Assembly (NCBI GenBank): GCA_002946415.1
Contig: NJPS01000011.1
Coordinates: forward strand, 62,001 to 126,000
Length of the DNA: 64,000 nt
Reading direction: 5' to 3'
Source of the DNA: Rutstroemia sp. NJR-2017a BVV2
Lineage: Eukaryota; Ascomycota; Leotiomycetes; Helotiales; Rutstroemiaceae
Shown here: positions 1-64,000 of the stretch, piece by piece
Position numbering within the stretch: the stretch's first letter is position 1
How the letters are laid out: every line of letters begins with the position of its first letter
The notes under the pieces: model-generated
What the model was told of the DNA's origin: nothing
Database searches by the model: none
The model's input: only the letters and a program-made list of their open reading frames with translations
Translations under genes and position numbers: made by a program

Positions 1-3000
1 GAGATGCGTAGCGACACCATCGTTGACTAATTGGTGACCCCGATTTGCGAGGATGGTTCTGGCTGTGAACAGCACGAATGATGACTGTGGTAGATAATAT
101 GCGACCTTCTTTCCGGCATCGTAGATAAGAACATTCTCCTTCCAGTAATCATCTATCGTGTCACAAATATCTTTCTCGAGACTATTTTGAACAGTTGGAA
201 GAACCGAAGTTTTCTGCAAGGTAGTTGTACCGGTGGCGGTAATATAACCCATACCTCCGGTTCCGAAAGTCAGCCCATATGATCGGAGACGGCGAGTCTC
301 GGGACCAGGCTTTGTCTGTGAAAACTTGATATTTTCGCCAGAGAACTTTTCTGTGCCCAACACAATAGATGCCTCAATGGTCCAACCTAGGAAGCAGCGT
401 CGCTCTACCAGACGATCAGGACTACGCTCTTTGTGCCAGCTGCCAATATCTCTTAAGATATCAGAAAAATGCAACCTCCGATGACCACCGTTTATTTTTT
501 TGTTGCTCAAGTGCCACTGAATAGCATTGTCTTTAGTCAACTCTTGGACGGGAACAAGGACTGTACTCAAGCCATTCCCGACCAAACCTTCATCGAACTC
601 TATCAGACTCAAAATTCTCGCAGCCATAGCCATATTCGCAAAAGAAATCTCAAGGCCCTTGCCTTCGAAGCGCTTCTTGACCGGAAAGCTGTAGGCAATG
701 ACCATCCCAGGAAACAGGCTTCTCCAACAATCAGAATTGGAAGTCGGAGGAAACTCTTGTAGTTTATTGAGCTCTAGAGTTATGGTGGCAGACTCGGGGA
801 TGTCTTTGCCCTCATCCTTTTTATTTTTTGAAGAGCATTGGACTTCAACAGATGACTGGTAGATAGTATCTCCGGGGGGGAATCTTAAGGCGGAGCATAA
901 CCAAGAGAAAGCCGCGATAATCTTTTCATGGAGATAATAAGACGACGTAACTAACGCACTGATTTGTGATTCTCTTTCGTTTTCGTGACGCCTTTCAAGC
1001 TGTATAACAACGCCTTCTTTACAGATAGCTGACACTATGTCTCGAAAATAAGCTATCATATCAGACTCGGATGCTGTGAGATGGAAACTTACTTTCTCCG
1101 TAGGTTTGCAAAAACTTGTCTACTACTTCCAAAACATAAGTGCCAACTTCAGGCCACGTTTCTTCCATGTATTCTTTACAAGCTTGTGCTACTGCACCGG
1201 TCGAATTCATAGTTATAATGAAGATATCAGCAATAGACTGTATACCGGGGTATCTGAGCCTCAGAAACTGTGGGACTTCACAGGTAATGATGTACTGGAT
1301 CTCATGCGGCAAGTCCAATGAACAAGTGATAGGCCATATGGTGAAAAGAGCTCTTCTTGTTCTATTTGCATGAAGGAAGATGTTCAAGTTCTCTCGTAAG
1401 AACTGCCACGAGTTAGAACGTTGAATGGCCTCTCTTAGCTCCGAGAAGATATATTCATCAATATCCTTGTCATCGGGCTCATCGTCGTAGATCTGTTCTA
1501 TGCTTTCTTCAACCAGTATTGCTGGATCTTGTTCATTCACAATACTGGAGATATTGAGCGGTACTCTATCTGTTGTTTCATCAAGTTCCATTCGCAGTTG
1601 TGACGCGAGCTTAGTGGAATTATCTTTGACATACCGCGCAGCACCTTTGAATTGAGGGGTTAGACTTTCAGTTTTCAAATGCTGAGAAAATTGAACAAGG
1701 CAACGTCGGAAGTTATTTTCAAACTTATCTAATGATATCTTCTTAGAAGCCTGCGCATAGAGCTGCTTCAGTTCGCCATCAGAGAGAAGGAGCCCTATCA
1801 AAACATCACTGCTTGCTTGATCACCACCCAAGGATGACGGTGTTGATGCTTCCGAAGTGGTCGAAAACACACTTGCGACACTTGTTATGCTACCGCTTGA
1901 TAACTGTCTTCTAATGTGTAGTTCTTCGCTTTCTCGGTACTCTGTCTGGAAGGTATCGAAGTCATGAACCAGATCATGGGGTGGTGTCATTGTTCCCTGC
2001 ATGTTTGTTGTATTGTGACTATTTGGCGTATATTCAGAGTGGTCGAGGGGCAAATCAGCTGGAGAGTGCCCCAATTCATTCATCTGTAGAGAGTCCTTAC
2101 TGCCACGGACAGACATGGTGTGTACAGAACTCAATGATGATTTCCTCGTGATATTATGAGGTATCACGGGCTCAACATCAGACGAGGAGTTTATTTTGTT
2201 AGGCATTGTACTGCCTCGTGATGCCCTAAGTATTCAATGAGCTGAGAACGAAGTACTGGGCAGGGGGATTATGTACAATACCTTGGAAAATCCTGTCGGT
2301 CGACTTGATTGTAAGCTGGAGTGGAGTAGCCTCTGTTCTCACGAGGAGCTGATCCGAAGCTATTGGAATCGAAGCTACCTCCCGGAGCATAAAAATCATT
2401 GCTGCCAGTTGCGACTGGGATATTGGGACTTGGACGTAAAAGAGGAGGGTTGACATCATTGTAATCGGTAACCACTGGTAGTTCCGACTCTGGGGCAAGT
2501 TTTCCAATGAACCACACTTTGACATAATGCTCCACAGTGTATATTTTAGCATAATTCAGACGTGATGCTGGGTCAAGTTTGTGTTGCGGCTCACTCGGAA
2601 TTACCCTAATGGGCCTTCTTGTGAGTCCTCGCTCCCTTTCCCCGTACATCATGGTGGGACTTTCTGTATAAATAATCGCATGATTTTTGGCATGAACACC
2701 TGTTTTGTTTGTACCCTGAGACCCGTAGGTCATTATAGACCTAGTGATATCTGTTAGATGATTGATCCCTCGAGAGCCGACATATTGGAGAAACTCCATG
2801 AAGAAGAAACCTACAAGCAAATGCAAGAACCTAGTTCCTCCTTGATTATCAAAAACCGCCGCACTTTCGAATAGTACGACTGTTCATAGGGACCTTGACT
2901 GCGGGTCGAGGACCCCGTACTTGATTCACCCCCGTTACCCTTAGGTTCAGTCCAGAGAACTTTGAATATCTATAATTATCATCAAAATCTATACGAAAAC

Positions 3001-3931
3001 CGGATTTCTTGAACATACTCTACCCCATTTGAACTCTGAGCTATGGTGGACTTGGTAACCTGTTATGACGTTAAAATAACACCTGAAGACTGAAGATGTA
3101 GCACTTTCAACATACGAGGGTCGAACTCTTCGTTTCTTGTATAAGGATTACTTGTCCGCACAATCGGAATCGGCCGGCTAGGATAGGATGTATCCGCGGT
3201 GGTAGAATTTTCACTCCATGGAACTGAGTAAGAGTTGGGATCCAAAGAGGCTTGAGCCAGGCTATCGGTTACAGAACTGAGAGTCTGGTCGCTTGTGTAA
3301 TAGTGACCAGCAGGAACTTCAGCTTTTGACTCTAGAGAGTTGGTCTGTGTTGCTCTGGGAACAGTAATTGCATTTTGCAGGCTATTATAAGCTTCCTTAT
3401 TATAGTCATATTCGTAATGACCTAGAAGCAAGTCAAAAAGTAGAAGGCAGAAGTGAAGTATATCCGGATGGAGTGAGTGAGTAAGTGAGCGAGTGAGTGA
3501 GTAATCATACCATAATCATTAATGCGGTATCGGCAGTTACGATTTTTCCCATCGAGTCCCCATTCGCTCCATGGTGTTGCCAGTGACATATTCTTGCCCT
3601 TCGAAAAGTTCGATCCAGCGTTTGACTCTAGAGAGTTGGTCTGTGTTGCTCTGGGAACAGTAATTGCATTTTGTTGGCTATTATAAGCTTTCTTATTATA
3701 GTCATATTCGTATCGACCTAGAAGCAAGTCAAAAACAAAAGGCAGAAGTGAAGTGTGTCCGGATGGAGTGAGTAAGTGAGCGAGTGAGTGAGTAATCATA
3801 CCATTATCATCAAGGCGATATCGGACTTCACGATTTTGCTGATCGACTCCCCATTCGCTCCATGCTGTTGCTAGTGACAAATTTTTACCCTTCGAAAAGT
3901 TCGAATCATTTGGTCTACTTGAGTTTGACAT
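1..3931 (-). CDS. Large DUF6590 multi-module protein, copy A (3' end cut by window edge)
   Basis: Exons read from the right: 3802-3931, 3511-3717, 3116-3421, 3019-3059, 2815-2969, 2282-2740, 1093-2225, <1-1052. They give at least 1161 codons in one open frame. The N-terminus holds two copies of a W-S-E-W-G module (W near residues 24 and 93), each followed by RYEYDYNK or HYEYDYNK. A DUF6590 core follows (about 215-360: GRIFKVLWTEP, RRFLIIKE, HAIIYTES, LNYAKIYTVEHYVKVW). Next are a helical LLSDGELKQLYAQA module (about 575-650), a CKEYMEETWPEVG segment (about 745-800) and a DCWRSLFPGMVI..FP module from about 850 to the edge. The last three have clear counterparts in the 7997-12413 gene. The start ATG at 3931 opens the first W module. 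The exon at 2225 joins in frame to 2282. If that splice is wrong, a separate gene could start at ATG 2206. Function is unknown. The 40-nt intron at 1053-1092 is unusually short. Confidence 0.8.
3330..3904 (-). repeat. Internal tandem duplication (about 291-bp unit) spanning exon-intron-exon
   Basis: Copy 1 (3614-3904) and copy 2 (about 3330-3613) are near-identical. Each contains the end of a W-module exon, a phase-1 intron of 84 or 89 nt, and the start of the next exon. In mRNA the period is 207 nt (69 codons), so the frame is preserved and the protein gains a second W module. Both introns carry a GAGT/GAGC tetranucleotide run. The 84-nt intron is a multiple of three without stops, so retention would still be translatable. 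Confidence 0.85.
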
Positions 3932-4964
3932 AGTGGGGAAACTCAGGTATGATGCTGTACGAATTTTATCTTTTGTCTACAGGAAGTGGGAGCGTGGCCA
4001 CTATTTATCGCTTGATTTGTGAAATTGAGGCTTAAAAAGGTTCTATCTTCGCACCCGTCCTCACACCTACCAATTTCACGCAGCTTTTGAGGCACAGCCT
4101 AGATGGTGATTGGATGGATAATCGTGAGAATTGATTAAGTGCGTATGATGATTGCCGGGACAGTCGGGGCTGCTTTAAGGTACCCTCTGCTTGCGGATAA
4201 GATTACCTCAGCCCTGCATGCCACCAATATTCTCTGTTACTATTCAAACCCCGTGCCATCGGATATATTCCCTTGCGTGATACATACCGCTTGAAAGCCT
4301 CGCGGCTTTCAATCTGTTCATGCGTTTACTTCTTACTTTCGGGTAACTGCAGAACGATCCAAGGCGCTCAGTTTGTCTTCGGCAGCGGCGCAGGTTATTG
4401 GGACCTATATGAAGTAATAAGTAAAGAAGGTGATCATTATTCTCTACTAACTAGAAGGTCTTAAGGACCTTGTATAGACTATTAATCGGTCTGTCTAGAG
4501 GGCGCATCACATGCAATTAAACCCTCTTCAGTATATTCATAAGGGAGTCGGACAAGCGGAAATGAGGGCATTCACAAATAAGTGAATCCCTCCTGTAGTC
4601 TCACAGGATCCCGATATTGTCAGGAGGATTACATCACGGTCAAGGCTGGAACTTCATCTCGTCACAGCCGGCGGGCGCAATCTGCTGCTTCATTCTTAAG
4701 CTCTCTTTTGAGCTGCAAAGGAAAAGGCATAAGCAGAGTAATAGAACACTCTTCAGCATCACAATCGACGCTCACATCATCTGTGTTGCAACAAACGGCA
4801 GTCACTTCCAACACCGCACAATCAAGGGCATACTCCTGTCGAGACAATGATCATACTGAAAATGAAACCAAGCCTGAGAGCTCGACAGTCACTGTGTCAG
4901 CGACGAAGACTGATCATGAATCATGTGATTTTTATGAAAAAACATATTGCAAAACGAGTACGCC
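3932..4964. promoter_or_regulatory. Divergent intergenic region between DUF6590 copy A and coiled-coil gene 1
   Basis: About 1.03 kb separates the two ATGs, so it must carry both promoters and 5' UTRs. It contains an open frame (4582-4992) with no recognisable domain that overlaps the start of the plus-strand gene. I treat that as leader sequence. No clear TATA box or shared motif with the other two divergent gaps was found by eye. Confidence 0.5.
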
Positions 4965-6452
4965 ATGGATATATTTGAGCCCAGGGATATAGAAACAGAT
5001 GTTACCTCAATGCCTATCAATCAACTCTTTCGACGACGAAGGAATCCAGATCTCTCCCAATTAAAACGTCTAATACATCCTACTGTCGGCGTACCTGAAG
5101 CTCTCATTACTGGGCACAGCCAACCCTCCTGCCCTACCAGACGCGAACATTTAGACCGCCACGCCTTGAGCTCTATATCTGAGACGCCAGCGCACTCTCT
5201 AGAGATGTATCGACTAGAGGCTTCAGAGCAGTCAAAATATACAGAACCTTTTTCCGTGACTAAGTCTATGCTTCTCACGAACTCACGTCGTGATTATAGA
5301 AATTTCACGGCTGAGTGGGATAGCATTCAACGAATGAGATTAGATGTATGGGGTTTAAGATCCCGACGTCGCGAGGCGCATAATAAGTTGAAAGAAACGC
5401 AATTAGCAAAGTCAGAGGCTGATGATAGGTACATGATGAGAGTTCATGCGGACGAGCTTGGTATTGTCTTCCGGGGGAACGGACCTTCTCTGTTAGAATT
5501 GCGAAATCAATGCCGAGAAGCCAGAAATGAGTATCGGCCTTTGGAGGATGATTGTGCCGATCTAGAAGACCACATCAGCAACCGAGAGTTCCAGCTCAAC
5601 AGACTGGAACAGCGATTTTATTTGAGGTGGCACATTCCCTTAAGTCCCAGCTGCGTTCCAAGCAGATCTCTGACGGAAAGTAATCCACAGATCTTGTATC
5701 GTAACGTTGATCTTGAAGAAAACCAAACATTTTATCATCCGCTAGTTACACGGTACCTATCCACGCTCGGTGATTTGGATATCTTTAAGGAACGTCTAGA
5801 TGACCTCTTCGACGAGAAAAGGGCATTGGAAGCTGAAAAGGAATCTCGAAAGAAATTCAACAAGACTTTGGATCCGGAAGATCAAGCATGGCTAGATGGC
5901 TCTGAAAGAATGGGTAGCCAAATCTACGAGCAGCTACAAAGAACCAATGACGAATGTCAAGATTTACGATCACGCTGTATGGCTGAAGCTCTCATCGACG
6001 AGAACGGCGATCCGACAAGGTTTCAAGAGCTGGAAAAGGCCCAGTTCGGTAATGAAAGGGATTTGCGTATCAATGGACAAACGTCAGAATATGTCAAATT
6101 TCCCTTGTTAATTCCTCTCCCTAGTACCAACGGCTACGAGCGAGAAGACTTCGAGTACAACTCAGATCATGGCAAGGCACCATTCACGAGTAGCAGGAGG
6201 GTAAACGAATGGATATTACGAAAGCTGCGCTCGTCCCCTCTGGATGTACTGTTGCTTGCCGAGTTACAGAAGCATATTCGCAACGATGATCATATGTGGC
6301 AGGTTCATGTACTCTCTGAGTGGTTCAAGGACGAAACAAAAAAAATGAGAGAAGGTTCCAGGGAACCCAGCTGCGAATCAAGTTTAACTACACAGACAGG
6401 CGTTGGTTCGGAGGACTCGGTGAGCTTCACTGGCTTGGAACAAAAGGATTAG
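4965..6452 (+). CDS. Coiled-coil protein 1, partner-family member (495 aa)
   Basis: Intronless. ATG 4965 sits in a good context (GCCATGG); the frame is open a little further upstream but only with a TTG. Roughly residues 110-230 are charged, heptad-rich helix. It includes a SEADDRYMMRVHADELG segment and an AR..YRPLEDD..LE segment, which match the 15757 and 22087 genes (SD..FM.EL, AR...GP-E). A second helix lies near 270-370. The C-terminus carries a V-N-E-W-I-L-R-K-L motif, then W-Q-V-H-V-L, as in the other two members. There is no signal peptide, membrane segment or enzymatic motif, so it is probably a cytoplasmic or nuclear scaffold. It lies head to head with DUF6590 copy A and tail to tail with copy B. 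Function is unknown; homology among the three is inferred from motif order and spacing. Confidence 0.8.
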   Translation: MDIFEPRDIETDVTSMPINQLFRRRRNPDLSQLKRLIHPTVGVPEALITGHSQPSCPTRREHLDRHALSSISETPAHSLEMYRLEASEQSKYTEPFSVTKSMLLTNSRRDYRNFTAEWDSIQRMRLDVWGLRSRRREAHNKLKETQLAKSEADDRYMMRVHADELGIVFRGNGPSLLELRNQCREARNEYRPLEDDCADLEDHISNREFQLNRLEQRFYLRWHIPLSPSCVPSRSLTESNPQILYRNVDLEENQTFYHPLVTRYLSTLGDLDIFKERLDDLFDEKRALEAEKESRKKFNKTLDPEDQAWLDGSERMGSQIYEQLQRTNDECQDLRSRCMAEALIDENGDPTRFQELEKAQFGNERDLRINGQTSEYVKFPLLIPLPSTNGYEREDFEYNSDHGKAPFTSSRRVNEWILRKLRSSPLDVLLLAELQKHIRNDDHMWQVHVLSEWFKDETKKMREGSREPSCESSLTTQTGVGSEDSVSFTGLEQKD

Positions 6453-7996
6453 TCTGCGTCCAAGGCTGCATCTGAGAGAACGGGTGGAATGGTGCCGGCA
6501 GTGCCGGATATCTTCAAAAGATATGGGAGTGGATAATGCTTTCATGAATTGGAATCGTCTGTAATTTCATTCTTATTAGATTTACTGCTTATTATTCTTG
6601 CGTTTTGAGCGAGCGTCTGTTTATATGTATCTCTATCAGCTTCCTTGGATTTTGATATTGGGGGATTACTACGCCAGGTATCGTTGGGGACAGCCTGTAT
6701 TGATCCTTTTTGATTTTAGTTGACATCTTCTCCGGCTCAGTCCATTAGAAAATAGCTACCTTCCACGTCAGTAATACCCGACCGGCCTTGAAAAGCGCAC
6801 CCCGGAGTTCCGCAGTGTCAGCCCCAGAGCCTCACGGGCAATGGATCCTTGCGATATTAGAAACGGTATACTTTTCGTGCCGCGTCACAAGCCCCAGGCA
6901 TGTAAATTTCCACAAATTGGAATGATCCTGGGAGCTATTGGATTGCTGAACTTTGCGTTTAGGCTTATCTCTTTTTGCTTTGTCCTGCGCTGCTTTAACC
7001 GCCCGCCAATCCTATCAGATGTGGCACAGGACGCCGATAATGCAAAAGGAAATTATAAGCGTGGAACGTTCCATACGAATTAGAGCATTAGTGTAAATTA
7101 GATACTGGCTTTTGCAGTGCATTTCTTGCGCAAGAAGGTCAGTGCCATGTGGCATCACTATGTCAACTGAAACGGATCTCAACTGATGAAAACTCCAATT
7201 AGAACCTTTTCGCCAGCGAAGGACTTGATTGTGCGAGGGTAGGACTATGCAACATCTGCTGTTCCAGCAGTAGCAGTGTTCTGGTTCCTTCTCGTAAATA
7301 GGATCAACGAGACATTGATACGAGGGAGATGTGGCTTGGGCATTCGGGACACAATTAGTGACCGAACTTTAATGTCCATTGCTAGAAAGCATTTGTGTCC
7401 TCTCATCCAGTTAGATTTAGTTGATGATTTCTGTTGGTCGTGTTTCTTGACAGTAGCTCGGGTAAGATGCACGATACTAATTTAGCGGCGGGTCGGGCCA
7501 CGACTTCATTTGGAACTAAACTTTGGGACGCTACGAATAATGGGGTATTAATGGCTGTTTGTGTTGGGTTTGGGATAAACGTCAAAACTTTCAAGCTTAA
7601 TGGTGTGTGCTGAAACTCTTCTAGGAGACCATTGGGATCTCGATATTGAGGATGCGAACATCCGTTCGACGACATCGTTAAATTCTTTCCCATGTATTAA
7701 TTAGGTTATTATACCTAGGCATATCATAAAACTACAAAGTGGACCAATGACCTAATGCCGAAATATTGCCTACTAAGTGACCTGCAAGTTATTTTTCCAG
7801 GATTTAATGATTCCTCAATCCATCATCAGTAGCTCAGAGGTTTTCCAGTTGAAAAAATCAAGATATATATAATCACATTACGAGAAGTAGGGGCTAGAAA
7901 TTTCAAGGGGTGATAACCATAAAGTCAACAGTAAGTTGAATAAGAAAACAGAACTGTTCTGATCCGATTTCCAAGCTTTCAGCTACAACTGCACAT
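6453..7996. other. Intergenic, tail-to-tail region; no supported gene
   Basis: Two small ATG frames occur. One (6841-7083, plus) encodes 80 aa with one hydrophobic stretch. The other (7403-7693, minus) encodes 96 aa. Neither shows a domain, paralog or convincing splice partner, so neither is called. The rest is AT-rich and unremarkable. Confidence 0.5.
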
Positions 7997-10900
7997 TCAT
8001 TGGGTTGCTGCCTGTTCCTCCTGAAATATCGAGCGCAGGTTGGCTGATCGCTCTATCGTTCTAACGCCTCTTGGAGATTGCGTCGAATGCACCCAAGCTC
8101 GGGGCTCAATTGGAGGCGGCTGTGATTCTTTGGGCTGCTCAATTAGGGGCTGACCAGTGTGTTTGACATTCGAGGATGTTGAGCTTGATATCTGCCCGCA
8201 CGTCTGTATGTCGTGAATGTCCCTTATCTCATGCTGCCCCAAATTACGGGAACTCTCAATTTTCATTCGAACAAGATTCACGGAGCCATTACTATTGTTT
8301 GATGTAGCCAGACCTTGGCTTTTTGGATGTGAGGCATTTGTTTCTGATGGAGAAGCAATTGTGTACGCTCGATCACTCTTACTGTTGGTGCATTTGTAGC
8401 TTGACTCTGCTGCAGTATCGGTAATTGTATCTAGGAGAGGCCTACTAGAAATCTGAGGTATTTGCTTCTCATAGCCGTTAGTCAACGAGGATTTTGACGA
8501 CTCGGTGTAGCAATTGCAAGGCTGAGGACGGCTACCATCGAATATGAAGCAGCCGCCTAAGTGCTCGTCAACTTGTTTCCTCAGATTCGTGTTCGACTTC
8601 GGCGAGGAGTCGTGCTTCAGATATTGAACATGATTTATGGCGACCTTCTTCTCGAAATCATGAACTTCGATGAGGATCTTTTTACTATGCCATGCAACGT
8701 TTGGACAAAGACCTTCTTCCGTCCTCTTCAGAAATTCAGCGACGGTACGGGCAGTCGCCACTAAAACATTTCGCTTCGAAGGTATCTCTCGATATGTGGA
8801 GCAAATGTGGTCGAGTCGGAAGGGGGCGATAGGTGCCGGAAGATCTTTGCAGAAAATTGCCATAGGATGGTAGTTTGTCAAGAATGCCCATGGCTGGTCT
8901 ACCTGCGTTCGCTTTATCTCCATGCTGCTTTCCATTTTCAGAAATTCCATGTACTCTACGCCAAATATGTATTTTGGCTCGGCTTGCTTAGCTGTACGGA
9001 AGCCATCGGTAGCATTTTTCAGTTCGTTTTTTACCTTATCTAAGCTGTGCCAGATGGCGGTGAAGAGCTTGGATATGCAGTGTTGATCACCAGATGTTCC
9101 TGAATGTCGATATTTGATCTTGCGTGCAAGGTTTGCTTTTATGGCTTCGTATGCATGAGCTCCTCCGTCCGGATCTAGCTTTGCCATTATAAGTTCAGTG
9201 GGCTCATCGCCGTCTATAATCTCATATTTACGATTTCTGCTGATAGACTGAGCCATAAATAGGACAAAATTTGTCTGTGGCAGATAGTATGACGTCTTTC
9301 TACCGGCATCGTGGAGGAGGATACTTTCATCCCGCGAGTCCTCTATCATATCATAGATGTCTTTGTCGATAGGGTTAACCACCGAAGAGATCATAGCTGC
9401 TTTCGTCAGGTTGATCGATACAGTTCCCGTCACCATTCCCATTCCCCCGGTCCCAAAATTGAAGGCGTACGATTTCTTGCTACAAACCTTGGGACATTTG
9501 TCGGTTTGTGATAATTTGATTTCTGTACCAGAGAATTCGGCTGTCCCAAGCAAAATAGATGCTTGACGAACCCACCCTAGGAAACAGCGACTCTCAGTTA
9601 ACCGATTGATTTCGGGTACCTGATACCATGTTCCAATATCCCTCAAGACCTCCGAATAGAGTAGTCTCTTTCGTGAACCTTCAACTTTCTTAGGACGAAA
9701 ATGCCACTGTATCGCACCATCTTCTGCTAATTGCGTAATTGGCACGAGAACGGAGTTGAGTCCATCAGCAATAAAACCATCCTCAACTTCGACCAGACTA
9801 AGACTGCATGTGATGGCAATCATATTTGTAAAGGATATCTCTAGTCCCTGGCCTTGGATTCGCGGCTTCACCGGAAACCCGTGTGCCACCACTGTTTTAG
9901 GGAAAAGATGCCGCCAACAGTCAGATTCCGGTGTTGCTGGAATATCTTGCAGCTTGTCTAAGGTAATTGCAATGATAGGGGAATCACTTTTGTTTTCAGA
10001 TCGTTCCCCTATTTGCCACATCCCCAGCCTAGTTAACGAAAGACAATTTTTGACCAAGGTGGAAGATTGCTGAACAACTCCTTTCGACGAGGGACGTAAC
10101 ACTGAACTCAACCAGCATATGGCTGCACTGACTAGTTCATGAATCCGGTGAGGTGATGTGACTGACATTCTAACGACAGAGCTAGCTGGTCCGCCATGAT
10201 GATGTAGCGTCATAACCCAGGCTCCTTCATGACTAGTCGCTGTACTCAATTAGTATTCGTGGTCGCTCAGTCATTAAGTAATACTCACTATCAGTATTGG
10301 TCTGTAGAAAGGTATCAACCGCTCCCAGAACACCGGCACTTACCTCCGGCCATGTTTCAGTGAGATATTCTTTGCAGGTTTGAGCTACAGTATTACCAGC
10401 GTTCTCTGTGAGTGTCAAAATATCCGCAATTGACTGTAAACCAGGGAAATATTGTTCTTTGAAACTTGGAATTTCCCATTCAATCCTATATGTAATCTGG
10501 TAAGATGAATCTCTCGGAACTTTGACAGGCCATGCATTGGAGATTGCGATCCCCAGTTGGTCGAAACTCAATTCAAGTTGCAAATTCTCCTGTAACAACG
10601 CCCATGATTTCGATTCTTGGATGAGTCCAAGACCAGAAAACTCACTTGCGTCGTCAGGGGGGTCGTAAGAATTTTTGCTTTCAAGTCTTTGAAGGCTGTC
10701 GTCGATTCGTGCATTCCTTGTACTACATCTGGATCTGTTTGATTCAGCTTCGAGTAGCCTATCCTCAACCACATTCCTTATTCTTGATGCCACCTTTTCC
10801 AGGTTCTCTTTAATTCTGTGGGCAGAGCTTGTCAACTTGGCTGTACAGTCTTCAATCTGTAGGTCTTCCGAGAAGCGAAAAATGCATTGCTGAAGGATCT

Positions 10901-12413
10901 TCTCGATTTCATCATGTGATGTTTTTTTCAGGGCGTCAATATAGAGCATGTGCAGACTACCTTCAGAACTTAAGAGTTCAGCCAAGTCTTCGATAAAATC
11001 GACGCGACCATCAATCACAGCACCAAGCATGCCAGGAGAGGTCATCTTCAGTGAGGATTCGCAGCTGCTAGGTCGAAGGAGAGATTCTGTGGATTGCGGT
11101 AGCTTGATCTGTGCTTCTGCGGACTCAGCCCCTGCTGTGGAACTGTCGTCACAATCTGTCGAGATGTCATTAGATGACTTCCCTATGTAGGAACTCACTC
11201 CGGTATAGTAAGGACTAGACGATTCCACAGGTGAGGAGAGACTACTGTTTCGTGAGTCATACTGCCTCTTATGATCGGCAAGTATATTTCTAGCTTCGCT
11301 GCTTAAGTAAGGAACGGTACTAGTATGGTTCGACTCTATCCTAAGTGGAGTCGCAAGATCTGGATGCGCCTTGTTGAAAGATTCGACTAAAGCTTGTATC
11401 GATTCTCCTGCAACGGTACCCAGAAAACAAAGTCTTACGTTGGTTTCAATGGTGTATATCTGGTCGAAATTTAGTCGTGATAATGGATCGAGAACGAACG
11501 CCAGTTGATCAGCCCGGACCCAGATCGGCGGGTAACCCAAGGCTTCTTCGTTTGGCAATGGAAGTGGTGCCGGGACTGTGGTGTGAATAATGGCATGCTG
11601 GCCTGCATATACCCCAGGTTTAGTTGTGGCCTTGCGTGAATACGTCCATATTGGTCTAACTATGTATTAGATACGGGTGTTTGTGGAAACAGAAACAGGG
11701 AGAATGAGAGCACCCACAAACAAAGACAATAATCTGTCTCAAAGTAGATAACCACGAATTTCGCTTTCACTTTACGTGGCTTCGAGCATAGAACTTCGAA
11801 CACCTAGTCCAGTTGAGCTTTTAAGCACGGTTAAGAAGAATTAGATACACGTACCGTTCCGAATCTGAACTCCTGCGGATCATGCACAACAAATTCTGTT
11901 CTCGGTTAGAAACGGAATCTTTGAGGAGCAACAACTTAACCTGGATCAATCTTGATGGCATGAGTGATAGTATTTTTTCTGGTAAGGCTACCCAGGATCG
12001 GGAAGACTTTCACCAGTAACGGATCCCTGTTAAAATTTGACGGATTGGCAGACTCAATAGAATCAGCCACAGTTGAGATACCACGTTCATAGTCCCATTC
12101 CAATTGTGCTGCAGCATCTCTCAGTAATATTTTAAAGTCGTTGCGGATCAATCCTACCAGGACTCAGAGGTATACCGCGATACCGTGCCCAGCATCCCCG
12201 ATCAAAACTCCAGCCCCAACCACTCCACTGAAGGAGTTTCAAGGGTGGTTGAGGCCGGTATTCAGAATGATGGGTTTGCTTTTCATTCGTCCGTTTTGGG
12301 TATTGAGACTTCCGAATAGATAGAACATGAGATGTTGATTCACCCGGTCGCGATGTTGAAAAAACCGTATCGCTGTCTTTTAATGGCTGAGCGCCCTGCA
12401 CCTGAGTTGACAT
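7997..12413 (-). CDS. Large DUF6590 multi-module protein, copy B (1386 aa, eroded DUF6590 core)
   Basis: Exons from the right: 12158-12413, 11941-12108, 11855-11895, 11718-11803, 10289-11655, 7997-10239. The sum is 4161 nt, exactly 1387 codons. Order of modules: a W-S-G-W-G-W motif near residue 63; a short DUF6590 core about 140-265 (EFRFGTVFEVL, then PIWTYSRKATTKPG, HAIIHTT, LNFDQIYTIETNVRLCF); the helical LAELLSSEGSLHMLYIDALKK module about 400-480; CKEYLTETWPEVS about 600; the CWRHLFPKTVVAHGFP module about 680-960; then a Ser/Asn-rich disordered tail. The W-T-E-P motif of the relatives is C-S-K-P here, and the following loop of about 20 residues is missing. ATG 12413 was chosen because the next upstream in-frame start-like codon (12431) is TTG. 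The modules recur together in large fungal proteins, some with ankyrin repeats (from memory). No catalytic residues are evident. Confidence 0.82.
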
Positions 12414-13398
12414 TCTATACTTTCTCCTCAATTGAATATCGTAAGCCTCGCTGCCTCGATTATATCTCGACGATTCTATGAGCTTTTCAAGACGAAGGTG
12501 ATGAAGTTTTGGTTAATATATCCACTCCACAAGATGTAGAATTTGCTGATAAGTAAGCACTTATCCATGGAGCTATCAGCTACTACACTAGGTAGTGGTC
12601 ATTATTCTACAAATCATGTGCTCCTTTATTGTAACATCAACTCCTCGATCGATGTAAGCTTATCGAACCTGGTCAGTGCCAAGGATAATTTATATAAAGA
12701 TAATATAGATGACTCCCCAGCAACTAGAATAGCAGTTGAATTAATATTTACGTGAGTTCAAGAGGTTATATTTGTTGTTCATTTACGTTTTTCTGGGCGA
12801 AACAATTAACCTTGCAGTAAATAGTTTGAAGCTGTACAAATTGAACTGTTCGGGTTTGAAGTGAAATCATCTTATAGTACAGTAATAGTACTCTGGACAT
12901 AGCAGAAATTCTAGAATAATCAGTCTAACTATAGAAGCAAACAAACGTAGATAAGAGACTTGTAATTTTGCTTCTACGATATATAATACTGAAAGTCGCC
13001 GATGTTCAGTGCAATCTATAATAATGGGCCGGTATGAATGCAAATATTTTGGAACTGCTCACTCCAGGATATATATAGTTCCTAGTATCACTTTTGTAAC
13101 CGCGAAGTTGTGGATTATCGTTTTTGTTAGACTTTATGATTTTCAGCTAGCACAGCAAGATATAATTCAATAAGAATGGTATGAACGTTATAATCAAAAA
13201 GAAATCGTAGGAAAATCATAATTCATGACAAGCCCCTCTGGAACGAAGGCTCAAACGTATAATGGAGAAAGAAATATAGGAGATTATATGCTTGAAATAA
13301 ATATATGTGAGAAAAAGAACACACAAAAGCATAGTCTGTATAACCGTGACATATAACAATGAAAGGAAATCGGGAAGAGATCTTGATCAACTAACAGC
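12414..13398. other. AT-rich intergenic region upstream of DUF6590 copy B
   Basis: About 1 kb of AT-rich sequence lies between the 5' end of copy B and the 3' end of copy C. It must hold the copy B promoter and the copy C 3' UTR. Short open frames (for example 12543-12755) have no recognisable content. No transposon ends are visible. Confidence 0.5.
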
Positions 13399-15069
13399 CT
13401 ACAACGTATCAAATTCATTGTCTCGATCATAAGGCCTACCCTCTTGATCATATTGCACCTGGCTATCGGCTGGGCTATCATCGTAACCAAGAGGATAGGT
13501 TAATGTACTCCCAGAATAATTGGATTCACTGGGGCTTGGATTGGGAGGGTTGTGAGTGCCATGACTACCGCCATGATACTGTGAGCCTTGTGGAGTAGAC
13601 CCAGCCGGGTATTTATATTGACTAGACTGACGAGGGTCACTTTTTGCGTTGTAATAATTTGACCCAGTACTACGATACTGGGTTGAAGTTTGACTCGACA
13701 TTTGTGACCCCGATTGTTGGTGCATTCTCCTTCGGCTCGAACTAGGAAACGATTGTTTGAAGGGAGAGGAGGCCAGGAGGGCATTCATGGATCTTTTGTC
13801 CACGCTGCCAATGTTGAGAACACGAACATCCTTCTCAACAGTGTAGGTTTTGGTGTAATTGATCCTAGATTTTGCGTCGAGCGAGCCTTCCTTGTCTGTG
13901 CACTCGCTGTTTACTCTTATAGGGTCTTTCAGAAGGCTTTCAGACACAAGGCCCTTTATATCATCTTTATAACTGTATGGTGCAGGTGGCAATTTCGTCG
14001 TGTAAATAATTGCATGGTTGTCAGGATCCGGCAGATTAGGCTTCAGTGTTGCCCACCCACTGTACGTATGGATCGCTCTGTTATAAGAATGAATGAATTA
14101 GCTTTGTATACAGCAAACTATGATTTATTTCTTGCTTACAGGCATGAACAGTTTCCATAATTGTCTCTAACAACAACGAACCGCCTGATCTCGCTGTAGG
14201 CCTTCCCGCTAAGCCATGTTTCGCTGATATGAGAGTGATTCCTCGTGCCCCCTCGTTGAGCGTTGACACCGGCAGGCTCCGTCCAGAGCATCATGAATAC
14301 ACGGCCTACTTTCCAGAACTCGTAACCAACCCTGCAGTATCCTTTGGTAGCGTTTGTCAGTTACAAGGATAGAACGCGAAGATACCTAGAACGATTCGCG
14401 GATTCACGGGGGACGTACTTGGGTCGAGGACTTCTTTATCGGCACCATCTGATGCTTTCGTGATGTGTCTATTGGGTGGGGCTCCAGGAACAACGTCAGT
14501 AGGAGCATATTCTGTAAGAGCTTAGGGTTGTCCCTAGAGCTATGTAGTGAACCTGAACACTAACCATTATTGCCAAGTTCGTTACCAGTGGACGACGCCA
14601 CGGGCTCAAGACTCAGACGCTGCAAACCTTTACCAAGATTATCATATGGATTCGTGGGTGCGCTATTGTATGAGCTTCCAGCAGGAGGATAGGCTGATGG
14701 ATAGCTGGAAACTGCGCGGGAAGCTCCAGCTTGGGGGGCCTCGGATCTTGGTATGGCTTTATACGGATCCGTCGAGGAATAGGCAATATCAACATCACCT
14801 GATGTGCTATAACCATCGTCATAAGTTACATCTGATTGTGACTGCAATGTCACGTCATTCGGATAGTAGCTTGAGGAAGACGAAGCAACTGCAGACTCTC
14901 GAGTTGCCTGAGTGTTCTTAGGGTATTCGTACTTGTACTCTACACGACCCTGGGAATCTTGACGACTGGACACCCAATAGCCTCGAGTATCCCAACTCCA
15001 AGTGCTCCATTGAGTTGGAAGTCCTTGACCACTTCCCCGGCTAGTTGAAGAGTAATAATTTTGTGACAT
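13399..15069 (-). CDS. DUF6590 protein with Ser/Tyr-rich flanks, copy C (492 aa)
   Basis: Exons from the right: 14565-15069, 14419-14511, 14140-14341, 13399-14077; total 1479 nt, 493 codons. The N-terminus has QWSTWSWD (W near 22) followed by EYKYEYPK, then about 130 residues rich in Ser, Tyr, Pro and Ala. The DUF6590 core begins after LDPR|YCRVGYEFWKVGRVFMMLWTEP (about 200) and includes EIRRFVVVRDNYG, IHTYSGWATLKPNLPDPDNH, IIYTTKLPPAP and INYTKTYTVEKDVRVLNIG (to about 350). The tail is Ser/Gln/Tyr/Gly-rich. It lacks the additional C-terminal modules of copies A and B. There is no signal peptide, so it is intracellular. Its ATG is 0.69 kb from the head of coiled-coil gene 2 on the opposite strand. 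DUF6590 has no established function. Confidence 0.88.
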
Positions 15070-15756
15070 TTTTGCCGCTTAGACTGATCCACTCACAGAT
15101 GAATGAACCCCAGAAGCTGCTTCCTCCAAAGCGGGGCAAAAGGATGCCTTTATGGAAAGCCATTCAGAAATGATTGTGGCAGAGCCGCACGCGCTGCCAC
15201 TTACAATAAATATGGTGCAGATTGAGAATAATAGAGTGCGCACAGAAGAATGTGGAGTACTAAGCCGGGTATGGATTGAATGGACGAATGAACAAGGTTC
15301 GAAGAAATAGTGGCTGAAAGAAGAAGCTGTGTAAGCTAAACTTGCATATATTAAATGCTTTATCGTTCGTTGGTTTGCAAAGAAACCTACGTTGCGCGGG
15401 TTCCCTGTTCTAGCCGTGTCATTACAGTGCTGCTTTAGGCCTCCCACTCAGCATTCAGCAAAGGATGCATGGATTCTCGGCAAGGACTTTCTTCTCCGTT
15501 GCATGAATCAGGCAGGCTAAGACCGTTTATGCAGAAATTGGAAGTGCATAGAGGCTAGCCTATTCACCCTCACTTTTGAGCATTATGAATCCCACACTGT
15601 TTACACGTAATTATTTACGTCTTTCAAAGCTCCAATACTTAACTTATTAGGAATAACGCAAGAGTCCTCCAAGTTCTTCATATTCTGGTCACGAGATTGT
15701 TTGGCTAATATCTTTGATCTTACCATACTTGTACGTAACGCCACATCGTATAGACC
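15070..15756. promoter_or_regulatory. Divergent intergenic region between DUF6590 copy C and coiled-coil gene 2
   Basis: A 687-bp gap separates the two start codons and presumably holds both promoters. Short open frames on both strands overlap it but show no domains. No motif repeated in the other two divergent gaps was obvious by eye. Confidence 0.5.
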
Positions 15757-17967
15757 ATGGAGACGGCAGAGAATCAAAGGCAGAATCTCCCCAAAGTCTC
15801 GCCCGAACCCAACCTCACACCACACATCAGATCTATCAAGCGGCTGCGTGATTTGGCACTAAAACGCCAGGAGGTCGTAAGGGCGGAAATACTAAAGAGG
15901 GAGAAGACCCGGGCCGCAATTTTTGCGAGGAAAAACGTTGGCGATTGCGACGACAGATTCATGCGTGAGCTTCGAATACTAGATAGTCTAGGGAAGCTCC
16001 AGGAGTTCAAAACTTTAATGATCCTGGCTAGTGAATTGCAGCAGGCTCGTGATATTCTAGGTCCAATCGAACAAGACAGTTTTGATCTTGACCAAGAATG
16101 GGAATGGCAAGCGACAGAATTGGCTGAAGTGGAGGAAGACATCTATTACGAATTTCACGAAGATTTTGAAGAAGCTGCCAGCCTTCCTCCTGCTTCACTG
16201 AGTAGCTCCTCGGACTCGTACCAAGGTTTACCGGATATAGCCAATGAGTATCTTGGAGATCAATTTGAGGACCGCAAAGAGGATATCCGCTACGGAGAAC
16301 TTCCAACAGACCGCTCAATAGCGCACGAGTGTATATCATCAACTACTTTAGAGGCAAATCCCCAGCAACAGATAGCAGATCTTGACTTAAGCCCCGGCGA
16401 CGCACCTCTTTCATCATCCATCTCACCACCTTATGATGAAAGGCTCGGACCAAATCAACTCGACAGGCACAATAGAGCTCCTGAGTTTGAGATCACTGAA
16501 CCAGAATCGGTTCCTATACAAGATAATCAAGAGGGGTCCGACTCGGAGATTCATCCTTTGAACGAGCTAAACTATCAACCCGAAGACAGCGTCACGGGCG
16601 ATTCTCTCACCGCGATGCAAAAAATTACCATTTGGATGATAGAGTCAACTATAATATCAAAATGGGATGCATACTCCATAAAATGGAGTTTTTTGTTTGA
16701 AAATGAGAAGGAGGTCCCAAGCTGGGTTATTCTTGTGGTTTATTTGGTTCACCACAATCATCTGCCGGATGTATACCATCAGCGGAGCGCGGAAGAGATT
16801 ACACTCTCGTTGCCCCATTTTCCAGCATCGAAAGAATCAGAAAGCAAATCCGATACAAAAACCATAGAACCTAAACACAGTTGTGGTGTCCCGACACCTC
16901 CAATGAGTATCACGAGTCTCGATCTTTCAGGAGCTCCTCCTGCCGAAAATGGTAGTTTTGACGTGATTAACAGTCTAACGTTTGGTAGTCTAGCTTATGA
17001 GTCTACGGACAATGGAGGAGGCTTTACTGCTCATAAATTAGATTCACATGAAGTCTCCAGAAACCAAGCTGGCTCTGCACTTTCAGAATACCCTTCGGTC
17101 TGCAGCAAAGAAATGAACAGTAGTTATCTCCATGGACCTCAGCACGACACTGGCGAATTGTTGAAGTGTACAACTGCCACCATCGGGGAGAGTTCTAGAT
17201 TAAACACTTCACCTACTGCATCACATCATCATCATGACACCACTAAAGATCACGAAGTAGAAGAGGTCATAGAGAGTTCTGAGCTTGATGGAGGCGAAGA
17301 GAATTTACCAATAATTGACTCGGAAGATAGATTAAAGGGTTCAACTTGTGCACGCTGTTGGCACAAAAGAAGCTCTTGTACATCTGAGCAGGTCACTGAA
17401 AATTTAAGCACTGCCGAGAACCAAACCAAATCATGCAAAAACCCGATGGAAGGTGATACTTTTTCTTCGCCCTTAAAACCTTTTACCGTTCAAACGCTTA
17501 CTCGGGCAGTTACTATCTACCATGAAGATCAGAAAAAGCATCAGCAGCGGTTGGGTTCCTTTAATCATGAAGTCACCGAGATATCAGGGGATAAACCTAC
17601 GCAAGCCAACGGCCCTAATGGTAACATTAATGACACTGGCACCTCCGACAGCTTAGGGACGAAAAAGATCAAGCCCCCGATATCTCGTCAACTGAGCTTA
17701 CCTATGAACTCAGAAACCCAGTCACCACCTCGTCGCGCTTCCGAACCCATGAAACAGACTTTAGGACACCAAAACCTCCGTCAAAGAGTGCTGTCAAATT
17801 TGGGCTTCCCGATAGTCAGACCTCCATTCTTCAGATTTCACTCACATCAGCCAGGCTTGGAGCGACGCCCAAGTAACAAAACCCACCATCTACAAAAGCC
17901 AACCGTTTACAATGAAAAGAAGATTGGGCGGCAACTAAGTATTACTGATGGGAAGAGGAAACAATAA
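15757..17967 (+). CDS. Coiled-coil protein 2, partner-family member (736 aa)
   Basis: Intronless; ATG at 15757 in context ACCATGG. Residues about 25-140 form a strongly charged helix with the family pattern: D-C-D-D-R-F-M-R-E-L near 67, then A-R-D-I-L-G-P-I-E, then a VEEDIYYEF end. The family C-terminal motif (I-T-I-W-M-I-E-S...S-W-V-I-L-V-V-Y-L) lies near 290-330. The remaining 400 residues are unique to this copy and mostly disordered. They contain a C-A-R-C-W-H...C segment near 530, a His run, and a basic C-terminus with R-R-A-S, R-R-P-S and two R-Q-L-S motifs that resemble basophilic kinase sites. No membrane or secretion signal. It pairs head to head with DUF6590 copy C. Function is unknown. 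Confidence 0.85.
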   Translation: METAENQRQNLPKVSPEPNLTPHIRSIKRLRDLALKRQEVVRAEILKREKTRAAIFARKNVGDCDDRFMRELRILDSLGKLQEFKTLMILASELQQARDILGPIEQDSFDLDQEWEWQATELAEVEEDIYYEFHEDFEEAASLPPASLSSSSDSYQGLPDIANEYLGDQFEDRKEDIRYGELPTDRSIAHECISSTTLEANPQQQIADLDLSPGDAPLSSSISPPYDERLGPNQLDRHNRAPEFEITEPESVPIQDNQEGSDSEIHPLNELNYQPEDSVTGDSLTAMQKITIWMIESTIISKWDAYSIKWSFLFENEKEVPSWVILVVYLVHHNHLPDVYHQRSAEEITLSLPHFPASKESESKSDTKTIEPKHSCGVPTPPMSITSLDLSGAPPAENGSFDVINSLTFGSLAYESTDNGGGFTAHKLDSHEVSRNQAGSALSEYPSVCSKEMNSSYLHGPQHDTGELLKCTTATIGESSRLNTSPTASHHHHDTTKDHEVEEVIESSELDGGEENLPIIDSEDRLKGSTCARCWHKRSSCTSEQVTENLSTAENQTKSCKNPMEGDTFSSPLKPFTVQTLTRAVTIYHEDQKKHQQRLGSFNHEVTEISGDKPTQANGPNGNINDTGTSDSLGTKKIKPPISRQLSLPMNSETQSPPRRASEPMKQTLGHQNLRQRVLSNLGFPIVRPPFFRFHSHQPGLERRPSNKTHHLQKPTVYNEKKIGRQLSITDGKRKQ

Positions 17968-19974
17968 CACCGGCCTATATTAAGAGGAGCATAGGATACA
18001 GACTGAAGTTTTAACACAATTTAGGGAAGGGGATCACGGGGATAGGGTGATGATTTGTTCTCTCATTCGACAGGTTAGCAGCAGCCTACACAGCAACTTC
18101 CTATCAGTTCGCCCGTCTTTTGTTTGAGTTCTCTTTGTTGGAACAGTGGGGAACATATCGTCAGTACAAGTAGTTTCGAGCTTGGAGGAGAGAGAGCTGT
18201 TAGGTCACGTGATATCCGAGCGCAATAATATGTACTATAATATTTCTTCAGTAGGTTTTGATCTAGTCAGTACAAATAGATAGCGTTTCAATTTTCCAGT
18301 TCTGGGGCCTTCAGACTCTCTGAATTTCAGCTCTCTTAAGAGCCTCATTTAACATCTTCGATTCGGAGAAGTAGTATGTGTATACCTTGACGTAGATTGG
18401 ATGGTCACAACGTCTGAGGTTACATTGCATTTATGTCCACCCCCCAAAATTCAGGGTCAGCTGGGCACCCCTCCCGCAGTCCTTACCCGTGGACTGTAAA
18501 GAGCTATCCCTGCCGTTCAATTTTGGTTTCTTAACCCCCACATGCATACTCGTATTCTATCGGATAGACGTAGACACAAGCTAAGGATATGACCCAAACG
18601 AACACACAGATAGATATATATTAGAGTTACAATCCAGATATATAAGACGTCAACTTTAAAGCACCCCCGTGCAAGTTGCAACCCATTCCACGGCCGTCGG
18701 TGCCGATATCCAATAACCCTGAGCATTACCCCAACATGCAACGTAAGACCGCGAGGCTTTCACCGCCCGTATACGTACATATGGCTGCTGAATCCTGATA
18801 CGTGATACGCCTGGATAAAAGGCAATCAACCTCATTTACGGCACGGCGTTTACAATGAATCATTTCATTTCGTTCGCGTCACATCCATTCGAGAGGCAGT
18901 CAACTTATCAGGACGTCTGTAGTCCTGCTTTTCCTTTTTGTTTAGGCTGAACAATCCGTAATCAAAGTGGCTTGTGTTCCGTCGGGGCCCGGGGAGCTGT
19001 CCATTATGCAGGTCGTGATAGGCGAGGACCCCCTGCGCTATGACCTCGATATGATTTCTGACCGGGCTGATAGGCCTACCTTGTATATAATATGATGAAG
19101 GTCCCCTCGTTTACATGTCGTGCCGTTATTGATGAGACACTACATTATGCATCGCTGAAATCAGTCCACACCCCCCAATGAATTTGTGATTGAATAAGAT
19201 GAAACCATGAATGAGTGAACGCTGCTTTTGGCGATTAGATTTATGCAGCACTGCAGCAGCAGAGTCTCGGGTAAGCGCACTGATTCGAAGGAATAAGGCT
19301 GCAGCGGTGAACTACCGCCTTTTTCAGAGATTTCTGTGCGACAGCTCACCGAATCTTTACTGTGATGATCTATACCATGATACGGTAGCAGCGTTGGGTA
19401 ATTCATGTCATGACGCCCGATGGTGGACTCGACATCAAATCTAGTGCACGTGTAGTCAGGTTAATGGACGTGATATATGCGGCTCTCGTGAACGAGAGCA
19501 ATTGGCCACCCAGTCACGCAGTGTGGAAATTTCCGTGCATCAAATATTATGGGACAAGAAGCCCAAAGCTCTCGTAAAACCTTGAAATGAATATTCGTAA
19601 CTCGTAAATGGCTGCAGGTTGCTCGATGGCATACAAATCATCTGAAGTCATATCTGACCCTGCCCTGCATAGTGCTGAACAACGTATAGATGAAACAAGA
19701 CCTCCTCCTATCAAATCGTAAATAGGCCGTGACTAAAAGTGCAAGAAGTGATTGGAAACTGCGACAAATAGCAAAGCGTGAATTCCAAATAAAACGTAGT
19801 GTGAATAAACTACCAAGCGTAGTCGGAGACACGGGCTCTTACGGAGCGCGCAGATAGAACATGAGCACAGGGCAGATGTCCCGACTATGCAACGTATATA
19901 ATTGTAGGAAAAAGAACTTCAAAGAAGAGGTATGAAATAACGACGTGGAGCCATCGAAGATAAGCCTCACACAG
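17968..19974. other. Two-kilobase tail-to-tail intergenic region
   Basis: It lies between the 3' ends of coiled-coil gene 2 and DUF6590 copy D. Only short, domain-free open frames are present (18517-18741, 19161-19406, 19211-19444, 19638-19832). The stretch is not obviously repetitive. I see nothing that can be called. Confidence 0.5.
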
Positions 19975-21420
19975 TTAATGTTTGCTGCCCTTTCTGTGTT
20001 TTTTGTCACCGCCGGCACGTGGCGGGTTCGTGCTCGCCTTCTGAGGAGGGTCTACTCGTTGGTAGTGACAGCTGTTCACAAGTGATGTCATTGAATTATT
20101 GTGAACCATGCCGATATTCAGAACACGTACATAATGTTCGACTGTGTAAATCTTGCTGTAATTCAATCGCGACTTGGGATCCAGGTTGCCTTCAGCGTCA
20201 GGCTGCTCCCGAACAACCCTAATGGGGATTTTGGTGAGTTGTTCTTGTACCAGGCTTCCATCTTCAGCAATGTAAGAATGTGGCGCTGGCGGCTCCTCAG
20301 TCGTGTATATCATTGTGTGTTCCTGAACATCGGGCAAATTGTATTTGAGAGTAGCGGCTCCCGAATAGGTATGAATAGGACTACCCACATGATTGAAACG
20401 TTAGTCTTGCTTTGCATACGAAAGTATGCAAGAGGTAGGGAAACATACCAGCAAATCGAATTGCCGTGTTGTTTCGCAACAATCACGAATCGCCGAATCT
20501 CGGTATAAACGGATCCTCCAAGATAGGTGGTGCTATAATGCGAGCCATTTCGCGACCCGCCTCCATATGGCACCTTATCTGCCGGTGGATCCCTTGCTGG
20601 TTCGGTCCACAACATCATAAACACTCTGCCAACCCTGAAGAAGTTGTTTTGGTCTCTTTCAGGGACTGTCTGATATCCTGTGAAAGTCAGCACTATCTCT
20701 GCTGATGATATTTCTACTGACGTGGATCAAGAGATTCACTGTTGCCTGTATTTGGAGCTTTACGGATGTGCTTCGGAACAGGATATCCGAATCCTGATTG
20801 CTGTGCTGTAAGTTCTATTCAGCGTCACTCCCACAAACGACAATAGATCAAACCGCACCTTGTGTCGCCAGTGCCGGTGGGGGCGCCAAGGACATTTGCC
20901 CGAAGCTGTTTGCAGTGCTATCAACCGATGAAGATGCCGCAGTACTTCGGGTATAGGTGTATTCTGGAGAGCGAACAGTAGGCTGCGAGTAAGTGGAAGC
21001 GTTTGTGTATCTATTGAAAGTAGCTCCTGTCATTCCGGTTGTGGTTGTTTGCGCCCAATTTTGGGCTACATTGTAATCTCGGCTCGAGGAAGCAACGGTA
21101 GGATTGTAATAAGTATTGGTTGACGACGACATTGACGAGATGGACCCCCTTGGAGTAGCATCATGTTCACTATCTGGATAATTTGGGTACGAGTTCTGGT
21201 ACGAGTTCTGGTATGGCCTGGTTGACGATCCTTGAGTGCTCTGTGTGGCAGCATAGATGTTTGCATCTGTAGTGCGGGGCGTTTGAGACTGGTCACCGGC
21301 AGTGTTGTTGTATTGATATTCATACTCGTATGACCCATCGGGTTTCTTGCGAGACGCATACCAAGCGCCGCAGGAAGAGTCCCATTTCCAAGTCGACCAG
21401 CCTGAAGATATATCAGCCAT
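19975..21420 (-). CDS. DUF6590 protein, copy D (426 aa)
   Basis: Exons from the right: 20859-21420, 20722-20805, 20449-20677, 19975-20380; total 1281 nt, 427 codons. The start was set at ATG 21420 (MADISSGWSTWKWD), placing the W motif at residues 8-12; a longer frame begins at 21444. After WKWD come an SYEYEYQYNN stretch and about 130 residues rich in Ser, Thr, Tyr and Asn. The DUF6590 core starts after SLDPR|YQTV and includes FFRVGRVFMMLWTEP, EIRRFVIVAK, PIHTYSGAATLKYNLPDV, MIYTTEEPPAP and LNYSKIYTVEHYVRVLNIG. The C-terminus is short and Lys/His-rich. Intron sites after LDPR (phase 1) and before PIHTY (phase 2) coincide with those of copies A-C. It is head to head with coiled-coil gene 3, 0.67 kb apart. 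Confidence 0.9.
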
Positions 21421-22086
21421 GACTGCGACAACGTACATGTACAAGAAGCCTACATATTCATCCGGGTTATCGTCGAGATTTTATGCAAAATATGCCGACG
21501 AGAAAACTCCACATTCAAGCTGCAGAGCCGCAATCACAAGCATCATTCTTCCGATATGTAGTCGGATAATGATATATTGAAATTGGGTCGAACTACGATT
21601 TCAATTAGTTGGATATTCTGCAGCAGATGCCAGTGCAACCACTTGGTTGGTAGCCATTGACACACCAAATTGAATTGGAATGCGGGTGGATTATGGATCC
21701 TGAAAATGTATATAGAGGGTGTCGTAGGCTGCGTAAAGTCGAGGGTGTGATTGGAAGGACAATTCTTTATCAGGACAGGGAGGCCAGGCGGTGGCTTCGC
21801 CGCTTTATGGCATAGATTCACGGGCTGTTGTATTCCCATGCAATCTTTACGAATAAAATACAATGCCATTGAGTTCTAGGCGGCTGAATCATAGAACTTC
21901 TGCTACACCGTTCGCCCTGTTCTGTCTGTCTTATGTGGGATTAGTCCTGTACGCGGGTGTCAACACAACAGCTGTTCAGTACCGAAACCCAGGATTCTGA
22001 CGATTAACATCTTATAAAAAAACCATCCTCCGCGGACTGAGCATCGGCTGCTAAAGCTATTGCTCATTGCCGGGCAGCGAAATGTA
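21421..22086. promoter_or_regulatory. Divergent intergenic region between DUF6590 copy D and coiled-coil gene 3
   Basis: A 666-bp gap between opposing start codons. It should contain both promoters. The open frame crossing 22060 upstream of ATG 22087 begins with TTG and is leader. Confidence 0.5.
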
Positions 22087-23418
22087 ATGTGGACATTCTG
22101 GGTACCGGGAAAAGGCTCTTTCTGTCCTCGGGAGATGCTAACCTTGCTCCAGAAATCTCTATTTCGTTCTCCGGGTAAGCGCGACAGTGCACGTCGTGAT
22201 CGTCGACATCGTCGGGAAGCAGAGCGCTCTCAAACTTCGAACAACAGTGAAGGAGAAACACTGAAATTGGTGAATTCGGACCAGCCAGAACATGAGGACC
22301 GAGAACAAAGTGCCCCGCATAGTTCTTGGGAACATGTTGAAGAAGCTCATCATTCGGTGGAACAATTAGAACGTCGGCTGGACGAGCCTCGCTTGGCAGC
22401 GCTACTGCGCGGATTACACAACCTGTCGGATTTACGATGGGCAGCATCTTCGGTACAAGTGGAAGTCAGGGAAAAGATGCTAGAAGTCGGCTACAAGAGA
22501 AATCATGTTGCACAATCCGACGCGAATTTCATGAAGGAACTCCAACGACTTCAAATACAACAACAACTTGGACACTTCGAACAGCTTTCGAAGCTCGCCG
22601 TTGAGTGTCAAATAGCACGTGATGGGCTAGGTCCTCTGGAGAACGAGAGTGCTCAGATTTTTGGTAACTGGGAGGGCAAAATGTGGGTCTTGAGTCAAGC
22701 AGAAGATGCGCTGTTTAACGAGTTCGCACCTGAATTTCGCATCGCCAACGAACAGTCGAGTGTCAGCACAGATATGGTTTCGACTGAGTGTTCATCGACA
22801 AGTGCGGACCGTGAGACCTTGGACGATCACCATCCGTACTATGGAGCTAATTTGATACCTGTTCGCCCTGGAAATTCCGTGGTATCATATTCTAGTATAC
22901 CACTACCTACTGCGATTCACACTCCACTGGCTAATACTATGGGCCCCGACGAAAGCCAGAACTCAATGCTGTTGGGCCTAGATATGGAGCGATCTAATCC
23001 AGAACAGCATGAAAGCGACATGACGTCCGATTTGGACTCAGGCATAGCGGACTTGGATCTCAAAACAGAGACTGGAATGCCCCCGGGCTGGTCTAGGCAA
23101 TCTTCAGGCCCCGAATCATTTCCAAGGCTTTTAACAGACTTCAGCACACGCCGTGACCGCGTTCAAAAATGGCTCCTGCAAACCACATTGGTCTCCAAAT
23201 CCGAGGCATATTTGGTCGGCTGGCAGCTCATGTCGCAGTCGCCAGATGAGCCATCTAATTGGTCTCAGCTAGTGGTTGCATTGCTAGGGCTTGATGAGGC
23301 TGTATCCAAGTATATGCAGCCATTTGGCTCCAGGAATGAGACTCCAGAAGAGGAAGAAGAAAGTATGAATCTTGGTCCGCCGGAGGCCCCCACCAACCAT
23401 CAAATAGAATCAACATAA
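22087..23418 (+). CDS. Coiled-coil protein 3, partner-family member (443 aa)
   Basis: Intronless. The first in-frame ATG is 22087; ATG 22135 is an alternative and the very N-terminus is uncertain. A basic segment (RRDRRHRREAER near 35-50) could be a nuclear localisation signal. A heptad-rich helix covers about 90-220 with the family signatures S-D-A-N-F-M-K-E-L, A-R-D-G-L-G-P-L-E-N-E and EDALFNEFAPEF. The C-terminal family motif is R-V-Q-K-W-L-L-Q-T-T...S-N-W-S-Q-L-V-V-A-L-L near 360-405. A Glu-rich stretch precedes the end. No enzymatic motif is visible. Function unknown; it pairs with DUF6590 copy D. Confidence 0.82.
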   Translation: MWTFWVPGKGSFCPREMLTLLQKSLFRSPGKRDSARRDRRHRREAERSQTSNNSEGETLKLVNSDQPEHEDREQSAPHSSWEHVEEAHHSVEQLERRLDEPRLAALLRGLHNLSDLRWAASSVQVEVREKMLEVGYKRNHVAQSDANFMKELQRLQIQQQLGHFEQLSKLAVECQIARDGLGPLENESAQIFGNWEGKMWVLSQAEDALFNEFAPEFRIANEQSSVSTDMVSTECSSTSADRETLDDHHPYYGANLIPVRPGNSVVSYSSIPLPTAIHTPLANTMGPDESQNSMLLGLDMERSNPEQHESDMTSDLDSGIADLDLKTETGMPPGWSRQSSGPESFPRLLTDFSTRRDRVQKWLLQTTLVSKSEAYLVGWQLMSQSPDEPSNWSQLVVALLGLDEAVSKYMQPFGSRNETPEEEEESMNLGPPEAPTNHQIEST

Positions 23419-24790
23419 ACAAGACACTAAGTGAGTAGGAGTAGCGGCTACCCTCCCAAATTACTGCTGGACGATGATCTTGGAGGAGTACAACAAGCCT
23501 GATAGCTATTGCAAGCTTTGTGATTGGAGTACTTGTGCATCTTGTGGTAATGAGGCAGGCAGCTAGGGAGTAACAAGGTTCTATTTGCTTCTTTTCCATT
23601 AGAATGTATATGATCTGACCTATGGAATTCTACCATTTAAAGTGGCATTGCATTCCATATGCCCATTGTGTATGATTGTGCATATCGATCGAGGTCATCT
23701 GCTTCACCAGCAACCACTCAGGCTCCCACTCGAAAAAGCAAACATTGCGGCAGATAGCGTTTCTCTAAATATGTTGTGCTACAAATGCTCTGGTAGGATT
23801 ATTGCGGTCCGATCCGTGCAAACGAGGTTGGTAGGAAGCCATTCAGTGAACATGGAGGCGGGGACTTCGGGTAGGTTAAGTGCACGGTATCACAACTGCC
23901 TATCATGGCTTATCGTAGCCTGGAATGCAAATGATTGATAAAGAAAGCAATAATTGGCGACGATAATGCGGCGACGACACTAAACAATCCCTGCTCAACG
24001 CACATGTCAACAAACGGGGAAATAACCTATTTCGAGACCTACCTGAAGTCGTCACATTTCACATTTCGCATGCGTCAAACCAACCCCACTTACCCATGCT
24101 CTTCTGATTAGCGATGGTGCTTTGACCGCGAAGTGAGAGACGATGGAGATTTGGATGTCGCGAAGTACCTCAACATCAGTCGTCGACAAGGCTGCGATGA
24201 TATCATATCCGATATACGAGAACCTCAAATTCTCCGCTGATGGCAGCAAACGTTAATCATCTGGTGGATCGCTACCAAAATCTATTAATGGCTGCAAAAA
24301 CCATTGCGGATGGGGCAATCCTGCGCTGCGCCACCATGACTAATTATGAAACCCCTTTTGTTCACTCAGGCTATATCCCACACAACGTCGTTTGCCCTAA
24401 TTCGGGCACAACGAGCATGGGAAGAAATCCTACCCGCCAGGAATCCGTATAGGAAGCTTCATATAGAGTTATATGGGCAGCTTTCTGTCTTGTCATCAAA
24501 ATCTCCCCCACCTGTGCCACCTGCAGCATCTAGCATCGCGAGAGGCGTAGATTTTCAACCCCGCCGCAGAATTTCCACCACCCACCATGGCAGGAACCAG
24601 TGAAATTTTAAGTGATCCTATTTCCATTCCATCATTATTCTGTCTGAGAATCCAAAGGTAAGACCTGTCGCACAAAAATCTATTCGTCGGTTCGTGCATT
24701 TCTTTTTCGTTTGTTTACCAAAGGCTTTTCGTGATATCTTGACGTAGACAGTCAGATTGGTTCAATTCTTTCTTTTCGTTCCGGGGAAAA
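23419..24790. other. Intergenic region marking the end of the accessory block
   Basis: No gene is supported. Small open frames (23642-23938, 24240-24452, 24346-24603 plus; 24052-24249 minus) lack domains. The last few hundred bases must be the promoter and 5' UTR of the DUF6536 gene. Confidence 0.45.
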
Positions 24791-27700
24791 ATGTATGAAG
24801 GTCAAAATGGAGGGAACACACGATTTCCAGATTTGTTGCGAAGAGACTTTGATGAAATCCAATTACGAGAAATACCGCCGACGCCTACGAAGTCGACGTT
24901 CGACAATGAGCAGAAAGCAGAATCAAAGGTGGTGTCGGAAGCGGAGTCGGAAAGTTTGATGCGACCAACCTCTAGGTCAAGGAGCCCTTCACGGGAACGG
25001 AGCAGAGAACGTGGGCACAAGAGATCGGAATCAACATACTCCATCTTTCCTGATGTCCCCAGGCGGAAATCAACGGCATCTACGAAGACCACAAGAACGA
25101 GGGCAACTTCCCATGCAGGATCAGAGCGATCAACAAGACTAGATGTTCCGGCACGAAACAGCACCAAATCCTCGAGATCACGGGCAAATTCAAATGCATC
25201 TGAAAGATCGCTTGGTGCTGAGATTCCAGTTCAGATTGAAGCAATATCCTCGAGATCACGGGCAAATTCAAATGCGTCTGAAAGATCGCTTGGTGCTGAG
25301 ATTCCAGTTCAGATTGAAGCAATATCCTCGCGACCGCGGGGCATTTCTAACTCAGATTCTACATACTCTACGGGATCAAATGGCCAAGATTGGAGTGATA
25401 ATAAGCACCTTCTTGCTTCTCATCCACCTGCGCCAGCGGTTCCACAAGATGATCTAATGATGCAATTTGAATCGTTTGTGGAGTAAGCATAACTGACTTC
25501 TGACGTCCCGCCTCTCACTAACAGATATCAGCTCGATCGACCAAGTGCCGAACCGAAGGATAACCTTAAAGACAGGCAAAGCACCCGCATCCCAAAAATT
25601 AAAGTTGATGCAAGTTCAGAAATTTCTCTGTAACCCATGGGGAAAGAAACCCAACGTTCTTCATGAGAAGACCAATCATGGCGGGCTGGATAGTAGCGAG
25701 CGACGTTCGCGGCAATGGAAAAGCCACTGTTTCATCGCATCAATTTTCATGGGTTCCGTGCTTATCATACATGTAGTGTTCATGATCTGGGCAGCGCAAC
25801 GATCCAGTGGTGGTGCAAATATTGGTACTATCTACCAAGGAAAATGTGCAACGGTTGATAACATAAACACGGGCTTGCACGTACTAATTAATATAACAAC
25901 CATGATTGCTACAATGGCTAGTGCTTGTGGAATGTACTTTCTCAGTTCTCCAACGAGGAAAGAAGTAGATGAGGCTCATGCTAGAGGCAGAAGTCTAGAC
26001 ATAGGGGTCTTAAGTGTGCGGAATCTGAGGACTTGGAAGAAGAAAGTTCTCTTTGGTGTACTGATAATATCCTCCCTTCCAATTCATTTTCTGTCAGTAT
26101 ATCACCCATGCAAATCACCTAGAATGTTGAGCTTCGAGAGGATAGAATGCTAACATTAAACAAGCGGAAATTCGATCGTCTTCACGGCAAGCCCAATGCT
26201 GGATTACGATGTAGTCATAGCTACCCCGCTATTCCTCAATAATACCGCAGTCAACTGCTCTCAATACGTTTCAGCAAGTTGCACAAGTACAGATGGAAGC
26301 CCCACAATCTGTTCAACGCAGCCACTTAACTCATCCTCACCACAATATACCACCAATCTTTGTGATACCGCCACGTCTCTACACCACAACTTCACACAAA
26401 ACCAGCTCCACCACCTCAACACAACCGAATGCCTAACCACCTACTCCACCCTCTCCAACCCCTCTTCGAACTACGCCAATCTCCTCGTGATCACCAAAAC
26501 CCAACCCCTCACAACCAACAACAGCATCCTCCTCGCCTTCCACCACCTCCAATACACATCCGTCCTCACCTCCCCACACACCTGGACCTGCGGCCCCGAC
26601 GACCCTCTCCCCGGCCAAAGCACCTGCGACATACCCAACCTCATCCTCAACTCCGACATCTGGACGCTCGGCCCACCACTCCTGCCCATATCCCCCAATT
26701 CCACCTCTACATCACTCCTCCAAACCCCTTCCCAGCGCTGGGAAATCGATTACTGTCTCGCCGCCACGCTTCCCTCCACTCCACTCTGCGAACTCCAGTA
26801 CAGCCGTCTGATAACGCTCATCCAGATCGCGTCTACAGGAATAAAGTTCCTTGCTCTGCTAATCGTCACATTTGGTTTCGGCTCGACTCCGGTTCTGGCG
26901 AATGTTGCTGATGCAGTAGCCTCGTTTCGTGAGCGGAGTGATGCGGTTACATCGAATCGGAATTTCATCCATCGGAACTCGGCATGGAAGTCGAAGGATG
27001 GGCTTTTGATCTTGGAGCCGGAGGTAGAGGGGAAGGAGAGGAAGTTGCGGTTGTTTCATGGGGCTAGTTTGCCGCTTTGGGTGGGCGGGTTGTTTTTGTA
27101 AGTTTCTTCCTCTCCCTCTCACTCCACACCCACCAAACTAACCCCCCCCCTCAGCTCCGCCACCCTCCTAACCACAACCCTCATCCTCCTCACCACCTCC
27201 ACCATCCCGATCCCCCGACCCTACACCCTCCCTCCCGGGCGCACCTCCCCTCTCGCCATTCTCAAAATCTTCTCCTTCTCCAGCCAAACATTCGCCCCCT
27301 CCCCTCACACCACCACCGCGCAACTATTTCTCGCCGCTCTCCTCACCAATACCCCGCAACTCCTCGTTTCCATCTCGGTCTTTCTCCTCGAGCAGATCTA
27401 CACTCGTATGCAAGCTGCGCGGTCTTTTTCTTTACTTGTCGATGATACGGATATGAATGCTCCTCAAGCAAAACAAAAGATCCCCACACTCAGGGAGATA
27501 CACCCCTTTCTGACTCTACTATCTCTAATTCTGCATATAATGATCTCACAAGCGCTGTTTATACACCATGTTTTTGTAACACAAGCAGATAATCTGGAAG
27601 GGAGGGACAAGATGGAGTATCTAGATGTACAGTACACGCCGCTTGGGATCTTGATTTCGCTGCTGCTGGGGCTGGTGATGGTGGGGTGGTTGGTGGGGAG

Positions 27701-27800
27701 TGGGGGGGTGAGGTTGAAGGGGAAGGGGGTGGTGGTTGGGAGTGGGAGTTTGGAGATTGCGGGGGCTTGTGGTGGGGGAAGGAGGGGGAGGAGGTTGTAA
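24791..27800 (+). CDS. DUF6536 family polytopic membrane protein (943 aa)
   Basis: Exons 24791-25482, 25532-26092, 26165-27097 and 27155-27800 sum to 944 codons. The first 230 residues are Arg/Ser-rich and disordered, with R-S-R-S-P-S-R-E-R-S-R-E-R and a duplicated 26-residue unit. The DUF6536 signature starts near 290: a first membrane span, then IGTIYQGKC, LHVLINI, FLSSPTRKEVDEAHARGRSLDIGVLSVRNL and LISSLPIHFL. After the third exon join comes GNSIVFTASPMLDYDVV. A long Asn/Ser/Thr-rich probably extracytoplasmic region with many N-x-S/T sites follows, then further membrane spans (LITLIQIASTGIKFLALLIV, and several after 620). NTPQLL and G-S-G-S-L-E-I-A-G-A-C near the end are diverged forms of family motifs. 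DUF6536 proteins are fungal and functionally unknown. The third intron (26093-26164) was placed by a TGCTAACATT branch site. Confidence 0.88.
25169..25324 (+). repeat. 78-bp in-frame tandem duplication in exon 1 of the DUF6536 gene
   Basis: Two adjacent copies (25169-25246 and 25247-25324) differ at one visible base, a synonymous A/G change in an Ala codon. Each encodes 26 residues (SSRSRANSNASERS... ...GAEIPVQIEAI). The near identity indicates a recent duplication; a third copy begins but diverges after about 12 bases. Confidence 0.93.
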
Positions 27801-28307
27801 ATTCATGGGAAGGGGCGTTGTGTGTTTGATGGGGGATATTTTGGGTGTTATGGAATGGTATGTGATTGTAAATTTCGGGTGTTATGAAATAGCATGGGAT
27901 TGTATATGATATGAACGATTTTTATGTAGAAAAGGCTGCATATTCAAGGCGTTGAAGGTAGTGATGGAATAGGGTTTGGAAATACTTGTTAGGTAGATAC
28001 CCTGGAGGTGTTTTAGAAATGGATGATGCCACTAGATATAGAACTTCATCGACTATTTGTCAATCCATAGGAGTTTACTCTGATACAGTTTTTGGAATAC
28101 ATTGTTGCAAGATCATAGTTTGGTGGACAGCACTCCCAGTTCCGTCCTATTCTACTCCACATAACTTACTTAGATCTTACTCTACTTAGACTACTCCCAA
28201 CAGCTTCGATATGAGCAGGTTTCCTAAATTCTTCCTTCACAAGTCAAGTACACTATTTGATCATGAGATGCAACCTTAAGGCCAGCCATCGGACTACACT
28301 CAGGCGT

Positions 28308-28785
28308 TCAATTTACGCGCTGTGAAGTCACGTAATTTTCGTTTTGTACGTAGCCATTCTCGTACAAGATTGACATGAAAGGATCGCCAAGCTGTATAAG
28401 CTCCGGCATTTGAGGGACCACAGAATCCGGACATATATTCCATGGATAGTTATTCAGCAGCGCCTATACATCATATGAAGCCGAAAGGCTAGTGATATTC
28501 GACCCAGCGGCGAGTAAATTCTTACACTGGTGAAAATGAGGTATAAGAACAAGACTCGCGGTATCTGCGCATTATGAATTGACCATATTCCACCGTGGAA
28601 CTGAGAGCGAATGGACTTTGAAGATTCCCGTTGCGTAAGGCTTCGGTATTTAAGTTGTTTTCCATGTCTCTGTATTGGCAATGCATCGAAGGCATTTTAG
28701 AGATGTCGAATCTTGCAGGATATATCCAAGCTGAGATCGCGGGTGCAAGACGAGCAAGAAACGTAACAGCGAACATCGAAAGCAT
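28308..28785 (-). CDS. Candidate small secreted protein (about 137 aa), low confidence
   Basis: Proposed exons 28528-28785 and 28308-28463. ATG 28785 opens a hydrophobic, signal-peptide-like start (MLSMFAVTFLARLAPAISA) with a plausible cleavage after A-I-S-A. The mature part has a few cysteines (MHCQY, ESCSYT, NICPDS). The downstream exon stays open from a TATAG acceptor to a TGA. The donor must be a weak GTGTAAG if the phase is to match; the stronger GTAAGA two bases later would give an early stop. No homolog is recognised. It could be a chance frame in a 1.4-kb intergenic region. Confidence 0.25.
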
Positions 28786-29173
28786 TCACTTCATGAAAGG
28801 AAACATCAGTGACTATTACTCATGGAAATTGTGGGAAGTAGTCGTTGGAGTAAAGGTACTTACAATATGTTTTGCAATCATCTGGCGAACTTCCTGAGGA
28901 ACATCCATGGGAGCATTAAAACACTGGCGCGGACTGCAATCTATCGAATAGTAAGGATTGAAGACTTTCTCCCAGACGCTAGAAAGTGTTCGGCCCGTTG
29001 CAAGCCGGTGTATGTTATGTTATCTCAGGTCTCTGAGCGACGGGCAATCTCTGTTTAAATCCAGCCAGAGTAAGTACACAAATAACAGAGAGAAGTAAAT
29101 CCTCCATTCGTATAGACAATTACTGATGTATGCCCTTTGTTTATACATAATGGAGGAGGATACGATAACCATT

Positions 29174-29728
29174 TCAGAAATTCCTAATCCTCTTTAAATT
29201 TTCCCTCTTGTCCAATTGTCCCAAACCAATGAACTTCGCCGGCTCCCCCCACTCAAAACACTCCGTCAACTTTCTCACCGTCGTATCCGCCGTATCCTCA
29301 TAATCCACCGCCTGCCGCTTAAACACTCTTTTCAGCCTCAGCTTCGCTTCCCAAGGCATATGCGTGTCGTTCAAGATGCATCCTTTCCCAAACAGAGCAT
29401 ATGTGATCAGGTCTAGAGGAGAGGTTTCATACTCCCTCCATTTTCGCACTTGTACGGGAGTTCTCGCAAGTTCTTTTTGTCGTTGCAGAGCTCTGAGGGT
29501 GGCTTGCTGCGTTTGGAGTGTGTGTTTCGGGATGCGGTGGTGGATGTCTTCGTTGTATTCTCGTACGGCAGGATTGTCGGGCGCGTCGAGGTCGATTGCG
29601 AGACGGGGGAGAATGAACGGTTCACCTTTAGCACGAGAGAATCGTTTCGTTATTTGAGGATATGAGGAGGAGCGTGACGGAGTCAATGCTGATGGACGCA
29701 ATAATGTGAATATTTGTCGCGGAGTCAT
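29174..29728 (-). CDS. Unknown protein, probably mitochondrial (184 aa)
   Basis: Single exon; ATG at 29728 (MTPRQIFTLLRP...). The frame is open up to a TTG at 29764, not used here. The first 45 residues are rich in Arg, Ser and Thr with almost no acidic residues, as in a mitochondrial presequence. The rest is hydrophilic and helical, with HTLQTQQATLRALQRQKELA near 80-100, ETSPLDLITYALFGKG near 115-130 and LTECFEWGEPAKFIGLGQLD near the end. I do not recognise the family. It lies 0.4 kb from the SYF2 start on the opposite strand, so the two probably share a divergent promoter region. Confidence 0.7.
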   Translation of the reverse strand: MTPRQIFTLLRPSALTPSRSSSYPQITKRFSRAKGEPFILPRLAIDLDAPDNPAVREYNEDIHHRIPKHTLQTQQATLRALQRQKELARTPVQVRKWREYETSPLDLITYALFGKGCILNDTHMPWEAKLRLKRVFKRQAVDYEDTADTTVRKLTECFEWGEPAKFIGLGQLDKRENLKRIRNF

Positions 29729-30131
29729 GGTGAAGTTGGAAATAGCTGCAAAAGCACTCCTCAATTGACAATCAGGACATGTTTTGAATGGGAAATGGTC
29801 TGATCATTCTGAAATCGTGGGGAAGTGGGAGCACCCGCGGCACCTCAGCTCAGCTCCGCACTGTACAGTAACGAACCGCTAAGAGAGCCCTGACCCACAG
29901 CAAATCCGGGGACGAACTCCACTGATGCTCACCAGCTCAGGCCTAAATTGATGAGTCAGCAGGTCGATTTTAGTGGTTTTGCTAGCCTGTTACTTTTGAC
30001 CTCAGGCTATGTCAATTACATCAATAATCAACAACTATCACCATTCCTCATCACCACCACCACAACAATAACCCTTCTGCTTGGGACTCGACACACTTCA
30101 TACTATTTAGCTAATTAGTCATTCCATCACG

Positions 30132-31103
30132 ATGCCGCCCGCGAAAAAAAGAAAGACTCGTGCAACAGCTGAAGTTTCAGAGGAGGTACAACCAGTTGCC
30201 AGCATTCCAGAACCAGCACCAGAAACACCAGAAGAGCCCAAACCTGCCGACAAACCCACCAAAGTCGAATCCGCCACCGAATCCTCCTCAGCATCCACCT
30301 CCTCAGACGCCGCCGCCCGAGCCAAAGAGCGCCAGGAACGCTTCAAACAACTGCAAGCCCGCGCGAAGAAATCCGCCCAAACGAACCTCAAAGAAGCCGC
30401 CCTGGAATCCCAACGTCTGGCCACCGATCCCAATTTGCTCGCCTCGCTAAACCGCAAGTCCGCCGTTGCCTCGCACAACCTCCTCAAAGCAGACGCCGAA
30501 GCCCGCGGCGAAGATTTTGAGCGCAAACGCGCGTGGGATTGGACGATCGATGAGAGCGAGAAATGGGACCAGCGCATGGAGGAAAAGCAAGCGCATCGCG
30601 ATAACCAAGCGTTCCAGGACTACCGACAGGACAGCCAGCGGGTGTATGAGCGGCAGGTGCGCAATCTGAAGCCCGATATGGAGCAGTATGAAAAGGAGAA
30701 GATGGCGGCGGTGGAGAAGGCCGCTGCGTCGGGGGGACTAGATATTGTGGAGACGGCGGATGGGGAGCTCATTGCAGTGGATAAGGATGGTACGTTTTAT
30801 AGTACGGCGGACTCGACGGGCTTTGTGGAGCATAGGCCGGATAAGGCGAATATTGATCGACTGGTGAAAGATCTGCAGCAGGCGGAGGAGGTGAGGTTGA
30901 AGAAGAGGAAGGAGAGGATGAATGCGGGTGATGAGGGGGATGTTACTTATATCAATGATAAGAACAAGCAGTTCAACCAGAAGCTGTCGAGGTTTTACAA
31001 CAAGGTATGTTTGAGGTTTCGGTTGATTTTTTGTGCCGAGCTAACATTTTTACAGTATACTGCTGAGATTAGAGACAGTTTTGAGCGTGGCACGATGATA
31101 TAA
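30132..31103 (+). CDS. SYF2: Pre-mRNA-splicing factor Syf2 (306 aa)
   Basis: Exons 30132-31004 and 31056-31103; the 51-nt intron has a GCTAACAT branch site. Syf2 is a small helical subunit of the Prp19/NTC-associated spliceosome and is needed for efficient catalysis. The first 60 residues are acidic and Pro/Ser-rich after a basic MPPAKKRKTR start. Residues 65-110 hold a charged coil (RAKERQERFKQLQARAKKSA). The family core follows: RAWDWTIDESEKWDQRMEEK, FQDYRQDSQRVYERQVRNLKPD, and FYSTADSTGFVEHRPDKANIDRLV. The C-terminus INDKNKQFNQKLSRFYNK|YTAEIRDSFERGT is diagnostic. Without splicing the frame would carry about 17 unrelated residues before YTAEIRD. Identification is firm. Confidence 0.96.
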   Translation: MPPAKKRKTRATAEVSEEVQPVASIPEPAPETPEEPKPADKPTKVESATESSSASTSSDAAARAKERQERFKQLQARAKKSAQTNLKEAALESQRLATDPNLLASLNRKSAVASHNLLKADAEARGEDFERKRAWDWTIDESEKWDQRMEEKQAHRDNQAFQDYRQDSQRVYERQVRNLKPDMEQYEKEKMAAVEKAAASGGLDIVETADGELIAVDKDGTFYSTADSTGFVEHRPDKANIDRLVKDLQQAEEVRLKKRKERMNAGDEGDVTYINDKNKQFNQKLSRFYNKVCLRFRLIFCAELTFLQYTAEIRDSFERGTMI

Positions 31104-31420
31104 TGGAACTGGATTGAGGGAGATTGTTGATAGAGCTGAATTTGGGTGGGTTGGTAGATTATGCGGAGTTTGTTCAGACATTCTATAGTACAATACAGGC
31201 AAAACCGCCAGCTTTTGATTCTCATAAATCATCATGATCGTTCGTACCAGGATCTTTTCTGGTTCCGCTATTCAACGATAGCCTTTCCTCCTCGAGCGTC
31301 TGCCACTCAATTGGACAAACACTATCTCTTTTCAGCAAAGTCAGATCCCCGAATCACCTACTTGCAGCCTTCTCTTCCCACCCTACAACGCACCTCCCTT
31401 TCCTCCCTTTAGTGATCCGA

Positions 31421-32411
31421 TCACAACATACCTTTCCTCCACCCCTTCTCAGCCAATTCCTCAATACCCTTAACTTCCACCGGCCCTTTCACCGTCTCAT
31501 CACTCAACGCCTCCACCACCGCCTCTGCCACCAAGTCCGCCTTCAACGGCTTCGTCCCCGCCGCACCCATCAATCCCGAGAACACACCTCCCGTAATCCC
31601 ATTGAACGCCGCACCCAACCCCGTCATCGCCGCCAACGGTATCGTAAACCTCCTCGACGCATCATAGAGGAACCCCGGCCTAATAAACACATTCCTCATC
31701 TCCCCTCCAAACTCCCTCTCAATCGTCTCCTCGGCAGCTCTCTTCGTCTCAATATATCTCCTCGGCAAAACCGGCGCACCCCCCGCAGCACTAATATACA
31801 CCATAGCCTTCGCACCCGCCTCCTTCGCTTCCTTCGCCAGCGCAATGGCCGAATCCCGATTCATCAACTCGTACGTCAACTGCCCATCATGTTCCTGCGG
31901 ATTTAAATCCTCGTCTGATTTCCGCTCAAGCGGATTCTGCGAGCCGCGTTTGGACGCCGAGAATGCGCGCTGGAGACCCGAGATCGGCGATTCTTGCCCT
32001 GAGAGCACGCCTTTGTAGTCGGCTTCTAGCAGGATTCCCATGCTGTGGACGACGTAGTCGGCAGAGGAGAGGAGCGGGATGTAGGTGCTGGGTTGCAGGA
32101 TGTTGGCGCGTTCCCAGGTTACGGAGTGGGACCAGGAGGGAGGGGAGGGAGAGGCGGTTACGGCGGACCAGGTGGGGGTGCCGGAGCGGCTGGGTGGTGG
32201 TTAGCTTGATGGGCAGATGAGATGCTCTAAAAGACGGAAAAAGGGGGTGTAGGATAGGCAGAGTAAGGTCATGTAATAGCAAGTCGAGAAGAAGTAGGTA
32301 CCTAATCGAAGTAACATCCCATCCTCTCGCAACAGCAGCTTTACAGATTCTCGACCCCAGAAATCCGTTTCCTCCACAAACGACTAGTCTTTTAGCAGCA
32401 GCCGACGACAT
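31421..32411 (-). CDS. COQ11: Coq11-like atypical SDR protein, mitochondrial (292 aa)
   Basis: Exons 32302-32411 and 31421-32189; the 112-nt intron splits SIS|RSG. The N-terminus has a Rossmann nucleotide-binding loop, CGGNGFLGSRICKAAVARGW (G-G-N-G-F-L-G). The body matches the NDUFA9/YLR290C type of extended SDR: WERANILQPSTY, ADYVVHSMGILLE, NRDSAIALAKEA, MVYISAAGG, YIETKRAAEE (in place of the classical Y-x-x-x-K) and NVFIRPGFLYD. In yeast this family is Coq11, associated with the coenzyme Q synthesis complex at the inner mitochondrial membrane. The symbol rests on family resemblance, not alignment. It converges with SYF2 and diverges from YAF9 (400 bp between ATGs). Confidence 0.85.
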
Positions 32412-32810
32412 TTTCTGTATATCGAGTCAAGCAACACAACTGTTGATAAGTATAGGGCAATTCGAAAAACTCGATGTGAGGCTGAGAATGTGAGAAATAT
32501 CAATCATCCGATTTTAAAATTCTAAGCTACAAAAGAATCTCACATGTAAGCGTCAGTGTACCTGAAGCATTGACCACCCGCATCTCATCTTACACTAGCG
32601 CAAGGTGCAAGGCTAGCTCCAACCTTAATTTTTATTTCGGCCGCTTCCATCATTGCTTCTCGAACGATCATCTCTGTGCTCGTAATTCTATCGCTTCATC
32701 CCACCGGCGTACCACCATCTCATCTGCGCATACCCCGCCACAGCTTCCCGCCTACTCGTCACCCTCTACAATCATCTGCGTCGCCCTCCACATTCACCGC
32801 ATCCTCAAAC

Positions 32811-33728
32811 ATGGCGCCTCCCAATACGCAAAAACGCGTAAAAGGCATATCCATCTTCCGGCCCTTCATCTACGGCACCACCTCCCACAAGTTCAGCGAC
32901 AAATACCCCAAACCGGCCGGCGTGCCAGATGACCACACGCATTCATGGACTGTATTCGTGAAGGGCGTTGATGATTCAGATATCACTTATTGGTGTCGCA
33001 AAGTGCAGTTTAAATTGCATGACAGTTATCCGCAGCCTTTGAGGAGTGAGTATATGTTCTCCTAGGTTCTATCCAATCTGCCCCGCCGGTTATATTGCTC
33101 TCCCCTTCCTTCGCAAATCTCGCCCTCAGCTCCCAAATCCACGATCCAATGGCCAGACATCAAAACCAGAAAGCCAAAGAACGAGTACTAACACCCCCCA
33201 GCAATCGAAAACGTCAAACCCGGCGACTCCTTCCAACTGCACGAAACCGGCTGGGGCGAATTCGAAATCAGCATCAAAATATACTACGAGCCGCTCTCCC
33301 TCGAAAAAGCGCAAGCCATCTACCACACGCTGAAACTGCATCCGTTCGGGGACGCCTCCGCGCAAGCGAGCCAAATCGCCAACAACGAAGTGATATCGTG
33401 GGTGTACGATGAAATGGTGTTCAACGAGCCATACGAGCAGTTCTACGAAATTCTAACAAGCCCGGCGCCGCGGGTGAAGGGGGGCGGCGGCGGGAAAAAG
33501 GTGCTGAGTGGGGGGCTGGTGGGGAGTGTGGGGGAGAGGACGGCGTTGGTGCCGTTGACGAGTAGGCCGGGGCAGCCGTTTAGTAGGGAGACGGAGAAGG
33601 GGGAGGTGAGGAGGTTGGCAGTGGGGAGGAGGAAGGTGGAGGAGATGACGGAGGGGTTGAGGAAGGAGTTGAGGGAGAAGGAGGGGGAGTTGAAGAGGTT
33701 GAGGAGGGAGTTGGAGGCGGAAGGGTAG
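32811..33728 (+). CDS. YAF9: YEATS-domain protein Yaf9 (SWR1/NuA4 subunit, 253 aa)
   Basis: Exons 32811-33045 and 33202-33728; intron 156 nt with a GTACTAACA branch site. Yaf9 is the acyl-lysine-reading YEATS subunit shared by the SWR1 remodeller and NuA4 acetyltransferase. The YEATS domain spans about 8-130: [60 protein letters not shown] and the TLKLHPFG strand. [22 protein letters not shown] follows at 148-170. The last 40 residues form a Lys/Glu/Arg coiled coil, as in Yaf9. Length fits Yaf9 (a little over 220 aa in yeast) plus a Gly-rich insert (KGGGGGKK). Start ATG 32811 is preceded by the expected A at -3. Taf14 is less likely because of the coiled-coil tail and length. Confidence 0.93.
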
Positions 33729-35554
33729 GGTGGTGGGGATGGTTACTGGTGTGGGATGTGAGAGTAGAGAGTGCGCAGATGAAGGAAGTGAAGTGGATAT
33801 TTACAGAATATCGTCGCTCCATTAAACATGAAAGATGGTGTCTAGGTGTAAAGGCAAGTAGGCGTCAAAAGCTAGACTATGAGTCCTGGATTATGGATAC
33901 CCGGAACCAAATACAAGATAATAAATCAAATACCAAATACCAAATGCTATATTCTGTTTTCTTCTTTTGCTTTGTCGTTCTACCGAGAGTTCCATTTCTC
34001 TCTATTCTAATATCCCGTTCGGAAGGAGATGGATCAATAAGATAGAGAGAGAGAGGTGGGAGAAGAAAGATAATAGAAGACAAGCTATAACCTCCTCCTC
34101 CTCCTCCTCCTCCTCCTCCTTCTTCTCTATTTACATAGTACTGATACTGCAATTTGCATATCATACTTCATATTTACACTTTATACAACAATTTCACTTT
34201 ACACGACAATTCACATCTTACACTTCAAATGATATGATATCTCTCACTCCAATTTCACTAAATATGCAAGTAATATTTCACTTTCCTTAAGATATGCAAC
34301 AAAAACTATCCAACTCCTCACTCCCAAAACCGAAATTGCACTTGCTTGATATTTAATATTCCACGTCGTATGATTTTTTTTAGATATGCAACCAAAAAAA
34401 AAAACCATCAACTCTCAGCTTCCACTTCCAACCCCTCAACTCCCAAGTCCCAAGTCCCAGTGTATATATCTCTACCTCCTACCTCCTACCTCCTCAATCT
34501 CCAGCTCGCAACCCTCAAATCCCCCCAACTCCAAGCCTCCAACTCCAAATCCCAACTCACCCTATCCAATCACACCTCACCTCACCTCACCTCACCCAAC
34601 CACAAACCACACCTCCCATCACCACAGCACATCACCCAAACAACACTCAGTCAATATAACTTAGAAGTTTTAAATTCCGATTCTGTCTACTGAAATATAG
34701 AACCCTATCTGCCTGCATCCAGTACAGCCACTTCACTCCACACCTTCATCTAACTCCTTTCCACCATCCTCCACACCCTCCCTTAACTCAATCTTTCTAT
34801 AAAAATCTACTCCTCTACTCATACAATCATTCGGCTAAGGTTGAGGTTGGGAGTAAGTAGACTGAACCATCCTTTTTTGGGTCTTTTCTCCATTCTAACA
34901 TACTACCCGCTCCTTCTTTTTTGGAGGGGCTGTTGTGTGCTGTTTTCTTTCCCTTCTTTTCCTTCTTTTTCTTGTTCTTTCTGACTCTGTTTATGCATGT
35001 GCCTCCTCCTCCTCCTCATCTCACCCCCCTCTCTAAACGACCCAAGGAAACAGGCAGATCAAAAGAACGAACAAATCGACCCCCAAAAAACAGTCTAGTC
35101 CGCACACCCTTCTCCTCATTCCCTTTCCGGAACAATCTCTGTGAATGTAAAAGACCCAAACCCGCCGAGTATTCAACAACCGACCATCCGAATACCCACC
35201 GAGCGATTTCCCTTTAAACCCAAACATCCAGCCAGCCATTCCATTACCCACCCAAACCCAACCCAAACCCGCAACCCAAAAAATTTAGAGCGAGCCAAAC
35301 CTCCCATGAGGTCCAGCTCCGCCCACCTTTAAACACTAATAAAATTTTTCCAGAACCGGAACAAAACCCCCACGCTAAACCGCAAGCAAAAGTAGATGTT
35401 AAAAACAATCGATCACCAGGACCCTCAGAAGCACAAAAGAGTGGAGTGTTCATAAGTGCGTTACCCGTTTTTAAAAAAAACGCCCATGACATGGAACAAA
35501 GGAAAAGAGTGGTGTTGGTACATTGATATAAAGTAAGCTTTGACCTTGAAAATA
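33729..35554. other. Intergenic region, low-complexity pyrimidine-rich; 3' ends of YAF9 and MDM34
   Basis: Convergent 3' flanks. The stretch contains long C/T-rich and A-rich tracts, including a CCT microsatellite, and several domain-free open frames. No gene is supported. Confidence 0.5.
34091..34120 (+). repeat. (CCT)10 microsatellite
   Basis: Ten perfect CCT units, followed by imperfect TCT units, in the YAF9-MDM34 intergenic region. Probably length-polymorphic between strains. Confidence 0.95.
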
Positions 35555-37510
35555 CTACAAGGCTTTAGGTTCGTATGCAGGAGGCGGAATATCGTCTCTT
35601 TCACTAGAACCGGACCAGAGACCTTCGCGAGCGGTTTTCTCTTCGAATTGACGGCGAGTGAGTTCGTTTGCCATCTTCATGATCCAGGCTTGTTCGAGGA
35701 TTCCGCCGGGAGAATCAGCGGATGATTGGGAGAGATGTGGGGTATGTGAGAATGGTCTTGTGTTGTAATAACTTGCGGATTTCTCTGGAGAGAAGGTGGA
35801 GAAGTTATGATTGAGTGTGGGACGTCTTGGTCTGGATCGGACAGGTGTGGATGGTTCGACCTTTTCGGAGGATGGGGAAGCCTCAAGTATCGCTTGTTCA
35901 GGGGATTTATTTGTGGGTTGTAATGGACGTCGATCTTTTGGTGTCTCGGGCTCAGTACCGGTGAATCTAACCTTTGCATTAGGTGAATTTGGCGGAGTAA
36001 CTAGATGATCCTCTGGTTCTTCCGGAATATGTGTAGGAATGGCGGGTTCGGATGCAGCAAGAATTGAAGCAGTTTCACTTGCACCACTTTCCTCACCTTG
36101 ACTAACATCATCAGTGGTTTTTGATTTCCTCAAATTGACCACTCTAGTTTTCTTCTTTCTCATCGCGTGTGACCTTGAATGTCTACCAGCACCAAGACTT
36201 AATCCTGTTGTTGCGGAGTTCATATTGACGAGTGAGGGTCTCGATGGGATCTGGCTAGCTTCATCTTCAGATCCCTTGTTTGTGAATGTGTAGGTGTTAC
36301 TACTAGAACCGCCAAGGGAGGACGAAGACCTAACAAGAGATGGAGTTGCAGGTGTGGTGGCTCCAGCTGAATCTCCTCTCTCGGACGGTCCAGCCCATGC
36401 TCTGAACACAGCATCTCGAATGGAGGGTGTGAAAAGAGACAAGGTGCGATGCGAATTTGTAAGTGCAGCCAATCGAAGCAGATTCTTTTGTGAGAACAAT
36501 GAGTGGATCTCTGACCCACCATCCAGTGACAAGGAGGATATTTCACTTGCATCCAGAACATTTCCGCGCGCATCAACCGCATCCAGTGGTGGGCTTGCAA
36601 ATGGGTCCACTGCAACTTCTTCCTTCTCTTGCTTTTCAGCTTGAGCCAGTTCTTGGTCCTCTTTCGCTCTGTACTCAGGACACCACAATCTTAGTGATAA
36701 TCGATGTATAATGGCCGGCAACTCCTCCATCATCAAAGTCCTCAGCTGCATCTCGATTTCCTTCTGTAGGTAATCCTTGATAAACGGGATCGAGTCAAAG
36801 GTTGACGAGACCTTGAGCGATTCGAGTGGGTCATTTCGAAAGACTAGTGTTAAGCCCTTCTGTCGCGAAAAGACTAGTATGATGAAGGCGGAAAGTTTGA
36901 TTTCGGATAAGGTGATTTGCAGCGGAATGGTTAGACCTGCATCAGCTGCGAGGGGTTGTGGGGATGTGAAGGACGGTTTGGAAAATAAGTGGTTGTTCAG
37001 AGGGTTAGCCTGTATTGTTGATATATTAGTATGCATTAAGACGTGGTCAAGGGTATAATAGCGGTGAAATCCCACACGCGGCCCCCTCTTCGCGTGTTAA
37101 GTGAAAAAATGGACTGCAATGACAACACACTCATCATCGAACGATGAAAATGTGAATCAAAAGTGGGTGGAGCGTGGAGGGGGTTTTTCAAGAGGGGTGA
37201 ATGGGCGAGGGGAAATCGCAAGGTAAGTCAGAGCAGAACATACCTGAACTCTTGTTTTCAAAGTCAAGAAAGCATCTCCCGAATAGCACATTTTGAAGAT
37301 ACCTCTAAACCTATCCTCTGCCAAATCTCCAATCTCCAGAATCTCCAACTCTGGAGGTACCGAACCCAGATTAAACTCATTAACCAAGATATCGTCCTTT
37401 ATTATGGGTGGTTTGGGCGATTTATTGAGCGCGGTTGTGAGCATCTCTTGAGCTCTTTGATAGAATTCCGCATCTGCCGTTAAAGGCGACCAGTTGAAAT
37501 TGAACGCCAT
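35555..37510 (-). CDS. MDM34: ERMES complex subunit Mdm34 (573 aa)
   Basis: Exons 37244-37510 and 35555-37009. The 234-nt intron ends in TACTAAT...ACAG and joins LKTRVQ to ANPLNN, a characteristic Mdm34 junction. Mdm34 is an outer-mitochondrial-membrane SMP-domain protein of the ER-mitochondria encounter structure, working in lipid exchange with Mmm1, Mdm12 and Mdm10. The N-terminus [10 protein letters not shown] and [28 protein letters not shown] are family hallmarks. The SMP domain runs to about residue 200 ([62 protein letters not shown]). The rest is long and disordered, with an [16 protein letters not shown] basic motif that is conserved in fungal Mdm34. Length fits filamentous-fungal orthologs. 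Its start is 1.7 kb from the IPK1 start on the other strand. Confidence 0.97.
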
Positions 37511-39211
37511 ATTGGAATGACATTAGAAACCAACGCAGTCTTGTAGTAGTGATTATCCGCTTCGCCGATGATCTCTGGTGGGTGAAGAGGATCGTTGGAG
37601 GTAAAAAGTCGAGATTCTCTTGGGGGTCGTGGGAGAAAGTTTTGGACTCGGAATGTTCTGCTGATGCCGATGATGCAGCGCGGTACTCGGGAGAAAGAAT
37701 TTATCGCGTGATAAGGATGTCTTCTGATTCAGCGAAGAAGCAAAAGACGGGTTGAGGGTATTGCGACGGAGTGTACAAGTGAGTGAGTGTATGTGAGTGT
37801 GTGTGCGTGTGCGTGTGCGTGTATAGGAGTTGGAGAAAATGAAATTGGGAAAGCAGAGAGCAGAGAGCAGAGAGCTTGGTTGATCTATGATGAAAAGCTT
37901 CACGAAAGGGCAAGATTTGCAGGGATCGGGTGGGAACGATGACCGGAAAAAGGTACAGGGTAACGTGAGAGCACAGGCGAGCAGCTCTTTACTAGTAGAG
38001 AGCGTGAAAGTTTTTTCTCTAATCTCCGCATTTTTCCTTCTTGCCCGTGATAGCCTTCACCACTTGCCTTGTTGAGCCACGACCTGAGCCACGACTTGAG
38101 CCACTATTTGAGCCACGCTTCCACAGTTCCGACCAAGTCAATGCTTGGACCCTTTCTTTTTCCTCCCATCCGCTCTCGATCCTTCAATTGTTCAATCGCA
38201 TGCAGTTCTCGTCCCATTGTAAGGAGAGTGTATGGACACTCCTGATGGACCCTCCTTCCTCCTTCCTGCACAGTGATGTATCCGATGTCTCTCATGCACC
38301 GTGCCTTCATATCTTAGATTGCTAGCACATCCTCACATACTCCCATATTCGCATATCGCTCCGTGCTCTGTTGTCTGGCCGGAGTCATCCCAACCCAATA
38401 GTCCTAGACTCATGTACGTATGTTCTGCTTTTCTGCTTTTCTTAGAATACATCCACCCTCTCCACCTATCCCGTCTATCCTCTCCCTCTCTATCCCCTCT
38501 ATCCATCCTTGTCCTTCATATTTCATTTCGTCGCTTTATGCGTTTACCGCGATGAGGCCAAAAAGAAGCGTGCTAGCTAACTAGTACGAGATACGTAGGG
38601 CTAACCTAACCATTAGGTCTTATGCTATACCTTCTCATCCTCCACCGCACCGCGACGACTGCACCTGCACCCGCACCCGAGCATGGCAGCCAGCTTGTCG
38701 ACTCGTTATTCACCGAGGTACCAAGTACGAAGTCTATGTAAGCTTGGCTTCCGCTGTCCGCCAAAGAAACTTCGGCATCCATGGTCTGTCATTGGTGCAA
38801 CTCTCACCTCCATTCCACTCTCGCTCACCCACCAACCGTGCCGTCCCCCGAACTCCAATCCTCCCGCCCGCTCGTCTTGTTCTCATCTGACTCGACCCGA
38901 CTCGACTTTATCCAAGTTTATCCAACTTGTACAGTACCAGTTGATGATTCACTCCCACTACGTACATACTCATGGGTTAGTCTATTTGTGGCGTCTCGCC
39001 AGTCAGAGACGCTAATTCGGTCAAATTACGCTCATTCCCCCTAAAACATGTGGTCTTCGTCCGACCTTGAATCTTGTCCTACATCAAGCTTAGACATTCC
39101 CCATTCGGCTCCTGTTTCTGATATCTTCACCTTGCCGAAACAATTCCATCCCCACAATCTCCATTCGGTCAGTTGTTGGATCGGGTTCTGATACTCAGAG
39201 ATATCACCGCC
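37511..39211. promoter_or_regulatory. Divergent MDM34/IPK1 intergenic region with simple repeats
   Basis: It holds the promoters and leaders of both genes. A GT/GC-alternating run lies at about 37778-37823. A 12-bp minisatellite (GAGCCACGACYT type) is at 38074-38117. No open frame with a domain was seen. Confidence 0.5.
38074..38117 (+). repeat. 12-bp minisatellite, about 3.7 units
   Basis: Units GAGCCACGACCT, GAGCCACGACTT, GAGCCACTATTT and a partial GAGCCACG lie in direct succession in the MDM34-IPK1 spacer. Confidence 0.9.
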
Positions 39212-40900
39212 ATGAACATGAACAGCCCCGAGAATAATAATCCGGCAACGGTAACATATAACTTACCTGACGCTTTGACCTTGACCTATGTTGGAGAAGG
39301 TGCTGCAAATGTGGTCTACCGCATAGGTGTTCATCCTCAACCACGTCCAATTATCCCACCTGAATTGGAAGGTACACCGGCGGCCGAGCGAGCATTGTCA
39401 AACTGGAAGCATCATGTGGATGCTGCTACATACCTGTCCAGTAAGTTATGGTTCCTGATCTACGCCTTTTCTAGATCGACCCATCTTAAGTGCGCATTTT
39501 GCTGTTGTCATATCCTACTCCATCATGTTATTTCTACTTCGATCTAGAAACTATCTAACATTCTATAGATAAACTCCTTCGACTTCGAAAAGATCTCCCA
39601 ACCACTGCCCCTACAGAAGTCTCCCACCACAACTGGCTTCGCTTATTCTACCCCTTGTTCAAACCCGAAGAGCTGGTGGAGCAGCAACTAGTCACCCTCA
39701 ACAGCAAAAGCCTCATCAAAGCTCTAAACCGGAATCTCTTACACAACAAACTCAGCTACAGCACCGTCACGGCAAATCCCTCTCCAGAACGTGACTTCTT
39801 GCGTGGCCAATCGAGATCCGGAACTTATCTGGCCGAGGACGAATATGGATTGCTTATCACGGATATGACGCCGAGTATGTTTATATTATATTCTTATTCT
39901 ATTCCCCGACTGTTTATCCCCATCCCCATCTCATCTACTAACCCCCTCCATCACAGACCACCCCCACCCCCAAACCCTCATAGAATTCAAACCCAAATGG
40001 CTCACCCAATCCCCCAATGCCCCGCCCCATTCCCGCCGCTGCCGCACCTGCGCTCTGAATGCGCGCAAAAGAGCTGGAAAAAAGCAAGGTGCGAACCTAG
40101 GACCGGATTTCTGCCCGCTGCGATTGGTGCTGGATCATAAGGATCCGCGGGTGCGGGAGCTGAATTATCGCGCTTTTTGGACGCAGCTGATGGACAGGGA
40201 GCTGCTGGAGGAGAGTATGAAGAGGCTGTGTAAGTGGGTGGAGGGGAGGGGGGTTTTTGCGTATTTGGGGGGGTTACAGGGGGAGAGGGATGGGGTGGGG
40301 GTTTTGGGGTTGGGGGAGAGGGAGGGCGGGGAGGATGATGCGGGGGAAGGGGAGGATTTCAAGAAGATGAAAGAGAACCTGCAAGTAGCAATGACGTTGA
40401 GGGATTGCTCGTTTTATATGCGGTTTGACGCGGATGATAATTTGCTGGAAACGCGTATTGGGGATTTGGATTTCAAGAGTGCGGATAAGGTGGGGGAGTG
40501 GCGGAGGAAGGAGAGGGAGTTGAGGGATGAGGGGTGGTATTTGGGGTTGGAGAGGGTGGGGGCGGGGGAGGGGGTTGGGGGAGATGGGGGTAGGAATGGG
40601 GAGGGGGAAGAGCGGGGTGGGTGTTTGTTGAGTCCGTGGACGGGGATGCGTGTGAGGGGGGGTTGGGGTGGGAAGAGGAATGTGGAGGGAGATGGAAAAG
40701 AAGACTACACGTATATCACGCCCATGGGAGAACTCTTTAAGAACCGCAGACCCAGAAGGAGAAGTTGGGGCGGGAGCACAGAGGTGGAGTTTCGAAGGGA
40801 GGTGAGGCGGGTGGTAAGGGGAAGTGGTGGGGGAATGATGGGAGAAGGGAGGTGGGAACGGAGGAATAGTTTTGATGGTGGGGAGGGGGGAGTGTTGTAA
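39212..40900 (+). CDS. IPK1: Inositol-pentakisphosphate 2-kinase (492 aa)
   Basis: Exons 39212-39440, 39569-39874 and 39957-40900 give 493 codons. The enzyme phosphorylates the 2-position of inositol pentakisphosphate to make InsP6 (phytate), which acts in mRNA export and signalling. The start YVGEGAANVVYRI is the nucleotide-binding loop (G-x-G-x-A-N). The second exon has YPLFKPEELVEQQLV. After the third join come IEFKPKWLTQSPNAPP and RRCRTCALNA, the diagnostic IPK1 motif, then CPLRLVLDHKDPRV. MTLRDCSFYMRF and IGDLDFKSADKV are the late catalytic/metal segment. The last third contains two Gly/Glu-rich inserts encoded by very G-rich DNA (around residues 260-285 and 350-390) that look unconserved. 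ATG 39212 has a good context (CCGCCATGA); 39218 is an alternative. Confidence 0.96.
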
Positions 40901-41720
40901 TAATAGGGATTGGGAGGATAGAGGTGGTGGGGTGGTAATGATGGGGTGTGGTGGTGGTAGGGTCATGATGGTGATAATAGTAAGGTGATGGAAGTTTAGA
41001 TATTATATATAGCTTACAGACGGGCTTTGTGGATGGGTTTTCAGAGTGGGCGTTTGCGGTGAAGGGAAGATGAGATAAAGTGCGGAGATATTAACTTAAT
41101 TGATAGAGAGATAAAATATTTATACAGAAAGATAAATTTAATTAGAAGGAAAAAGAAAAAGAGAAAAAGAAGAACAAGAAGATAATGAAGAAAACCCAAA
41201 GTAATTAATAGATACTCTTTCTTTAAATCTATCAATAAGTTAATCAGTTCTTGATTTGTCTGTCTGCCAAAAAAGTAAAAAAGTCAAGGCAAATCAAATA
41301 GATTCCACGGGCAATACTATTCCTCAGTTTTGAGAAATCAAAAATTAAATCCTTTTTCTTCTCCCTCTATCTGTGGTTTCTGTAATTCCTGCCTACCAGA
41401 TGAAATTGTATCAAATCAACTCGTATCAACTAAAACGAGTTTCTTTGTGTAGCTCTGCAGTCAGCACAGCGTAATGTGGTAAGACTTCTTCTCCTCCCCT
41501 TCCCTCCCCCCTCCACTCCCTCCCTTGCCCACTTTCCTTTGCTTTCATCGCTGTGTTTCTTTTTTGTTGCCTTTGGTTTATCCCCTTTCGTTTGCAGCCA
41601 GCCATATATCACCGCTACCACCACCGAATAGCAGAATAAATATCCGTTAACCCAACTTACTCAAATGCAAACGAAAGCAAAATGTTCTTCTTGTCTACTT
41701 ATCTCATGTCACTTCCCCTT
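40901..41720. other. Convergent intergenic region, AT-rich with A/G-rich and C/T-rich tracts
   Basis: 3' flanks of IPK1 and the disordered-protein gene. Only short unsupported frames are present (41041-41235, 41430-41624). Confidence 0.5.
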
Positions 41721-44567
41721 TCACTTCCCCTTCCTCTTCTTCCCACCACTCTTCCCCCCATCACCCTCCCCCTCCCCCTCCCCCTTCCTCTTCTTATTCT
41801 TCACCCTCTCATCCTTCCAGGTATACTTCCTCTTCACCCTCGCTGGCCCCGCACATGTCGCTCTTCCACTCTTACCTTCTCCCTTCTTCATCCCCGTATT
41901 CCCCTTCCCCATCCCCATCCATCCTTCCCTGAGATCCTGGCCATCGTGTTCCCATGAGCAGTGATTCCATGGAATTTCTCCCTTATCCTTTCCCCTCTTC
42001 CCATTTTCATCATCGTCCTCATCACCCCCATCTACATCCCTATCCCCCCTCCCCCCTCCCTCCCACAACCCCCTCCCCTCTCTCCCTCTCCTCCCCCCGC
42101 GTTCAACCTTCCTCCTATCCTCATACTCCCTTGCAAATCTCCTCTCCCTCGCCGTCGGACCCACGATCTCGAATCCGATGTCCGCTGGAGTGAAAAGATC
42201 GGTGCTGCGCACAGAAGCGAAGCTAGTTAAATGAGTGCCGCGGGGGCGTTCGACGGGTGGGTTGGAAGAGGAATGGGACCTGCGTGGGGGATAGTATGCT
42301 CCTGGAGAGGGGAAACGGTGGGGTGGGGGTGGAGGGGAGTGCGTGTCGAGGTGGTAGGGGAGGGAGGGGTTGTAGGGGGGTGGGGTGGGGAGGGAGTGCT
42401 GGGGGATGCTGGATAAGGAGGAGTGGCGATGATTATGGGTATGGAGATGGCGGAGGTGGGTGCGGGGGGAGGTGAATTCTATGTCGGAGTTGGAGTTGGA
42501 GTTGATGGAGGGGGTGGATGAGCTGGAGAAGAAGGAGGAGTGGGAGCTGGACTGTAGGTAAGGGTTAGTAGTGTGCTTTATCGAAAGTAGAGAGGGAATT
42601 TAAATTGTGGATGGATCGCTGATTGTGTAGATGAGATAGGGTTAGATGAAAAGGGAGAAAGAAGGGAACGAGGTACGCAGAAACCAGAAAAAGGATAGAA
42701 GAAAGAAAAACTTACACTCAACTGACTCTCCTCCTCCTCCTCATCATCATCATATCCAACCTCCCTCGCCTTACCTTTCCCCTTCTCCTTTCCTTTACTT
42801 CTACGCCTCCCAGTATCCTCATCACCACCCGCACTCCCATCATCCATACCCCCCCTTTCTCTCTCCGCCTTCCTCAACGCTCTCCTCTCCTTCCTCTCCC
42901 TCTCCCTCTTTTCCTTTCTCTCCTTTCTCAACACATGACTCGGTCTCAAATCCTCCCCATCATCCAATTCCCGATCTCTAGCTAGTACCATATTGGCGAA
43001 TGAGCGGAGGCCGATGGATTTTTTACTTGGTGTTGCTTGTTTGTTTTGAACTGGAGTCTGGTCAGAGCCATCGGTGTCGTTTTCTTGTTCTGAGTTGTGG
43101 ATGTTGAAGAGTGTATCATTTTCGTCGTGGTTGCGGGTTGAAGTGAATGGGGAAGGAGATGGTGATCGAGATGGAGGGACTTCTCCATTGTTGCCGTGAT
43201 TCAATGGGCTGCTGGTGGTGTTTTGTAGTTGGGACGTATCCCCGACAATGGTATCTTCATCAACATCACCATCATTAGCGTCGTCGTTGTCGCCGTTGGC
43301 TCCGCCTATGGTAATTGCTGTTTCTCTGACGTTGGCAACACTTTCCCCTTCCTCATTGGCTGGAGTTTCTCTTCCATTTGGCTGCGTCATGGGTACTGGA
43401 GCTCGTTGGATTCCCGGGCCACTATGAGAGCGCGATTTTCTCGATGGGGTCTTGGATCGTGATATCGGTTTAGAGTTAGAGTTGGAGTTAGGAATCTGGA
43501 CGGGGGTATTGGCGGGAAGGCCGTCGAAATAGTGGTGGTGTTCTGAAGGTAATGATGATTTCGCGGGGCAAGGGAAATGTGACGGTGAAAGGCCGGAGGA
43601 TAGTAGGGTTGATGAGGTTGTGAGTGATGCGTTGTTTTGATAAGAGTATTCACTTCCGTTTAATGTTCTTTGCTCGTTGACTGTATTGGTGAGATTAGTC
43701 GACTGATTGTGTTCAGAATCCTCGCTAAACGAGGTGATGGTACGAGGCCTATTTTGTTCTGACATAGTGTTGAAATAAGTGTTCAACATGCCAATACCAT
43801 ATGAATTTGACTGATGGAATTCACGCAAGCTCGGATCAATATTTTGACTTTTGGCAGTAGTTGTCCTCGGATCGGAAACTGAGGGATCAGTAGTCGCGGG
43901 AGTTTTAACGGAGTGGGTTTGTTGGTATATGCTTCTGGTTGGAGGTGTTGAGAATACTTCTGTGTAAGACTGTTCGGTAGAGAAAAGTTAGCTGTTGATT
44001 CTTTCTGTATTGAAAAGACAGAGAGTGGAGAAAGAAAAGTGATGGAGAGTCATGGGGTAGGCGGAGCTGTAAATAAAGGTTGACAGAGAAATTAGTTGAA
44101 AACAGCCAGTAGGTATGGCGCAGAGAGAACGAACGGTAACACGGACGAGGTTTGGAGTCGAAAAGACATGCAGTCAGAAAGAGGGAAGCCGTAGGAAGAG
44201 GCAGGACCGACAACCAAAGAATAAAAGAAAGCCAAGGAATGAAATGATATTGAGGTTGTGTCTTAAGAAACCAGTGCGGCATCGCTGTCACGAGTCCATC
44301 GACTCAATATTGGCAAGAATGGAGAAAAAGAGAGACATTCCTCCATTGAAATAAAAATCGGGACAGAAGATCCAAAGGACATACCTCATCATCAGCGTCA
44401 TCATGCGGATCCAAATATTGTGCCTTCTCTTGGGCGTAATCACCAATTTGCCTGACTTGTCTTCTGCTGCTGTTAGTAGGTGTGGATGGCTCCCATGGTA
44501 ATGTATTGGCACTGGCATCAGCGTTCATTGACGCTGACCGAGATTCTGTTGACAATCGTGAAGACAT
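41721..44567 (-). CDS. Unknown, largely disordered Arg/Lys/Ser-rich protein (755 aa)
   Basis: Proposed exons 44385-44567, 42716-43969 and 41721-42551; all three lengths are multiples of three and sum to 756 codons. Start MSSRLSTESRSAS at ATG 44567. The first exon ends HDDADDE, joining SYTEVFSTPPTRS. The middle is Asn/Ser/Thr-rich, with RSKTPSRKSRSHS, then KKSIGLRSFANMVLARDREL and a run of RKERKEKRERERKERRALRK (about 350-375), a likely charged single helix, followed by an acidic DDDEEEEE run. After the last join come a Ser/His/Pro-rich region, then FTPADIGFEIVGPTARERRFAREYEDRRK and a basic tail (RVKRKYTWKDERVKNKKRK). Basic runs suggest a nuclear protein. I do not recognise the family. The 415-nt first intron is long and may hide a small exon. 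Confidence 0.65.
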
Positions 44568-45030
44568 ATCGTTTGTAACGATGGTGGGGCGGATGGCAGT
44601 AAGAACCGAAGGTATTGGGATAGTGGGATGACGGGACTAAGTATCGAAGGAAGCGTAGTGTTAGAGTCTGCACACAAGAGGTGATGGTAATGAAAAGGAA
44701 TAAGAAAAATAATGTGTCTCAAATGAAATACGACCGAAAAGAAGAAGAGAAGTTCCGAATTTATAATGTGCATGTTGACTCTGAGAATGTAGGAAGACAT
44801 GAGAGGAAAGAAGGGCTTGGACCAAAAAGAACTTGCATTGAAGACTGAAGTGTAAAGGTCGAATAGGAGGATGCGAGATGGAATGAGGAGAGAAAAGACG
44901 GCAGGTAAAAGCTATAGGAAGTGGATAGTGATGATACTGGATCAGAAGGCTGGTTCTTTTCATTGAAACAGTCCTTCATGTAGATAGTAAGAGAAGCCGG
45001 TGGCGTGCTAGAGAGATAAAAAAAGGCAGT

Positions 45031-46446
45031 TTAGAAACATGCTAGGGAGAGGAGGAATTGGCAAGACGAGTAGACATTGGGATATTCCTCGGGTGTTTGA
45101 AACTGTAATAATGAACGAGAAAAGAGGGGATCCTGATTCTTGAGTATTCTCGCTGCAACCAGAAACTGTCCTGTATGCCCAAAGGATATCTCATCTCTCC
45201 CTCCAGCCATACTAGAAACGCGAAACCATATCAAGAAGAATAACAACTCACATGCCAATGACTCAATATATTCTCATTTACTCGTGAATAGTACTTGCAT
45301 CCCCTGCGTGGGCATTTCCAACCTTTCTTCGATGTAGGGGGCGGAAGATCTGACAATACTCGTGTTGGGTCTATTTCCGTGTCCATCTTAACATCGTCAG
45401 TTGCCGCAAATACTTCTGATGCTCCGAACGGAAGTGGATTAGTATGTGCCGTACTGTGGTTTAGTGGGTAGTTAGGAGTGCGGACGGTCGAGCGGGGCTG
45501 TGTATCTCCGGCTAACATTTGTTCTGAGTTCTCAGGTTGAGAGATGAGGCGTAACAGTACCGGATTTAGAGGTGTTTGAGGATAATGCGTTTGGTTGCGA
45601 GTCTGAGTTTGGTCGCGAGCACCGAAGTCGTGAATTTCTTCCCCTTCGGCTTTGGGCACGGTGAAATAATGGAACGGGACATCAGAAAGAGGAGCAGAAG
45701 AGTGCCCTAAGATTGAGTCAACCCGAGAGGCAGATGCGTTGAATCCGTCGCCCTCTAAGGTAAGTGCTTCTTTCTTTCTTTTCTCAGGTACTGTATAAGT
45801 GGGGTGATATTTCTAAACGGAATAGACATGTCAGTGAATGGAACATCTAGTTGGGCCCGTGAGTCCTTTCATCAATCTTGGTCTTTTTATTATTTGTCCC
45901 CGATACGACGAGGGTGAATCAGATAACTCCCAAGTAGCATGTGAAAAAGTCCTTCCCACCTGCTCTTATTTTACCGTCCCTGTATCACGCATCGAAGACG
46001 GGAAACAAAACAATAGAGACTGGAATCTCAAGGTTAAGAGAAGAGAAACTCACTAATCGATGTGCATCCAATTCCCTCAAACTCTCAAACTCCGATCTGC
46101 ATTTTGTAGCCGTGCAACGAAACAAACCATGAGTCATCTGATGGACTTTCAACTTGCTTTCTTTTTCATAGCTACGTCCGCAACCCGGATAGTAGCATGT
46201 GCAGGGTTTCAGTGAAATGGTTTGAGTCGTTGACTGGAAAGGATTTTGGAAGTGATTGCTTGGTGGCTGTGAACTTTCGGAGACTCCCGTAGGATAATCG
46301 GCATTTAAGGAATGGAATGAGTCCGATAGACGAGAGACGTGGCCGGTGTCTAGTTCTGAATGAGCGTATGAGAGAAGAGGTTGAGATTCTATATGGGAGG
46401 AATATCTAACATCTTCGGATTGGCAGGCTGACTCCTGGGAACCCAT
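45031..46446 (-). CDS. C2H2 zinc-finger protein (341 aa)
   Basis: Exons 46054-46446, 45252-45812 and 45031-45102; each is a whole number of codons, total 342. The first finger is CYYPGCGRSYEKESKLKVHQMTH (C-x4-C-x12-H-x3-H), residues about 89-111. A second, weaker finger is CTATKCRSEFESLRELDAHR. A third, KCPRRGCKYYSRVNENILSHWH near 300-320, has the two cysteines and first histidine, but the second histidine is misplaced (H-x-H). Such C-Y-x-x-x-C fungal fingers are usually DNA-binding, so a nuclear transcription regulator is likely (inference). The linker between fingers 2 and 3 is about 170 residues and disordered. The last exon (FQTPEEYPNV...) and the 241-nt first intron are the least certain parts. 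No close named homolog is recognised. Confidence 0.72.
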
Positions 46447-47870
46447 TGGGAAAATTTGAAAAGCGAATTCACCAACTTCCGTTTCGGTCAGAGTAGCTGA
46501 TTGGTAGTGACGAGTCTGGGCTTTGGGATAAAACCAGAAAGTTGGAAGCTGGAAGCTAAAAATGAGATCTAAACCGAAATATAATTGGTGGAAGTTAATG
46601 AGAGCTGATTGATATATCTACGGGAGAGAAGTGAGCAAGAACCATAAATAGTAGAGGTAAGTGAATCAGAGACCACGCCCAGGTGATAGTATGCGGCAAG
46701 AATGAGTATGAAGCTCAGTGAATGAACGTTTGATCCGTCGAAATTCAGAATTATGAAAGAAATATGAAGATGAAGTGCTTTGGCATTGACCATGGAGAAT
46801 ATAACATTGTCCCATGAAAGAGATGTCGAACCGACGAGGAAGCCCTGAAAGTGACAAGATTTCCTGTGTAAGAAAGGTGAATGGTGGTGAATAATGTGCT
46901 TTATTCCCGCTGGAGTTCATATAAAAAGTGCAGTATTGGAATCCTATTTGTATGGCAGAGTAGTTGACACCGGTAAAAACCGGGAGACTTGGAGACTGTT
47001 GAGGATGCGATGGCCCGCGTCGAATACGGAAGGAAGCGAAGATTAAAAGTAGCAGCTCCAGGAGGACAGTTTTTGCCTGAGCTTTACATACGTGCTTGAG
47101 CTTCGAGATGTTCTTCGGAGAAACCAATCAAGCGGCCGAGGAGATATATTGGGAGTCACTGTGGGTTGAGGGGACTTCGGTATGATTCCGTCGGCAGTGG
47201 GAATGCCTTCACGGGACGAAGGGACGCAACTGAAAAGTATGAGGACTGGACCAGATATTATAGCATTCGAACTCAGAATATTCTGCGCTAGAGAAAACAC
47301 AAGACACTTTGGAAAAATGAGAGGAAGACTGCAAGATGAGATAAGAGAAGAACCAGCGAGGATGTACGGGGATATGTAACTCCGTTGCTCCAAACCTGGT
47401 TCATCGAAGCAACTGAGTTGAATTTCTGATTATAGAAACCTATCGTAGAATCCGATAATATGTAAATATGCTAACCAAAAGCACGGGCTAACATCCCTGA
47501 AGCAGCTAACTTCGAACGATTAGAGCTGAGCATCGAGTATTGATCATAGTTACTCATAGCCATCGAGGCCGTCAACCTGAGCTCCTGACTGAACCAGCCT
47601 ACAAGCGGGGTGTCCCGTTTCAACGACACCGCATGTTCTTGACCCGGGGGATATGATAGTGATTCTCAGATTTCTATCTTGACTTCTTTGAAGCTTCTAT
47701 GTAGTACGTCTGTCCAACCGATCAACAGATTCTAAACGCAATCATCAACCATGCAGAGGCCATAACCAAAATCACATCAAGACCATCCATGCTGCTCAAA
47801 CGCCTAGATGAACCAAACCCATATGTGACACCCATGTGTATTATAAACACCAAATGTGAAACCGGTAAAT
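46447..47870. other. Intergenic region upstream of the zinc-finger gene
   Basis: 1.4 kb with minus-strand open frames (46666-47127, 47043-47393) that show no domain and no good splice link to the zinc-finger start. Probably a long 5' region plus the nucleoside transporter 3' UTR. Confidence 0.45.
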
Positions 47871-49337
47871 TCAAGACACACCAGCAACGGCAAAACTCAT
47901 AACAGATCCAGCGAACAAACCAGCCACTAGATTTGTCGCCATGAATGAGCCACTGGCTTCCCTTTCTTCTTCATTAACATAGCTATTAGCTGTCATCATG
48001 CATGAACTCCCTAACCACCCATTGCTAAGTCCGAATCCACCCTGGACAATGATGAGGTAGAATAGATCACTATTCACCTTGGCTCCACGTCCTTCAAGGT
48101 TGCAAAGGAGGTACAACGGAACGAAGGCAATGCGCAATATCGAGAGCACGAAGAGCGGAATGGGTCGTGGTCTCAAGGACGGTAAAATAGTGAGTAAGCG
48201 ACCAGAAAGATCTCCGATATTCCAAACGAGGAATCCAAGTGGTATGAAAGCTTCTGGTTGCAGTAATCTCGGCGCCTCATCGGCTGGGACAACTGAAAGT
48301 ACCTTTTGGGTAAAGACTGGGAAGAACATCGTGACCGCAAAGCACAGGAAAACTCCAGCAGCATGCCAATGTAGCTTTTTGTACAGTCTAACCATGCCAA
48401 CAGTTTGATGCTTCGCTTGCTCATCTGAATCATCGCCGCTCCCAGCCAAAGATGCCGCTCGATTTAGGAGAATACGGTCGTGTTTCCGAAGTAATGGTAA
48501 AACAAAGAGAAGGGTTAAAACGCTGATGGCCGTGGCGCATAGGAAGTAAATGAATGCCGACCTTGAACTTTCCTTGACGTCCGCAGTTTCTGCATTCACA
48601 TCCGACCAGTTATCCGGGGGTGGAACAACTAGAACCGAGAGGATTTGTGCAGTAGCTGGCAATACACCTGCCACAGCTTGTCCAGTCATTATAGCTTGTA
48701 TGTATTCCGGTCTGCCAAAACTTGACACAAATGCGAATGTGCCATTCTGTAAGAGCCCAGTCGCACAGGCGGTCGCAAATACCATGAAAAGCGTAAACGC
48801 CAAATAACCACTCGCAGAGATATCTCGAAAGTATAAGGTCGATATAGCAAGGAGCGCGAAAACGATTGTATTTAGTAGCAGAGAGGAGAGGATTCGTTTC
48901 GGATATGACGCATTTGATTGTAGATGGCCGAGAAGTAGCATAGAACTTAAGTTGGTGACTGTGCCGACCGAGGTGATAGCAGGTTGAAAGTGTTGGAGGA
49001 TATTCTCGTTATCTTGAAATCGACTTTGGAAGTAAGGTGCCGCTGCTAAGAACATATTCCTATTGAAAAGATCAGCTCCTGTATAACCCCAAGGGTTCCG
49101 AAACACGGGTGCTACATACCATGCCCAGAGCATCGCGACTCCAAGGAGCATGAAAATTGAATACTCAAACCATGAGAACGGTTGGCTATTGTCATGCTCC
49201 GTTGGCGCGAGACGTCGCACATCTTCTTCGAGAACGCTGGAACTGCTCGAGATGGGCGCATATTCAGGTTCGGCGTCAGGTTTTTTGAAGATCGCTCGAA
49301 CTCGCTCAAGGACCGTTCTACCGTCTATGGAGTCCAT
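47871..49337 (-). CDS. Equilibrative nucleoside transporter, SLC29/FUN26 type (468 aa)
   Basis: Exons 49120-49337 and 47871-49059. The 60-nt intron is in frame and without stops, so it can be missed. Removing it restores the family signature LLGVAMLWAWNMFLAAAPYF at transmembrane span 1. About eleven hydrophobic spans follow. Family motifs include FLGRPEY-like SSFGRPEYIQAIMTGQAVAG (spans 4-5), a loop with DVNAETADVKES, a charged central loop (about 265-300), FAVTMFFPVFTQ, FLVWNIGDLSGRLL, and SNGWLGSSCMM near the end. The N-terminal 50 residues are cytosolic and Ser-rich. In yeast the homolog Fun26 exports nucleosides from the vacuole, so a vacuolar or plasma-membrane site is likely here. Identification of the family is firm, the location is not. 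Confidence 0.95.
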   Translation of the reverse strand: MDSIDGRTVLERVRAIFKKPDAEPEYAPISSSSSVLEEDVRRLAPTEHDNSQPFSWFEYSIFMLLGVAMLWAWYVAPVFRNPWGYTGADLFNRNMFLAAAPYFQSRFQDNENILQHFQPAITSVGTVTNLSSMLLLGHLQSNASYPKRILSSLLLNTIVFALLAISTLYFRDISASGYLAFTLFMVFATACATGLLQNGTFAFVSSFGRPEYIQAIMTGQAVAGVLPATAQILSVLVVPPPDNWSDVNAETADVKESSRSAFIYFLCATAISVLTLLFVLPLLRKHDRILLNRAASLAGSGDDSDEQAKHQTVGMVRLYKKLHWHAAGVFLCFAVTMFFPVFTQKVLSVVPADEAPRLLQPEAFIPLGFLVWNIGDLSGRLLTILPSLRPRPIPLFVLSILRIAFVPLYLLCNLEGRGAKVNSDLFYLIIVQGGFGLSNGWLGSSCMMTANSYVNEEEREASGSFMATNLVAGLFAGSVMSFAVAGVS

Positions 49338-51223
49338 TCCTACGTCGCTGGAGAGGGAATGAACGAGACTATTGATCGAAGCAAGGAGGTCGGTTCGGCA
49401 TGCGGTAACCGAAAGAACTTCATATCATATTGATATTTAAATGATTCTTGATCGCACGTGTAATTCACCTAGAAATATTGATTGTGAAACCTTTGATGGG
49501 TGTTTGCCATGTGGGTGAGTATTGAGTCTCAAAGTATTGGTCGTGTGAAGCATGATGGTCATTGAGATGTCTCGGTAACTTCCGCCCGCCTTAACGAAGC
49601 TTCCCCAACCTCTATCTTTAGATGCGGGAACGGACGTCCTCTCCTTCAATCTATGCATTTTCCGAGAATTTACCCAACATACCGACTAAACACGATGAAA
49701 CTAACGCCGCCGTCTTTGGGACGTACTTTTTCCACAGGAGAAAATGGCGGGGAAGGCGCCTGTGTTCAACTGCCGATCAGATGCGAATTGGTCATGGAAT
49801 CAAGTCAGGATAGTGGGACACAGCTTTGTGTATCGCCGGATATGAAATCGCCGACTCAAGTCTCACACCCTGCAGCTGCGGCGCGCTCATAAAAATTAAT
49901 ATCCTCAACTTTATTCATGGCTGGGAATTGGTACAGTGGGTGGTAGTGGGTGGCATGGGAACTAAGTCCGACACGTTGTTGTAGTCCTCGATACGTGGCT
50001 GGATCAGACCCTCATTGTGAGACATCACCTACATGTTGCCTACTGCGAGTGCAAAGAGGAACGACGTGGGCAAGCGACGTATGTTTGGTTTTTCGAGAAC
50101 GAGGGACAAGAGACCAAGTCGACACCGCCAGACGATTTCATGTGTTCCAGTCCCGACCTCTGGTCGTGAATTATGATCATTGCCGACTCGTTGGGATCAA
50201 TCAGTCTCTATAGAATGTTTATTTATATTAGAGTACGAACAGTTCACCAATAATTCAGATATGGCGCTCTATGGAGACGAGCAGGCACAGTCTCGACTGT
50301 TATCAAAGGATATCACACTCTTAGCAAGGTGGCCGGTCCTGTTATTTTCATTTCAATATCAAAGCAAGAACCGAAATTGTCTGATCACAAGCAATCAACA
50401 ATTCCGATACTTCTTGATGTGCCGCCAGTTCATCTCTCTGTCTTGGTGTGGCATGCTGTGAACGATGGGGTCCAAAATTCTGCTCTATGCTAGTCACTGC
50501 ATGTATATCTATGCTCTATTTAAATGGATTGTACGACACGGTGCAAGTCCTGCATTCAAAGTCGGTCTACCTTCAACCCATAAATTTCATTTGCATGCCA
50601 CGACATCATACCCTGGTTCATGGCGGACCCTGCAGCATTACTTCACTGCACCAGATCCCGTTTTTGACCAGGGTCATTCAAAATTTGCTAGCGGGCCGCC
50701 CTCTCTCATACAAATTTTGCTGCTGAAAGTTGACCGCGTAACGTGATCAGAATCTCATGCGATGCGAGTATGTTTTGCATGCTTTATACTGTAACTTTTC
50801 TTTGAGATAACCAGCTTGATGTTTAAATGCCGGTCGCATTGAGATGGTTCACTCCCAGAATTCGAAAGTCTCGGTGATCTTGTGGACTCGCCTCAATTTG
50901 TCAACGCATGACCCTGTACTACAGCTGCGTGCAACTACTCTTGAGAAGGTCGTACAAATTGTTTGTCGTGGGAAATTAATTACTATGCTGGATTACCAAG
51001 GTCTCCTACAAAGCCACGCATGATGCAAGCCCATCACGCTTGACGGTGTACCAGCTCGTCAGATCAATTTGCATACAAAATTTGAGGGCTACATGAGATA
51101 CGGCTAGCAATATAAAAATAGTTCACCTCAGAAATCGAAAGATCTGCAGAGTGGAGATGGTATTTATCTCGACAACTCAACGACGGAAGACTAGAGCGAG
51201 ATTCAACAAGACGAATCCTCCTT
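49338..51223. other. Intergenic region without supported genes
   Basis: Nearly 1.9 kb between the transporter start and the hydrolase stop. Small plus-strand open frames (49950-50213, 50448-50726) have no domains or likely splice partners. No repeat structure was noticed. Confidence 0.45.
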
Positions 51224-52003
51224 TTATACAAATGATGCTATTGCCTCCAATATAATCTCGACAGTTTCTTTTGGCTTACTTAGCATTGGCGAATGACTAC
51301 TCTCAACCTCGCGCATGGTGATCTTGCCACCGGCATCTATCACGGCCTGACCCATCATTCTCTGGACTTTTATCGGTAGAGCTTTATCTTCCACTGTCAT
51401 CAAATACCACACTGGAACATCTAACCACCCCGAATATGTATACTCAGCACCCTCCGTCATTGCTTTCGAAGACTGCGGCAATAATTTGTTGACCCAATAT
51501 TCCCCCTCTTCTTCCGGGAGATCGTGGTAGAACAGCTCTCGTGGCGAACCGTTCAAGATCGCGAAACCACTTGGAGCGAGTGTCCATGAGGGAGGTGTTA
51601 TACCTTCAAGGTTATCGAGGAAAGTCATGCCAGTCCGCCCAAAACCAGACCCCGTCATCACAAGACCGATAACATAGCCTGATTGTTTGTCAGTGGATGA
51701 TGAGGCAGAATCAGTTGTTTGCTTAGGTCGTGTGAGATCGCGGATTGCACTTTGGCCAACTGCGCCACCGTATGAATGTACCACGAGTACAACATTGCGT
51801 TTCTGCGAAGTCTCGCCTATGATTGCTTCTCGAACAGCTTTGAAATCGTCGCCGAAGCTCACAGATGCGTCTCCTGTCGTTGTGGGAAGTCCCACTGGGA
51901 TACATTTGAATTCCTCCGCTTCGAGGAGTTTGATGACTTTACTCCATGTTTCGGTACTGTGCCATGCGCCAGCCACAAAGATCAGTGTAGGCTTTGTTGA
52001 CAT
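51224..52003 (-). CDS. Alpha/beta hydrolase, small esterase type (259 aa)
   Basis: Single exon; ATG 52003 (MSTKPTLIFVAGAWHSTETW). The upstream in-frame codon at 52012 is TTG. The N-terminal FVAGAWHS is the oxyanion-region strand-turn. The nucleophile elbow is VVLVVHSYGGAVG, with Ser in H-S-Y-G-G. The acid is probably Asp in LMTVEDKALP and the base His in SSHSPMLSKP, so the catalytic triad is complete. Length and motif set match the family of single-domain fungal hydrolases related to plant methylesterases. It lacks a signal peptide or membrane span, so it should be cytosolic. The substrate cannot be inferred, and the neighbours do not form an obvious biosynthetic cluster. Confidence 0.92.
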   Translation of the reverse strand: MSTKPTLIFVAGAWHSTETWSKVIKLLEAEEFKCIPVGLPTTTGDASVSFGDDFKAVREAIIGETSQKRNVVLVVHSYGGAVGQSAIRDLTRPKQTTDSASSSTDKQSGYVIGLVMTGSGFGRTGMTFLDNLEGITPPSWTLAPSGFAILNGSPRELFYHDLPEEEGEYWVNKLLPQSSKAMTEGAEYTYSGWLDVPVWYLMTVEDKALPIKVQRMMGQAVIDAGGKITMREVESSHSPMLSKPKETVEIILEAIASFV

Positions 52004-52490
52004 ACTGAGCAAGTGTTCGAAAATGACTTAGAGGAGAATGCAGCTGTTGTGGGACTCGGGAGCGTGATCGGGTGATTTTAAATTTAGTGTACTTGGGTGA
52101 TTTCATGCAATAGATGGTGGCAAACAAATATTTATATTGATTCCGCCTGAGTTTTCTCATCTCCGATCTTCTCGTATTTCTTTTCGCCCAAACCCATGTT
52201 TCCGAATATTTATCGCGTGGTTGGTACCATACCATCATCAGGTGCAAAGTAAGGTACGTGCATCCGTGATTTTCCGGCTGCAACTCATGGGATATGAGGG
52301 CTGCGAATACCGAAACAATTCTTGCATAGCCTATGCGGACCAATATAGGACATAGTATTTTCAGTATTTTGCATACGCCCCACTACAGTGATACATTTGG
52401 ATTATTGATGATATATTCCTAGTGGTCAGTATCGAACTCTATACCACTGATAATATATAATATCAGGTGAAATACCACTAAGACTAGTAG

Positions 52491-52804
52491 TATACTGAAA
52501 TACCGGAATATTATACATTCCTAAGACTCAGGAATTTGGATTTCCTAATTAGGAAATTATAAAGCCGGCTACCAGGGAAAGGAACACTACTCGGAGCCTT
52601 TTCCACCCCCGTAGCCTACTTTGGCAACTTTACTAGTTCCAATACCACTGTACCAGTACTAATACCAGTACCAGTCAGGGATAGGAGATAGATAAGGGCT
52701 CTAAGAGTTCCTTGCTCCCTAGCTTCGAGCCCTCACAATTACCTAATTAGGAAATCCAAATTCCTAAATCTGGGGAACTTATTACATTCCAGTATTTCAG
52801 TATA
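52491..52804. mobile_element. MITE-like element with nested terminal inverted repeats
   Basis: A 24-bp perfect inverted pair (AGGAATTTGGATTTCC + TAATTAGG) lies at 52530-52553 and 52742-52765. It continues outward to a 19-bp pair TATACTGAAATACYGGAAT at 52491-52509 and 52786-52804, with partial matches between them. The interior (about 190 bp) is non-coding and rich in TACCAGT/TACCACT repeats. There is no transposase and no clear target-site duplication. It lies between the hydrolase and the phosphoesterase. A stem-forming intergenic hairpin of other origin remains possible. Confidence 0.65.
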
Positions 52805-53114
52805 TCCTCAATATTACTGATCTTAGCAAATACCTATATATGCATATGATATCAAATTCCTATGTATATACGTACATATATAATCCCCAATATCAGCCAC
52901 TGTTTCACTGATCGTACACTAAGTCTTACACTGATGCGGATGACTACATCCGTGGGCTGATATCAGCCGTTGAATAATTCTCAATGCGTTCGGCAGATAT
53001 GAAAGGCTATCGTACATCTCTTTTGCTACCCTGCTACCCTGCTGCCCCAAAAACTCTTCGACGATCTTCTGATGTTATGAACCCATAGTGAAATCTCTAA
53101 CTATTTCGATTCCC

Positions 53115-54747
53115 TTACACTTTCAATATCCATTTATTATCCTTGTCTTTTATCACCTGTTCCACCTTGCACGAGGTTGCATCAATGACAACAGCCGTCA
53201 GTATACCCATGTCGGGTTCCGGCCGGTGGACACCTGTGTCGATGCCGTAGCTGTAATTGCGTATTTGCAAACCATTCTTCGCGTCATGACCGTAAATGAT
53301 AGCCGTTCTTTCACTCTCACTTAACTTCTTCTGCTCCTCGTTCCATACCTGTAATGACCAATGTTAGTCTCAATGTATGGATAAAGTGGACTTATGGAAA
53401 CCATACCTCATACCAGGGCTTCAATACCTTATCTGGCAACCTATATCCTTCCTTTTGCTCCTTATCCTTTCTTCCCAGCCAACTGCAGGTCTCAGGCTTG
53501 GTTGTCGGATTTACAGATTTGATGTTCATAGCGACGATTGGATACTGGTCCATCAAATCGCAATAAGGGTTCATTCCAGCATGCAAAACCCCTATACGAT
53601 TGTAGCCTCCGACATTTGTCATAATTAAAAGATGAGGCATCTCCATAAAAAATTTCATACGTTTTTGGAAAAGTTTTTCTGGTTCAAGTGCTTCCTCATT
53701 AAGTTTTGCTTTATCGGCTGCTGTTAGACCATGCACTTTCTGGGTAAGTGCTTCGTACTGCTTTTTCTCGTTATCTTTCGGCGTGCTGAGCTTAAAACCA
53801 CGGCGGATGAACTTCTCGTTGGGGCGGTCTTCAGTCTTTTCAACCCAGCCTGATTTCTTTTCCTTCTCCACGTGCAGCAACCAGTCTTCGTGGTTCCCGC
53901 GAATCACTATTGCCTTCACAGCTCTGGCAAAATCCACAATCTTTAAAGATGCTTCAATATCTTTCCACATAAGATCCCCAACTAATACTAGCAGGTTGGT
54001 ATCCGGGTTATAACCTATAGCCTTTAACAAGGCCATGAGAGCTTCATACTCTCCATGGAGGTCACCTACGACTATAATACGTCGTATATTATATTTTATT
54101 TGTAAGTCTGGACCATTAAGTTCTTTGTATCTGAGGCCGGTAGTTTTAGTAACTTTCACGGGGATCTGGAGCGCAGAAAATGATGTGCTCTTTTGGGTGC
54201 TCTCAGTGGTACTTCTGCTAGGTGATTGACGGGTAGTAGAAGGTGCCCTTTTCTTGCCCTCGACATAGTGAGAAGTCTTCTCGGTCCTCCCAGCGGCACT
54301 TGAACTTCTGATAGGTGATTGACGGGTAGCAGAATGTGTCTTCTCATTGCTATCGGCATGGTTAGGGTTCTCTGTGTTCTTCCTAATGGTACTTCTGCTA
54401 CGTGAATTTTCTCCTACGTCGGCCGGGGAATTCGCTCTTGAAACTTTCGTGCTACTTGGCCCAGGACTTGGTGTTTTATGCCTAACCGTAGTCCCGGCTG
54501 GCTTCACTGGGGGGTTGTTGACACTCTCCTGAACACGAGACTTGTGACTGTCTGAATGTTTAGAGCTTGGAATCGTCTTACGGTGTTCCGTATTATATCT
54601 CTCGCTGCTTCTTCCACCACCGACTGCTGTATGATCGTGCTTGGAGTCGCGGTGTCTGTCATTCTTAGGATCGTCCTTGGAGTGGCGATGTCCGCCATTC
54701 TTAGGCTCGCTGTCTGTTTTATAGTTAGATGGCACTTTCTGGCTCAT
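53115..54747 (-). CDS. Calcineurin-like metallophosphoesterase (524 aa)
   Basis: Exons 53407-54747 and 53115-53348; 58-nt intron. The first 215 residues are disordered and rich in Ser, Arg, Lys and His, with two similar TRQSP.RS segments. The catalytic domain starts near 225: VVGDLHGEYEAL (G-D-x-H-G), LVLVGDLMWKDIEAS (G-D), AIVIRGNHEDWLL (G-N-H-E) and RIGVLHAGMNP (H-A-G). After the splice, AIIYGHDAKNGLQ (G-H-D) completes the metal ligands, followed by SYGIDTGVHRPE. This is the fungal relative of bacterial PrpA/ApaH-type phosphatases. The second motif is G-D-L-M-W-K-D rather than the common G-D-x-x-x-K-G. A protein or nucleotide phosphatase activity is likely; the substrate is unknown. Confidence 0.92.
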
Positions 54748-56903
54748 GTTTGTGGTTGGAGATGGTATGGGTGTTCAAAGTGCTAGACTGGCGATGCGGA
54801 AAAGGAAACTTGGGAGACATTTTACCCTTTACTTATTTTCACTGTGTATGATACGCTACATGATTGACAATATTGCTCTGGGATCTACAAGACAACAGGC
54901 CGCTGTCTGATCTCTCATAATATGATGAGCGACCCAATGCTGATGATTCCTCATGTCAGAGCAACTGACGAAGATTACTCATACCCAATTACCAATACCA
55001 ATCTAGCAAATACTGGAGGGTTGCGGCCAGTGGAGTAAGGTCAGTGGTCACACACGAACACACCGCGCCATATCACCATCCAAGTCCATCACTAGACGCA
55101 AGCGCTTCGGTGAAAGGATTAACAAATACATAGCCTCGCTCCCTCCAAGACACCACTCTTGAACTCACATCAGCAACCGGATTTTTGGGTCTGCGGATTT
55201 ATATCAACAGGAGGAAATGGCGCTTCATGAAACAGTATAGGTCGATTAGTCAGCTGTAAGACTTGCGTTACTGTACTCTAAACGCTCATTCTTTTTCGAC
55301 CAGTACTCGGTACTTGAAGACTGGAGGCTGAGTTCGACCACCAAGTGAGATGTTGGCAGGCCATGAACTGAGGCCACTGTTAGTGCATTCTCGATTCCTC
55401 CCAACACAAATTCTGAAGCAAGATCGTGTTTATTCTTCGCAGACTTTACAGAGGCTTTTCTCATTATTCACAAGGACGTTTAATCAAGAATAAGTTTTAA
55501 ATATGCTATTTTCTAGACTCCTCAAGGTTTGAGTTCGTCACGGTATTTATGAATAGTGCACCATAAGTATATACATAAAACAATATATCACCACCGACTA
55601 GTTCAAAACAGATCCAATCTAACCATTAAGTTCATACGGCGTGTGTTGTAGAGTTTCTAGCTAGCTCTCTATAGGCGGAACTAGGTTGGTACTCCCTACG
55701 CATGCTGGATGCAAATACTACGGAACGATGAAGGGTTGCTAGAAAGTTGGTGACATGAGGGAATGAACATAATTTCATCTGTCGAATGATTCGTTTATAT
55801 ATAAGAGACTGCGAGTTGCACCTCATAACCAGGTCGAAAGCCCAACAGCGATAGAGAATTCCTTTTAAGCGCCGACAATGTTGGTCTCACTCGAGCCGGC
55901 ATCCCGCATTCCTCCTAGGTTCATTTTTGGTCGTGACACTTATGGGCCGCGACCTCTAGAGCAACGGTAAGAGAATCATACGGACCGAAAATTTGGCCTC
56001 GTCGGTCCACTAGGTCGGCAGGGTTCGATTAGTCGAAGATTAGTCGAAGACTCGAATTTAGACGTAAGATTATAACCAACCAACAAACTATTAGTAGACT
56101 TCAGGAACAGTTAATAAACTAACAAAGACGGATGAGAATTCACTTCATAGTTTCACCTGAACCAAGTCCTATGTGTTTCTCCTTCTGTAGAATTCATGAT
56201 GCCTCACCATTGAGTATAACGGCACATTAAAACAAGAGGCATGAGCTACCCCACTATCGTATAGAACCTCTAACCGATGGGAAACTAGCACTACCCTTGT
56301 GAAGCGACACAACTAAACAGACCAAAAAGGAGGGGAAGCAAGAGGGATGGTAGTATTACTCTTCGTCTTCGCTGCCAGGTCTTTGCACGTCCGTAAAAGC
56401 ACGTGATAATTGGTCCTAGATTGAATATATCCTTGTTGCCCCCCGTGACACTCCCTCGTACACTGTATGAAATGAGGGAGCAATCCGCGGTCGAATATCA
56501 AATGATGCGATGAAATCATTGATTCCATTCATGCGGACGAACCAACCAAAAAGCCCAAGAAGACAACCATGAAAGGAGTGAATGTCGTCGTTGAAGTCCT
56601 CGGCTCTATTAATTTTTCATCCCGAGCAAGGGAAATTCGGTATCCGATGTCTGGATCCTTGTCTGGAAGCTGGAATAGTGAATTTAGAACAAATTGTAGT
56701 AAAAAAATGACAATCTTCTATATATAACCGGCAGAAGATACAGGATGTTCTAAGATGAGACGTTTGGAAGTAAATGAGCTGAAGATTGAAGATAGAGAAC
56801 CGCCGATAGGAGACTTCACTATGAATCGAGTTGATCTACAAATTGCGTTGCGTTGAAGAGATGAACATGGACAAGTATGTCTAGAAGTGAAGAAGAAGCA
56901 GTA
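54748..56903. other. Intergenic region; no supported gene
   Basis: About 2.1 kb. A 72-aa minus frame (55246-55464, ATG-initiated) and a 71-aa frame (56313-56528) lack domains. A short direct repeat ATTAGTCGAAG occurs twice near 56029-56050, next to a tRNA-B-box-like string. The right end holds the amidoligase promoter. Confidence 0.45.
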
Positions 56904-58350
56904 ATGGCGACCGTGAGTCCTAAGGACAGTCTGTGTGAAGACAGTGACAAGAGAGCAGATGATAAATTGGTGAGTCAAATTAAAAGGCCTAGTGTAGTCA
57001 GGCAACCTACTTACAAGCTTGTAGAACGTCCAAATCAAGGAATATGACACCCAAGAACAAGAAGAAACAGGGAACAAGGAGGAGAAGCCTGAGTGTCTCG
57101 TGCTCCGGAAAACAATTTTGAGGAGCAGTTATCCCCAGCCTGGATCAACAGGATATTCTCCTCGTCTCACTTTCGGTGTAGAAATTGAAATGGCAGTCGC
57201 AAGTCTTCGCGATATCTGTGTAGATCCAGAACCCGGGGATGAACGCGTAGCTTATGGTATTAGCAGACCTGCGGGTTCTCCTCCGCTGGAATATGACCCC
57301 CGACCGGCCGAGTTCGGGTCCGATGCTCCCCTGGACCGAGAATATAGATACGAAGGGCTTAAGTGTCTGTTCGAGCATATGGCTGCCGTTTTTCGGAATG
57401 CGGGGCTGCAAGTCCTACATGAGGCTACCGTCAAGCCACTGCATGAGCGTGATGAGAATGGAGACTGGATCACAGACTGTTGGATAATCGGAACCGACAA
57501 AACGATCGAATGCCCTGACGAAACAGTGTATGATTTTCACCAAATTGAAATAAAGTCCCCAGTGTTTTACTACAGCGAGGCAGCTGTCGAGGAGGTCCGA
57601 AAGGTATGTGCATTGGTTTCGAGCACATACAGGTTATTCTGCAATGAGTCGATGGGACTTCATGTGCACGTAGGCAATGGAGTGATGGGTTTCGATGGTC
57701 GGACGTTGAGGAATCTGTTTGGGATCTTGTGGACGACCGAGAAGTGGCTAGAGACAATACACCCTACCCATCGAACAAGAGGCAATGTGCATTGCCAAGG
57801 ATTTCGAACATGCTCCCTCCTTCCATTCATGTTCAGCCGGTCAGAGAACATAGAATCCAAAACTCTCGAATGGATCATGGGAGATTCTATGCCGACGAAA
57901 GTCAAGAATATTCTGGATCTGATCAAATCCCATTCTGGCGGATACAACTTCATCAACCTGGTCTCCGAACTTAACGCCAATAGCTTTAAACGAACGATCG
58001 AGTTCCGCCAGCATGAGTCAACCCTCAACGGTGAACGTGTGGTACAATGGATTCACTTATGCATTGGACTAGTCAATTTATCAGCAGCAACAGAAACAAA
58101 TGAGCTCGCTCTACGCCTGAGGAAACTTATCAACACTAGACAGAAAAGTATCACTGTGGCCGACGTGCTGAAGTACCTGGGACTTGAACGCTCAGCGGAA
58201 TACTACAGACAACAGGTCCCAGGTGCAAGTCGGAGAAAGAAAATGAAGTGTTTATGGTCAGTGTTGAAGCAATGGACATGTAGAAGGACGACCCGAGGAC
58301 AACGAAGAAACCGAGTATGGATAAAGAGACACAGGGACATCGAAAAATAG
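56904..58350 (+). CDS. Putative amidoligase (463 aa)
   Basis: Exons 56904-56969 and 57025-58350. No ATG lies in frame between the upstream stop and the conserved domain, but a 22-codon exon (MATVSPKDSLCEDSDKRADDKL) with donor GTGAGT, 55-nt intron and GTAG acceptor joins in phase 0 and supplies the start. The domain is the Amidoligase_2 type (ATP-grasp-like COOH-NH2 ligase fold): LTFGVEIEMAVA near 70 (metal-binding Glu), IEIKSPVFYYSEAAVEEV, STYRLFCNESMGLHVHVGNG (H-x-H-V-G) near 215, and FKRTIEFRQHEST near 335. The C-terminal 60 residues are strongly basic. Fungal members have no known substrate; peptide-bond or isopeptide formation is inferred from the family. Confidence 0.88.
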
Positions 58351-58665
58351 TATGTATCCTCTTTTGACATTTGAACACCGAGTTCACGACCGCTTGTAAG
58401 AGAAAAGATAATCACCGGGTAATTGAATCGAACGTGGAGTGTTGATTGTAATGTTGTGTAAGTTGTGGCAGGATCTATCACCAAATCTAGCTTATATCAG
58501 AAATGGTATGTGGCATAAGAATCATTAATAAATGCAAAAATTGCAATATAATACAACTCACTATACCCCAGGACACTATACATGTCTAGAACCGCCCTAC
58601 CAGCTTTTCCTAACCTGTGTTGTATACATTAATATGACATAAATGTACCGATGCCAGTAGGCAAA

Positions 58666-60125
58666 TTATGCTCGCTGAGTTTGTCTCTTCTGGAGTTTCC
58701 TCATCTCCTTCTCCTTTTCCTTCTCCAAATATTTCTTCTGCGCCTTGGCATCCAAGCCTTTCAATTCCATATCTCTCTTCATCTTCTTAGTCTTCTCACG
58801 CTCAATTGCCCGTTCTTCAGCCTTTTCCTCCTCATCTGCCCGTTGGAGCTTTTTAATCATGTCCTCACGAGTCATACGAACTTTGCGCATAACTTCGGGG
58901 CGGAAGTGAGCTCCAGCTACAAGATGATCGGTGACCCTAAGGAAGTATTCGAACATTGGCAGGACATTGGAGTAATCGCCGGATGATGGAACCTTCATGG
59001 AAAGGTAGATACGCTTCTTTGGGGTTGTCTCGTCAAGTCTAGATTGATCATGAGTATGCAGTAGACTATGGGAAGTATCAGTGACTTACTTTAATGGTTG
59101 ATCGATTGGCTGATCGGTGACAATGAGGTGCTCAAGAAGATCCCCAGCCTTCTCAACGGCAGCAATGAGCTCTGGAGTGAGCATGAAATCGGTTACTTCG
59201 GCACTTTCACTCATAACAGTAGCCCAATTTGGCAGCTTTGGGTGATCCTTAGTGCTTGTAATTGACACATCATATCTGTCATCGCGAAGCTGCTTCATGG
59301 TCTCCTTGTTCACTACAGCCCAAACGAAGTTATCGTACGCGCTTTTTGTGTCTTTGCGCAACTCGTGAGCCCCAGGAAGTTGACCTGGAACAGCGAGAGT
59401 CTCTCTTCCATCGAAAGGGTAAAGAACGGCCTCCATGCGCTCGGTTGGGGCTTGAATACTATCGAAGAAGAGACTGAATCCGTATTCGACGAAAAGTGAG
59501 AATGGGTTGTAGCGCTTAAGAAGCTTGATATTGACATCCAGGAAAGCGACGTTTTGGCGACCAGTGGCATATGTTGAGAATTCTTGTGGGGACTTCTCCT
59601 TCAACAAATCTTCTGGCAGCTCGAGTTGTCCAGCAATGGATTTCGCCAATCCCTCACTCTCAGCTTCATCGGCAGTAGGAGATTGGCGTCCACCGAAACC
59701 GACGAGTGCGAACTCCTTACGCAGAAGTGGCGCATGCGCGTCGAGCCATTTCTTCACAATTTTGCGGTTTGTGCTTGTTCCGTAGAGATGGATGGCTACT
59801 ACTACAAAGAGCAGAGCCAAGATCGCACCCTCCTGCTTGAATTCGCCTAAAGAATGTCTTTCATGGATATTATACCACTTCGTATATGGCACCGGCGCAC
59901 CAGTAGGGGTCGCTACGGGGCCTGTGTAGTCTGCTGCCGAAGGGATCGCGGAGAATGACGCAGGAGCTGGTTCTGGAGCTCCAGCAAAATCGGCAAAGTC
60001 TGTGAAGTAATCTGTCAGCAATTGTAAGAAATAAGTAGAGGCATATATGTACCAGAGTCACCAGCTTGAACTGGAGCTGCAGATGGCTCAGAGCCTCCGA
60101 AAAGACCATTCAGTAATGCAGCCAT
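58666..60125 (-). CDS. CCDC47/DUF1682 family ER membrane protein (about 451 aa)
   Basis: Exons 60053-60125, 59090-59999 and 58666-59038. For intron 1 the AG at 60000 was preferred over AG 60012 because a CTGAC branch-like site lies just upstream of it; the alternative adds four residues. CCDC47 is an ER calcium-binding protein of the PAT/multipass translocon in animals. The N-terminus is short and luminal-like, then YTKWYNIHERHSLGEFKQEGAILALLFVVVAIHLYG contains the single membrane span (about 60-85). FALVGFGG and a conserved globular part follow, including ITSTKDHPKLPNWATVMSES (about 265-285) and LIVTDQPIDQP. The C-terminal 70 residues are a Lys/Glu-rich coil (EEEKAEERAIEREKTKKMKR). Divergent from haspin, with 0.6 kb between starts. 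Confidence 0.94.
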
Positions 60126-60638
60126 AATGGGTGAGAGATGCACTATGATTGATGATCTGGAGCTTTCACTGTGGGAGCTCAAGTGGCTTCTAAAGTTCAC
60201 TGGCAGCCACTAACCGTTTTAGGTTTAACTCGAGCTGTGGCCGGCGCAGGCCGCTATATCCCCTAGCCAACGTCTGGCTTTCACCCGTAACTGGTAAACT
60301 CAAACATTAAAAACTCCCATTTGCTGCACAATGGACGGTACCCTGAGACGAAAGAGGAAGTCCAACCCGCCTTATATTCAACCTTAACGACGTCTTTGGA
60401 TAGAGTCAACTTGTTACTGTACGTGCTGATTCTTCCATTGCACCTTGATGTCCCGGAGCGGTGACCTTCTTATTTGCAAAACAAATCAGTGTATGTTAGG
60501 AAATGCATGCGAAGTCGCTCGTGTTTTTTTGAAGGTTGGAGCTGGAAGTGCGTTTATTTGCGTTTCAGCCGGGGTATTGCTCTTTCAGTGGAGAGTGCCT
60601 CGATGTTTAAGTCCCAGTCCACCGCCTTCATCCTGATT

Positions 60639-60711
60639 GTAAGATAGGATGTAGTTTGCTGCTTCAGACCGGGACGATGATGAAATGCCAGCGTTGACTA
60701 ACATTCTACAG
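60639..60711 (+). other. Probable 5'-UTR intron of the haspin gene
   Basis: A GTAAGA donor at 60639, a GACTAAC branch site and a CTACAG acceptor ending at 60711 form a good 73-nt intron just upstream of ATG 60724. It would remove the alternative ATG at 60685, supporting 60724 as the start. Confidence 0.5.
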
Positions 60712-60723
60712 TCAGTTATAAAA

Positions 60724-62378
60724 ATGGCCCGAAAATACGGGAAGAAACGTCCCGCAGCTAGCGCTGCAGCGGCGGCGATATTTGGAGCTGCTGATTCTAC
60801 CATCACAGCTCCTATTCCGCCTTCCCCCTCTCGGCCTGCTCTCGCCGAAATCACAAATCTTCTAGAAAGGACAACTCTTAAAGTTGATTGTGTTGATTCC
60901 ACAGACAAAGTTAAACGAACAGGTATCAAAGATGACGCAGCTGACATCACAAACCTTCTCGAGAGGACGACTATTAACGATGAGGTCGCTGAGAGTATAA
61001 CAGTGCTTGAGAAAACAGTCGTCAATGATGATACACTCGATGAAATCGTGGTATCGATCGACAAAGTATCCATTTCTCCGTCGGCGGCCGACGATGCAGC
61101 TAGTCCCGAGCCTCTTCCGACTCTGAAGCCCGCACTTGCTGCTTCTCTGGCCCCTCTTCTTGATGCCTACGAAATAGATCGTGGCTACCCTCTAGCCACC
61201 AAGAAGTGGGACGATGTATTAGCACCAGGTAGTACGCTTGAAAAGATCGCAGAGGCATCTTATGCAGAAGTCTTCCGAATCACCAACCCAATCGGGTCTT
61301 CAATCCTCAAACTGCTTCGCCTCAAAGTGCCCACGGATCCGACGTCTAAGAAGTCAGATACAGCTATCAAAGTCGACACCGTCGTGTCGGAGATGCGACT
61401 GATGAATGCCCTGACCGAGATCCCCGGATTTGTCAAGTTCAAGGACGCTCATATCGTAGAAGGCAAACCTCCTGCAGCATTTGTTGAGGCTTATGAAGCT
61501 CACATAGAATCGGCCGAGGAATCATACTTTCCGCATCCGAACGACATCTCCGAGGCAGCAGTGTTTCTGGCAATAGAACTGGGCGATGCTGGCTGTGTGC
61601 TGGAGCAATGCAAAATCAGCAATATTCATCAAATGTGGGATATATTCCTTGGAGTTGTGATAGCCTTAGCACGAGCAGAAATTGAATATGAATTCGAAGT
61701 ACGTACAATCCATCTACTGCATCACCATTTCCTGTATCCCCATCCACCTACTAACACAACGACCAGCACCGCGATCTTCACGAAAACAACATCTGCATCC
61801 TCCAACACCCACAATCCAAACCCTACTCCTCCGCGCCCTCCTCCCCCAACCACAAATACGGCAACTCCAACGTCGAAGTAACCATCCTCGACTACGGGCT
61901 CTCCCGCGCCAGTCTCCCCAGCGGCACCACCGTATTCTACGACCTCGAGCAAGACATCTGCGTCTTCCGCGGCGAATCCAGCTCGCCCATCGCCGCAATC
62001 CAATTCTCCAACTACCGACGCATGCGCACGTGGCTGTACTCGCGGTCGAAATCCCCGGACACCAAATACGCGTCTAGTAAGCTCAAGAAATCCGAACGCA
62101 ATGGCCATTCCTGGGAGGAATATACTCCGTATACGAACGCGCTGTGGATCCACTTCTTGCTGGAGTATCTGACGCGCAGTTATAAGGGCAGGGATAAGCG
62201 CGTTTGGAATAGAGATGTGAAGGAGTTGCGGGAGTGGCTGGATCCGGATGAGGGGGGCATGGAGTCGGCGGGGGATGTTTTGCAGTATGCGTATGAGAGG
62301 GAGTGGATTGGGCAGGAGGACTTGGATGAGGTTGGCTCGTCGATACTCCGGGATGAAGAGGGGGATGGGGATGTTTAG
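60724..62378 (+). CDS. Haspin-type protein kinase (528 aa)
   Basis: Exons 60724-61698 and 61767-62378; 68-nt intron with a CTAACAC branch site. Haspin phosphorylates histone H3 Thr3 in mitosis and recruits the chromosomal passenger complex. The start MARKYGKKRP is typical of the family's basic N-terminus. Residues 15-130 are disordered with a repeated ITNLLERTT motif (two copies). The kinase domain starts near 155: IAEASYAEVFRI (glycine-loop equivalent), SILKLLRLKVP (Lys strand), VVSEMRLMNALTEIPGFVKF, and the haspin insert. After the splice, HRDLHENNICIL is the catalytic loop and VTILDYGLSRASL the haspin form of D-F-G (D-Y-G). VFYDLEQDICVFRGES and the YTPYTNALWIHFLLEYL segment are also family-specific. 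Identification is firm. Confidence 0.95.
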
Positions 62379-62843
62379 GTTGGTTAAAGAGGATCCATCT
62401 ATGAGTCATGAGACAGGACTGCATTGGGGGGCGTTATGGTATTCCGTGGCTGGGTTTAGGATAATGGATGGCATTTAGGATATATGGATGGTGGCATGCA
62501 TCACTGGCGGCGTTTTTACCGATCGGTGGGATTCTTTTGCATTAGTTCTTGGATTATAAGCCATACATATGTTTTATCTGATATATCCGTTCCCGCACCA
62601 CAGATTGGAAGAAGCACTATCATATGGAAGGGATATTTATTCGTAGTCCACTATTAAGTATATTGGTCTCATCACCCATCATAAAGCCTCCTTATGGCAC
62701 AATCCAAACAGTCAATTCTGTGGCCGTTCCGTTGCAAGAGGTATGTCAACATTCATCCTCGTATCATTCCCTACTCCCCAAATTCTCTCCAACCAAATAT
62801 ACCGGCCGTTACAATCCGCCTCTATCCCCACCCCCCTCTACCT

Positions 62844-63954
62844 CTACCTGCCCGGCCTCCTCAACGGATGCGCCTCCGTATTCAACACCCACTCATCCAA
62901 ACTCACCGTATCCCACTCCTCAAAACACAAGTAAAAATACTTCAACGTCTCCGCCAACCAAAAGCTCTCCATACTATCCAACTGCTGCACCTTCTCCCTC
63001 GGCACCGTAACATCCATCACCGCCGCCGCCGCAATACTCGTCTTCGTAATACCTTCGACCGCCTGAAACATCCTCCACGCCGCATCTGCGTACTTCCTGT
63101 TTCCCGTGATGCGATACATAATGAACACCGACTCGATAGCTTCGGGACGGAGGATGTATCTCCTGTCATCGATAGTAGCGAAGCCGGGCGGCAGCCGGCG
63201 ATCGTGCGCGATGGTTTCGACGCTTGTGGTTGTCTCCTCGGCGGAGATGTGCGGGCCATGCGGGTACGCGGCGTAGAGCGCATCGTACCATTTCTGTTTC
63301 GACCACGTACAATCACCATCTGGACAAGGAACCACAGTGAAGATTTCCGGGGCCACGCCATTGACATTGCTATCATAGGCCCAGATGCAACCGTTGGTGA
63401 GTTCTTCCGCGAGCTGCAGTTCCTCGGGACGATTGAATATCCTAGAGGCGATCCCAACCATGCCCCCGGTAAAACAGGTCAGATGTTGGCTGCGGGGAAT
63501 GAGCTCGGCGCGTTTATCTTCGGGTTTGCCGCGGATGCGGATGTCGCCTGAGACTTTCAAGTTTAGGTTTTTGGGATTGAGGAAGGAGAAGAACATTTTT
63601 TCTTTGGCTACGGCGATGAATTTTTCGTACATCTTCTGCGATTGCTCTAAGGCTCCGCCGAGGAGCATGTACTGTTTGGGGAGATACTCGTACGCTGAAT
63701 CAGACATTCCACCCATGGTGAACATAGTATCTTCATCGAATCGAAGTTGTTGGATGTCAATGCCCACAGGCCACATTCCTGGATACCGTGTAGAGTTTTG
63801 ACTTTTCTCATACTCATCGGTTATCCGTTGTACAGCATCATAGTATTTCGGGTTGCCCGTCAATTGACTGAGTCGAGTAAACTCCAGCGATAAAGAACCA
63901 GGTTCTGAGACCAGGGTCCTTCTAGGCGCCACCTGTGCCGCACCTTCGAGATAT
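62844..63954 (-). CDS. Class I alpha-1,2-mannosidase, GH47, C-terminal part (cut by right edge)
   Basis: Last exon only, about 369 residues. The acceptor at 63955-63956 follows a GCTAAC branch site, and stops in frame just upstream show that an intron runs off the window. GH47 enzymes trim alpha-1,2-linked mannose from N-glycans in the ER/Golgi or act as secreted mannosidases. Family markers seen: EPGSLSLEFTRLSQLTGNPKYY, MGGMSDSAYEYLPKQYML, HLTCFTGGM (catalytic-domain Cys), the second Cys in ELTNGCIWAY, YILRPEAIESVFIMYRITGN, MDSMESFWLAETLKYFYL, and VLNTEAHPLRRP ending with the calcium-binding Thr. A short CPDGDCTW insert is typical of fungal paralogs. It converges with the haspin gene (466 bp). 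Whether the full protein is membrane-anchored or secreted is not visible here. Confidence 0.96.
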
Positions 63955-64000
63955 CTTCAGCAAGGTTAGCATGACCTGGAACCCCTCCCACAGCATTTGC

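Follow-up and report, generated by a model that had tools for sequence, protein, structure and literature searches.

An array of DUF6590 genes and divergently oriented coiled-coil genes, probably from old duplications, in the genome of a Rutstroemia species

The window analysed here is a stretch of 64,000 nucleotides from Rutstroemia sp. NJR-2017a BVV2 (contig C3:62001-126000 of a 43.4 Mb genome in 79 contigs). It carries a genuine and old array built on a duplicated divergent pair of two uncharacterised families, along with one more DUF6590 gene, the fourth, and fusions of DUF6590 to X. We call the DUF6590 genes D1 to D4, the coiled-coil genes C1 to C3, and X an unnamed domain; since C3, C4, C7, C25 and similar labels also designate contigs, the word contig is always added in that case. 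Along the plus strand the order is X1-D1 (-), C1 (+), X2-D2 (-), D3 (-), C2 (+), D4 (-), C3 (+) (Table 1).

Table 1. Features of the array and of the contig C7 loci compared with it (window positions unless a contig is given)
Feature	Position	Strand	Description
D1-X1 gene	1..3931	-	two copies of the WSxW motif, followed by DUF6590 (exons within 2485-3059) and X
X1	beyond window start to contig C3:60912 (= L010:8912)	-	two halves, presumed join near 990-1085
D1-to-X1 intron	2226-2281	-	56 bases; predicted by eye from GT..AG and frame
Gene C1	4965..6452	+	intronless coiled-coil gene, 495 aa
D2-X2 gene	7997..12413	-	WSxW motif, DUF6590, X; no divergent C partner
D2 exon	10233-11655	-	single open frame holding DUF6590 end and start of X; presumed X2n-to-X2c join between 10233 and 10213
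D3	13399..15069	-	WSxW and DUF6590; exons 15069-14565, 14511-14419, 14341-14140, 14077-13399
Gene C2	15757..17967	+	intronless coiled-coil gene, 736 aa; long tail past the part common with gene C3
D4	19975..21420	-	WSxW and DUF6590; exons 21420-20859, 20805-20722, 20677-20449, 20380-19975 (stop included)
Gene C3	22087..23418	+	intronless coiled-coil gene, 443 aa
D1/C1 divergent intergenic region	3932..4964		
D3/C2 divergent intergenic region	15070..15756		
D4/C3 divergent intergenic region	21421..22086		
Y genes upstream of contig C7 DUF6590 genes	C7:150486-151127 and C7:185253-185921	-	
Third Y gene	C7:155904-156356		downstream of the first contig C7 DUF6590 gene

The exons of D1 to D4 were picked on visual inspection of the splice signals, the frame and the similarity, and their joins are predicted ones; the intron placed between D1 and X1 is backed by the uninterrupted frame that links D2 and X2. 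The initial annotation had described three minus-strand DUF6590 genes, each facing a plus-strand intronless coiled-coil gene across 1.03, 0.69 and 0.67 kb. The open reading frames starting at 3931(-)/4965(+), 15069(-)/15757(+) and 22087(+) bear out this head-to-head geometry, the distances from start codon to start codon with its coordinates are 1034, 688 and 667 bases, and C1, C2 and C3 each form one open frame. All three facing genes match the DUF6590 profile, but a fourth one, D2, had been missed. The start proposed for D4 at 21420 is an in-frame ATG that immediately precedes the WSxW motif; it lies six codons inside the longest open reading frame, which begins at 21438 with an in-frame ATG 18 bases upstream.

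With their predicted exons joined, the domains of D1, D2, D3 and D4 score 163.5, 104.7, 154.4 and 154.9 bits against Pfam PF20233 (DUF6590), all over the curated cut-off of 27. A search of the whole genome with this profile gave 13 matches, all above cut-off, corresponding by count to ten loci, or to nine if contig C74 repeats contig C25, on which the match has identical coordinates and the same 49.7 bits: four in the array, two on contig C7, two weak ones on contig C4 (33.3 and 33.9 bits) and the one on contigs C25/C74. To the Pfam domain the array genes add an N-terminal motif, WSxW...R...EY.Y, and D1 and D2 also add X. The motif is present in all four Ds, interrupted by an intron in D2; the other DUF6590 genes that were read, five in number (two on contig C7, two on contig C4, one on contig C25), all lack it. 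Scanning the stretches read returned nine matches, five of them in the array Ds (D1 twice); the other four (the C7b stretch at 194081, the contig C4 stretch at 345889, and two at other sites of contig C3) lie outside DUF6590 genes and are without the R...EY.Y part. The N-terminal part of D4, searched against its own genome, found itself alone below E 0.1; as this query misses even D1 to D3, a genome-wide absence of the motif elsewhere does not follow. The Pfam entry lists no function, and a literature search found no paper naming DUF6590 or PF20233.

X1 is homologous to X2 (E 7e-40, with 43-47% identity in the later part), and further relatives of X are found on contigs C51 (E 1.6e-20 and 1.8e-6), C46 (1.2e-5) and C59 (0.006 and 1.1e-5). 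X2c matched no Pfam family at E <= 1, and its best match among PDB sequences had E 0.24. X gives the impression of belonging with what we take to be widespread unnamed Pezizomycotina families.

The four DUF6590 domains are homologous. Identity groups D3 with D4 (60%), D1-D2 and D1-D4 being at 41% and 42%; the introns, X and the WSxW motif support D1 with D2, and all four Ds together. D1 and D2 have in common two introns that D3/D4 lack, one inside the WSxW motif and the other following WGR/FGT, and all four Ds carry introns of the same phase after DP and at C.C, the latter site being read through without intron in the contig C7 genes, C7a and C7b. D3 and D4 are 43-45% identical to these contig C7 genes versus 37-42% to D1 and D2. 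In the unrooted tree, D3, D4, C7a, C7b and the contig C25 gene split from D1, D2 and the contig C4 genes C4a and C4b (support 92.8/90), D3 and D4 are joined weakly (71.2/66), and the contig C4 genes stand beside D2; a single clade of array Ds was obtained only with the root on contig C7. Since by identity D3 and D4 stand closer to the contig C7 genes than to D1 and D2, and the array clade appears only with that rooting, the contig C7 genes may descend from within the array family. The very divergent contig C4 and C25 sequences may also disturb the tree.

C2 and C3 are homologous as well (BLASTP E 3e-18, 25% identity over 368 columns), both in the coiled coil and in a C-terminal W-containing stretch; the coiled coil is their best conserved module, with 35% identity. 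None of the three C proteins carries a Pfam domain over cut-off, no PHROGs family matched at E <= 0.01, and with C1 and C3 as queries the best PDB sequences had E 0.093 and 0.21. The C module had no relative in viral and prokaryotic contigs. In own-genome searches, C1 matched itself alone (E <= 1), C3 retrieved C2 (E <= 1), C2 retrieved C3 (E <= 10), and no C appeared elsewhere; these searches score just the top candidates from a permissive initial pass, and C1 and C2/C3 do not match each other in them, so that distant members may be missed.

Probably, the array results from serial duplication, in the same orientation, of a D-C block. The ancestral block would have consisted of a WSxW-DUF6590 gene and a divergently transcribed coiled-coil gene, and successive duplications would have led to four D genes and three C genes, with X in the D1/D2 branch and not in the D3/D4 branch; D2 would either have lost its C or have been copied without it. 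The earlier proposal that two families were duplicated together and then diverged is supported. All three detected C genes have a divergent DUF6590 neighbour and three of the four array Ds have a C, counts that are not independent since duplication copies neighbours and their strands together. Several observations nevertheless weigh against this history: in DUF6590 identity the four Ds do not form a group of their own, D1-D2 being no higher than D1-D4, the unrooted tree places D3/D4 with contigs C7 and C25 and D1/D2 with contig C4, and D2 has no relic of a C gene at its side (see below). Moreover, profile comparison by hhalign gives C1 low probabilities (see below), and the predicted structures of C1 and C3 are not independent evidence, as both use one three-row alignment.

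Next to D2, whose 5′ side is occupied by the 3′ end of D3, the idea of a lost C partner was set aside. A C relic was sought in 6453-7996, 12413-13398, 17968-19975 and 23419-29000, where nothing passed hmmsearch inclusion (the best score, 5.9 bits with E 0.27, fell in 6453-7996, away from the D2 5′ end) and tblastn found none at E <= 1.

Under block duplication the head-to-head geometry would have been carried along passively, and because it is copied with the block, no selection for co-regulation is needed. The claim that this geometry implies joint regulation is not supported: duplication keeps it unaided, and the three D/C intergenic regions have no more words in common than expected. Words of 7 to 10 bases common to the three did not exceed dinucleotide shuffles, with 11 common 7-mers versus a mean of 7.9 (38 of 200 shuffles reach 11), one common 8-mer (reached by 85 of 200) and no 9-mer, and blastn at E 0.1 gave no match between them. 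Joint regulation through common promoter words was thus rejected as a candidate; promoters common to the pairs but diverged are possible. PMC2670823 defines divergently paired genes as those with transcription starts less than 1 kb apart. Two of our three pairs fall within this distance (688 and 667 bases), whereas D1/C1 does not (1034), these figures being taken between start codons and not transcription starts; a further difference is that there is no sign here of common promoter words. A literature search on divergent gene pairs, bidirectional promoters and tandem duplication in fungi led to work on Drosophila and vertebrates, and one that included Pezizomycotina gave no paper.

A tentative alternative is that DUF6590 genes have a dedicated head-to-head partner, C for the WSxW group and another family, Y, for the contig C7 group, with linkage kept by selection during divergence. 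The persistence of the D-C linkage, although C2 and C3 are only 35% identical in their best module, and the divergent DUF6590 neighbour of every C gene found point in this direction. So does contig C7, where both DUF6590 genes, which lie on the plus strand with their domains at 152791 and 187773, have an upstream minus-strand gene of the unnamed family Y; a divergent neighbour duplicated along with the gene thus accompanies D1, D3, D4 and the two on contig C7, five of the six strong DUF6590 genes, D2 being the exception. The two upstream Y genes are homologous in their longer frames, with a score of 116 (0 of 1000 shuffles) and E 2.2e-6 in the own-genome search. The two D/Y pairs are about 35 kb apart, and own-genome searches found Y on contig C7 only. 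Over the two 1.9 kb stretches upstream of the contig C7 DUF6590 domains, a single ATG-started plus-strand frame exceeds 91 aa; it starts at 152316 and is likely the first exon of the first contig C7 DUF6590 gene. Against a dedicated partner, D2 has no C, the third Y lies downstream of a DUF6590 gene, the D/C intergenic regions are without common words, and shuffling reveals no clear relation between C and Y (the best of nine comparisons gave 7 and 8 of 300). Block duplication alone gives the same picture: the D/Y pairing on contig C7 fits it, and a partner-carrying family would look alike.

The initial annotation had presented C1, C2 and C3 as one family sharing a motif order, although with low overall similarity. 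The homology is firm for C2/C3 and reaches C1 in the coiled-coil module; it is not significant for C1 in the C-terminal W motif. The motif order had been overstated for C1, which reads DDRYMMRV and ARNEYRPLE, with neither M.EL nor GP, and C2 has WMI instead of W-I/L-L. Three motifs, DDR[FY]M, AR....P[LI]E and E..[IF]Y..[WF]H, are collinear. In single comparisons, C1 gave E 3e-4 with C2 and 0.003 with C3. With a profile of the C2 and C3 hairpins, C1 obtained 15.7 bits, a score attained by 0 of 5000 shuffled versions of C1; among 366 other open frames the highest score was 3.3 (the test set comprised 369 stop-to-stop frames, three being those of the C genes themselves, with some overlap between loci). 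Smith-Waterman comparison gave 0 of 2000 shuffles for C1 versus the C2 module, and versus C3 6 of 2000 with the complete C1 and 1 of 2000 with the middle part of C1. C1 as a distant relative of C2/C3 in the coiled-coil part is supported, on sequence grounds.

It is unlikely that only D3/C2 and D4/C3 are true duplicates and that C1 is an unrelated coiled-coil gene adjoining D1 by chance. What speaks for such an origin is that the similarity is confined to the coiled-coil module, whose heptad bias could pass for homology, and that the C-terminal W end is not significant, whether whole-protein shuffles of C1 (350 of 2000 versus C3, 292 versus C2) or end-region shuffles (82 and 562 of 2000) are used, its profile score being -3.4 bits. 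The hhalign probabilities of C1 versus C2/C3 are low too, 21% for the module (E 0.001) and 12% at full length (E 0.0025). Nevertheless, two other proteins of the genome taken as controls gave E 0.6, for a long, coiled-coil-like one, and 0.69, and heptad bias has to be set against the collinear motifs and the shuffles versus C2. C1 resembles, in our impression, what is presumably a widespread unnamed Pezizomycotina family. Divergent neighbouring genes are frequent in compact fungal genomes, yet a chance neighbourhood of unrelated genes without common history is highly improbable, since the order repeats and both families, plus X, are homologous, and it is refuted for D3/C2 and D4/C3 by the homology of both partners.

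A direct interaction between the D and C proteins of a pair, or a role of both in a common process, is a fair guess but less likely than not. The linkage has outlasted the divergence of C2 and C3, no C was seen elsewhere in own-genome searches, and the contig C7 clade is twice head to head with Y; on the other side, D2 is without C, and neither tblastn at E 0.05 nor the profile, applied to frames of at least 100 aa, detected one around the DUF6590 loci examined outside the array (two on contig C7, two on contig C4, one on contig C25). A bolder and rather improbable reading, drawn by analogy with self/non-self recognition or toxin/partner systems, is that DUF6590 would be half of a fungal two-protein module, its head-to-head partner coming from exchangeable, fast-diverging families (C in the WSxW group and Y in that of contig C7); linked pairs would co-diversify after duplication, and some members would be fused to X. 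Such a module, if real, would be described nowhere so far. A stable neighbour would give a first handle on the role of DUF6590: should the D-C linkage recur across fungi, it would make a testable two-protein module, and if not, an ordinary duplicated array.

DUF6590 is most likely a globular domain evolving more slowly than C. The C protein, judging from structure prediction, would most likely be a fast-drifting coiled-coil protein of helical-hairpin type, oligomerising or scaffolding. In the model of C3, residues 101-157 and 165-224 make up the two helices of a long hairpin (block pLDDT 73-93 over 111-210), the parts outside it being of low confidence (mean 46.4). Foldseek found no match for this model in the PDB at E <= 0.001, the best being 0.07. 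Its residues 101-224 share a long helical hairpin with antiparallel coiled-coil hairpins such as SH3BP5, YscO and Vipp1, which are among the Foldseek matches, but with E above 0.001 the likeness is no more than that of any helical hairpin. In the model of C1 a like hairpin is predicted (helices 98-164 and 176-222; block pLDDT 67-89 over 111-220), together with a second one of low confidence (mean 45.2). Both models end with three short C-terminal helices of like spacing, predicted with low confidence.

The head-to-head arrangement of DUF6590 genes recurs on contig C7 of the same genome (G000) with another partner. Both strong DUF6590 genes of this contig are each paired with a member of Y, an unnamed family distinct from the coiled-coil genes of the window, two of its three members being so engaged.

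Within the array of the window, the minus-strand genes D1 and D2 extend behind DUF6590 into a large domain, X, scanned pieces of which gave no Pfam match above the cut-off and which has relatives elsewhere in this genome, on contigs C51, C46 and C59. D1 carries two WSxW motifs because its N-terminal part is tandemly duplicated (259 of 282 aligned bases identical); the unit comprises the WSxW-motif exon and its intron, and the duplication includes a GAGT simple repeat.

Coordinates of the features described
Feature	Location	Strand	Remark
Y member	G000:C7:150486-151127		head-to-head with a C7 DUF6590 gene
Y member	G000:C7:185253-185921		head-to-head with a C7 DUF6590 gene
Y member	G000:C7:155904-156356		not among the two head-to-head Y genes
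Domain X of D1	C3:60912-62987 (L010, the preceding stretch, 8912 to window 987)		behind DUF6590
Domain X of D2	window 8000-10213		behind DUF6590
D1 tandem duplication	window 3326-3904	-
DUF6590 match	G000:C25 and G000:C74, 615042-615416
Amidoligase	window 57190-58350	+	putative
Phosphoesterase	window 53392-54747	-	calcineurin-like

A further DUF6590 match has identical coordinates and score on contigs C25 and C74, which suggests that they are one contig present twice in the assembly. The window also encodes a putative amidoligase (Amidoligase_2, PF12224, 109.6 bits) and, matching PF00149 at 49.4 bits, a calcineurin-like phosphoesterase whose N-terminal stretch is long and charged.
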